Shown here: one piece after another, positions 1 to 44,071 of the stretch
Numbering within the stretch: the first letter of the stretch is position 1
How the letters are laid out: each line of letters opens with the position of its first letter
From: an uncultured Bacteroidia bacterium
Lineage (GTDB): Bacteria > Bacteroidota > Bacteroidia > Bacteroidales > UBA932
Direction: 5' to 3'
Length of the DNA: 44,071 bases
Assembly (NCBI GenBank): GCA_902774155.1
Contig: CACYHF010000017.1
Location: 1-44,071, forward strand
Translations under genes and position numbers: made by a program
The notes under the pieces: model-generated
What the model saw: the letters and a program-made list of their open reading frames with translations, nothing else
What the model was told of the DNA's origin: nothing
The model's database searches: none

Positions 1-1
1 T

Positions 2-727
2 GGGGAGGATACCAATCTTACGCAAAGGTTCGCGCAGGAGAGGCCGGGGATTCCCGCCGGATGGAACTATGACTTTGTGAACGGGGACGCTCTTGTGAAC
101 GCGCTCGAGATAAAGGATGGCAGGATTGTTTCCAAGTCTGGAGCCAGTTATCGTATGCTGGTGATTGACAGCCGGATAGAGAGAATGTCCGATGCGGTTA
201 CCTCTCGCATCGAGGCAATACGGGAGGCTGGAATACCCGTATGCGACCTCCGGGAAGGCGGGAAGATGATTTCCGTTCTTGAGCAGGAAGGAATTAGGGC
301 CGATGTGTCAAATGTCCCGGATAGCGTGGCCTTTGTCCACCGTAAGCTTGGCGGCGGTGAGATTTATTGGATCGCGAATATATGCTCAAGGCCCCAAAAT
401 ATGACATTGGGCCTCCGGGATTATTGGTCCGAGGGACCGGTACGGAGAGTTTTGGAGCCCAAAGTGTGGAGGGCCGACCGTGGCACGGTTGAGGATGTTT
501 CCTATCGGATTGAGGATGGACGTATGTTGGTTGATCTCAAGCTGGAAAGGGATGATGCCGTGTTCGTCGTACTACAAGGAAAGGCGAAACACAATTCCTA
601 TGTAGCTCCCGTGAAAGCGCCTGTAACAGAAGAAATTCCGTTCTCATCAACCTGGACTGTCCACTTTGTTCCGGCCATTAATCCGGAGGAGCCCGTAGAT
701 TATACCTTTGACCGGTGCCTGGAATGA
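2..727 (+). CDS. GH106-type alpha-L-rhamnosidase, 3' part, fragment before frameshift
   Basis: The reading frame is open from the left edge, so the start and the catalytic part lie outside the window. The visible part resembles the C-terminal region of large Bacteroidota GH106-like rhamnosidases: GWNYDFVNGDALVNAL near the edge (family pattern DYxNxDxLL), a flavodoxin-like stretch with RMLVID, then FVHRKLGGGEIYWIAN and a beta-rich part ending in FVVLQGKA. It stops at 725-727 in the middle of the segment leading into the final sugar-binding domain, which continues one frame over from 708. The family predicts cleavage of terminal alpha-L-rhamnose from plant or host polysaccharide, in the periplasm. 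The break suggests an inactive gene or a consensus error. Family call good, substrate inferred. Confidence 0.75.
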   Translation, partial: GEDTNLTQRFAQERPGIPAGWNYDFVNGDALVNALEIKDGRIVSKSGASYRMLVIDSRIERMSDAVTSRIEAIREAGIPVCDLREGGKMISVLEQEGIRADVSNVPDSVAFVHRKLGGGEIYWIANICSRPQNMTLGLRDYWSEGPVRRVLEPKVWRADRGTVEDVSYRIEDGRMLVDLKLERDDAVFVVLQGKAKHNSYVAPVKAPVTEEIPFSSTWTVHFVPAINPEEPVDYTFDRCLE

Positions 728-1103
728 ATCCCGGGACCCCTTTATCCGCTTCTTCTCCGGTACCGCCACTTACCGGACATCCTTCCAGTGGAGTCCGGAC
801 CGTAGTGGTGCGGAAACCGTGCTGGATCTTGGACGGGTATGCAATATGGCACACGTGTACGTTAATGGCAAGGCCCTGGGTCTCCTGTGGAAGGAACCCT
901 ACAGGATGGACATCTCCGAGGCCCTTGTGGAAGGGGATAACACCTTGGAAATCAAAGTCACCAACTCCTGGGGCAATAGGCTCATCGGAGATTCCGCCCT
1001 TCCAATGGAGGAGCGTGCCACCAGAACGTCCTGGGAATTCTATTCTCCGGATGATCCGCTTCCCACTTCCGGCCTCCTGGGTCCGGTAAGGATTCTGAGA
1101 TAG
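708..1103 (+). CDS. GH106-type alpha-L-rhamnosidase, C-terminal galactose-binding-like domain, frameshifted remainder
   Basis: This frame continues the protein of the preceding fragment: FFSGTATYRTSF, then LDLGRVCNMAHVYVNGKALG, LLWKEPYRMDISEAL, NTLEIKVTNSWGNRLIGD and a terminal SGLLGPVRILR. That order is the typical jelly-roll carbohydrate-binding end of GH2/GH106 enzymes. The listed start is a TTG inside the overlap, so it is unlikely to be translated on its own. A direct TGACC-like repeat at the junction (around 708-716) would explain loss of a few bases; the net shift fits a deletion of 2 mod 3. Best read as one broken gene with the upstream fragment. Confidence 0.7.
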   Translation: MTGAWNESRDPFIRFFSGTATYRTSFQWSPDRSGAETVLDLGRVCNMAHVYVNGKALGLLWKEPYRMDISEALVEGDNTLEIKVTNSWGNRLIGDSALPMEERATRTSWEFYSPDDPLPTSGLLGPVRILR

Positions 1104-1109
1104 CGGCCG

Positions 1110-1273
1110 CCAGTAACTGGATATTTGTGTACAAATCTGTGTATAAATAGGTCAGTGGAAGAATCACCAATCGCGACTGGCGAATTACAAATGGCTGAGA
1201 GTAAGGAGAATATAATTCATCAGTTGCAACTGACGAAAGTAAGCCCGACTCCATTTTGGCAGTTACAACTGCC
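1110..1273. repeat. Cluster of three CAGTT/AACTG palindromes
   Basis: Non-coding stretch after the glycosidase. Three inverted repeats share the half-site CAGT(T): CCAGT-A-ACTGG at 1110-1120, TCAGTTG-CAACTGA at 1220-1233 and GGCAGTT-AC-AACTGCC at 1258-1273. They look like operator-type sites or remnants of a mobile element, but no promoter could be tied to them. No gene was found between 1104 and 1467. Confidence 0.4.
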
Positions 1274-1294
1274 TATCTCCGGGACAAAGATTCA

Positions 1295-1400
1295 TGGCAG
1301 CTAAGTAATTGAATCACAGCGAGATATAGTATAGTTCTCGTTCAAAAAACGAACGAGAACATTCAGCAAAGCGCCTCAGTATCAGTGAGTTAGTTGCCAC
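1295..1400. repeat. 106-bp structured repeat, copy A
   Basis: Element bounded by TGGCAGCTAA at 1295-1304 and TTAGTTGCCA at 1390-1399, which pair with one G-T wobble. A perfect 10-bp hairpin (GTTCTCGTTC at 1334-1343, GAACGAGAAC at 1351-1360, 7-base A-rich loop) sits 39 bases from the left end. A second copy of exactly the same length and hairpin offset is at 30377-30482. The stems differ at two base pairs, and both differences are compensated. It lies between the broken glycosidase and tRNA-Ser. No coding potential. Could be a non-autonomous mobile repeat, a folded-DNA target or an RNA. Confidence 0.7.
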
Positions 1401-1435
1401 GCTATAGGCCGAATGTTCGAATCACGAACGAAACG

Positions 1436-1463
1436 CGAAAAGCGCCTGCGAAGCAGACGCTTT
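1436..1463 (-). terminator. Terminator-like hairpin after tRNA-Ser
   Basis: On the minus strand AAAGCGTCTG (1463-1454) and CAGGCGCTTT (1448-1439) form a 10-bp stem with one T-G pair around a CTTCG loop, a few bases beyond the tRNA 3' end. The 3' arm ends in a short T run. It is placed as a tRNA terminator. Confidence 0.5.
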
Positions 1464-1467
1464 GATG

Positions 1468-1554
1468 CGGTGAGTGAGGGATTCGAACCCCCGGTACGCT
1501 CACACGTACACCTGTTTTCGAGGCAGGCTCCTTCAACCACTCGGACAACTCACC
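1468..1554 (-). tRNA. serX: tRNA-Ser(CGA)
   Basis: An 87-base cloverleaf reads on the minus strand. Acceptor arms GGTGAGT and ACTCACC pair fully, followed by a G discriminator; CCA is not encoded. The anticodon loop CTCGAAA gives CGA, so it decodes UCG serine codons. A long variable arm and the T-arm GGTTCGAATCC mark a class II serine tRNA. The last base pair of the anticodon stem is C-A, otherwise the stem is intact. It has its own promoter at 1567-1597. The symbol is a placeholder; the isoacceptor call rests on the anticodon. Confidence 0.9.
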
Positions 1555-1566
1555 GTTTGGGGGTTG

Positions 1567-1597
1567 CAAAGATACGAATAATTTCGGACTTTGCAAC
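1567..1597 (-). promoter_or_regulatory. Bacteroidota promoter for tRNA-Ser
   Basis: On the minus strand GTTG (1597-1594), 19 bases, TATCTTTG (1574-1567). This matches the TTTG/TAnnTTTG signature with one mismatch in the distal box. The predicted start lies about 6 bases before the tRNA 5' end. Confidence 0.65.
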
Positions 1598-1605
1598 TTT
1601 ACGGT

Positions 1606-1791
1606 CTATTTGAACCACTCTACCAGGTGATCCTTGGCATAGAGGAAGTAAACGGCCACGCCAATCCAGCTGGTAAGGAGGACCAGGACGGCCGAGATGA
1701 GTTTTCCAACGGGAGAGATGGGTTTCTTGAAGATGTCAAGAACGGCCAGGACGGCCAGGACGATGCCAACAATGTAAATGAGTGTAGCCAT
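1606..1791 (-). CDS. Small two-helix membrane protein, PLDc_N-like
   Basis: A 61-residue protein with two hydrophobic helices (about residues 3-18 and 32-50) separated by a short basic loop DIFKKPISPVGK. It resembles the small proteins carrying the phospholipase-D nuclease N-terminal (PLDc_N) membrane domain, which occur widely in Bacteroidota with no known role. The ATG at 1791 has a near-perfect promoter upstream (1811-1841), which supports a real gene. It lies alone between tRNA-Ser and the dipeptide epimerase. Function unknown; likely an inner-membrane protein. Confidence 0.65.
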   Translation of the reverse strand: MATLIYIVGIVLAVLAVLDIFKKPISPVGKLISAVLVLLTSWIGVAVYFLYAKDHLVEWFK

Positions 1792-1810
1792 TGCAAATAG
1801 TATTATAATT

Positions 1811-1841
1811 CAAAATTATACAATTCTGCTTAATTAACAAA
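1811..1841 (-). promoter_or_regulatory. Bacteroidota promoter for the small membrane protein
   Basis: Minus strand: TTTG (1841-1838), exactly 19 bases, TAATTTTG (1818-1811). Both boxes match the consensus fully, and the start would fall about 15-20 bases upstream of the ATG at 1791. Confidence 0.75.
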
Positions 1842-1852
1842 AACAACGCTTA

Positions 1853-2989
1853 TTATTGCAGCGGAACAAGGCCGATTCCCGGCCGGTCAGGAAGCGTGAG
1901 GCGGCCGTCCACCACCTGCACGCCCTGGAATCGGTCGTTGGAGATGAGGAGGTTGCCGTCCAGGTCGGCGAAATCTACGGCGGGGGAGAGTTGGGCCGCG
2001 GCCGATACGGCACAGGAGGTCTCCGTCATGCAGCCCACCATCACCCTCATTCCCAGGGCGCGGGTGAGGGTAACCATCTTCCAGGCCTCCCGCATTCCGG
2101 TGCACTTCATCAGTTTGATGTTGATGCCGGAGAAGGCGCCCGCCAGGGCGGGGATGTCCCGCAGGCGCTGCACGCTTTCATCGGCGAAGATGGGGAGGGG
2201 ACTGCGCTCGGTGAGCCAGGCGGTGTCGTCCAGGCGATCCACAGGAAGGGGCTGTTCCACCATCACCACGCCATGTTCGGCCAGCCAGTGAATCTCGTCC
2301 AGGGCCTTGGAACGGTCTTTCCAGCCTTGGTTGGCATCTACGGCCAGCGGAACATCGGTGACGCTGCGGATGGTCTCAATCATCTCCACATCGCTGTCCA
2401 GGCCCACTTTCACCTTCAGGATATTGAAGCGCCCGGCCGCTTCCAGCGTTTTCTCCCGCACTACTTCCGGCGTATCGATGCCGATGGTATAAGTGGTGGA
2501 GGGCGCCTTGGCAGGGTCCAGGCCCCAGATACGGTACCAGGGTTGGCCGATGAGTTTGCCCACTAAGTCGTGCAGGGCGATGTCCACGGCCGCCTTGGCA
2601 GCGGAATCGCCGGGCGACAGGCTGTCTACATAGGCCAGTATGTCTTCCAGTTGGAAAGGATCCGGGAACTGCGAGAGGTCCACCCGCTCCAGAAACGCGG
2701 TGACGGAAGCCACCGACTGCCCCAGATAAGGCGGCATGGAGGCTTCTCCGTAGCCGATAATCCCCTCATATTCAATTTCCACCTGCACATCCGGCGTGGT
2801 TTTCCGGCTATAAGATGCTACGGTGAAGGTATGCGTCAGTTCCAGCTCATAGGGGAAAAAGCGCAGCTGCATGCGGCCGCTGCCGCATTTACCCACGTGG
2901 AAACGCTGCGGCCCGCCGGTGCAGCCCAGCAGGGCCGATCCCGCCAGGGCCAGCGAGGTGGTTTTCAGAAAGTCGCGTCTATTCTGCAT
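1853..2989 (-). CDS. L-Ala-D/L-Glu dipeptide epimerase, enolase superfamily, exported
   Basis: A 378-residue enolase-superfamily enzyme that interconverts L-Ala-D-Glu and L-Ala-L-Glu, a step in reuse of murein peptides. Visible active-site features in order: KVKVG (base on one face), VDANQGW, MVEQPLP and FADES (metal ligands), and NIKLMK (second Lys). The start at 2989 gives MQNRRDFLKTTSLALAGSAL then LGC, a twin-arginine-like signal merging into a lipobox, so the enzyme is probably an exported lipoprotein, which is unusual for this normally cytoplasmic activity. An ATG at 3109 would add 40 unlikely residues inside the next gene. It overlaps the NlpC/P60 gene by 11 bases, so the two form an operon in which the hydrolase releases the dipeptide and this enzyme isomerises it. 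Confidence 0.85.
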   Translation of the reverse strand: MQNRRDFLKTTSLALAGSALLGCTGGPQRFHVGKCGSGRMQLRFFPYELELTHTFTVASYSRKTTPDVQVEIEYEGIIGYGEASMPPYLGQSVASVTAFLERVDLSQFPDPFQLEDILAYVDSLSPGDSAAKAAVDIALHDLVGKLIGQPWYRIWGLDPAKAPSTTYTIGIDTPEVVREKTLEAAGRFNILKVKVGLDSDVEMIETIRSVTDVPLAVDANQGWKDRSKALDEIHWLAEHGVVMVEQPLPVDRLDDTAWLTERSPLPIFADESVQRLRDIPALAGAFSGINIKLMKCTGMREAWKMVTLTRALGMRVMVGCMTETSCAVSAAAQLSPAVDFADLDGNLLISNDRFQGVQVVDGRLTLPDRPGIGLVPLQ

Positions 2990-3929
2990 AGAAAGGATTG
3001 GTAAGGGTGGTGGTGAGGTCCGGATCCTGGTTAACGTAGGGGAGGACGCGTCCGCCGAAGAGATAGCGGCCGGTGTTGAAGGCATCGTACAAAGGGTCTT
3101 TAGCGTCAAAACTGCCGATTTTCACCAGTCCCAGCGAGTGGATGAAGCGGCTTTCCCCCAGATAGAACCCCACGTGCCCCACAGCGGGCTGTCCGTTCTC
3201 TTTCCATCGGCCGAAGAACACCAGGTCCCCAGGTTCCAGTTTCTCCCTGTCCGTAATGCGTTCTCCTTCCCGCGACTGCGGCCCGGCGTCCCGCGGGATG
3301 ATGATGTCGTGCATGAACAGCACTGTGCGCACGAAGCCGCTGCAGTCCATGCCCTTGGGCGACATGCCGGCCCAGATGTAAGGGAAGCCCAGCATGCTCT
3401 TGGCCGTTTTCAGAATGGCTTGGGGGCTATTGTCCAGCCTCTTGCGCCAGGCGCTTTCCTCCTGCGCGTCTTTCTTGGAGATGAACCCCACGCGACCGTC
3501 CGGGAAGCCCACTTTCCAGAAGCGTCCGCTGCTGCCCAGCTGCTTCAGCCGGTCTCCCGCCACGGCGTCCGAAAGCGTTTCGCTGCAGGCCGATGCCTTC
3601 TGGTAAATAAGGGTGTTCAATGCCGTCACCACTACCTTGGGGGCGGCGTTCCAGGCGTGGTATTCCTCCTGCGAGAGGAGGGTGACGGCCGCATAGTGCA
3701 CCCAGCCGGTGTAGCCGTCGGGCGTCTGGACCTGCGGCCAGGGATTGCCGTTGTCGCTGATGCCCAGGACGTGCACGGGCGTGCCCAGAAGGGCCTGCGA
3801 CACCATTTCCGCCGTGAAATTCGGGGTGCTCCGCATGTTGCAGACGGAGATATTGACCACACCCCATTGCTGGGAAAAGGCAGAGAGGCTCAGCAGAAGC
3901 CCGACAGCCACCAATAACAGTTTTTTCAT
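2979..3929 (-). CDS. NlpC/P60 murein endopeptidase with SH3-like domains (YkfC-like)
   Basis: A 316-residue secreted protein: signal peptide (residues 1-20, ending AFSQ), two bacterial SH3-like segments (about 25-90 and 98-155) and a C-terminal NlpC/P60 domain. The catalytic triad is visible as Cys196 in GMDCSGF, His252 in VGHVGFYL and His264 in FIHSLG. Homologues with this layout in Bacteroides cleave gamma-D-Glu-diamino-acid bonds in free murein tripeptides to yield L-Ala-D-Glu. The pairing with the dipeptide epimerase downstream supports the same role. The ATG at 3929 was chosen because the signal peptide begins there; longer versions run into rpiB on the other strand. A promoter box lies only 6 bases upstream, so the message may be leaderless. 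Confidence 0.88.
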   Translation of the reverse strand: MKKLLLVAVGLLLSLSAFSQQWGVVNISVCNMRSTPNFTAEMVSQALLGTPVHVLGISDNGNPWPQVQTPDGYTGWVHYAAVTLLSQEEYHAWNAAPKVVVTALNTLIYQKASACSETLSDAVAGDRLKQLGSSGRFWKVGFPDGRVGFISKKDAQEESAWRKRLDNSPQAILKTAKSMLGFPYIWAGMSPKGMDCSGFVRTVLFMHDIIIPRDAGPQSREGERITDREKLEPGDLVFFGRWKENGQPAVGHVGFYLGESRFIHSLGLVKIGSFDAKDPLYDAFNTGRYLFGGRVLPYVNQDPDLTTTLTNPFYAE

Positions 3930-3934
3930 AACTT

Positions 3935-3966
3935 CAAAGTTATTCAGAAATCGGCACTTTTGCAAA
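3935..3966 (-). promoter_or_regulatory. Promoter of the NlpC/P60-epimerase operon (left half of a bidirectional promoter)
   Basis: Minus strand: TTTG (3966-3963), 20 bases, TAACTTTG (3942-3935). Both boxes are perfect. The expected transcription start falls on or next to the A of the ATG at 3929. Its distal box abuts the distal box of the rpiB promoter, together forming TTTGCAAA. Confidence 0.7.
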
Positions 3967-3990
3967 TGCGGCGTTTTATTCCTAATATTG
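3959..3990 (+). promoter_or_regulatory. Promoter of rpiB-truB (right half of a bidirectional promoter)
   Basis: TTTG (3959-3962), 20 bases, TAATATTG (3983-3990; one mismatch to TAnnTTTG). The predicted start is about 15 bases before the rpiB ATG at 4014. The same two boxes and spacing recur upstream of the lipoprotein gene at 39016-39047. Confidence 0.6.
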
Positions 3991-4013
3991 CAAGAATTTT
4001 TGTACGAAATCCT

Positions 4014-4448
4014 ATGTTTAAGATTGGCATCTGCAACGACCACGCCGGCGTTGTGTATAAGTTCAAACTGATGAAAATGCTGCAAAAGCGCGGCGTCCAG
4101 GTGGTGAATTACGGGACGGATACGCCCCAGAGCGTAGATTATCCGGACTATGCCCATAGGCTGGCCAACGCCGTGGAAAGCGGCGAGGTGGATTTGGGCA
4201 TCGCCCTCTGCGGCACCGGCAATGGCATGGCCATCACCCTGAACAAGCATCAGGGCATCCGCGCCGGTCTGGCATGGGATACGCCCATCGGCATGCTGGT
4301 GGCCCAGCACAACAACGCCAATGTACTGGTGCTCCCTGCCCGCTTCATCAGCTATCCCAAAGCTTCCGCCATCGTCCGCAAATGGCTGGACACCCCCTTC
4401 GAGGGCGGCCGTCACCAGAAGCGCATCGACAAAATGCCCTGCCGATGA
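4014..4448 (+). CDS. rpiB: Ribose-5-phosphate isomerase B (RpiB/LacAB family)
   Basis: A 144-residue sugar-phosphate isomerase of the RpiB/LacA/LacB family, which interconverts ribose-5-phosphate and ribulose-5-phosphate. Family marks: ICNDHAG at the N-terminus, YGTDTPQSVDYPDYA, the catalytic-Cys loop ALCGTGNGMA, NKHQGIRAG and HNNANVLVLPARF. The ATG at 4014 was preferred to one at 3960 because MFKIGICNDHAG is where homologues begin and the promoter lies between the two. The stop overlaps the truB start (ATGA at 4445-4448), so the genes are translationally coupled. Producing ribose-5-phosphate would also feed the purine genes nearby, an inference only. Confidence 0.9.
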   Translation: MFKIGICNDHAGVVYKFKLMKMLQKRGVQVVNYGTDTPQSVDYPDYAHRLANAVESGEVDLGIALCGTGNGMAITLNKHQGIRAGLAWDTPIGMLVAQHNNANVLVLPARFISYPKASAIVRKWLDTPFEGGRHQKRIDKMPCR

Positions 4449-5326
4449 GTTTCCTTGTGCCCCGCTGCGGCCAGGTGCTCTCCCGCGACATCGCCGATTA
4501 TCCGGAAGGCATCGTCCTTCCGGTGGACAAGCCGTATCGCTGGACATCGGCCGATGTCATCCGTAAACTCAAGTACGCCGCTATCCGGCACTTCGGCAAG
4601 AAGAACCTGAAGGTGGGGCACGCTGGCACGTTGGATCCGCTGGCCACGGGGGTGCTGTTGGTATGCATCGGCAACGCCTGCAAACAGGCCCAACAGCTGC
4701 AGGACCACGACAAAGAATACATCGCGCGCATCCGCTTTGGCGCCACCACCCCGTCCTACGATTTGGAAAAGGAGGTGGACCGTCAATTCCCCTATAATCA
4801 TATAACGGCCGATACAGTCCGCGCCGCCCTCCCTGCCTTCCTGGGGGAACAGGAGCAGGTGGCGCCGCTATTCAGTGCCAAAAGCGTAGACGGCGTCCGC
4901 GCCTATGAACTGGCCCGGAAACTATATCGCAGCGGCCAGACCGAAGCCATCGATGCCGCCGCCCTGGAAACTCTCCAGCGGAACAAAATCCGCATCAGCG
5001 AGTTGGAACTGCTGGAGTTTGTTCCGGCAGGGGTCGGCAAAGCCGACGATTTCCGGGAGAATACCCCCTCCTCCGCGTCGTCCCGTATCCATGTGGCAGA
5101 TACATCGGCCCTGGGGCTGCCGGAGGCGGTGATCCGGATTGCCTGTTCCAAGGGTACTTACATCCGGGCCTTTGCACGGGATCTGGGTGAGGCCCTGGAC
5201 AGCGGAGCGCATCTGAGCGGCCTTATCCGCTCCCGCAGCGGGGATTTCTCCGTGGGCGATACCCTCTCTGTTCCCGAAGCCCTGGCCCTTTTCCCTGTTT
5301 CCCGGCCCGCTCCTTCCGGCGTCTAG
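4445..5326 (+). CDS. truB: tRNA pseudouridine(55) synthase TruB
   Basis: A 293-residue TruB. It isomerises U55 in the T-loop of tRNAs. The catalytic aspartate is in GHAGTLDPLATGVL; other family marks are the N-terminal PVDKPYRWTS, the DKEYIARIRFG strand, SAKSVDGVRAYELAR and the late CSKGTYIRAFARDLG. About 30 residues (VGKADDFRENTPSSASSRIH and onward, near 5035-5110) are inserted before the CSKGTYIR strand relative to compact homologues. The start is the ATG overlapping the rpiB stop. No recognisable terminator follows; the 180 bases up to rpsO hold the rpsO promoter and a perfect 12-bp palindrome. Confidence 0.92.
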   Translation: MSFLVPRCGQVLSRDIADYPEGIVLPVDKPYRWTSADVIRKLKYAAIRHFGKKNLKVGHAGTLDPLATGVLLVCIGNACKQAQQLQDHDKEYIARIRFGATTPSYDLEKEVDRQFPYNHITADTVRAALPAFLGEQEQVAPLFSAKSVDGVRAYELARKLYRSGQTEAIDAAALETLQRNKIRISELELLEFVPAGVGKADDFRENTPSSASSRIHVADTSALGLPEAVIRIACSKGTYIRAFARDLGEALDSGAHLSGLIRSRSGDFSVGDTLSVPEALALFPVSRPAPSGV

Positions 5327-5372
5327 GAGGTGCGGGATTCGGCCGATTTGTAACCGGTTCATAAAAGCCTGG

Positions 5373-5384
5373 CGCAAGCTTGCG
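5373..5384. repeat. 12-bp perfect palindrome after truB
   Basis: CGCAAGCTTGCG is a perfect palindrome in the truB-rpsO gap. There is no T-run beside it, so it is not a good intrinsic terminator. Role unknown. Confidence 0.35.
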
Positions 5385-5437
5385 TAGAGAAGAAGGGCTG
5401 GGATGCGGTGGGAACGGCGTGTATTGAACAGAAAAGA

Positions 5438-5469
5438 TTTGGTTAATCCAAATAAAATGCGTACATTTG
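5438..5469 (+). promoter_or_regulatory. Promoter of rpsO
   Basis: TTTG (5438-5441), 20 bases, TACATTTG (5462-5469), a full match to the Bacteroidota signature. The predicted start gives a leader of about 30 bases before the ATG at 5507. Confidence 0.75.
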
Positions 5470-5506
5470 CAGGCTAAAATTTTAACAATTAAAAACTCAT
5501 TGCATC

Positions 5507-5758
5507 ATGGCAGAATATTTACAGCCTGAGAAAAAGCAAGAGATTTTCGCGAAGTACGGGAAGTCCAATAAGGACACCGGCTCTCCTGACCGTATCGCTC
5601 ACCTTACGGAGCATGTGAAGAAGAACAAGAAAGACGTTGCAACGCGTCGTAGCCTTCTTCGCCTTGTGAGTAAGCGTCGTCAGCTTCTGAACTACCTTCA
5701 GAAGATCGATATCGAGAGATACAGGGCTATCGTGAAGGAGCTGGGTCTCCGCCGATAA
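5507..5758 (+). CDS. rpsO: 30S ribosomal protein S15, internally shortened
   Basis: An 83-residue S15, which binds the central domain of 16S rRNA early in small-subunit assembly. The N-terminus, [22 protein letters not shown] and the C-terminal [12 protein letters not shown] all fit. Most S15 proteins are 88-89 residues and read TGS-x-E-x-Q-I/V-A-L-x-T-x-R-I after the first turn; here it reads [10 protein letters not shown], so about eight residues (24 bases) of helix 1, including the conserved Gln that contacts rRNA, are missing without a frameshift. A strong promoter precedes it and a terminator follows, then pnp: the common rpsO-pnp order. Identity is certain; whether the gap is real is not. 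Confidence 0.93.
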
Positions 5759-5779
5759 TCCACAGGATAGGAAACAAAC

Positions 5780-5816
5780 GGGGGTTGGGATGCAAGGACA
5801 TCCTGCCCCCTTTTTT
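5780..5816 (+). terminator. Intrinsic terminator between rpsO and pnp
   Basis: GGGGG (5780-5784) and GGATG (5788-5792) pair with CATCC (5799-5803) and CCCCC (5806-5810) around a six-base loop, followed directly by six Ts. It probably ends most rpsO transcripts, leaving readthrough into pnp. Confidence 0.75.
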
Positions 5817-5871
5817 CGAAAAAAAACAGTCCCACAGGGGGACAGACGAAATAGACGTAATAATAGAAGAA

Positions 5872-6894
5872 ATGAACATTATCAAAAAGACCATCGAACT
5901 GCCCGACGGACGGGTAATCGAGATCGAAACCGGGAAATTGGCCAAACAGGCTGCCGGTTCTGCCGTTGTGAAAATGGGTGGCACCATGCTGTTGGCCACC
6001 GTCACCTGCGCCACGGAGGTGAAAGAGGGTACGGACTTTATGCCCCTCACCGTGGATTATCGTGAAAAATACTATGCTGCCGGCCGTTTCCCCGGCGGTT
6101 TCCTCAAGCGCGAGAGCCGTCCCAGTGACTACGAAGTGCTCATCGCCCGCCTGGTGGACCGTCCCATCCGTCCCCTGTGGCCCAGTGACTTCCACCTGGA
6201 AGTGTTTGTGAACGTGATGCTCATCAGCGCCGAAAAAGACATCCAGCCGGATGCCCTGGCCGGTCTGGCTGCATCGGCCGCCCTGGCCAGCAGCGACCTC
6301 CCCTTCGGCGGTCCTGTGAGCGAGGTTCGCGTAGCCCGCATCGACGGTCAGTTCGTGATCAACCCCGGCTTCGAGGACAACAAGCGGGCCGATCTGGACC
6401 TGATGGTGGCCGCTACCGAGGAGAACATCATGATGGTGGAAGGCGAAATGAACGAGGTATCCGAGCATGACATGCTGGAGGCCATCAAGTTCGCCCACGA
6501 AGAAATCAAGAAGCATTGCCGCGTGCAGAAGGAACTCATGCATGAGCTGGGCACCGATGCCCAGAAGCGTGACTACCCGCACGACGAAGAGGACGAGGCC
6601 CTGAAGACCGCCGTACACGAGGCTTGCTATAACAAGTGCTATGAGCTGGCCAAGAGCGCCAAGCCCAAGCACGAGCGCGAAGACGGCTTCAACGCCATCC
6701 GCGACGAATTCAAGGCCCAGTTCAGCGAGGAAGACCTGGAGCTGTGCGCAACCTCGTCCTGGACGAGGGCAAGCGCCTGGACGGCCGTGCCACCAACGAG
6801 GTACGCCCCATCTGGTGCGAGGTGGATTACCTGCCCTGCGCCCACGGATCGGCCATCTTCACCCGCGGTGAAACCCAGTCCCTGGCCTCTGTGA
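5872..6894 (+). CDS. pnp: Polynucleotide phosphorylase, N-terminal half (first RNase PH and helical domain), frameshifted
   Basis: N-terminal part of PNPase, the phosphorolytic 3'-5' exoribonuclease of mRNA decay. The frame gives a normal first RNase PH domain ([28 protein letters not shown]) and the helical domain up to [13 protein letters not shown], about residue 291; the next 50 residues are out-of-frame translation. The second half continues in another frame from 6744. Comparison with the family shows that about 17-18 residues (roughly 52 bases) of the linker helix between FSEEDLE and the second PH domain are missing, which creates the shift. The ATG at 5872 is the family start; an ATG-free extension upstream runs through the terminator. 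No clear separate promoter was found. Confidence 0.85.
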
Positions 6895-8171
6895 CCCTGG
6901 GCACCAAGATGGATATGAAGGAAATGGACGAAGTCCTGATCCAGGACGACCAGCAGTTTGTCCTGCACTACAACTTCCCGCCGTTCGCCACCGGCGAGGC
7001 CAAGCCGCAGCGCGGTACCGGCCGTCGCGAAATCGGCCACGGCAACCTGGCTATGCGTGCCCTCAAGCCCGTCATCCCCACCGCCCCTGAATTCCCTTAC
7101 GCCGTGCGCGTAGTTTCCGATATCCTGGAATCCAACGGTTCCTCTTCCATGGCCTCCGTCTGCGGTGGCTGCCTGGCCCTGATGGACGCCGGCGTGAAGA
7201 TCAAAAAACCGGTGGCCGGTGTGGCCATGGGCCTGATCACCGATGCCGAACGTCCTAATGACCGTTACGCCATCCTCACCGACATCCTGGGCGATGAAGA
7301 TCACCTGGGCGACATGGACTTCAAGGTGACCGGCACCAAGGACGGTATCACCGCCACCCAGATGGACATCAAGGTGGACGGCCTGTCCTACGAAGTGCTC
7401 GAGAAGGCCCTGGAGCAGGCCCGTCAGGGACGTCTGCACATCATGGGCGAAATGCTCAAGACCATCCCCGAGCCTCGTGAGGACTACAAGCCCTTCGTGC
7501 CCCGTATGGTCCAGATCGAGATCCCGGCCGAATTCATCGGCGCCGTCATCGGCAAGGGTGGTGAAACCATCCAGGGGATGCAGAAGGAATTCGGTACCAC
7601 CATCACCATCGACGAGGTGGACAACGGCGACGGCACCACCAAGGGTGTCGTGGACATCTTCGGCACCGACAAGGCTGCCATGGATGCCACGCTGGAGAAG
7701 ATCAAAGGTATCTGCGCCGTTCCCGAACCCGGCCAGGTGTACCACGGCAAGGTGGTGAGCATCCTGGAATTCGGCGCCTTCATCGAGATCCTGCCCGGTA
7801 AGGAAGGCCTCCTCCACGTGAGCGAGATTGCCTGGACCAAGACCGACAAGGTGGAAGATGTCCTGAAGGTAGGTGACGAGGTAGATGTGAAACTCCTGGA
7901 AATCGATCCCAAGACCGGCAAGATGCGTCTTTCCATGCGCGCTCTTACGGAGAAGCCCGAAGGCTACGTGGAACCCAAGGGCCGTGGCCCGCGCCGCGAA
8001 GGCGGTGACCGCGGACCCCGCCGGGACGGCGATCGCAAGGGTGGCAACGACCGCCACGACCGTGGTGATCGCGGCCCTCGCCGCGATGGTGAGAAGCGCC
8101 TGGGTAATCCCTTCCGCAAACCCCGTTTCGAGGAAAGCGATGCGCCCAAGAACGAACCGGACGTGTTCTAA
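6744..8171 (+). CDS. pnp: Polynucleotide phosphorylase, C-terminal half (second RNase PH, KH, S1, RG-rich tail)
   Basis: Continuation of PNPase. In order: [11 protein letters not shown] and the catalytic RNase PH domain ([47 protein letters not shown]), a KH domain ([17 protein letters not shown]), an S1 domain ([20 protein letters not shown] to MRLSMRAL) and a basic tail. The tail repeats GDRGPRRDG-like units three times, unlike the short ends of most PNPases, and may add RNA binding. The listed start is a GTG at 6744 in the overlap; translation restart there is possible but unproven. An intrinsic terminator follows. Confidence 0.88.
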
Positions 8172-8186
8172 ATCCTGAAATGCAGT

Positions 8187-8219
8187 AAGCGCCGACCTGA
8201 AAAGGCCGGCGCTTATTTT
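8187..8219 (+). terminator. Intrinsic terminator after pnp
   Basis: AAGCGCCGACCT (8187-8198) pairs with AGGCCGGCGCTT (8203-8214) with one A-C mismatch around GAAA, followed by ATTTTAT. It also sits right behind the stop of the converging doxX-like gene and may serve both. Confidence 0.8.
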
Positions 8220-9393
8220 ATGCCAACAGCAGAATGGCCGCGAAGTACACGCAGAACCCCTGCGTGCGCAGGCGGCGCTTCACGATGTAACGGGTAGAAA
8301 GATCCACGGGATCGGCGGCGAAATCGGCCGCCAGGTTTTCCGGAACGTGCTGCACGTCCCATTTGTTCACCAGTTCGCCCTCGCAGAAATAGGTGCCGCC
8401 GCCGTTGGAGCGGTTTAACGTGATGAGGGTCTTGTAATCGGCATAATAGAGCGGCAGGTCCTTCGGAAGGGTGGCATCCCCGGGAACGGCCGATACCAGC
8501 ACCAGCGGAATTCCGCCGGCTTCCAGTACCTGGGTGTATTGCGCACGGACAGCGTCCCAGGAGACCGTGGCCGGGTCATAGACGGACAGGACCACAGCAC
8601 GGCCCTCGGCCGCCAGCCGGTCGCGGTATTCTCCTTCCGCATCACGGAAACTGAGCACCGGATACTCTTCCGTAACGCTTGTGGTCTGGCGGAAAACGGT
8701 GTCCACCTTCACGAAAGTCCAGGTGGAATCCGGCAGGGAATCCAAGGGAAAAACGCCCTCCTGGCCGTCCTTTTCATAGACGTAGGCCGCCTTGTAGTGA
8801 TTATCGGCCGCCAGGTCATCGTCCAGCGAAGCCATTAATTCGGCGCCCCAGTCGAACTCCGTGAAGTCCACGATGGGCAGGTGCGTATTGCTGTAGCCCA
8901 GCACGAACAGGACGGACACCGTGGCCAGCACAGCAGCCACAATCCGGTTGCGTTTGGGTTTGCCGAAGTCGTGGAACGGGGTGAAGGCGACGAAGGAGAG
9001 ACCCAGCAGGATCACGTTTTTCCAGAAACTCTGGGCGTGGGTCAGGTGGAAGGCCTGGCCGAAGCAGCCGCAGTCCATGGACGGATTGAGGATCCAGAGG
9101 ACCAGGGTGATGAGCGTAAAGAACGAGAGCAGGATAAAGGTGCAGCGGGCCGTGTGCTTGCGCAGGACGCCGGTGAACAGCGCGATGCCCAGCAATGACT
9201 CCAGCAGGCCCAGCAACGTGCCCAACACCTTGGCGGCGGGCATCAGGAAGGGCAGCCGGAAGAACTTGGCATATTCCTGGACGATGAGCTGGGTACCCAC
9301 CGGGTCGATGAGTTTCAGCAGACCGGATACCAGGAAAACAATGCCTACCAACAAGGCGGCAAAACGGCGGAATCGCTGATAAGAGGCTCTCAT
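8218..9393 (-). CDS. DoxX/MauE-like membrane protein with periplasmic thiol-type C-terminal region
   Basis: A 391-residue protein. The first 170 residues hold four hydrophobic helices with the features of DoxX/MauE-like proteins: FLVSGLLKLIDPVGT, and a CGCFG motif (MDCGCFGQAF) in the third-fourth helix region, a pattern shared with proteins thought to handle disulphide or quinone redox. The rest is soluble with a possible thioredoxin-like fold (VVLSVYDPATVSWDAV, IPLVLVSAV) but without a CxxC, and ends with a short hydrophobic segment. The start overlaps the tmk stop by four bases (ATGA), so it is the last gene of the rimP operon. Homologues are common and uncharacterised in Bacteroidales. Confidence 0.7.
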   Translation of the reverse strand: MRASYQRFRRFAALLVGIVFLVSGLLKLIDPVGTQLIVQEYAKFFRLPFLMPAAKVLGTLLGLLESLLGIALFTGVLRKHTARCTFILLSFFTLITLVLWILNPSMDCGCFGQAFHLTHAQSFWKNVILLGLSFVAFTPFHDFGKPKRNRIVAAVLATVSVLFVLGYSNTHLPIVDFTEFDWGAELMASLDDDLAADNHYKAAYVYEKDGQEGVFPLDSLPDSTWTFVKVDTVFRQTTSVTEEYPVLSFRDAEGEYRDRLAAEGRAVVLSVYDPATVSWDAVRAQYTQVLEAGGIPLVLVSAVPGDATLPKDLPLYYADYKTLITLNRSNGGGTYFCEGELVNKWDVQHVPENLAADFAADPVDLSTRYIVKRRLRTQGFCVYFAAILLLA

Positions 9394-10070
9394 GGCAGAT
9401 AGGGATCTATACTGGCACGCACCCGCTGGAAGATAGCATCCGGCGGCAACATGTTGCCGTTTTCATCGGCACAGTCGATGCGCAGGAAACGCTTGTCCAG
9501 CTGGGTCTGGGCCAGGTAAAGGGAACGGACGTCCTGCTGGAAAGCGATGGAAGCTTCGTGGATGTCCTGTGCGCCACCCAGGTAATTGCGGTCTGCGCCG
9601 GAACGTGCCTGGGAAAGGCTCTGTTCCACAAAGCCGATAGGTACGTCCAGGAAGAGATTCAAGTCCGGAACCGGCAGTTGAAAATCCCCGTATTCCGTGT
9701 TGAAAATCCAATCCCTGAGGCGTTTACGCGCCACCATATCCTTGAGCTTGGCACACTGGTATGCAATATTGGAATAGACGTAGCGGTCCAGCAGAACGGT
9801 TTTCCCTTCTTCCAGCGCTTCCCGGATAAGGGGGGCTGCACCGTGGCGGTCCTCTGCGAACAGAAGGGCCACCAGTTGCGGATGCACGGCGTCATTGGCG
9901 CCGAAATCTCCCCGCAGGAAGCGGCTGATGAGATCCCCGTACACAGGGGCGTCGTAGCGCGGGAAGTGGATGTACTCCAACTCCCCGCAGCGCTCCGTCA
10001 GGTATTCCTTCAGTTTCCGGACCTGCGTGGATTTCCCCGCGCCGTCCAGTCCTTCCAATACAATCAGCAT
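9390..10070 (-). CDS. tmk: Thymidylate kinase
   Basis: A 226-residue dTMP kinase, making dTDP from dTMP and ATP. P-loop GLDGAGKST at residues 8-16, the DRY motif in LDRYVYSNIAYQ, and a lid region with RSGADRNYLGG. The ATG at 10070 shares its A with the TAA of infB, and its own stop overlaps the doxX-like start, so it sits inside a tightly coupled operon. Length is slightly above the usual 205-215 residues. A longer upstream extension would lie within infB and is rejected. Confidence 0.93.
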   Translation of the reverse strand: MLIVLEGLDGAGKSTQVRKLKEYLTERCGELEYIHFPRYDAPVYGDLISRFLRGDFGANDAVHPQLVALLFAEDRHGAAPLIREALEEGKTVLLDRYVYSNIAYQCAKLKDMVARKRLRDWIFNTEYGDFQLPVPDLNLFLDVPIGFVEQSLSQARSGADRNYLGGAQDIHEASIAFQQDVRSLYLAQTQLDKRFLRIDCADENGNMLPPDAIFQRVRASIDPYLP

Positions 10071-10594
10071 TACAGGCTCCGTTTGATCTCCACAATCTGG
10101 AAGGCTTCGATGATGTCTCCCGGGTGGATGTCGTTGTAGCGCTCCAGGCCGCAGCCGCATTCCATACCGGCCGGCACTTCCTTGGCGTTGTCCTTACCGC
10201 GCTGCAGCGAAGCCAGGGAACCGGTGTACACTACGATGCCGTCGCGGATCAGGCGCACATCGGCCTTGTTGGTGAGCTTGCCTTCCTTCACCAGACAGCC
10301 GGCGATGGTGCCCACCTTGGAAATCTTGAAGGTCTGCTTCACTTCGGCGGTGGCGGTCACTTCCTCCTTCTTCTCCGGCTCCAGCATACCCTCGATACCT
10401 TCCTTCACTTCGTTGATACAGTCGTAAATGACGGAGTACAGACGGATTTCAATACCTTCCTTCTCCGCGGCACGACGGGCTTCGGCGCTGGGACGCACCT
10501 GGAAGCCGATGATCACGGCGTCGGAGGCTTCGGCCAGCAGGACATCGCTTTCGCTGATGGCGCCCACGGCCTTGTGGATCACGTTCACGCGCAC
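10070..10594 (-). CDS. infB: Translation initiation factor IF-2, C-terminal fragment
   Basis: C-terminal part of IF-2: [27 protein letters not shown]-like [13 protein letters not shown], the [12 protein letters not shown] segment of domain C1, and a C2 domain ending [16 protein letters not shown], which in the family recognises formyl-Met on initiator tRNA. It begins with GTG only ten bases before the stop of the N-terminal fragment (GTG at 10594-10592, TGA at 10587-10585), so re-initiation can be imagined. However, the residues expected between ELNV and SLIKLST are absent (see the other infB entry), so the start of domain C1 could not fold normally either way. Confidence 0.85.
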
Positions 10595-12735
10595 TTCCTC
10601 GGTGGAAAGCTTGATGAGGGAACGTTGAGTTCCTTGAAGTTGCCGATGGCGATACGCCGACCGATTTCCTCCAGGGTGAGGTGCTTCTGCGTCTTGATGC
10701 CCTGGATGCGGATGAGCTGTTCGCGGCGCTGGGCGATGCTCTTGGCCTCTTTTTCATCGGCCATGATGTTGAACTTCTCACCGGCGGCGGGGGCACCGTT
10801 CAGGCCCAGCAGGGATACCGGCGTAGAAGGACCGGCGCTCATCACCTTCTGTCCGCGCTCGTTGTACATAGCTTTTACGCGGCCATAGAAGCTGCCGGAG
10901 ATAATCACGTCGCCCACGTTCACCGTGCCGTCCTGTACCAGCACCGTGGCCAGGTAGCCGCGGCCTTTGTCCAGGGAGCTTTCAATCACGGCGCCGCTTC
11001 CCATCTTGTTGGGATTGGCCTTCAGTTCCAGGAGGTCGGTCTCGAAGAGCACCTTTTCCAGGAGTTTGTCCACGTTGATACCTTTTTTGGCCGATATTTC
11101 CTGGCACTGGTACTTGCCGCCCCAGTCTTCCACCAGGATGTTCATCTCGGACAGCTGACGGCGGATGGTGTCGGCGTTGGCGCCGGGCTTATCAATCTTG
11201 TTGATGGCGAAGACCATGGGCACGCCGGCTGCCTGGGCGTGGGCGATGGCTTCCTTGGTCTGGGGCATCACGGCGTCGTCGGCTGCCACGATGATGATGG
11301 CCAGGTCCGTCATCTGGGCGCCGCGGGCACGCATGGCCGTGAAGGCCTCGTGACCCGGGGTATCCAGGAAGGTGATGTGACGGCCGCTGTCCAGGGTGAC
11401 ACTGTACGCACCGATGTGCTGGGTAATGCCACCGGCCTCACCGGCAATCACGTTGGAGTTGCGGATGTTGTCCAGCAGGGAAGTCTTACCGTGGTCTACG
11501 TGGCCCATCACGGTAATCACCGGAGGACGTTCCACCAGGTCTTCTTCGCGGTCAGGTTCCTGCTGCTTGATCTCTTCAGAAAGCTCTGCAGTGACGAATT
11601 CCACCTTGTAGCCAAATTCTTCGGCCACCAGAACCAGGGTTTCGGCATCCAGACGCTGGTTGATGGATACCATCATGCCCAGGGACATGCAGGCGCCGAT
11701 CACCTTCACCACCGGGGTGTTGTTCATGAGGGTGGCCAAGTCGTTCACCGTCACGAACTCCGTCACTTTCAGGACTTTGTTCTCTGCGGCGGCGGCTTCC
11801 ATCTCTTCCTGGGAACGAAGGGCGGCAATCTCGCGCTTCTCCTTGCGGTGCTTGGCGCCGAAGTTATTGCGCGTGCTTTCGTTCATCTTGGCGTAGGTTT
11901 CCTTCACCTGCTTCTGGATTTCCTTCTGCATTTCTTCCTGCTCGGCCTCGGTCATGGCGGGCTTGAAGCGCTCGCCCTTCTTGCGGCCCTTGGCAGGTTG
12001 TGCAGCAGGGGTATCGGCCTTCTTCTTGTCGGCCTTCTTGGGGGTCTTGTCGGCCTGCACCTTGGTCACGTCCACTTTCTGGGAGCCGCTGCTCTTGATG
12101 CGTTCGCGCTTTTTGGTGCGTTTGGGATCGAACTGGGACAGGTCAATCTTGCCCACCACCTTGAAGGGAGCGTCGCCGGGCTGGGTGGAAGGCGTTTCCG
12201 CAGGGGTTTGGGCGGGCGTTTCTTCTGCCTCGGGTTCCGGTTCGGGCTCTACTACAGGCTCGGGTTCTTCTGCGGGCTCCGGCTCCGGTTCGGGTTCCGG
12301 TTCCGGCTCGGGTTCGGGGATGGGTTCCGGCTCCGGTTCCGGAATGGGCTCCGGCTCCGGTTCGGGTTCCGGAATGGGTTCCGGTTCGGGTTCGGGAATG
12401 GGCTCCGGCTCCGGTTCCACCACGGGCTTGCGGGACAGGTTGTTGCTCTTGATCACGGTTACGCGCTCAGGCTCGAACTCGTCCTCTTCGTTGTCCTGTT
12501 TCCGGGACGCCTTGTCCAGGATTTCGGTGAGCTTGACATCCACTTTTTCAGCGGCTTCCTTCAGTTCCAGGTCCTTGCCGAACTTTTTGTGCAGTTCCGG
12601 CAGGTATTCGTCCGAGACCTTCAGGTTCGGATTGGCGTCTTCGATGCCGGCGCCTTTGGAATTGAGGAACTCCACCAGGGTGTCCAACCCGATGTTAAAT
12701 TGTTTAATCAGTTTCGATAATCTGATTTCTGCCAT
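10585..12735 (-). CDS. infB: Translation initiation factor IF-2, N-terminal and GTPase part, frameshifted
   Basis: First 716 codons of IF-2, the GTPase that places initiator tRNA on the 30S subunit. In order: IF2_N helix (residues 1-50), a Pro-Glu/Ile repeat (about 105-170), a long basic linker with coiled-coil character (250-320), a second IF2_N-like segment, the G domain with GHVDHGKTS at 411-419, [12 protein letters not shown] and SAKKG, then domain II. The frame breaks after GNFKELNV near 10621: 15 conserved residues (family IVKGDVDGSVEALSD, about 46 bases) are missing and the last dozen codons are out of frame. IF-2 is essential, so a consensus error must be considered. Follows nusA by 26 bases. 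Confidence 0.88.
12226..12423 (-). repeat. Pro-Glu repeat-coding tract in infB
   Basis: About 66 codons encode alternating PEPEPE(I/P) units, written with GGTTCCGG/GGCTCCGG-type hexamers on the plus strand. It lies in the variable region of IF-2 between the N-terminal domain and the G domain. Such tracts form stiff extended linkers and are prone to length change. Confidence 0.8.
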
Positions 12736-12761
12736 ATATAAACCCCTTTTTGTTCTAAATG

Positions 12762-14030
12762 TTAGTCTTCAAACTCTTCGTGCAGGATGCGCAGGACTTC
12801 TTCCACGGTCTCGTCTTCGAGGTCGGCTCGGGTGGCAATCTCCTGCGGATCCAGGGCCATGACGCTGCGGGCGGTGTCGCAGCCGATAGCCTGCAGGCGC
12901 TCGATCACCCAAGGATCGATCACGTCGGTGAACTCGCTCAGCAGGACGTCGTCCTCTTCTTCCTCGTTCTGCGGAAGTTCGCGCCATACCTCGATCTCAC
13001 GGCCCACCAGCATACCGGCCAGCTTGATGTTCACGCCGCCTTTGCCGATACCTTTCTTCACCTCATCGGCCTGCATATAGACCTTGATCTTGTCTTCGGG
13101 GCTTTCGCCCAGATCGATGCGGGAGATACGGGCCGGATTCAGGGCGCGCTGGATCATAAGCTGCGGGTTGTTGCTCCACTGGATCACGTCGATGTTCTCG
13201 TTGCGCAGTTCGCGCACGATGCCCATGATGCGGGAACCCTTCACGCCGATGCAGGCGCCGATGGGATCGATGCGGTCGTCGTAGGACTCAACAGCTACCT
13301 TGGCACGTTCGCCGGGGATGCGCACCACCTTCTTCACGGTGATGAGACCGTCGTAGATTTCAGGCACTTCCATCTCGAAGAGCTTCTCCAGGAAGCTGTC
13401 GGTGGTGCGGGAAAGCACGATGTAGGGCGTGGTGTTGTTCTTCATCTCCACGCTCTTGATGATGGCGCGTACGGAGTCGCTCTTCTTGAAACGCTCGCCG
13501 GGAATCTGCTCGCTCTTGGGCATACGGAGTTCGTTGCCGTCCTCGTCCAGGATGAGGGCCTCGTTCTTCCAGGTCTGGTACACTTCGCCGGTGAAGATTT
13601 CACCTACACGCTCGTTGTACTTCTTGAACACGTTGGCCTTTTCGATGTCCATAATGCGGCCCTGCAGATTCTGGCGGATGTTCAGGATGCCGCGGCGGCC
13701 GAAGGAAGCCAGAGAAAGCTTGCGGGCAAAGGTGTCGCCGATTTCATAATCATCGTCGCCGGTTTCGGCCTTGATTTCGTCCACGGTGATTTGGGTCACG
13801 GGGTCTTCCACTTCCTCCACCACTTCGAAATTCTGGTAGATTTCGCAGTCTCCCTTGTCCACGTTGATGATCACGTCGAAGTTGTCGGCGTTGCCGTAGG
13901 TCTTGGCCAGCTGGGTGAGGAACACATCCTTCAGCACACCCAGCATTACCGGACGGTCAATGCTCTTTTCTTCCTTGAAGTCCTTGAAAGCGTCAATCAA
14001 GGTTACTTCTTTCTCTTTTTCTTTTGCCAT
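12762..14030 (-). CDS. nusA: Transcription termination/antitermination protein NusA
   Basis: A 422-residue NusA, which binds RNA polymerase and the nascent RNA and modulates pausing, termination and rRNA antitermination. Domains in order: N-terminal polymerase-binding domain (about 1-125), S1 domain starting at [12 protein letters not shown]1 ([22 protein letters not shown]) and KH2 ([19 protein letters not shown]), then a short acidic tail with one helix-hairpin-helix unit ([17 protein letters not shown]). It sits 14 bases after rimP and before infB, the conserved rimP-nusA-infB order. Length is that usual for Bacteroidota, without the doubled C-terminal repeats of enterobacteria. Confidence 0.95.
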
Positions 14031-14044
14031 TGGTTATATTGTTA

Positions 14045-14512
14045 TTATTTAAAATCAATGTACGGCGTCACGGAGTTGATTTCGCTCAGCGGGAAACGGT
14101 CTTCGTGGGTTACTTTTTCCTTCTTCTTTTTTCCTTCCACGGCTTCCAGGGCAGTGTACTGCAGGGTGACGGAGTCTTCATCGGCCTCCTGGAGGGTGGC
14201 GATGAGGCGCTTTCCGCCTTTGAACTTCACATCCACCTGGCTGCCCACGGCCTTGAGGAACTGCTTCAGAACTTTGAACGGACGGTCCAGGCCGGCCGAT
14301 GACACCGTGAGGGCATAGTCTTCCACGTCCTGGTCGAAGGCCTCGTGCACCACCTGGTCGATGGCTGCACAGTCTTCCCAGTCCACCTCTCCCTGCTCCT
14401 TCTCGAGGATAATCTCAATGTCATTCTCCGCGCTTACGGTCACATCCACCAGGAAGCAACCTCTTTGCGCCACGGCCGGCTCCACGGCCTGTGTGATCTG
14501 TTCTTTTTTCAT
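14045..14512 (-). CDS. rimP: Ribosome maturation factor RimP
   Basis: A 155-residue RimP, needed for 30S maturation. The N-terminal half has the alpha/beta domain with CFLVDVTVSAENDIEIILE and the central VSSAGLDRPFK motif; the C-terminal half is an SH3-like barrel (VDVKFKGGKRLIATLQEADED). First gene of the nusA operon. A promoter lies at 14597-14628, and a terminator hairpin with eight Ts lies between that promoter and the ATG (14552-14583), suggesting control by attenuation. A further hairpin resembling a dispersed repeat occupies 14518-14548, directly before the ATG. Confidence 0.92.
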   Translation of the reverse strand: MKKEQITQAVEPAVAQRGCFLVDVTVSAENDIEIILEKEQGEVDWEDCAAIDQVVHEAFDQDVEDYALTVSSAGLDRPFKVLKQFLKAVGSQVDVKFKGGKRLIATLQEADEDSVTLQYTALEAVEGKKKKEKVTHEDRFPLSEINSVTPYIDFK

Positions 14513-14517
14513 ATACT

Positions 14518-14548
14518 TGTCATTCTGTGCCCTTTTGGGCGAAGAATC
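14518..14548 (-). repeat. Dispersed-repeat-like hairpin in the rimP leader
   Basis: Minus strand: GATTCTTCGCCC, AAAA, GGGCACAGAATGACA. The outer parts ATTCT/AGAAT and the inner GCCC/GGGC pair. The outer sequence is the same as that of the purM-purN repeat at 18951-18976, with a different centre, so the two are likely members of one family. It lies just upstream of the rimP ATG and could affect translation. Confidence 0.5.
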
Positions 14549-14551
14549 TCC

Positions 14552-14583
14552 AAAAAAAAGATAGGGGACCGCCGTCCTCTATC
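14552..14583 (-). terminator. Intrinsic terminator downstream of the rimP promoter (possible attenuator)
   Basis: Minus strand: GATAGAGGAC (14583-14574), GGCG loop, GTCCCCTATC (14569-14560), then eight Ts (14559-14552). The stem is 10 bp with one A-C mismatch. It is 94 bases beyond the folD stop, so it may end the purine operon, but it is also transcribed from the rimP promoter, starting only a few bases after the predicted start site. Confidence 0.75.
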
Positions 14584-14596
14584 TCGTTCACGTTTG

Positions 14597-14628
14597 CAAA
14601 TATACGCATTATTTCTGAATTCGCCAAA
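14597..14628 (-). promoter_or_regulatory. Promoter of the rimP-nusA-infB operon
   Basis: Minus strand: TTTG (14628-14625), 20 bases, TATATTTG (14604-14597). Both boxes are perfect; predicted start near 14590. Confidence 0.75.
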
Positions 14629-14676
14629 TCTTTTCTTTTCTGGCTAACCTGCCTGTCCTCCTTTGCTGCGCTCCTG

Positions 14677-15528
14677 TCATCCTTCGCGGGAGAGGAAGCA
14701 GTGGATGGTGTTCTGCATAAGCATGGCGATGGTCATGGGGCCTACGCCGCCGGGGACGGGGGTGATCCAGGAGGCCACGGGCTGGGCCGATGCAAAATCC
14801 ACGTCGCCGCAGAGCTTGCCTTCGGCATTGCGGTTCATACCCACGTCAATGACCACGGCGCCGGGTTTGACCATATCGCCGGTCACAAGGCCGGCCTTGC
14901 CTACCGCCACCACCAGGACATCGGCCGTGCGGCATACGGCGCCCAGGTCGGCGGTGCGGGAATGGGCGATGGTTACCGTAGCGTGACGGTCCAGCAGCAG
15001 CTTGGCCACGGGTTTTCCCACAATGTTGCTTCGGCCCACCACCACGGCGTTCTTGCCCTTGAGCTGGCAGCCGATGCTGTCCAGCATACGCATAATGCCA
15101 GCCGGCGTGCAAGGAACGATGCACTCCTTGCCCAGCCACAGGCCCGCCACATTGCCGGGGTGGAAACCATCCACATCCTTCTCGCGGGCAATGGTGTCAA
15201 TGACTTTCTCTTCGTCGATGTGCTTGGGCAGGGGCAGCTGCACCAGGATACCGTCCACCAGCGGATCATTGTTCAGCGCCACAATCTGCTGCAACAGCGC
15301 ATCTTCGCTGATATCGGCCGGTAACTCGATGAGCCGCGACTCCATGCCCGTATAGGCGGCAGCCTTCACTTTGTTGCGTACATACACCTGGCTGGCGGGG
15401 TTTTCCCCCACGATAATGACCACCAGGCAGGGCTTACGGCCATACTGGGCTTCCAGCTGGGGTACCTGCGCCTTCACTTCGTCCTTTACAGCCTGACTCA
15501 AGGCTTTTCCGTCAATGATGTTTCCCAT
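14677..15528 (-). CDS. folD: Methylenetetrahydrofolate dehydrogenase/cyclohydrolase FolD
   Basis: A 283-residue bifunctional enzyme that turns 5,10-methylene-THF into 10-formyl-THF, the formyl donor used by PurN and PurH encoded upstream. Family marks: [11 protein letters not shown] with the catalytic Tyr and Lys, [11 protein letters not shown], the NADP fold [12 protein letters not shown] and the C-terminal [15 protein letters not shown]. The ATG shares a base with the purD stop (TAATG), so it is the final gene of the purine operon, matching its role as cofactor supplier. Confidence 0.95.
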
Positions 15529-16853
15529 TATTCAAAAGCGATGTGTGCGATATCCTTCCGGTAAAAGAGGTTATCGCACTGGATTTTACTGATTTCGTGA
15601 TAGACTTTTTCCCGGGCTTCGGCCAGGTTGGTACCGCCGGAAACCACCATCAGTACGCGACCTCCGTTGGTAAAAACCCTGCCGTCGCGGATGCCGGTTC
15701 CCATATGGTACACCTGCGCATCCACCTTGTCCAAGCCCTTGATATCGAAACCCTTCTGGTAGTGGCCAGGGTAGCCCTTGGAGGCTAGCACAACGCCCAG
15801 CGTAACGCCGTCGGCCCAGCGTGGCTGTTCCACTTCGCGGCCCGTTGCCACACCTTCAAAGATATCGTAAATGTCGCTCTTAAGCAGCGGCAGCACCACC
15901 TCCGTCTCCGGGTCTCCGAAGCGCGCGTTGAACTCGATTACCTTAATCCCCTCCGGCGTTTTCATAAGGCCGCCGTAAAGCACACCGGAAAGGGGCATAC
16001 CCTCGGCCACCATGGCCGATGCCGCTTTGCACATGATTTCCCGGTAGGCAAATTCCCGGTCTTCGGGCGTGATGAAGGGAAGGCCGGTATAGGCGCCCAT
16101 ACCGCCCGTGTTGGGCCCTTTGTCACCGTCATAGGCGCGCTTGTGGTCCTGGGAAAGCGGCATCGGATACACGTGCGCACCATCCACAAAGCAGAGGAAG
16201 GAGAACTCAGGGCCGGTGAGATAATCCTCCACCACCACCCGGCCTTCACCGAAGCTGTGGTCCAGCAGCATATCGGCCAGTGCGCGGCGCGCCTCGTCCA
16301 GGTCCTGGGCTATGACCACACCCTTGCCGGCAGCCAGCCCGTCGTACTTCAAAACCGCCGGGAAGGGGCGGGCCGAAACATAAGACAGCGCCTCCTCATA
16401 CTCCGAAAAACTGCGGTATGCGGCCGTGGGGATGCCATACTTGGCCATAAGTTCCTTGGCGAACTCCTTGGAACTCTCAATGGCGGTTGCCGCCTGCGTA
16501 TGACCGAAAATAGCCAGTCCGGCGGCCCGGAAGGCATCCACGATGCCCGCTGCAAGCGCGGCTTCCGGGCCCACCACGGTGAGGTCCACCTGGTTTTCCA
16601 GCGCAAAGGCTTTAAGGCCCTCCACATCGGTATCCTTCAGGGGGACATTGATGGCCTGCTCTCCGATACCGGCATTGCCCGGGGCGCAGTAAATCATACT
16701 AACCTGCGGACTGCGGCTCAAGGCGTCCACGATGGCGTGTTCCCGTCCGCCACCGCCGATGACCAGCACCGTTTTTCCCAGGCAGTTCTCCAGGTTAATT
16801 TCCTTGGCAGATCTGGCCGTTCGGGCTGAAGGGAGAGGATAAACAAGTCCCAT
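15528..16853 (-). CDS. purD: Phosphoribosylamine-glycine ligase (GAR synthetase)
   Basis: Joins glycine to 5-phosphoribosylamine with ATP, the second step of purine synthesis. ATP-grasp enzyme with GGGGREHAI near the N-terminus, [14 protein letters not shown], the metal-binding [12 protein letters not shown] and the C-terminal domain ending DIAHIAFE. The only ATG (16853) adds about 28 residues before the usual KVLVIGGGG strand; the extension is basic and unlike the family. It lies three bases after the purH stop, so it may be the true start, but an alternative codon nearer KTVLVIG is possible. Cytoplasmic, seventh-last to last in an operon read purE to folD. Confidence 0.93.
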
Positions 16854-16856
16854 ATA

Positions 16857-18386
16857 TTAATGTTTAAAATGACGTACACCCGTGAAGAGCATGGTGATGC
16901 CCAGTTCGTCGGCCTTCTTGATGGCATCCTCGTCACGGATGCTGCCACCGGGCTGCACGATGGTGGTGACACCATACTTGGCGGCCAGAGCCACCGTATC
17001 GTCAAAAGGCAGGAAGCCGTCGGAAGCGAGCACGAGTCCCTCGGTGAAACCGGCGTTCTTAGCCTCTTCCAGGGCAATGAGGGCCGACCCCACACGGTTG
17101 GTCTGTCCGGCGCCCACGCCAATGGTGTGGTTATCTTTCACCACTGTGATGGCGTTGGATTTCACGTGTTTGACAATTCTCCAGCCGAAGTTGGCATCGG
17201 AGAGCTGCGCCTCCGTGGGCTTCACCTGGGTCACGCACATCTCGGGAGTTACTTTCTCCACCTGGGTATCCAGCTGCTGGGCCAGCAGGCCGCCGTTGAC
17301 GCTGATGTACTGGGGAACGGGAGTGCCCGTGCGGGTCATATCCACCTTCATCACGCGGAGGTTCTTCTTGGCGCTCAGGATTTCCAGGGCCTCGGGAGTA
17401 TAGTCGGGTGCGATCACAATTTCCAGGAAGATGGGCTTCATACCTCGGGCCACCTCTGCGGTAAGGGTGCGGTTCACGCCTACGATGCCGCCGTAGATGC
17501 TCACCTTGTCGGCCTCATAGGCGGCCTGCCAGGCTTCCTCGATGGTGGCGCCCACAGCAGCACCGCAGGGATTCATATGCTTGAGGGCCACGCAGAAGGG
17601 TTCCTCGAAGTCACGCAGCACGTTCAGGGCCGCATTGGCATCCTGGATATTGTTGTAGGACAATTCCTTACCCTGGATCTGCGTAGCAAAGGCCAGGGAG
17701 AAGGACGACGGCTCCAGGGCGGAGTAGAAATTAGCGCTCTGGTGAGGATTTTCGCCATAGCGGAGACCCTGCTTGAGATCATACTCCAGGAAGAGTTTCT
17801 CGTTCAGACCGGCGGCCTTGCGCATATAAGTGGCGATGCAGGCGTCGTATTCGGCTGTATGGGTATAAGCCTTGGCGCTCAGTTTCAGGCGGGTTTCGGG
17901 GCTGGTGGCACCATTGGAACGGAGTTCGGCCAGCACAGTGTCATAATCGGCCGGATCGCACACGATGGTAACATCCTTCCAGTTCTTGGCGGCGCTGCGC
18001 ACCATGGAAGGGCCGCCGATATCGATGTTCTCGATGGCATCCTCCAGGGTGACGCCTTCCTTGGCGATGGTCTGCTTGAAGGGATAGAGGTTCACGCAGA
18101 CGAGCTCGATGGTCTGGATGCCATTCTCCTTCAGGGTTTCCATATGGGCCGGCACGTCGCGGCGGGCCAGGATGCCGCCGTGCACCTTGGGATGCAGGGT
18201 CTTCACCCGCCCGTCACAGATTTCCGGGAAGCCGGTAACTTCGCTGATGCCGATGGTCTTCACGCCTTCTTTCTCCAGCAGCTTCTGGGTGCCGCCGGTG
18301 GCGATAATCTCCCAGCCCAGCTCTACAAGCCCCTTCACAAAGGGCACCAGGCCGTTTTTGTCTGATACACTAACTAACGCTCGCAT
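16857..18386 (-). CDS. purH: Bifunctional AICAR transformylase/IMP cyclohydrolase
   Basis: A 509-residue enzyme for the last two steps to IMP. The N-terminal cyclohydrolase has VSDKNGLVPF, GTQKLL, KTLHPKVHGGIL and NIDIGGPSMVRSAAKN; the transformylase has RYGENPHQ, SYNNIQDANAAL and the catalytic KHMNPCGAA (Lys-His near residue 271), with SDGFLPF and GGSIRDEDAI at the end. It uses 10-formyl-THF made by FolD. The length is normal. The ATG at 18386 lies within the end of purN (13-base overlap). Confidence 0.95.
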   Translation of the reverse strand: MRALVSVSDKNGLVPFVKGLVELGWEIIATGGTQKLLEKEGVKTIGISEVTGFPEICDGRVKTLHPKVHGGILARRDVPAHMETLKENGIQTIELVCVNLYPFKQTIAKEGVTLEDAIENIDIGGPSMVRSAAKNWKDVTIVCDPADYDTVLAELRSNGATSPETRLKLSAKAYTHTAEYDACIATYMRKAAGLNEKLFLEYDLKQGLRYGENPHQSANFYSALEPSSFSLAFATQIQGKELSYNNIQDANAALNVLRDFEEPFCVALKHMNPCGAAVGATIEEAWQAAYEADKVSIYGGIVGVNRTLTAEVARGMKPIFLEIVIAPDYTPEALEILSAKKNLRVMKVDMTRTGTPVPQYISVNGGLLAQQLDTQVEKVTPEMCVTQVKPTEAQLSDANFGWRIVKHVKSNAITVVKDNHTIGVGAGQTNRVGSALIALEEAKNAGFTEGLVLASDGFLPFDDTVALAAKYGVTTIVQPGGSIRDEDAIKKADELGITMLFTGVRHFKH

Positions 18387-18940
18387 AATAACTTTTTTAT
18401 TGTTTCTACATATAATTCGTGTTCGATCTTCTGGCCGATACGGTGCACCTCGGCCGGGTCGGAACCCTCGTAGGGGAAGGCGCGCTGGGCGATAATGCGA
18501 CCACCGTCCAGGTCGGCATTCACCCAGTGGATGGTGATGCCGTACACCTTGACGCCGTAGGCCACGGCGTCCTCCACGGCATGCGCCCCCTTGAAGGCAG
18601 GCAGCAGCGAAGGATGGATGTTGATGATCTTGCCTTCATAGGCCCGCAGAAGGGTCTCCCCTACGATGCGCATATAACCCGCCAGGCACACCAGATCAAT
18701 CTTCCTGGCATCCAGCAGTTGCACGATTTCCGTCTCATAGGCCGCCTTTCCGGCGTATTCCCTGGGGTTGAAGACAAAGGTCTCGATACCCATTTCCTTC
18801 GCGCGCCCGATAACGGCGGCTCCGGGCTTGTCACACACCATCACGGCCACCCGGGCCTGGATGACACCGCTCTCGCAGGCCTTGGCAATGGCCACGAAGT
18901 TGGTGCCGGTTCCAGAGGCAAATATGGCTAAGTTCTTCAT
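18374..18940 (-). CDS. purN: Phosphoribosylglycinamide formyltransferase (PurN type)
   Basis: A 188-residue GAR transformylase using 10-formyl-THF. Marks: IFASGTGTNF for phosphate binding, LAGYMRIVG, and the catalytic NIHPSLLPAFKGAHAVEDA with HWVNADLDGG. The ATG at 18940 is the family start; a much longer frame upstream reads through the dispersed repeat and into purM and is rejected. Only five bases separate this ATG from the purM stop at 18946, and the repeat sits across that junction. Overlaps purH by 13 bases. Confidence 0.93.
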   Translation of the reverse strand: MKNLAIFASGTGTNFVAIAKACESGVIQARVAVMVCDKPGAAVIGRAKEMGIETFVFNPREYAGKAAYETEIVQLLDARKIDLVCLAGYMRIVGETLLRAYEGKIINIHPSLLPAFKGAHAVEDAVAYGVKVYGITIHWVNADLDGGRIIAQRAFPYEGSDPAEVHRIGQKIEHELYVETIKKLLCER

Positions 18941-18945
18941 GGCAC

Positions 18946-19989
18946 CTAAAGATTCTTCGCTTCGCTCAGAATGACAACTCCGGGGGTATCGGTGACGCGG
19001 CCGATAACGGTGGCCTTTTCGCCATGGGCTTCCAGAATGGAAATGGCCTTGGGTGCCTCGGCGGCATCCAGGACGGCGATCATGCCCACGCCCATATTGA
19101 AGATGTTGAACATCTCGCGGTGTGGTACCCCGCCCCACTTTTCCAACATCTGGAACACCGGCAGGATTTCCCAGCTGCCCTCGCGGATTTCCAGACCCTG
19201 GCCGGACTGCAGCACGCGGGGAATGTTTTCGTCGAAGCCGCCGCCGGTGATGTGTGCCACGCCGTGCACGTCGCACTGGCGGATGACATCCAGCATTTGC
19301 TTCACATAAATCTTCGTAGGGGTCAGGAGCACGTCCCCCAGTTTCCGGCCGCCGAATTCGGGAATCTCGTCCTGGTAGGACAGTCCGGCATCGGCCACAA
19401 TCTTGCGCACCAGGGAGAAGCCGTTGGAATGCACGCCGCTGGAGGCGATGCCCACCAGCACGTCACCCACTTTCACCTTCGATCCATCAATGAGTTTTGC
19501 CTTCTCCACCACGCCGGTGGTATAGCCGGCGATGTCGTATTCGCCGTCGGCGTACATACCGGGCATTTCGGCCGTTTCGCCGCCCACCAGGGCGCAGCCA
19601 GCCTGGCGGCAGCCTTCGGCCACACCCGCCACAATGGCCTCCACCTTGGCGGGAATGTTGTGCCCCAGGGCCACGTAATCCAGGAAAAACAGGGGCTCGG
19701 CGCCCTGCGCCAGGACGTCGTTCACGCACATGGCTACGGCGTCGATGCCGATGGTGTCGTGCTTGTCCATGGCGAAGGCAATCTTGAGTTTGGTGCCCAC
19801 GCCGTCGGTACCGCTCACCAGCACCGGTTCCTTGATGTGCAGGGCGGCGAGGTCGAACATCCCCCCGAAGGAGCCGATGTTGCCCATAGACCCTATACGG
19901 GCGGTTGAAGCCACATGCTGCTTGATGCGCCGGACCACTTCGTATCCGGCTTCCAGGTTCACGCCGGACTGTTCGTAGGATTTTGCCAT
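18946..19989 (-). CDS. purM: Phosphoribosylformylglycinamidine cyclo-ligase (AIR synthetase)
   Basis: A 347-residue AIR synthetase that closes the imidazole ring. Marks: [19 protein letters not shown] start, [54 protein letters not shown] and [12 protein letters not shown]. The last residues (VILSEAKNL) are encoded by the dispersed repeat at 18951-18976 and not by conserved PurM sequence, so the original C-terminus has been replaced by repeat sequence. One base separates the ATG from the purF stop. Confidence 0.94.
18951..18976. repeat. Dispersed palindromic repeat at the purM-purN junction
   Basis: A 26-base imperfect palindrome beginning GATTCTTCGC and ending CAGAATGACA, with ATTCT/AGAAT arms. 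Its translations (HSERSEES on one frame, ILSEAKNL on another) are familiar from many unrelated bacterial genomes, where this unit is scattered between genes. Here it supplies the end of the purM reading frame and lies five bases from the purN start region. A relative is in the rimP leader (14518-14548). Confidence 0.7.
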
Positions 19990-19990
19990 A

Positions 19991-21352
19991 TCAGTCTTCG
20001 CTTTCGTTTAAATCGTCATACAGGAGGGTGGGATACTCGCCCGTGAAGCAGGCCTGGCAGGGATCGGCACAGCCGAAGGCCGATTCGCGGGTGCTTTCGG
20101 GGCTCAGGTAGCCCAGGGAGTCGGCGCCGATGGCCTGCCGGGCCTCTTCCAGCGTCCGGTGCGAGCACAGGAGTTCTTCGGGCGTGGAAGTATCTACGCC
20201 ATAATGGCAGGTGAAGCGCATCATCGGACTGGCGATGCGCACGTGCACCTCGGTGGCGCCGGCTTCACGCAACATCTTCACAATCTTCAGGGAGGTGGTA
20301 CCACGCACGATGGAGTCATCCACCAGTACGATCCGTTTGCCGCCCACGATGCTCTGGACAGGAGAAAGCTTCATCTTCACCCCCAGTTCGCGCATGTCCT
20401 GCGTGGGTTCGATGAAGGTGCGGCCCACATATTTGTGCTTCACCAGGCCCATCTCATAAGGAATTCCGCTCTCCTGGCTGTAACCCATGGCGGCGCTCAG
20501 GCTGGATTCGGGCACACCCACCACCATATCGGCCTCAACGGGACATTCGCGCGCCAGGCGCCGGCCGGCTTCCTCTCGGTAGGCGTGGACGTTGCAGCCG
20601 TCGATGTCGCTGTCGGGGCGGGCGAAGTAGATGAACTCCATGGCGCACATGCGGTAACGGCTGAAGCGGGAGTACAGCGTACTGCGGATGCCGTGGCGGT
20701 CCAGGGACACAATCTCGCCGGGCTTCACGTCGCGGAGGAACTGCGCGCCCATGATGGAGAAGGCGCAGGATTCACTGCTCACCACATAGCCGCCGTCCAG
20801 GGTGCCGATACAAAGCGGCTTGATGCCGTGCTTGTCGCGGGCGGCATAGATGCGGTTGGGCGTCATGATGACGACGGCGAAGCCGCCCTCCATCATGTTC
20901 AGGGCCTTCACGATATTCACAATACGGTCTTCCCCGGCGTTCTTTTTCACCAGATGGGCCAGGAGTTCGCTGTCGGTGCCCGTCTGGAAAATGGTCCCGC
21001 GTTTTTCCAGATAGGCCACAATCTGGCGGGAATTCACCACGTTTCCGTCGGCCGCCACGGCGAAGTCGCCACTGCGGTGATGGAAAAACAGGGGCTCCAC
21101 GTTATCCAGACCACCTTTGGAGGCGTTGGCGTACTTCACGCTGCCCATGCCCAGGCTGCCCTTGAGGCGGGTCACCTCTCCATCCGTGAATATCTCACTC
21201 AGAAGGCCCAGTCCCCGATAGCGGTAATAATGGCCTTCTTCGTCGAAGGTGGCAATGCCACCACCTTCCTGCCCGCGGTGCTGCAAGTTGTGCAGTCCAT
21301 AATAAATCCGCGTTGCGACGTCCTTGACGCCATATGCTGCCAGAACTCCCAT
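19991..21352 (-). CDS. purF: Amidophosphoribosyltransferase, catalytic N-terminal Cys missing
   Basis: A 453-residue PurF-type protein, which normally makes 5-phosphoribosylamine from PRPP and glutamine. Family marks are clear: [53 protein letters not shown], the PRPP loop [14 protein letters not shown] and a late CxxCF ([11 protein letters not shown]). PurF enzymes begin, after processing, with a Cys (CGxFGxY) that performs the glutaminase step. Here the protein starts MGVLAAYG, with no Cys, and the in-frame TAA of purC two codons upstream rules out a longer start. The phosphoribosyl site looks intact, so the protein might use free ammonia, or the codon was lost in the consensus. Confidence 0.9.
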
Positions 21353-21355
21353 AAA

Positions 21356-22066
21356 TTAAAGTGCTTCCAGTTTTTCCAGTACTTTTGCATAAGCCGGGAT
21401 TACATCCCCCAGGTCCAGGCGAAAGCGGTCCTTGTCCAGGCGCTCTCCGCTTTCGGCATCCCACATCCGGCAAGTGTCGGGACTCAGCTCGTCGGAGATG
21501 ATGATTTCGCCCGTGTCGGAGGCCCGGCCGAATTCGAATTTGGCGTCCACGAGCTCGATGCCCGCCTTGGCCAGCAAGCGGGAGAGCAGTTCCCCTGCCT
21601 CCTTGGCAATGGAGAACATCCGTTCCAGGTCGTCATAGGAGGCCAGGCCCAGGGCCACGGCCTGGTCACTGTTTACCAACGGATCGCCCAGTTCGTCGTT
21701 GTTATAGCACAGGTCCACGACGGTGTTGGCCGGTTTGAAACCGTCTTCCACGCCCAGTTTGGTGGCCAGGGTACCGCACATGCGCTTGTGTACCACTACC
21801 TCCAGGGGAATGAGCTCGATCTTGCGGCACAGCTGTTCGCGCTCATCCAGGAGCCGGATGAAGTGCGTGGGGATGCCGCAGTCGTTCAGATAGCCCAGCA
21901 GAAAGGCCGATATCTGGTTGGAGTACACGCCCTTGCGGCGCAGGCGTGCCCGCTTGACATTGTTGTAGGCCACCACCACGTCCTTGTAATGGAAGATGAC
22001 CTGGTTCGGATCCTCGGTAGCATAGACCCGTTTTTCGTTTCCTTCGAAGATAAGTTCTTTATTCAT
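21356..22066 (-). CDS. purC: SAICAR synthase, short bacterial type, divergent active site
   Basis: A 236-residue PurC of the short type found in Firmicutes and enterobacteria, joining aspartate to CAIR. Fits: FEGNEKRVYAT, NQISAF, GIPTHFI, IPLEVVV, LVDAKFEFGR, DELSPDTCRMWD, LDKDRFRLDLG. Differences: where the family has VVRN(x)AAGS, residues 91-99 read VVHKRMCGT, replacing an Arg used in substrate binding, and the KDDATAFNGEK loop reads KDVVVAYNNV. A second PurC of the long type is encoded at 26440-27381, so this copy may be relaxed or altered. It overlaps the purL stop by four bases and ends three bases before purF. Confidence 0.87.
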   Translation of the reverse strand: MNKELIFEGNEKRVYATEDPNQVIFHYKDVVVAYNNVKRARLRRKGVYSNQISAFLLGYLNDCGIPTHFIRLLDEREQLCRKIELIPLEVVVHKRMCGTLATKLGVEDGFKPANTVVDLCYNNDELGDPLVNSDQAVALGLASYDDLERMFSIAKEAGELLSRLLAKAGIELVDAKFEFGRASDTGEIIISDELSPDTCRMWDAESGERLDKDRFRLDLGDVIPAYAKVLEKLEAL

Positions 22067-25000
22067 CGGTCTTTTCTGAAATAATGAACGGCATTTTCAA
22101 ACAGGGGCTGACGGCAGTTGCCGCCGATATTCTTGTAGAGCTGGTCCTCGTAGCGCTCCGAATGTCCCATCTTGCCCAGGATGTGTCCGTCCGGGCTCAG
22201 GATACCTTCGATGTCGTAGTAGGACCCGTTTGGATTGTCTATATAGCGAAATGCCACCTGGCCGCGGGCAAAGAGCGCTTCGGCCTGCTTCGCACTGACC
22301 ACGAACTTGCCCTCGCCGTGACTGAAGGCGACGGAATGCCGCTCCCCTACCGACAGGCCCGAGAGCCAGGGGCTGTTCACGGAACAGACCTCCGTTCGGG
22401 CGATGAGGGAGATGTGGCGGTTAATATCGTTGCGGAAGAGCGTGGGAGAATCGGGGGTGACGCTGCCCACCTTGCCATCCGGCAGGAGGCCGCTCTTGAC
22501 CAGGGCCTGGAAGCCGTTGCAAATGCCCAGGATAAGGCCTCCGCGCCGCTGCAGCCGTCCGATGGCATCGCTCACCCGGGCGTTGCAGATGACACTGGCG
22601 ATGAATTTGCCGCTTCCGTCCGGTTCGTCTCCGGAGGAAAAGCCACCGCAAAAGGCCAGGATATGACAACGGTCGATGCGCGCCGAAAGCTCGTCAATGG
22701 AACGAAGTACGTCTTCACCCTTCAGGTTGCGGAATACAAAAGGCTGCACCTGGGCCCCGGCGCAGCGGAAGGCCTTGGCGGTGTCGTAATCGCAGTTGGT
22801 GCCCGGGAAGACCGGCAGGCACACCACAGGGTGCTCCACCGGCGTGCCGGGATAAACCAGATGGGCTGCGTCAAAGGGAACGGGCTTCACCGCCGGTACG
22901 GGGGCCTCGAAGGCGGGTTTCACCCGCGGCGGATACAACTTGAAATAGCGGCCCTCGTATGCCTGCTCCAGCATTTCCGGCGAAAGGGTACTGCCGTTGA
23001 TGCGGATACCGTCCTCCGTCACCCGGCCCAGGAGCTGAGCCCCTTCCAGCCGGTCCGTCGTTTCCAACACCACCGAGCCGTAACCCAGGGAGAAAAGCTC
23101 CTCTTCCGCCAGGCTCACATCCACGCCAAGTCCGTTGCCCATGGCCATTTTCACCAGGGCCTCGGCCACGCCGCCGAAGCTCAGCGACCAGGCCGACACC
23201 ACCTTCCCGGCGGCTATTTCCGCACGCAGGCGGTTCCAGTGGGCCTTGAGCTGTTCAGTATCGGGCATATAATCGGCCTTCGGCGTATGCTTCAGCAGAT
23301 AAATGCAGTTTCCGGGGTGCTTGAATTCCGGCGAAATCACCTGGCGGGCGTCCACCGTGGTGATGCCGAAAGCTACCAGGGTGGGCGGCACATGGATGTG
23401 CTCGAAAGTACCGCTCATGGAGTCCTTGCCGCCGATGGAAGGAAGGCCCAGGGCTTCCTGCATCTTGAGGGTACCCAGCAGCGCGGCCAGGGGCTTTCCC
23501 CAGCTGTGGGGATCGGAGGTCATGCGCTCGAAGTATTCCTGGTAGGAGAAGCGCATCCGGGACCAGTCGGCCCCGCAGCAGGCCAGCTTGGTGCAGGCCT
23601 CCACCACCGCATAGGCGGCGCTGTGATAGGGGCTCCAAAGGGCCAGGTCGGGGTTATAGCCGAAGGCCATTACGCTGGCGGTATGGGTAAAGCCGTCCAC
23701 CGGCAGCTTTTGCACAGACACCTGTGTTTCTGTCGTTTGCCGCTCGCCACCATAGGGCATGAGCACCGTGGAGCGGCCGATGGTGGAGTCGAACATTTCC
23801 ACCAGGCCTTTTTGCGAGGCCACGTTGGGCGACGACATCACCGCACAGACCTTCTCTTCCAGCGTGGAGCCGGCAGGCTTGCGTTCAAAGGGATTTTTCT
23901 CCTCCACGGGGCCGATGGCGGCCTTGGCGTAATGCGGGGCGCCGGCGCTGTCGATGAATTCGCGCGAAAGGTCGCAGACCTTCTTTCCGTGGAAGAACAT
24001 ACGCATACGGCCGCTGCCGGTGACATCGGCCACGTGCGTCACCTCTATATTGTCGTTGGCGCAGAGGGCTTCAAAGGCTGCGCGGGAATGGGCTTCCACC
24101 ACCACGGCCATGCGCTCCTGAGACTCGCTGATGGCCAGTTCCGTGGCGTTGAGACCGGCGTATTTCACGGGCACGCGGTCCAGCCAGATATCCAGGCCGG
24201 GAGCCAGCTCGCCGATGGCCACGCTCACGCCGCCGGCGCCGAAGTCGTTGGATTTCTTGACCAGACGCGTCACTTCCGGATGCCGGAACAGGCGCTGCAG
24301 CTGGCGTTCCTGGGGCGGATTGCCCTTCTGGACCTCGCTGCCGCAGGTCTCCAGGGAGGCCTCGGTATGCTGTTTGGACGAGCCCGTGGCCCCGCCGATG
24401 CCGTCCCGGCCGGTGCGACCTCCCAGCAGCAGGATCACGTCCCCGGGGGCCGGGGATTCGCGGCGTACGGCCGATGCCTTCACGGCACCCACCACGGCGC
24501 CGATTTCCATCCGCTTGGCCGTATAGCCCTCCGAATAGATCTCGCGTACGTGCGTGGTGGCCAGGCCGATCTGGTTACCGTAGCTGGAATAGCCTTCGGC
24601 CGCCTTGTGGGAAATCATCCGCTGGGGCAGTTTGCCCGGGATGGTATCGGCCACAGAGGCCATGATGTCACCGGCGCCGGTCACGCGCATGGCCTGGTAA
24701 ACATAGGCACGGCCCGACAGCGGGTCGCGGATGGCGCCACCCAGGCAGGTGGCCGCGCCGCCGAAGGGTTCGATTTCCGTGGGATGGTTGTGGGTTTCGT
24801 TCTTGAACTGCAGGAGCCACTGCTCGTCCTTTCCGTCCACGTCCACTGTGACAAATATGCTGCAGGCGTTGTTCTCCTCGCTCTGTTCCAGGTCTTCCAG
24901 CAGTCCCCTGGCCTTCAGGTAGCGGGCGCCCAGGGTGGCCAGTTCCATCAGGCACAGTGCTTTGGCCTCGCGGCCCAGGTCTTTGCGCATACGCGCTGCC

Positions 25001-25746
25001 AGGCGAAGGGAGGATTCAATATCGGCTTTGATAAACGATTCATCCACTGTCACTTCCTCCAGTGTGGAGGTAAATGTGGTGTGGCGGCAGTGATCGCTCC
25101 AATAGGTATCCAGGATGCGAAGTTCGGTTTCGCTGGGGTCACGGCCTTCGGCACGGAAGTAGCGTACTACCTCACGCAGGTCGTCGCTGTTCATGGCCAG
25201 GCCGTGCGAGCGGCAGAAGGCGGCGTACGCCCCCTCTTCCATCTCCGTGAATCCGGAAAGGTCTTCCAAGGGTTTCACATCGGCCTTTTCGGAAAGCGAA
25301 AGCACGCCCATATCCTTGCGGCGGCATTCCACGGGGTTGATGAAATAGGCGGCGATGCGCTGGATCACCGGCTCCGGAACGTCCTCGTCAAAAAGCAGCA
25401 GACGGGCGCTCTTGATGCTCACCTGCGCGTCCGGATCAATCAAGTGCACACAGTCCAGGGCCGATGAAGCACGCTGGTCGAACTGTCCGGGAAGATATTC
25501 CACGGCCAGGTACTTGCTGCCGGCGGGGTTGGTGTCCGAGACAAGGTCAGTGGCCTTCTCGCCGAAGACGCTGTAGCGACACTGTTCCAGCAGGGCATCG
25601 GAGAATCCGAACAGGTCGTAGACATTCACCAGCCGTAGGCTGCGCAGGTTCAGCGACAGGTTCCCGTTGAAATCCCTGAGGAGGCTCTGCGCCTCCACAC
25701 GGAAGGCTTCCCGCTTCTCCACAAACAATCTCTTTGCTCTTTCCAT
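22063..25746 (-). CDS. purL: Phosphoribosylformylglycinamidine synthase, large single-chain form
   Basis: A 1227-residue FGAM synthase that converts FGAR and glutamine to FGAM. The synthase part has SDHCRHTTF, FKNETHNHPTEIEPFGGAATCLGG, GNQIGLATT and IGGKDSMSG; the C-terminal glutaminase has the nucleophile in GICNGFQAL (about residue 1075) and the His-Glu pair in GHSERYE. The beginning (LFVEKREAFRVEA) and internal layout resemble the clostridial single-chain enzyme more than the enterobacterial one; this is from memory of the families. Second gene of the operon, 57 bases after purE with a 9-bp hairpin in the gap. Confidence 0.95.
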   Translation of the reverse strand: MERAKRLFVEKREAFRVEAQSLLRDFNGNLSLNLRSLRLVNVYDLFGFSDALLEQCRYSVFGEKATDLVSDTNPAGSKYLAVEYLPGQFDQRASSALDCVHLIDPDAQVSIKSARLLLFDEDVPEPVIQRIAAYFINPVECRRKDMGVLSLSEKADVKPLEDLSGFTEMEEGAYAAFCRSHGLAMNSDDLREVVRYFRAEGRDPSETELRILDTYWSDHCRHTTFTSTLEEVTVDESFIKADIESSLRLAARMRKDLGREAKALCLMELATLGARYLKARGLLEDLEQSEENNACSIFVTVDVDGKDEQWLLQFKNETHNHPTEIEPFGGAATCLGGAIRDPLSGRAYVYQAMRVTGAGDIMASVADTIPGKLPQRMISHKAAEGYSSYGNQIGLATTHVREIYSEGYTAKRMEIGAVVGAVKASAVRRESPAPGDVILLLGGRTGRDGIGGATGSSKQHTEASLETCGSEVQKGNPPQERQLQRLFRHPEVTRLVKKSNDFGAGGVSVAIGELAPGLDIWLDRVPVKYAGLNATELAISESQERMAVVVEAHSRAAFEALCANDNIEVTHVADVTGSGRMRMFFHGKKVCDLSREFIDSAGAPHYAKAAIGPVEEKNPFERKPAGSTLEEKVCAVMSSPNVASQKGLVEMFDSTIGRSTVLMPYGGERQTTETQVSVQKLPVDGFTHTASVMAFGYNPDLALWSPYHSAAYAVVEACTKLACCGADWSRMRFSYQEYFERMTSDPHSWGKPLAALLGTLKMQEALGLPSIGGKDSMSGTFEHIHVPPTLVAFGITTVDARQVISPEFKHPGNCIYLLKHTPKADYMPDTEQLKAHWNRLRAEIAAGKVVSAWSLSFGGVAEALVKMAMGNGLGVDVSLAEEELFSLGYGSVVLETTDRLEGAQLLGRVTEDGIRINGSTLSPEMLEQAYEGRYFKLYPPRVKPAFEAPVPAVKPVPFDAAHLVYPGTPVEHPVVCLPVFPGTNCDYDTAKAFRCAGAQVQPFVFRNLKGEDVLRSIDELSARIDRCHILAFCGGFSSGDEPDGSGKFIASVICNARVSDAIGRLQRRGGLILGICNGFQALVKSGLLPDGKVGSVTPDSPTLFRNDINRHISLIARTEVCSVNSPWLSGLSVGERHSVAFSHGEGKFVVSAKQAEALFARGQVAFRYIDNPNGSYYDIEGILSPDGHILGKMGHSERYEDQLYKNIGGNCRQPLFENAVHYFRKDR

Positions 25747-25769
25747 GGACTACTTTTTATTAAAATAAT

Positions 25770-25799
25770 CTGCCCACCGACGCAGGGCGGGGTGGGCAG
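25770..25799 (-). promoter_or_regulatory. Stem-loop between purE and purL
   Basis: CTGCCCACC (25770-25778) and GGTGGGCAG (25791-25799) form a perfect 9-bp stem with a 12-base loop. On the minus strand it is followed by ATTATTTTAATAAAAA, a weak T-tract. It could reduce transcription into purL or protect the purE message. Confidence 0.45.
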
Positions 25800-25803
25800 C
25801 AGG

Positions 25804-26271
25804 CTATATCACAGTATTCAGTACCTTGTCACTCTGTTCTTTACGGAACTGCTGGAGCTTGATCGCCAGCGATTTATCGTTCAGGGCCAGGATGGAGACA
25901 GCATAAAGGGCCGCATTCTTGGCGCCATCGATGGCCATGGTGGCCACGGGGATGCCGGAGGGCATTTGGACGATGGACAAGAGGGAATCCAGACCATTGA
26001 GCGCCTTGGACTTCACCGGGATGCCAATCACGGGCAGGGTGGTGAGGGCAGCGATAACCCCGGGAAGATGGGCGGCCCCGCCGGCACCGGCGATCACAAT
26101 CTGGCAGCCCTTCTCCGGCAGGGAGGCCACATAATCGGCCAGAGGACCGGGATTGCGGTGCGCGCTGAGCACGCGTTTCTCGTAAGGAATGCCGAAATCG
26201 TCCAGCGTAGCGCAACAGGGGGACATCACGTCCCAGTCACTGGCGCTACCCATAATGATCGCTACTTTCAT
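25804..26271 (-). CDS. purE: N5-CAIR mutase PurE (class I)
   Basis: A 155-residue class I PurE that moves the carboxyl of N5-CAIR to C4. Marks: IIMGSASDWDVM, the SAHRNPGPLADYV segment (family SAHRTP), GAGGAAHLPG and GIPVATMAI. First gene of the operon, with its own promoter at 26301-26332. No purK is present in the window, although class I PurE usually depends on PurK; it may lie elsewhere. Confidence 0.94.
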   Translation of the reverse strand: MKVAIIMGSASDWDVMSPCCATLDDFGIPYEKRVLSAHRNPGPLADYVASLPEKGCQIVIAGAGGAAHLPGVIAALTTLPVIGIPVKSKALNGLDSLLSIVQMPSGIPVATMAIDGAKNAALYAVSILALNDKSLAIKLQQFRKEQSDKVLNTVI

Positions 26272-26300
26272 AGAAAAGAATCCACTGCAAAAATGAGTTG

Positions 26301-26332
26301 CAAATTTACAATTATGGCATGAGACTTACAAC
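26301..26332 (-). promoter_or_regulatory. Promoter of the purE operon
   Basis: Minus strand: GTTG (26332-26329), 20 bases, TAAATTTG (26308-26301). One mismatch in the distal box. Predicted leader is about 20 bases; no purine riboswitch fits into this space. Confidence 0.65.
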
Positions 26333-26389
26333 ATCGCCGACCGTTTTTTTGTCAACACCGGTCTGTTCATAAAGATTCTCCGGGAAACA

Positions 26390-26421
26390 CTTGCACATAT
26401 TGGAATACGGCCGTACCTTTG
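26390..26421 (+). promoter_or_regulatory. Promoter of the second purC and purB
   Basis: CTTG (26390-26393), 20 bases, TACCTTTG (26414-26421). The predicted start is about 13 bases before the ATG at 26440. It diverges from the purE promoter across an intergenic region of 168 bp. Confidence 0.6.
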
Positions 26422-26439
26422 TATGATACATTATTTCCC

Positions 26440-27381
26440 ATGAACGCCGTTGTCAAAACCCAATTCCAGCTTCCCGGTCAAGAGTCCAAGTACACGGGAA
26501 AAGTACGCGATGTGTATACCCTCAGCAGTGGTTATCTGGTAATGGTGGCCACCGACCGTATTTCCGCCTTCGATGTGGTACTCCCGGAAGGCATTCCCTG
26601 CAAAGGGCAGGTCCTGAATCAGCTGGCCGCCCAGTTCCTGGATCTCACGGCCGATATCCTTCCCAACTGGAAGGTGGCGGTGCCAGACCCTATGGCCACC
26701 ATCGGCTGGCGCTGCGAGCCGTACAAGGTGGAAATGGTGGTACGCGGCTACCTGGCCGGCCATGCCTGGCGCGAGTACAAGGCCGGTAAACGCAGCCTCT
26801 GCGGCGTTCCCATCCCCGACGGCCTGCGCGAGAACGAGAAACTCCCCCAGCCCATCATCACCCCCACCACCAAGGCGGCCGAAGGGCATGACGAGGATAT
26901 CTCCCGGGAAGAAATCATCGCCCGGGGCATCGTCCCGGCCGATGAATACGAGCAATTGGAGCGCTACACCCTGGCCCTGTTCCAGCGCGGAACGGAAATC
27001 GCCGCCCGCAAAGGCCTCATCCTGGTGGACACCAAGTATGAGTTCGGCAAGAAGGACGGGCAGATCATGCTGATGGACGAAATCCACACCCCCGATTCGT
27101 CGCGTTACTTCATTGCCGAGGGCTATGCGGAGCGCCTGGAGCGCGGTGAACACCCGCGCCAGCTGTCCAAGGAGTTCGTGCGCGAATGGCTTATGGCCAA
27201 CGGTTTCCAGGGACAGGAAGACCAGCAGGTGCCTGAGATGACTCCCGCTGTGGTCCGCGGTATCACGGACCGCTATATCGAACTATACGAAAAATTGAGC
27301 GACACGCCCTTCCAAAAGGCGGAGTGCGAAGACATCCCCGCCCGTATTGAAGCCAATATCCTGCACTTCCTTTCAAAGTAA
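26440..27381 (+). CDS. purC: SAICAR synthase, long type
   Basis: A 313-residue PurC of the long form typical of Bacteroidota and resembling the fungal enzyme. Marks: [80 protein letters not shown] and [11 protein letters not shown]. All active-site blocks look normal. The ATG at 26440 is used; a TTG seven codons earlier overlaps the promoter. It forms a two-gene operon with purB (six bases apart). It duplicates the activity of the short PurC in the diverging operon. Confidence 0.93.
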
Positions 27382-27387
27382 ATACCT

Positions 27388-28683
27388 ATGATAGAGCGCT
27401 ATTCACGCAAAATAATGCGGGACGTATGGACCGAGGAAAACAAGTTCGGCGCCTACCTGGAAGTGGAAATCCTCTCCTGTGAAGCCTGGAGCAAGCTGGG
27501 CGTGATTCCCCCCGAAGATGTAGACAAGATCCGGGCATCGGCCCGCTTTGACGTGGCCCGTATCGGCGAAATTGAGCAGCAGACCCGCCACGACGTGGTG
27601 GCCTTCACCCGTGCCGTGAGCGAAAGCCTGGGTCCGGAGCGCAAATGGGTGCACTACGGTCTCACCTCTACTGATGTGGTAGACACCGCCAACGGTTATC
27701 TGCTCAAGCAGGCCAACTCCATCCTTCTGCAGGACCTGGAGGAATTTCTGGAGGTGCTGCGCCGCCGCGCCCTGGAGTTCAAGGAAACCCCCTGCATCGG
27801 CCGCACGCACGGCATCCACGCCGACATTACCAGCTTCGGCCTCAAATGGGCACTCTGGTATGAGGAGATGCAGCGGAACCTCGCCCGCTTCAAGGCGGCC
27901 GCCGCCGGTGTCGAGGCCGGCAAGATGAGCGGCGCCGTGGGCAATTTTGCCAACATCCCTCCTTTCATTCAGGATTACGTGTGCGGGAAACTGGGCATCG
28001 AATCGGCCCGCATTTCCACGCAGGTATTGCAGCGGGACCGGCACGCCTGTTACGTGGGAACCCTGGCGCTCATCGCTTCCACCTTGGAGCAGATGGCCTT
28101 CGAAGTGCGCAACCTCCAGCGCACCGAGGTCCGTGAGGCCGAAGAAGCCTTCCGAAAGGGGCAGAAGGGCTCCAGCGCCATGCCGCACAAGCGCAACCCC
28201 ATCTCCAGCGAGAACATTTGCGGCTGCGCGCGCGTGATGCGCGGATATATGGCCACGGCCTATGAGAACGTAGCCCTGTGGCACGAGCGGGACATCTCCC
28301 ATTCCAGCACTGAGCGCATCGTGCTGCCGGATGCCACCGAACTGCTGGACTATATGCTCCAGCGCTTCAAGGGCATCCTGGAAAACCTGGTGGTGTACCC
28401 GGAGAATATGCTGGCCAACATCTGGCGCACCCGTGGGGTCATCTTTGCCCAACGCGTAATGAACGCCCTCATTGCCAAAGGTTTATCCCGCGAGCAGGCT
28501 TACGATACGGTGCAGCCCATCGCCATGGAGGCCTGGACGCAGAACAAGGACTACAAGATCTTGCTGGAGGCGTCTCCCGCCGTCATGGGACTCCTGTCCA
28601 ACGCAGAGCTGGACAGCTGCTTCACGCTGGACTACTATTTCAAGAACGTGGACGAGATTTTCTCCCGCGTAGGAATTGCCTAA
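27388..28683 (+). CDS. purB: Adenylosuccinate lyase
   Basis: A 431-residue fumarase-superfamily lyase acting twice in purine synthesis: SAICAR to AICAR and adenylosuccinate to AMP. Marks: [13 protein letters not shown], the catalytic His region [15 protein letters not shown], and the signature [14 protein letters not shown] with [10 protein letters not shown]. The type (MIERYS start, 431 residues) is that common in Firmicutes. It is co-transcribed with the long purC, and its stop overlaps the stop of the converging purA by two bases. Confidence 0.95.
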
Positions 28684-29951
28684 CGGATTACGGTGGCGTC
28701 GCGGTCCGGTCCCACGGATACGATTTTGACCTTAACACCCGTTTCCGCTTCGATAAAGCGGATGTATGCCTTGAAGGCCTCGGGGAAATCCTCGTAGCGG
28801 CGCAGGTTGCTCAGCGGGGTTTTCCAGCCGGGGAATTCTTTGTACACGGGCGTCACGTGGGCACCGCCGTCGTAGGGGAAACTCTCCGTCAGATGATTTC
28901 CGTCTTTGTAGGCCACGGCCACCTTGATGGTGTCGAAATTGTCCATCACGTCGGATTTCATCATAATGAGGTCTGTGACGCCGTTCATCATCACGGTGTA
29001 TTTGAGGGCCACCATATCCAGCCAGCCGGTGCGGCGGGGCCGTCCGGTGGTGGCGCCGTATTCGTGGCCGATGGCACGCAGCTTCTCTCCGTCGGCGTCA
29101 AAGAGCTCCGTGGGGAAAGGGCCGCTGCCCACACGGGTGCAATAGGCCTTGAAGATGCCGTACACGCGGCCTACGCGGGAAGGGGCTACGCCCAGTCCGG
29201 TGCAGACGCCGGCCGATAAGGTATTGGACGAGGTGACAAAGGGATAGGTACCGAAATCGATATCCAGCAGCGAACCCTGCGCACCTTCGGCCAGGATGGG
29301 GGCATGGGCTTTTAAGGCCTCGTTGATATAGACTTCGCTGTCAATGAAAGGGAAACGCTTGAGCTGCTCCACAGCCTGGAACCACTGTTGCTCATACTCC
29401 GTGATGTCGTACCGGAAGTCATATTGTGCCAAAAGACCGAAATGCTTCTGTTTGAGCGCATTGTACTTGTCCTTAAAATCCGGGGAAAGGATGTCCCCCA
29501 CGCGCAGGCCATTTCGGCCCGTCTTGTCCATATAGGTGGGGCCGATGCCCTTGAGCGTGGAACCAATCTTGGACTTTCCCTTGGCGGCCTCACTGGCGGC
29601 GTCCAGCATCCGGTGCGTGGGAAGGATCAGATGGGCGCGTTTGGAAATCTTCAGTTTATCGCCGATGGAGCCCACCCGTTGCTCGATGGCGTGGACTTCC
29701 TCCAGCAGGATTACGGGGTCGATGACCACGCCGTTGCCAATCACATTCACCGTTCCTTCGCGGAAAATGCCGGAAGGAACCGTATGGAGGACGAAGCTGT
29801 CTCCGTCAAAGACCAGCGAATGGCCGGCGTTGGGGCCACCCTGGAAACGGGCCACCACTTTGTAGGACGGTGTTAATACGTCCACTACCTTTCCTTTTCC
29901 CTCATCTCCCCATTGGAGACCCAGTACCACATCCAATTTGTTCTGTTCCAT
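28680..29951 (-). CDS. purA: Adenylosuccinate synthetase
   Basis: A 423-residue enzyme joining aspartate to IMP with GTP, the committed step to AMP. Marks: [67 protein letters not shown] and [10 protein letters not shown]. The single-gene unit has a promoter at 29974-30005 and a short leader. It meets purB tail to tail with interlocking stop codons. Confidence 0.95.
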
Positions 29952-29973
29952 GTATTACTGTTCGTTAATCATA

Positions 29974-30005
29974 CAAATGTAGCGATTTTACGGCACTTCT
30001 GCAAC
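29974..30005 (-). promoter_or_regulatory. Promoter of purA
   Basis: Minus strand: GTTG (30005-30002), 20 bases, TACATTTG (29981-29974). Predicted start about 16 bases before the ATG. Confidence 0.65.
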
Positions 30006-30031
30006 AGGGCTGCCGGGTTTGGCCGGGTGTG

Positions 30032-30081
30032 CCGCCTCGGCACAAAAAGGGCATTCTACGGCGTTCTGCTTGCCGAGGCGG
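30032..30081. repeat. 11-bp inverted repeat upstream of purA
   Basis: CCGCCTCGGCA (30032-30042) and TGCCGAGGCGG (30071-30081) are perfect inverted copies 28 bases apart, within the 563-bp non-coding stretch between purA and the WbqC-like gene. No T-run follows on either side. Confidence 0.5.
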
Positions 30082-30100
30082 AGAGGTAACAATGGCCGAT

Positions 30101-30192
30101 GACGGTCTTTGTCGCAAAAAAGGCCGAAAATGCGCGCTCGGCCGTCAAGCTTGACGGTCTTTGTCACGAAAATGGCCGAAAACGCGACAAAG
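30101..30192. repeat. Interlocked direct and inverted repeats in the purA-wbqC gap
   Basis: Two 34-base direct copies start GACGGTCTTTGTC at 30101 and 30153 and agree at 30 of 34 positions. Between them lies a perfect 16-bp palindrome (CCGTCAAGCTTGACGG, 30142-30157). CTTTGTCGC (30107-30115) and GCGACAAAG (30184-30192) are inverted copies centred on that same palindrome. The whole is therefore a two-fold structure around 30149/30150. Only two direct copies and no spacers, so not a CRISPR array. Confidence 0.55.
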
Positions 30193-30260
30193 AACGCAAA
30201 AGGAGGGAGGAGCAAGCGAAGGCGTGGATGTAAACGCTTGAAGCACAGCATAATAGATAA

Positions 30261-30291
30261 TTGACTCCCCACCAAAATAGAGGGGAGTCAA
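30261..30291. terminator. 10-bp hairpin in the purA-wbqC gap
   Basis: TTGACTCCCC (30261-30270) and GGGGAGTCAA (30282-30291) pair perfectly across an 11-base A-rich loop. There is no strong T-tract on either side, so it may be a structural end of the neighbouring repeats instead of a true terminator. Nearest gene upstream on the minus strand is wbqC-like, 220 bases away. Confidence 0.4.
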
Positions 30292-30376
30292 ATCGTTATT
30301 CGTTTGATAATCTTGATGTTACGTCCACGGGACCACCTTACAGATCCCCTTCGTCATCTGGCAGCCCCATTGGCCG

Positions 30377-30482
30377 TGGCAGCTAACAGATTGAATATCA
30401 GTATACTCCGCTATTTTCCTCGTTCAAAAATCGAACGAGGAATAGCATTCAAGAAGTTGGTAATCAGTAAGATAGTTGTCAC
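30377..30482. repeat. 106-bp structured repeat, copy B
   Basis: Starts TGGCAGCTAA (30377-30386) and ends in TAGTTGTCAC, with ends that pair through G-T wobbles. The hairpin TTCCTCGTTC (30416-30425) with GAACGAGGAA (30433-30442) and a 7-base loop lies 39 bases from the left end, exactly as in copy A at 1295-1400. TTGAAT on the left and ATTCAA on the right pair as a further helix. It lies 32 bases beyond the stop of the WbqC-like gene. Confidence 0.7.
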
Positions 30483-30514
30483 AGCCAAGCCTGGCCGTGG
30501 CCACGGAATGGCGG

Positions 30515-31159
30515 CTACAGAGCTTTCAGCCACAAGATGCTGTCGGGGCCTTCGTTAAACAGCAGGTCCAGACAGCTCAGCCCGGGCGTGAAGCCGCCCA
30601 TGCGATCCCGGAAAACCTGGTAGTACGGCCGCGCAAGCCCCAGAGAGTCCAAAACAGCATCCGGTTTCTTAGGATGAATGACAAATCGATAGTCTTCGAG
30701 TGTGGTATCTGGAAGGGAGAACTCCCGCGTGGACTCCAGCTCGCACGCGATACGCATATTATTTAATAGGAAGCGGATGGTAGAAAGATTCAGCTCCCAT
30801 AGGGTGGCGGGCTGTGCCTCCATAAGCGCGAACAAGTCGTCCCGGTAATAATCATAGTAGGCCGATGTCTGGTAGGCGGCATCCAGCGCACGCTCGGTGC
30901 GCAGCACCCAGGGGGTGGAATAATCCACGCGGATATTCCGGATGGCCGATGAGACGCTGTGCACCACCGGCACCTGCAGCATCTGCACACCGTCTCCGGC
31001 CAGGATGTAACAGCGGTTCCGATAGCTTTGCTTCTGGTAGTTTTCGCACGCTTCCAGCAGCACAAGAGACGGCAAAACCCTGTCCGGGGACAGGGTCATA
31101 TCCTTGGCGGCCAGGGCGAACCAGGCCAGGGGAGGGAAGTATGCGGTGGAAAGGAGCAC
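30515..31159 (-). CDS. WbqC-like family protein
   Basis: A 214-residue protein resembling the WbqC family (start LLSTAYFPPLAWFALAA, then ENYQKQSYRNRCYI, LQVPVVHS, and a late YYQVFRDRMGGFTPGLSCLDLLFNEG). Members are found near O-antigen or lipid A genes in Bacteroidota; the reaction is not established. It begins with GTG at 31159, one base overlapping the lpxA TAG, and is the last gene of the gpmI-lpx operon. A cytoplasmic role in envelope glycan synthesis is inferred from context only. Confidence 0.75.
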   Translation of the reverse strand: MLLSTAYFPPLAWFALAAKDMTLSPDRVLPSLVLLEACENYQKQSYRNRCYILAGDGVQMLQVPVVHSVSSAIRNIRVDYSTPWVLRTERALDAAYQTSAYYDYYRDDLFALMEAQPATLWELNLSTIRFLLNNMRIACELESTREFSLPDTTLEDYRFVIHPKKPDAVLDSLGLARPYYQVFRDRMGGFTPGLSCLDLLFNEGPDSILWLKAL

Positions 31160-31956
31160 TAGCGGGAGGGACGCAGCTTGGGAATGATGCCCCGCTTAGA
31201 TGAGCGGATAAAGCGCAAAATGGTATCCCGCTGCTCCGTGGCCGGGAAATTCGCTTCGATGTACTCCACGGCCTGGCTCACGTTCATGCCCTTGAAATAG
31301 ATGGTATCGTAGATGTCCTTGATTTCGTTCACCTGTTCCTCGGTGAATCCCCGGCGCAGCAGGCCCACCCGGTTAACTCCTTCAAATACAACGGGCTCGC
31401 GACCGGCCAGGACATAAGGCGGGACATCCTTGGTAATCTTGGCATAGGCGCCTACAAAAGCGTGGGTGCCAATCCGGGAGAACTGGTGGGTACCGGATTT
31501 GCCGCCGCAAACCGCCCAATCGTCCACATCCGTTTCGCCGGCCAGGCCCGCGTAACTCACAATGATGCAATGCCGGCCGATTTGGCAGTCGTGCGCCACA
31601 TGGGCATAGGACATGATCAGGGTGTCGCTGCCGATGCGTGTGACGCCCTTACCGCTGGCCTTGGTGCCCCGGTTCACGGTGGCGCATTCGCGGATATTCA
31701 CGCGGTCGCCAATCTCCACCCAGGATTCCTCACCTTCAAACTTCAGGTCCTGCGGGATGGCCCCCACCACGGCCCCCGGGAAGATGGTGCAGTCCTGGCC
31801 CATTTTCACGTGGTTGTATACGGAAGCCCCGTTCAGGATGCGGCAGCCGTCGCCAATCTCGGTGTTGGCGTCTACATAGGCGAAGGGTCCTATCTCAATA
31901 TTGTCCCCCAGCTTGGCCGCGGGGTCTACATAAGCAAGCGGATGAATCTTGTTCAT
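31159..31956 (-). CDS. lpxA: UDP-GlcNAc O-acyltransferase LpxA
   Basis: A 265-residue left-handed beta-helix acyltransferase, the first step of lipid A synthesis, moving a 3-hydroxyacyl chain from ACP to UDP-GlcNAc. Hexapeptide repeats run from the N-terminus (IGPFAYVDANTEIGDGC) to about residue 185; the catalytic His is in MSYAHVAHDCQIG, and GTHQFSRIGTHAFVG follows. The C-terminal helical domain ends in SSKRGIIPKL. It follows lpxC by six bases. Confidence 0.95.
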   Translation of the reverse strand: MNKIHPLAYVDPAAKLGDNIEIGPFAYVDANTEIGDGCRILNGASVYNHVKMGQDCTIFPGAVVGAIPQDLKFEGEESWVEIGDRVNIRECATVNRGTKASGKGVTRIGSDTLIMSYAHVAHDCQIGRHCIIVSYAGLAGETDVDDWAVCGGKSGTHQFSRIGTHAFVGAYAKITKDVPPYVLAGREPVVFEGVNRVGLLRRGFTEEQVNEIKDIYDTIYFKGMNVSQAVEYIEANFPATEQRDTILRFIRSSKRGIIPKLRPSR

Positions 31957-31962
31957 ACTGTG

Positions 31963-32802
31963 TTATTTAAGCAAGGATCTCAGCGCTTTGGCCGCCTTGG
32001 TGTTAATGGTGTGGCCGCTTTTATAGGCCGATATCCGGGCGTTGAGGTAGCCGCCAGCCAGGAGTATGTCACCCAGCAGATCCAGCAGTTTGTGGCGGCC
32101 ACATTCGTCGGCGAAATGCAGTACGGGATTCCCCATATAACCTTCGTCGGTGACTACCAGCGCATTGTCCAGGTCTCCGCCCTTGATGAGGTTGTTCTTG
32201 ATCAGCGCTTCAATTTCGCGGAAGAAACAGAAAGTACGGCATACGCCAATCTCGGTAGCGTAGTCTGTCTGAAGGTCCCAGTGGGCGCGCTGGATACCCA
32301 GGACGGGAGAATTGAAGTCCACGGTGACATCGACCGAGGGGGCATCGGCCGGCTCGATCCGGACCCAGGAGCCGCTGCGCGGGTCCTTAACTTCCAGGCA
32401 ATAGGGGATGTCGATGAAGCGGCGCGGCACACCCTGGTCTTCCAGACCGTCCTTCAAGATAGCTTCGCTGTACGGGCGGGCGCTGCCATCCAGGATGGGT
32501 ACTTCCCGGTTGTCCAGCTCGATGAGCGCGTTGTCCACGCCCAGCCCCATGAGGGCACTCAGGATGTGCTCCACCGTCACGGCCTCGGCCCCGTTATGGG
32601 AGAGGGTAGTGCTGCGGGCGGTATTGGTGACAAATTCTGCCAGCGCCTCAACCACAGGTTTATCCTGAAGGTCTATCCGCCGGAAACGGATACCGGTGTT
32701 GGCGGGAGCAGGCAGGAGCATCATGTGGACATAGGTGCCCGTATGGAGCCCCTTGCCCTCGAAGTGGTATGCCTGCTTGATGGTATGCTGGTTCATTTTC
32801 AT
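31963..32802 (-). CDS. lpxC: UDP-3-O-acyl-GlcNAc deacetylase LpxC, without FabZ domain
   Basis: A 279-residue zinc deacetylase, the committed step of lipid A synthesis. Zinc and catalytic residues: His in TVEHILSAL, the pair in [11 protein letters not shown], and the late [11 protein letters not shown]. In most Bacteroidota LpxC is fused to a C-terminal FabZ dehydratase of about 150 residues; here the reading frame stops just after the LpxC domain (ALRSLLK), and lpxA follows at once. The ATG at 32802 overlaps the lpxD stop as ATGA; one at 32796 is possible. A much longer frame upstream runs antisense to function inside lpxD and is rejected. Confidence 0.93.
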
Positions 32803-33788
32803 TCGGTGGCTGCGCGTTTGAAAAGGGCATAGGCTTTGATGAACTGGCGCGCATCGATCGCAGGCGAGCCATGCAGCACCTGGCCATCCTTGCGGACGTT
32901 GCCGCTCACGCCGCCCTGTGCCAGGACGGTGGTATGGTCGGCAATCTTCAGATGCCCGGCAATGCCCACCTGGCCGGCGAAAATGCAGTATTTGCCCACT
33001 ACCGTGGAGCCGGCGATGCCTGTCTGGGCCGCCATGGCCGTATGGTCGCCGATAATCACGTTGTGCGCAATCATGCACAGGTTGTCAATCCGTACGCCGT
33101 TGCCGATGATGGTGGATTCCATCTGCGCCCGGTCTACGGTGCTGTTAGCGCCAATCTCTACATCGTTGCCAATAATCACATTGCCCAGATGCTCGATTTT
33201 CTCCCAGCTGCCGTCCGGGCGCGGGGCATTGCCGAATCCATCGGCCCCGATGACCACGCCGCTGTGCAGGATCACGTTGTCGCCGATGATCATACCGGGA
33301 TAGATGCGCACGCCGGGATAGAAAATGCAGTTCCGGCCGATGCGGCAGTTGTCGCCGATGAACACCTGTTCGTGGATGACGGTGTTGTCGCCGATCACCG
33401 TGTGCCGTCCCACATAGGAGAAGGCGCCCAGGTACACTTTCTTGCCAAACTTTGTGCTCAGGAACCATCGGGCCCGGAGGCTGCGGTGGCGGCGGGCTTT
33501 CTTCTTTTTCTCGGCCACGTATTTGAGGAGTTCCGCAATGGCGTTATAGGCGTTGTCCACGCGCACCAGCGTGGGAGTCACCGGCTGCTTAGGTTGGAAA
33601 TCCTTGTTTACGATGAGAATGGAAGCCTGGCTGGTATAGACGAAGGGCTCGTACTTGGGGTTGGCGAAAAAGCTCAGCGTTCCCGGTTTGCCATGTTCAA
33701 TCTTGGCAAACTGGGTGGCCCTGGCGTTCTCATCGCCCTCTACCGTGCCTTTCAGCAGTTGGGCTAAAAATTTGGCGGTTAAATCCAT
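32799..33788 (-). CDS. lpxD: UDP-3-O-(3-hydroxyacyl)glucosamine N-acyltransferase LpxD
   Basis: A 329-residue LpxD, adding the second acyl chain in lipid A synthesis. An N-terminal uridine-binding domain ([20 protein letters not shown]), an unusually lysine-rich link ([14 protein letters not shown], about residues 92-105) and a left-handed beta-helix with [24 protein letters not shown] and [14 protein letters not shown], which holds the catalytic His. The ATG at 33788 shares a base with the gpmI stop. Followed by lpxC and lpxA in the usual Bacteroidota order. Confidence 0.94.
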
Positions 33789-35308
33789 TAGATCAAAGGT
33801 TCTGCCGTCATGGCGGCGGGCTGAGGAATCCCCATCAGTTTCAGGATGGTGGGAGCCACGTTGCACAGGGCGCCATCCTTCACTGTTTTCACGGCGTCCC
33901 CGGCGTTGATTACCACAAACTGCACGGTGTTCAGGGAGTGCGCGGTGTTGGGCGTACCGTCGGGGTTCACGGCAAAGTCTGCGTTGCCATGGTCGGCGGT
34001 GAGGAGCACCACGTAGTTGTGCTCGATGGCCTCTTCCACCACGCGGCCCACCAGTTTGTCAATACAGGTGACGGCCTGGGTGATGGAGTTGTAGATGCCG
34101 GTGTGGCCCACCATATCGCCGTTGGCGAAGTTCAGGATGATCATATCCTGTTTCTCGGAGCGGATCTGGTCGATGAGTTTTTCGGCCACTTCCGGAGCGC
34201 TCATCTGGGGCAGGAGGTCATAGGTGGGAACCTTGGGGCTGTTCACCAGGATGCGGTCCTCGTTCTCGAACACGGTCTCACGGCCGCCGTTGAAGAAGAA
34301 GGTCACGTGGGCGTATTTCTCGGTTTCGGCAATGCGCAGCTGGTGCTTGCCGGCCTTGGAAACGGTTTCTCCCAGGGTGTCCTGCACCAGTTCCTTGTCG
34401 AAGAGGATATGGACGCCCTTGAACGAAGCATCGTAGGGGGTGAGGCAGCAATAGTAGAGCGGAATGGTGTGCATGCCTTCTTCCGGCATATCCTGCTGCG
34501 TAAGGACGGAGGTGAGTTCGCGGGCTCTGTCGTTGCGGAAGTTGTAGAAGATGATGGCGTCGCCTTCCTCAATGGTGGCCACGGGCTTGCCGTTCTCCGT
34601 TACCACGATGGGCTTGATGAACTCGTCGGTGATTTCGGCGTCGTAGCTGGCCTGGATGCCTTCCTGGGCCGATTCAAATGCGGCGCCCTTGCCTTCCACC
34701 AGCAGGTCATAGGCCTCTTTCACACGGGCCCAGCGTTTGTCGCGGTCCATGGCGTAGAAGCGGCCGCAGACGGATGCCACCTTGCCGGTGGTTTCGGCCA
34801 TCTTCTCTTCCAGCTCCTTCACGAAGCCCAGACCACTGCGGGGGTCTGTGTCGCGGCCGTCCATGAAGGCGTGGACATAAACTTTGTCCAGGCCCTCTTC
34901 CTTGGCTACGCGCAGGAATTCGTATACGTGATCCAATGAACTGTGCACGCCGCCGTGCGAGGTAAGCCCCATCAGGTGCAGTTTCTTGCCGCTCTGCTTC
35001 ACATAGTCGTAGGCGGCCTTGATCTCCTTGTTCTCCAGCAGCTTGTGCTCCCGGCAGGCAATGTTGATCTTCACCAGGTCCTGGTATACCACGCGACCGG
35101 CACCCAGGTTCATATGACCTACCTCGGAGTTGCCCATCTGGCCGTCCGGCAAACCCACGTATTCGCCGCAGGCCTGCAGGTGGCCATAGGGATACTTTTC
35201 CCGAAGGGCGTCAATGTTGGGGGTGCCCATCGTCCAGATAGCGTTGGAATAGTCGTGGCGGCCTTCGCCCCAACCGTCCAGGATCATCAGTAAAACTTTT
35301 CTTTCCAT
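33788..35308 (-). CDS. gpmI: 2,3-bisphosphoglycerate-independent phosphoglycerate mutase
   Basis: A 506-residue manganese-dependent glycolytic mutase of the alkaline-phosphatase superfamily. Marks: MILDGWGEG near the N-terminus, [20 protein letters not shown] with the phosphorylated Ser, [27 protein letters not shown] and the C-terminal LKLMGI. It leads the operon into lpxD-lpxC-lpxA. Its promoter lies inside the end of tilS, so tilS and gpmI transcription may overlap. Confidence 0.95.
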
Positions 35309-35358
35309 ATGTAATGTTTTTTGTATCAGAAAAATACAGCTGCTTTTTAGGCAGCCTG

Positions 35359-35389
35359 CAAAGTTACGAATTTTTTGTGGAAATCCGAA
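35359..35389 (-). promoter_or_regulatory. Promoter of gpmI-lpxDCA
   Basis: Minus strand: TTCG (35389-35386), 19 bases, TAACTTTG (35366-35359). The proximal box is perfect, the distal box weak. It overlaps the last codons of tilS. The leader starts with a GCTGC/GCAGC hairpin. Confidence 0.5.
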
Positions 35390-36479
35390 GGATTTGGCGG
35401 GTGGATTTTGTGACCCGGACGCTGTGGTCGATGCAATAGGGGATTACCGCCAGCACATGGTGGGGGTCATTTTCGCTTTTCAGGAGTGGCACGAAGGGTT
35501 TCTCATCGGTCGGAATGTGGTGGTCCGTAAACCAGTCCTGCATCTTCTTGCGGCCCGGCGCGCCCAGCGGCCGGATCCAGTCGCCGCTTTCCCATCGGCC
35601 TTCCACCACGGCCCCCGCTTTATCAGCATCCAGAATGAGCACCCCCTCCGGCTGCTTCACCGGCTGCGTCCCGTCCCACGCTTCCTCTGTCACCTCGAAC
35701 TCTTTCTCGGAGGGAGTGTTGTCCTCAGAACCTTTGGCCACCCTCGGCCGAATTAGAGGGAGGGGCCCGCCGGCGGAGCCGGTGGGAGGGACGAGGAGCG
35801 AAGCGACGAAGGGTTCTGAGGACAATACTCCTGCAGAGATTTCTTCGGCAAAGCGTTCCATGTCACGGTTCAGGGTCTGGACAAAAGAGGGATTGATTTC
35901 CCGGAAGACGGGGAAGACCAGGTTCCGGATCTTGTTGCGCTTGAAGTCATTGGAGGCATTGCTGCTGTCTTCGCGCCAGGTGAGCCCGTGCTCCCGGGCG
36001 AAAGCCTCGATGTCTTCCCGGGTCATGCCCAGCAACGGCCGCAGCAGGGAGATGTGGGCAAAATCGGGATCCGGCAGAAAACCGGAGGCCTTCATCCCCA
36101 CGATGCCCCGGAGTCCTGTTCCCCGCAACAAGTTGAGAATGAGCGTCTCGGCATTGTCATTGGCATTGTGCGCAACCGCCACGGCCGAATAGCCGAATTT
36201 CTGGCACAACTGCCCGAACCAATGATAACGCAGCTGCCGCGCCGCCATTTCCACGGAAATCCCCTGAGCCGATGCAAACGCCTGCGTTTCAAATTGTTTC
36301 ACATGAATTGGAATACCCCTGGCCGATGCCCACGCGCGCACGAACGCTTCATCGGCATCGCTTTCGGCCCCGCGCAGCCCGAAGTTGCAGTGGGCAATGG
36401 CGAAAGGCCCGCCTTCCAGACGGACCTTTTCTGCGAGGCACATGGAATCAACCCCTCCGCTGACAGCAACCAGGAGCAT
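35364..36479 (-). CDS. tilS: tRNA(Ile) lysidine synthase TilS with a 40-residue repeat-derived insertion
   Basis: A 371-residue TilS that modifies C34 of tRNA-Ile(CAU) to lysidine. The ATP pyrophosphatase loop SGGVDS is at residues 7-12, then [37 protein letters not shown] and [10 protein letters not shown]; the C-terminal domain has [19 protein letters not shown]. The N-terminus is short, starting almost at the P-loop. Residues 217-256 ([11 protein letters not shown] to EDNTP) do not belong to the family: they are encoded by a 119-base palindromic element inserted in frame between the two domains. Five bases separate the start from the DUF3078 stop. Confidence 0.9.
35713..35831. repeat. 119-bp palindromic repeat inserted in tilS
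   Basis: Ends are inverted copies: GGAGTGTTGTCCTCAGAACC (35713-35732) and, read on the other strand from 35831, the same 20 bases with one change. Inside are GAGGGAGGGGCCCGCC and GGCGGAGCCGGTGGGAGGGA, a second GC-rich palindrome. Translated, it gives SSEPFVAS and [11 protein letters not shown], sequence seen as a dispersed intergenic repeat in Bacteroidales-like genomes (from memory). It keeps the tilS frame open. Confidence 0.75.
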
Positions 36480-36484
36480 CTTCC

Positions 36485-37528
36485 TTACATTTTCTTGGAG
36501 ATGGAATAAGTGAATCCGAATTCCAGAAACTCTTTGAACTGCACGCCTTTACCCTGTCTCCCATCTTCTTTGGTGAGGGTGACCCTGGGGTCATAAATGA
36601 GGTTGGTGGACAAGGTGAGGGCAAAGAACTTGCGCAGCTTCCAGAACACCTTGTTGTCCCAGGTCATGCGGGGTTCCATCTTGGGGGTGAGGTAATTGTA
36701 GAAGGCGGTAAACTGGGTGGAATAGGAAAAGTTGTCGTTGATGACCCACGCCATATCAATCTTGAGCTGGGTACCGAATTCAAAGCGGAAGGAGTTGTAG
36801 TTCTCTCCAACCGTGGGGTCCAGATCCGGATTCTTCAGATCCATACCATAGGTTTTCCGCAGTTCCGGGATGGTCACAACGACACCGCCGCCGGACAGGG
36901 GCGCCAGGTTCAGGGAGAACCAGGGAGCCGGCGTCCACAAGGCACCGATACCCAGATTAAGATAAGCGGGGGAGAGGTGACCGGATTTCAGGACCCGGGC
37001 ATTCCGCCAGTCTTTCCGGGTGGGTTCGATGACATTTCCTTCTGCGTCCGTGGTGGTGGCCGGCGTCTTGTAAGTGTAATTGTTGCCGAACTGGTTCTTG
37101 AAATCAAGACTGGCCGAATAGGACAGGTTTTTCACCGGGGTCTGATAGCCCCACTTGGATTCAAAATAAATCCGGTCCTTATTGGTCTGGAGAATGGGTT
37201 TGTCGGCGCTCCAGAGAAAACCGTAATCAAATTGCAGACGGGTGGTTCCCTGCGTCTTCCCTTTTTCAAAATGGGCGCGGGCATCCACATTGGCGGCCAG
37301 GGACACATTATTGTAACCGCCTGCCGCCCACTGGCTCAGGTAGGTTTGGCCGAAATTGATATTGGTGTGGATGGAATTGGTCCAATACCTGGGCTTTTCC
37401 ACTACCTCGGGCTTGTCTTCCGCCGCACTGAGCGCCGCAGCTGCCGCAGCCGCAGCTTCCTGCGTATTCTGTGCTTGCGCGAAGAGGGTTACGGCCGCCA
37501 GGCCAAGGCTTAACAGGATTCTTTTCAT
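36485..37528 (-). CDS. DUF3078 outer-membrane-like protein
   Basis: A 347-residue protein with a signal peptide (MKRILLSLGLAAVTLFAQAQ), an Ala-rich stretch (residues 24-36) and then a beta-rich domain of DUF3078: NSIHTNINFGQTYLSQWAAGG, FDYGFLWSADKPILQTNKD, YSASLDFKNQFG, and a last strand FLEFGFTYSISKKM. It probably forms an outer-membrane beta-barrel; no function is known. The ATG at 37528 begins the signal peptide, two bases after the proS stop codon position; longer frames read antisense of proS and are rejected. Confidence 0.85.
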   Translation of the reverse strand: MKRILLSLGLAAVTLFAQAQNTQEAAAAAAAALSAAEDKPEVVEKPRYWTNSIHTNINFGQTYLSQWAAGGYNNVSLAANVDARAHFEKGKTQGTTRLQFDYGFLWSADKPILQTNKDRIYFESKWGYQTPVKNLSYSASLDFKNQFGNNYTYKTPATTTDAEGNVIEPTRKDWRNARVLKSGHLSPAYLNLGIGALWTPAPWFSLNLAPLSGGGVVVTIPELRKTYGMDLKNPDLDPTVGENYNSFRFEFGTQLKIDMAWVINDNFSYSTQFTAFYNYLTPKMEPRMTWDNKVFWKLRKFFALTLSTNLIYDPRVTLTKEDGRQGKGVQFKEFLEFGFTYSISKKM

Positions 37529-37529
37529 G

Positions 37530-39008
37530 TTAGTAGCTTCTAGCAAATAGTACCCGCTGGTGGGAAGGCTTGCCGGTGTAGATGCACTTGCCTTCTTCCA
37601 TGCAAACGGCGCTGTCCACGGGGATGCACCGGATGGTGGCTTTGGTCTCTTCCTGGATCTTGGCTTCTGTTTCGGCCGTGCCGTCCCAGTGGCAAAGCAG
37701 GAGACCGCCTTTCTCAATCTCTACCTTGAAATCTTCCCAGGTGTCCACCTTGCGGATGGAAGCATCGCGGAAAGCCAAGGCCTTGTTGTAAATGTTCTGC
37801 TGGATATCGTCCAAAAGGCCGATAATACGGTCTTCCAGGCCTTCCAGGGGTTCGGAAATCTTTTCCAGGGTGTCGCGGCGGGCCACCTCTACGGTGCCGT
37901 TCTGGAGGTCGCGCGGGCCCATGGCCAGGCGCACCGGAACGCCCTTGAGCTCCCATTCTGCAAATTTGAAGCCGGGACGCAGGGTGTCGCGGTCGTCGAT
38001 CTCTACGCTGTGGCCCTTGGCTTCCAGAGCCTTCTTGACTTCGTACATTTTATCCAACACGGCATTGTGCTCTTCCTCGCTCTTGTAGATGGGAACCATC
38101 ACCACCTGGATGGGGGCCAGGGCAGGAGGGAGTACCAGGCCGTTGTCGTCGCCGTGGGCCATGATGAGCGCGCCCATCAGACGGGTGCTGACGCCCCAGG
38201 AAGTGGCCCAGACATAGTCCAGCTTGCCTTCCTGGTTGGTGAAGGTGACGTCGAAGCTCTTGGCGAAATTCTGGCCCAGGAAATGGGAAGTACCGGCCTG
38301 CAGGGCCTTTCCGTCCTGCATGAGGGCCTCGATGGTCATGGTGTCCAGGGCGCCGGCAAAACGTTCGCCGGGGCTCTTGTGACCCACCACCACGGGCAGG
38401 GCCATCACCTCACGGGCAAAACGGGCATACACGTTCACCATCTGCTCCTTGCGGGCTTCGGCCTCCTGGGCGGTGGCGTGAGCGGTATGGCCTTCCTGCC
38501 ACAGGAATTCGGCCGTGCGCAGGAACAGGCGGGTACGCATTTCCCAGCGCACCACGTTGCACCATTGGTTGCACAGGATGGGGAGGTCCCGCCAGCTGTG
38601 TACCCAGTTCTTGTAGGTATTCCAGATGATGGTTTCCGAGGTGGGACGAACGATGAGTTCCTCTTCCAGTTTGGCGTCCGGATCCACCACGATACCGTTG
38701 CCGTCCGGCGCATTCATGAGCCGGTGATGGGTGACTACGGCGCATTCCTTGGCAAAACCGGCCACGTGCTCCGCCTCCCGGCTGAAGAAACTCTTGGGGA
38801 TGAACAGCGGGAAATAGGCGTTCTTCACACCGGTTTCCTTAAACATCCCGTCCAGGATGTGCTGCATCTTTTCCCAGATGGCATAGCCATAGGGCTTGAT
38901 CACCATGCAGCCGCGCACCGCGGACTGCTCTGCCAGATCGGCCTTTACAACCAGGTCGTTGTACCACTGGGAGTAATTGTCGGAGCGTTTTGTTACCTCT
39001 TTAGCCAT
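37530..39008 (-). CDS. proS: Prolyl-tRNA synthetase, short eukaryote/archaea-like type
   Basis: A 492-residue class II synthetase charging tRNA-Pro. Marks: [42 protein letters not shown], motif 2 [16 protein letters not shown], and motif 3 region [15 protein letters not shown]. The C-terminal domain ends in the conserved Tyr. It lacks the editing insertion of the long bacterial form, as usual in Bacteroidota. Head of the proS-DUF3078-tilS unit. A candidate promoter lies at 39115-39122, giving a leader of about 100 bases. Confidence 0.95.
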
Positions 39009-39015
39009 ACGTGTA

Positions 39016-39047
39016 TTTGCTTTTTTTCGTTTTTGTGCGTAATATTG
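39016..39047 (+). promoter_or_regulatory. Promoter of the lipoprotein-porin unit
   Basis: TTTG (39016-39019), 20 bases, TAATATTG (39040-39047). The arrangement is identical to that of rpiB. It predicts a leader of about 100 bases that runs opposite to the predicted proS leader. Confidence 0.55.
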
Positions 39048-39114
39048 TCTGTTGAAAGGGGATTAAAAGGTATAAAAATTGCAGAAATCCCTTTTTAACC
39101 CGGCGTTCCGGGCA

Positions 39115-39122
39115 CAAAGATA
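39115..39122 (-). promoter_or_regulatory. Proximal promoter box for proS
   Basis: TATCTTTG on the minus strand matches TAnnTTTG; no good TTTG box is found at the expected distance, so this is weaker than the other promoters. Confidence 0.4.
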
Positions 39123-39140
39123 CTTAATTTTATTGGATTA

Positions 39141-39148
39141 AAGGAGGT
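39141..39148 (+). promoter_or_regulatory. Perfect Shine-Dalgarno before the lipoprotein gene
   Basis: AAGGAGGT lies seven bases before the ATG at 39156. It is the strongest ribosome-binding match in the window; nearly all other genes lack one, as is normal for Bacteroidota. Confidence 0.7.
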
Positions 39149-39155
39149 ACTGACA

Positions 39156-40379
39156 ATGAAAAAGCGTTTTTTGGCCTATGCGGCTGCGGCCTTCGTCGCC
39201 CTGGGTTGCTCTTCCACGAGCCAGCTCCGGACACAGGTCTACGATGACGGTGTCTACTCCCGTCCTACTACTGTCACGGTTAAGGAAGTAGCCGTGACGG
39301 ATGCCGAAATGGATAATCTTCTGGCCGAGAGCAAAGGCTCACAGGCCTATATCATCAACAATCAGGGAGACACCCTGGTGGTCCCAGCAGGTAAGAAGGT
39401 TCTGTTCAATCCCGGCACAGAACTGGTGGTGGTGAATTCCCCGGTCTGGCTGTATGAGTATTCCTGGGCATTCCGCCCCTGGTATATGAGGAACTTCACT
39501 TCTTACTGGTACAGCCCCTGGTATTACAATGCCTGGTACCGCAATTATTACGGCTGGCATTGGGATCCCTGGTACTGGGATTATTGGGACTATTGGTATG
39601 GTCCCACGCCTTATTCGCCCTGGTACCGTTCGGCCGCCTGGTCTTTCTGGTACGACCCGTTCTATCACTCGCCCTGGTATCCTCACCATGGCCCTTACGG
39701 CTACTATGCCCCTTATTATTACGGCGGGGGTGGCGGTCTGCCGGGCGGTTACGTTGTTAACAAGAAGGTCCCTTACGCCGGCAGCTCCCGGGCGCTGGGC
39801 GGTTCGTCCCGCTCCGGACGCAGCATTATGTCCAACCGGTATGCGGGCAGCCGCAACGCTTCGTCGGCCGCCAATTCTTCTTCGGCCCGCCGTTCAGGTG
39901 TAACCACACGCCGTGCCTCCGGCGGCTCCTCCGGTGTCACATCCCGTTCGGGCGTTACCTCTCGCTCTTCGGCCGTTACCCGTGCGCCGGCAACTGGCAG
40001 CAGCGGTGTCAGCCGTTCCTCCGGCAGCACTACGCGTTCCAGCGGCGGTGGCGTGAGTCGTTCTTCCGGCAGTTCCACTACCCGCTCCAGCGGCGGTGTG
40101 AGCCGTTCTTCCGGTAGTTCCAATTACCGGTCTTCTTCCAGCGGTAGCGTGAACCGTTCCAGCGGCAGTGGCGCAAGCCGTTCTTCCGAAAGCTATTCCC
40201 GCTCCTCCGGCAGCACCACCCGTTCTTCCGGTGGCGGATATTCCGGCGGTTCCACCGTTCGTTCATCTGGCGGCGGGTATTCCGGCGGCGGTGGCGGCGG
40301 ATATTCCGGTGGCGGTGGTTCCCGTTCTTCCGGCGGCGGTGGTGGCGGCAGTTCCCGCTCTTCCGGCGGTCGCCGATAA
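39156..40379 (+). CDS. Lipoprotein with W/Y-rich core and long G/S/R-rich tail
   Basis: A 407-residue protein of unknown function. A lipoprotein signal (MKKRFLAYAAAAFVALGC, lipid Cys18) is followed by a folded part of about 80 residues (EVAVTDAEMDNLLAESKGSQ, VPAGKKVLFN), a stretch of about 90 residues dominated by Trp, Tyr and Pro (YWYSPWYYNAWYRNYYGW), and a tail of about 180 residues of repeated RSSG, GGGYSGG and TTRSS units. The tail has almost no acidic residues and should be disordered and strongly basic. It probably sits in the outer membrane. The ATG has a perfect Shine-Dalgarno, suggesting high expression. The porin gene follows after 21 bases. Confidence 0.8.
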   Translation: MKKRFLAYAAAAFVALGCSSTSQLRTQVYDDGVYSRPTTVTVKEVAVTDAEMDNLLAESKGSQAYIINNQGDTLVVPAGKKVLFNPGTELVVVNSPVWLYEYSWAFRPWYMRNFTSYWYSPWYYNAWYRNYYGWHWDPWYWDYWDYWYGPTPYSPWYRSAAWSFWYDPFYHSPWYPHHGPYGYYAPYYYGGGGGLPGGYVVNKKVPYAGSSRALGGSSRSGRSIMSNRYAGSRNASSAANSSSARRSGVTTRRASGGSSGVTSRSGVTSRSSAVTRAPATGSSGVSRSSGSTTRSSGGGVSRSSGSSTTRSSGGVSRSSGSSNYRSSSSGSVNRSSGSGASRSSESYSRSSGSTTRSSGGGYSGGSTVRSSGGGYSGGGGGGYSGGGGSRSSGGGGGGSSRSSGGRR

Positions 40380-40400
40380 CCCTACAAATCGAAAGCAACT

Positions 40401-42080
40401 ATGAAAAGGATATTGACGTTCATCGTGGCGGCGGTCGTACCGCTTGCCCTGTCTGCCCAAGACTGGCAGGATGCCCGTTATTTTACGGAGAATAATTATC
40501 TGGGTACCGCCCGTACCCTGGGTATGGGCAATGCCGTAACCGCTATCGGCGGAGACCCTGGTGCCGTCGGTTTCAATCCGGCCGGATCGGCCGTGGCCGG
40601 CTATTCCCAGATCGTCATCAGTCCCGGTTTCACCTTGTCCACCACACGGGCTGCCGGTGTTTTTTCGCCGGGCCTTGCCAGTGGTACGGGAACAGGAGAC
40701 GTTGTGAATACCCAATACGGACGTTTTGCGCTTCCTAATTTTGGCGTAATCTTCACCCTGAACAACGGCCGTCGTTCCGGTTGGAAGCGAAGCTCTTTCG
40801 GCCTGATGGTCAACTCAACCAACAATTACACAGACAGGATAGTGGGTGCCGGTGTCAACGATGACAACTCTTATGCGGCATCGCTGGCCACTTCGGCCGA
40901 AGGATATACGGAATCGGTGCTGGGCTCCGAGAGCTGGTGGTACGATGGCAGTGATCTTTCCCATATGCCCAAGTGGATTGATATGGCCGGCTATCGCAGC
41001 GGTATGTTCAACGGAATTCCCGGAGGAGGCAACCGCTACCAGGCGGTGACGGAGGTGCGTGACGCTGCCGGCAACTGCTGGTTGGCCGCTCCGCTCTTCC
41101 AGAAGTACGGACAGCAGACCACCGGCAGCAAGTATGACATCCTGTTCAACTGGGCGGCCAATTACAATGATATCTTCTACGTGGGCGTGAACGTGGGTGT
41201 CACCACGGTCCTGTATGGCATGACGGAATATTTCCAGGAAATGCCGGAGAATCCGGACGATTTCCCGGATATCGTCTATACGGATGGAACGGTGGCCCGT
41301 TTCAATTCCCTCCAGATGAAGCACAATTACTCCTTGCGCGGAGCGGGTGCTTATGTTAAGGTTGGCGTGCTGTGGCGTCCCGTAGGCGGTCTCCGTCTGG
41401 CAGCCGCTTTCCAGTCGCCCACGCTTATGAGCTTTACCGCCCGGCAGGCCTATGCCGGAGAGGTGCTGCTCACGGGAAAATCCATCAACCCGTCCACTAC
41501 ACCGGAAGACTCCTGGAGCTATGGCATGACACAGCCTCTGCGCCTGAATGCCGGTGTCGCGTATAGCTTCGGCCAGGTGGCCGTCCTAAGCGCAGATTAT
41601 GAAATGGTGAATTACGGATCCATCCGTTACCGCGGAGTGGGATCCGGCTCTACGCCCGGCTATCTGGAAGATGCCAATCTGGACATCAAGGATGCATTAG
41701 GCTTTGCGCATCAGTTACGTGTGGGTGCAGAAGTGAAGCCCATTCCTGCCCTGTCCATCCGTGCCGGATACAACCTGACCAGTTATGGACAGAAGAACTG
41801 GCTGGAGGCAGACTGGTCCCTGACACCGCTTACTCCGCAGGAGAAATGGTCCCTGGTCAAGCATAGCGCCTCTCTGGGTGTGGGTTATTCGTTCGGCTCC
41901 TTCTTCCTGGATGCTGCCGCCCGCGTACGGTTCTCGCCCACGGAATACATCGTCCCTTATCAGTATTATACCTACCAGACGTTCACGGACAAGCATCCGG
42001 ACACCAGCGTCATCACGCCGGAAATCGCCTTCCAGAGCAGGTTCGTGGATATAATCCTGACGGCCGGCTGGCGTTTTTAG
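40401..42080 (+). CDS. Outer-membrane transport protein, OmpP1/FadL/TodX-like
   Basis: A 559-residue beta-barrel protein. Signal peptide to residue 20 (ALSAQ), then the family N-terminus YFTENNYLGTARTLGMGNAVTAIGGDPGAVGFNPAG, which in FadL-type channels forms the plug. Many amphipathic strands follow, and the last strand ends in Phe (LTAGWRF), the usual BAM recognition residue. Members take up hydrophobic molecules such as fatty acids; the substrate here is unknown. It follows the lipoprotein gene closely and likely shares its promoter. A terminator lies at 42142-42175. Confidence 0.85.
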   Translation: MKRILTFIVAAVVPLALSAQDWQDARYFTENNYLGTARTLGMGNAVTAIGGDPGAVGFNPAGSAVAGYSQIVISPGFTLSTTRAAGVFSPGLASGTGTGDVVNTQYGRFALPNFGVIFTLNNGRRSGWKRSSFGLMVNSTNNYTDRIVGAGVNDDNSYAASLATSAEGYTESVLGSESWWYDGSDLSHMPKWIDMAGYRSGMFNGIPGGGNRYQAVTEVRDAAGNCWLAAPLFQKYGQQTTGSKYDILFNWAANYNDIFYVGVNVGVTTVLYGMTEYFQEMPENPDDFPDIVYTDGTVARFNSLQMKHNYSLRGAGAYVKVGVLWRPVGGLRLAAAFQSPTLMSFTARQAYAGEVLLTGKSINPSTTPEDSWSYGMTQPLRLNAGVAYSFGQVAVLSADYEMVNYGSIRYRGVGSGSTPGYLEDANLDIKDALGFAHQLRVGAEVKPIPALSIRAGYNLTSYGQKNWLEADWSLTPLTPQEKWSLVKHSASLGVGYSFGSFFLDAAARVRFSPTEYIVPYQYYTYQTFTDKHPDTSVITPEIAFQSRFVDIILTAGWRF

Positions 42081-42090
42081 GACAATTAAT

Positions 42091-42130
42091 CTGCCATTTT
42101 GTCAGCAAAGGAAGGCTGGCACGAAGTTCG
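42091..42130 (+). promoter_or_regulatory. Possible activator site and sigma-54-like element upstream of dnaK
   Basis: CTGCCATTTTGTCAG (42091-42105) is an inverted repeat of CTGnCA half-sites. Twelve bases further, TGGCACGAAGTTCG (42117-42130) carries a perfect TGGCAC, the -24 type box of sigma-54 promoters, but the -12 GC is displaced (CG). No TAnnTTTG promoter is seen before dnaK. Confidence 0.35.
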
Positions 42131-42141
42131 ATAAAACAAAA

Positions 42142-42175
42142 GGCGTTGCCCCGCTGGGGGTGACGCCATTTTTTT
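42142..42175 (+). terminator. Intrinsic terminator between the porin gene and dnaK
   Basis: GGCGT and CCCC (42142-42152) pair with GGGG and ACGCC (about 42156-42167), followed by A and seven Ts. It ends the porin transcript, yet it lies downstream of the promoter-like element at 42117-42130. Confidence 0.75.
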
Positions 42176-42203
42176 AACGCTAACAATTTAAAAAGGAAAT
42201 ACT

Positions 42204-44071
42204 ATGGGAAAGATTATCGGCATCGACTTGGGAACCACTAATTCCTGCGTCGCAGTGATGGAAGGCAATCAGCCTACTGTCATCATCAACAACGAGGGGC
42301 AGCGCACCACCCCTTCCGTGGTTGCTTTCACGGACGGCGGCGAGCGCAAGATCGGCTCTCCGGCCAAGCGCCAGGCCATCACCAACCCCAACAACACTGT
42401 GTTCTCTATCAAGCGTTTCATGGGTGAAACCTATGACCAGGTACTCACGGAAGTGAATCGCGTCCCTTACAAGGTGGTCCGTGGTGAAAACAACACCCCG
42501 CGCGTGGATATCAGCGGTAAGCTGTATACGCCTCAGGAGATTTCGGCCATGATTCTCCAGAAGATGAAAAAGACGGCCGAAGAGTATCTGCGTCAGGAAG
42601 TGACGGAGGCTGTGATCACCGTTCCCGCCTACTTCTCCGACTCTCAGCGTCAGGCCACCAAGGAAGCCGGCCGCATCGCGGGCCTGGACGTGAAACGTAT
42701 CATCAATGAACCCACCGCTGCAGCCCTGGCCTATGGTCTGGACAAGAAGGAAAAGGATATGAAAGTGGCCGTGTATGACCTGGGTGGCGGCACCTTCGAT
42801 ATCTCCATCCTCCAGCTGGGCGACGGCGTGTTCGAGGTCCTCTCCACCAACGGCGACACCCACCTGGGCGGCGACGACTTCGACCAGGTAATCATCGACT
42901 GGCTGGCCTCCGAATTCGCGGCCGAGAACAGCGGGATCGACCTCAAGAAAGACCCGATGGCCCTCCAGCGTCTGAAGGAAGCCGCCGAAAAGGCCAAGAT
43001 CGAGCTCTCCAGCCAGACTTCCACGGAAATCAACCTTCCGTACATCATGCCGGTGGACGGCGTGCCCAAGCACCTGGTGAAGACCCTCACCCGTGCCAAG
43101 TTCGAGCAGTTGTCCGACGCCCTGTTCCAGCGCAGCATCGCCCCTTGCCGCAAGGCTTTGGAAGATGCTCACCTGAAGCCCTCCGACATTGACGAAGTCC
43201 TGCTGGTAGGTGGTTCCACCCGTATCCCTTACGTACAGGAACTGGTGAAGAACTTCTTCGGCAAGGAACCCAACAAGAGCGTGAACCCCGACGAAGTGGT
43301 TGCCATCGGCGCTTCCATCCAGGGCGGTGTGCTGGCAGGTGACGTGAAGGATGTCCTCCTGCTGGATGTGACCCCGCTGAGCCTGGGTATCGAGACCCTG
43401 GGCGGCGTGATGACCAAGCTCATCGAGTCCAACACCACCATCCCGGCCAAGAAGAGCCAGATCTTCTCTACGGCGGCCGATAATCAGCCCGGTGTGGAAA
43501 TCCGCGTGCTGCAGGGCGAACGCCCCATGGCCAAGGACAACAAGCAGATCGGCATCTTCCACCTGGACGGCATTGCTCCGGCACCCCGTGGCGTGCCTCA
43601 GATCGAAGTAACCTTCGACATCGACGCCAACGGCATCCTGAACGTGAGTGCTGTGGATAAGGCCACCGGCAAGGAACAGCACATCCGCATCGAGGCCTCC
43701 AGCGGCCTGTCCGACGCAGAAATCCAGCGCATGCGGGACGAAGCCAAGGCCAACGAAGCCGCCGATAAAGCCGAGAAGGAGCGCATCGACAAGATCAACA
43801 ACGCCGACGCCCTCACCTTCCAGGCCGAAAAATTCCTGAAGGAGAACGGCGACAAAGTGCCCGCCGACATCAAGGGCGAGGTAGAGAGCAACTGCAACCT
43901 CCTGAAGGAAGCCGTAAAGGCCCAGAACCTGGCCGATATCGACCGCTACTCCGAGGCCCTGAACAAAGCCTTCGAGAAGATGTACCAGGCTGGCCAGCAG
44001 GCCCAGGGCGGCCCTCAAGGCCCGTTCCAGGGTGGTCCCCAGGGCCCGTTCAACGGCGGCCCTCAGGGTCC
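42204..44071 (+). CDS. dnaK: Molecular chaperone DnaK (Hsp70), 3' end outside the window
   Basis: The first 622 codons of DnaK; the frame is open at the right edge. Nucleotide-binding domain: [57 protein letters not shown] and [11 protein letters not shown]. Linker [15 protein letters not shown], then the substrate-binding domain and the helical lid. The end becomes GGPQGPF repeats, the flexible Gly/Pro-rich tail common to this family. ATP-dependent folding of nascent and stressed proteins with DnaJ and GrpE, neither of which is in the window. Codon use is strongly biased, as expected for an abundant protein. Confidence 0.96.

Follow-up and report, generated by a model that had tools for sequence, protein, structure and literature searches.

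What are the two 106-bp copies that share a covarying hairpin in this DNA, and what spreads them or keeps them in place? We use "window" for the whole stretch analysed, 44,071 nt long, which is contig C17 of genome G000, hereafter the own genome. The copies are very probably REPIN-like, non-autonomous single-stranded DNA elements of a Y1/HUH transposase (TnpA) from a distinct TnpA_Y1 group; we infer both transposition and termination.

Three elements in the window

The copies proposed by the sequence-only reading do lie at 1295-1400 and 30377-30482. Both are of 106 bp and of subfamily A, and neither is assigned a strand. Copy 1 (match 1293-1404 with the covariance model R2, E 1.7e-14) has its outer arms at 1295-1304 and 1390-1399, the two occurrences of a motif called S at 1302-1326 (left) and 1368-1392 (right), and a core stem at 1334-1343 and 1351-1360 around a loop at 1344-1350. 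In copy 2 (R2 match 30375-30486, E 1.9e-13) the outer arms are at 30377-30386 and 30472-30481, and the core stem at 30416-30425 and 30433-30442 encloses a loop at 30426-30432. The 7-nt loops and the two compensated differences between the stems (GTTCTCGTTC/GAACGAGAAC in copy 1, TTCCTCGTTC/GAACGAGGAA in copy 2) were confirmed. Folded on the + strand the two copies have z-scores of -6.5 and -7.3, and none of 200 shuffles folds as well.

The number of copies had been underestimated: there are three elements in the window. The third, of subfamily D, occupies 30223-30332, about 40 bp before copy 2, again with no strand assigned (R2: E 8e-11 on the + strand and 1.9e-10 on the - strand). Its core is GACTCCCC..GGGGAGTC, its arms are CGTGGATGTAA / TTACGTCCACG and its fold energy is -37.5 kcal/mol.

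In an Rfam scan of the window the gathering score was reached by tRNA only. A tRNA-Ser (CGA) gene, given here as context, lies outside the element at 1467-1554 on the - strand; its 3' end points at copy 1, about 66 bp away.

Many copies within one genus

When the own genome (2.43 Mb) was searched with copy 1 by BLAST, 28 rows came back, i.e. 26 distinct places once L024 and L028, the reverse reads of L010 and L011, were dropped. All but one of these places (25/26) align almost gap-free, anchored on the A-rich loop; L017, whose right end is lost, was left out of the alignment of A copies. The covariance model R1 returned 98 rows at E<=1 in the own genome, which merge to at least 52 distinct places (with 150 of the 473 first-look candidates scored, manual merging of the rows and a check of the count). 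Matches appear on both strands because the element is palindromic. The weaker R1 places are other subfamilies with the same layout. The covariance search thus yielded many further copies, in the own genome and in relatives, with their stems kept.

Under strict filters R1 matches 20 of 41 genomes (the own genome plus 40 relatives), all of the same genus, and none of 16 genomes from other families. With the broader model R2 (E<=0.001, 25 candidates scored per genome), 111 of the 151 genomes sampled from the genus have a match. Across the order (E<=1e-4, 13 candidates per genome) R2 matches two genomes out of 295, one being the own genome and the other a marginal case from its family. A search of GTDB contigs for the S..S pattern found 25 stretches, labelled Bacteroidales, Bacteroidia, Bacteroides, Alistipes or Saprospiraceae, and one plain "Bacterium". 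Judged by eye, the hairpin layout is present in 12 or 13 of these stretches; those come from Bacteroidales or Bacteroidia MAGs, several of them from rumen.

A constant layout with subfamily-specific helices

Each element reads outer arm, S, central hairpin, S, outer arm. S is a 25-bp palindromic motif, TAAn4CTGAnnnTCAGn4TTA, present twice per element and common to the subfamilies. With up to 3 mismatches allowed, S occurs at 248 sites in the own genome, vs 34 for the pattern read backwards. The outer arms and the core are wholly different between subfamilies and between species, with pairing retained. Subfamily A has the core AGTCCTCGTTC and the arm GTGRCAGCTAA; subfamily B has the core AAAATCGATT plus an inner stem that is variable yet paired, and the arm CGTGGAGATAAG. 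Subfamilies C and D are represented by AAAGTTCTCTGC and TGACTCCCC respectively. A form E, found at five loci, runs hairpin, S, hairpin, S. Each element can fold, on either strand, as a single long, imperfect hairpin.

Across subfamilies both helices covary: the score is 0.596 vs 0.164 for shuffled and at most 0.121 for slid alignments. On 20 fresh loci it was 0.637, vs 0.167 shuffled and at most 0.125 slid. Most elements entered both alignments on both strands and the alignments were fitted to models, which makes their cells interdependent; even so, the margin is large. Orthologous copies show compensated stem changes as well, e.g. TCCTCGTTC in the own genome vs TTCTCGTTC in G019, a genome of another species.

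Within subfamily A the core keeps compensated changes and the outer arms vary almost independently. Among 25 A copies the arm positions are unpaired in 9 copies at columns 6/106, in 8 at 9/103 and in 9 at 10/102. The shares of paired cells within A are 86.2% and 93.7%, and covariation is 0.129 vs 0.107 shuffled, 10 of 500 shuffles being as high. The proposal that the pairing of the ends is kept through wobbles is therefore not general within the own genome, where A-type arms vary nearly independently; covariation of the outer arms does stand between subfamilies and species.

The S spacers behave otherwise. No excess pairing was found for either fold when a cloverleaf was compared with the long hairpin, and in G019 the left and right S spacers pair less than shuffled ones (0.280 vs 0.376). 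The outer arms and the central stem carry subfamily identity, and the S spacers are not selected to pair. GTAG (GT[AG]G) is absent from the consensus of the 25 A copies and, by eye, is not conserved in the other subfamilies.

A Y1 transposase lies between matching elements

A Pfam Y1_Tnp search in relatives gave one match between two A elements on contig C21. The match on contig C41 sits between two B elements, and that of G019 between two elements of the type proper to G019. Subfamilies A and B of the own genome have one TnpA each, between two matching elements; no bracketed TnpA was found there for C, D and E. Eighteen loci of the bracketed kind were collected, together with four Y1 genes of a different type; 17 full-length proteins were aligned, L244 being excluded for its broken frame.

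TnpA is a Y1/HUH protein of about 306 aa (294-336 aa among the 17). H58, H60 and Y118 are invariant in all 17, and Pfam Y1_Tnp is matched by every one of them; no other Pfam family recurs. At E<=1 none of the 17 matched the helix-turn-helix (HTH) families Bac_DnaA_C, HTH_23 and HTH_28, a search that a diverged HTH could escape. The six proteins scanned with NCBIfam NF047646 (RAYT, cut-off 80 bits) all stayed below the cut-off, at 25-46 bits and over the first ~140 residues only. TnpA is a distant relative of the REP-associated tyrosine transposases. An LF or VF pair precedes [FY] in the 17-protein alignment, at what we take to be the place of the RAYT W-Q pair.

In the discovery set an element is found within ~750 bp, edge to edge, on both sides of 16 of the 17 full-length TnpA genes, and on at least one side of all 17 (L243 is without a 3' element). 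A stricter cut on element centres gives 15/17, the difference being L193. A fresh set of 20 loci, hand-picked away from contig ends and used for no model, has elements on both sides in 17 cases and on at least one side in all 20. Two of its species, G004 and G005, had contributed other elements to R2; the both-sides call of L317 is a weak match (E 0.04), and the second element of L310 is 1.07 kb off. The four Y1 genes of the other type have no element within 760 bp at E<=0.5, two of these loci ending near the gene; in one of the four, L252, a weak match (E 0.22) lies just beyond 760 bp.

The two elements of a locus also resemble each other. Core similarity within loci is 0.86 (15 pairs) vs 0.32 between loci (481 pairs) in the discovery set, and 0.90 (16 pairs) vs 0.41 (649 pairs) in the fresh set. 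Core similarity shows no clear correlation with TnpA identity (rho 0.125, p 0.074), which suggests a faster turnover of the stems than of the protein.

Elements and TnpA occur together in the genus. TnpA (E<=1e-20) is found in 89 of 151 genomes, 88 of which have elements (the exception is G330), while 39 of the 40 element-free genomes are without TnpA (Fisher p 9e-19). Elements without a TnpA match at this threshold occur in 23 of the 111 element-bearing genomes. One of these 23, G324, which is 97% complete, gave no Y1 match at E<=0.01. G291 carries arrays of S and yet no Y1 match; therefore S may not be TnpA's own site and may be read by something else.

Order-wide, the TnpA profile matched 39 of 295 genomes at E<=1e-10. 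The match is full-length in the own genome only; among the matches listed, the 38 others end by position 159 of 308. A tblastn search for TnpA relatives in viral contigs found none, and no TnpA was found at E 1e-4 in the 25 S..S stretches from GTDB.

The elements abut gene ends

Gene calls came from a home-made finder; distances above 1000 bp probably reflect missed genes. The position counts leave out a partial copy (C10:16438), the type-D copy of the window, the five type-E elements and, for G019, L217 (a duplicate of L213). The 51 A-D copies counted in the own genome lie in 26 convergent, 20 codirectional, 1 divergent and 4 unresolved intervals; the 32 copies of G019 in 17, 12, 2 and 1 respectively. 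Measured in the own genome, 62 of the 72 distances from an element to a gene 3' end do not exceed 25 bp (median 4), vs 6 of 22 to a 5' end (median 145). For G019 the corresponding counts are 37 of 46 and 0 of 16. In 17 of the 72 own cases and 6 of the 46 of G019, the stop codon of the gene is contained in the element's first part.

At gene junctions conserved between the two species, the element has a partner in the other species in 5 of 7 tests from the own genome and 4 of 6 from G019, vs 4 of 62 and 0 of 58 for conserved junctions that are element-free. Copies thus mostly stay put where gene order is conserved, and any movement is therefore rare. Sites filled in one of the two species only do exist, with flanks too diverged to fix the ends of the element.

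Halves of elements are shared between copies. Among 56 A-type copies from two genomes, 34 half-element pairs are identical at 14 or more of 18 drifting positions vs ~1.2 after column shuffling; part of this excess is genome-specific preference, because shuffling mixed both genomes. Three G019 pairs are near-identical over both halves, and the members of two such pairs are inverted relative to each other, at distances of 3 and 6 kb; other pairs share one half only. This sharing fits copying in trans together with mosaic exchange at the core, by an exchange mechanism that we infer.

Transposase elements, host structures or recombination sites

The position of the elements is what a host-owned structure would predict, i.e. 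a bidirectional intrinsic terminator or a 3'-UTR hairpin, to which the link with TnpA would be secondary. In addition to the abutment of 3' ends and the retention of elements at orthologous sites in both species, some cores have by eye the order A-tract, GC stem, T-tract. But the T run that follows the stem is only short in subfamily A, and host ownership leaves unexplained the matched copies around TnpA, its co-occurrence with the elements, the subfamily-specific arms and the two S motifs. We therefore consider it unlikely that the elements are primarily host structures. The outer arms, which resemble terminal inverted repeats (TIRs) and vary independently within subfamily A, would suit MITEs of an ordinary DDE transposase; but what recurs between paired elements, in searches directed at Y1 genes, is a gene of the Y1/HUH type, and an enzyme that reads duplex DNA has no need of arms and core that covary between subfamilies, which makes a MITE origin very improbable.

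The sequence-only reading had also listed a recombination site among its candidates. Sites of attC or Xer type that shuffle the genes between them would account for several gene-order breaks between the own genome and G019 that fall at elements, and for copies that share only one half with another copy. Junctions with an element are broken in 28 of 41 cases vs 93 of 213 for element-free junctions, and codirectional ones in 16 of 17 tests, a count taken without a gap-matched control. However, convergent element junctions (12 of 24 broken) fare no worse than element-free convergent and divergent ones (30 of 52), and the copies are dispersed, not clustered as in attC arrays or integron cassettes. 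The synteny test thus lends no support to recombination sites, a reading that we find hardly credible.

Of the candidates of that reading, it is the non-autonomous repeat moved by a REP- or IS200-type transposase that the data favour: at almost every locus inspected, matched copies flank a Y1/HUH gene. We conclude that TnpA probably moves the elements, and the best reading of their position is that they are tolerated or used as gene-end structures. TnpA would bind the folded element on exposed single strands; the conserved tyrosine would cut, and the element would be copied or moved in trans. Insertions may survive mainly beside stop codons, where the central stem would serve as the gene-end hairpin or replace it. 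A role as structured RNA or terminator would be a possible added function.

Comparison with known systems

REPINs, as presented in the part of Bertels and Rainey (2011, PMC3116915) available to us, are inverted doublets whose spacer keeps its length and its pairing through compensatory changes, each type lying beside its own RAYT. The elements described here are likewise extragenic inverted doublets of a conserved unit, with a spacer of kept length and compensated pairing. Each type is tied to its own transposase, save the own types C, D and E, for which none was found, and the gene beside the repeats encodes a Y1/HUH transposase with HxH and a catalytic Tyr. Unlike REPINs as that part describes them, the elements are of about 106 bp, their unit is S and not a GTAG-tagged REP, arms and core are subfamily-specific, and the protein is about twice as long. 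According to the sections seen of Quentin et al. (2018, PMC6006769), it is the W-Q pair of RAYTs that contacts the GTAG guide.

The same sections describe TnpA_Y1 subclass 2.6 as a Bacteroidetes group with a median of 179 aa and no GT[AG]G tag, whose genes have "atypical secondary structures" at their flanks and further copies of these elsewhere in the genome. Host phylum, structured flanks with dispersed copies and the missing tag are common to both systems. TnpA is set apart, by the published table rather than by profile or sequence comparison, in its 294-336 aa and in that the NH[LIV]H, WQ and YIH[QN]NP of subclass 2.6 are not the rule here.

In TIRtrons, or TIRYT, a RAYT-like gene lies between long inverted repeats, and some of these repeats make up families of moderate abundance, as far as the consulted portion of Di Nocera et al. 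(2013, PMC3733652) tells; Quentin et al. equate them with subclass 2.1 (PMC6006769, in the sections seen), of median 238 aa, with a long C-terminal extension and an HTH tail. Our loci also have a RAYT-like gene between inverted repeats. They differ from TIRYT, on what those portions give, in that the flank motif GGGG[AT][CG]A[CG] is absent from the S and arm consensus, and from subclass 2.1 in length and perhaps in the tail, as no HTH family was matched (Pfam, E<=1; a diverged HTH is possible). TnpA shares the HUH core of IS200/IS605 TnpA (e.g. ISDra2, PDB 2xo6; profile E ~7e-4, positions 37-79 of 308). That enzyme is much shorter and moves its own IS, whereas here non-autonomous copies far outnumber the gene.

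The BrickBuilt MITE of Porphyromonas was considered and rejected, since it has other TIRs and a link to IS5 in the extract of PMC4596501 at our disposal. In the open-access literature on bacterial palindromic repeats and RAYTs, surveyed partly by title, we recognised no publication describing this repeat family. "Undescribed", as the sequence-only reading had it, thus applies to the family; the kind, REP/REPIN plus RAYT, has been described. We file the system as a variant of the REPIN/RAYT kind, not placed in a named subclass.

Significance of the family

With this family the RAYT/REPIN concept reaches a large genus of uncultured Bacteroidales, where the transposase is longer and the repeat is bigger and coded differently. 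The family also accounts for repeats otherwise annotated as terminators or orphan RNAs. Transposases and elements come in matched pairs with wholly different stems, and it can therefore be asked what portion of a hairpin is recognised by a Y1 enzyme; this natural series of pairs also opens the question of why such repeat populations persist. We put forward tentatively, as a possibility rather than an expectation, that the system is a distinct HUH class, in which the whole imperfect hairpin of ~106 nt would be read by its fold and by S instead of a GTAG guide, the ~306-aa TnpA would have a new C-terminal domain, and each TnpA would be matched specifically to the arm and stem sequences of its own elements. 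If this is true, one genus would hold scores of distinct transposase-hairpin pairs, whose elements have been recruited as gene-end structures.

Paired and arrayed S motifs

The GTDB stretches (found by the S..S pattern over GTDB contigs) include five loci whose record titles read Alistipes sp. (L107, L115, L118, L129 and L131). They carry paired S motifs, i.e. two copies of the 25-bp palindrome, lying 70-71 bp apart end to end and with no obvious hairpin between them. The copy of L127 (7235-7310) is a near-perfect palindrome of 76 bp; it differs from the other GTDB copies, in which the spacers of the S motifs are unpaired.

For G291, a genome from another family of the order, S motifs are found in arrays with a spacing of about 50-100 bp (loci L162-L166 and L290), the exact S pattern matching this genome 67 times in forward and 72 times in reverse orientation. 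The 106-bp hairpin layout is absent from these arrays, and a Y1_Tnp search of G291 gave zero matches.

Variants of the element and a further Y1-like gene

Five loci of the window's own genome (L172, L174, L177, L178 and L180) carry form E, composed of the hairpin AGCTTGYGCCAAAGCCTGGCGCAAGCT, S, a CCCG-type hairpin and S; no transposase belonging to form E was found for these loci. The same genome contains a third Y1-like gene (in L289, contig C14, 31000-37000), which matches the profile of 17 TnpA proteins over the N-terminal part (E 5e-13) and around which bracketing elements are absent. One lone S-like palindrome lies in L289, past an apparent tRNA-Leu.

In the G019 assembly, L213 (contig C19) and L217 (contig C34) are one locus present twice, probably because the bin is mixed or the assembly redundant. 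In L304 (1265-1502) and L314 (2428-2808) the element is repeated in tandem next to TnpA at intervals of about 126-137 bp, an arrangement that resembles BIME arrays.
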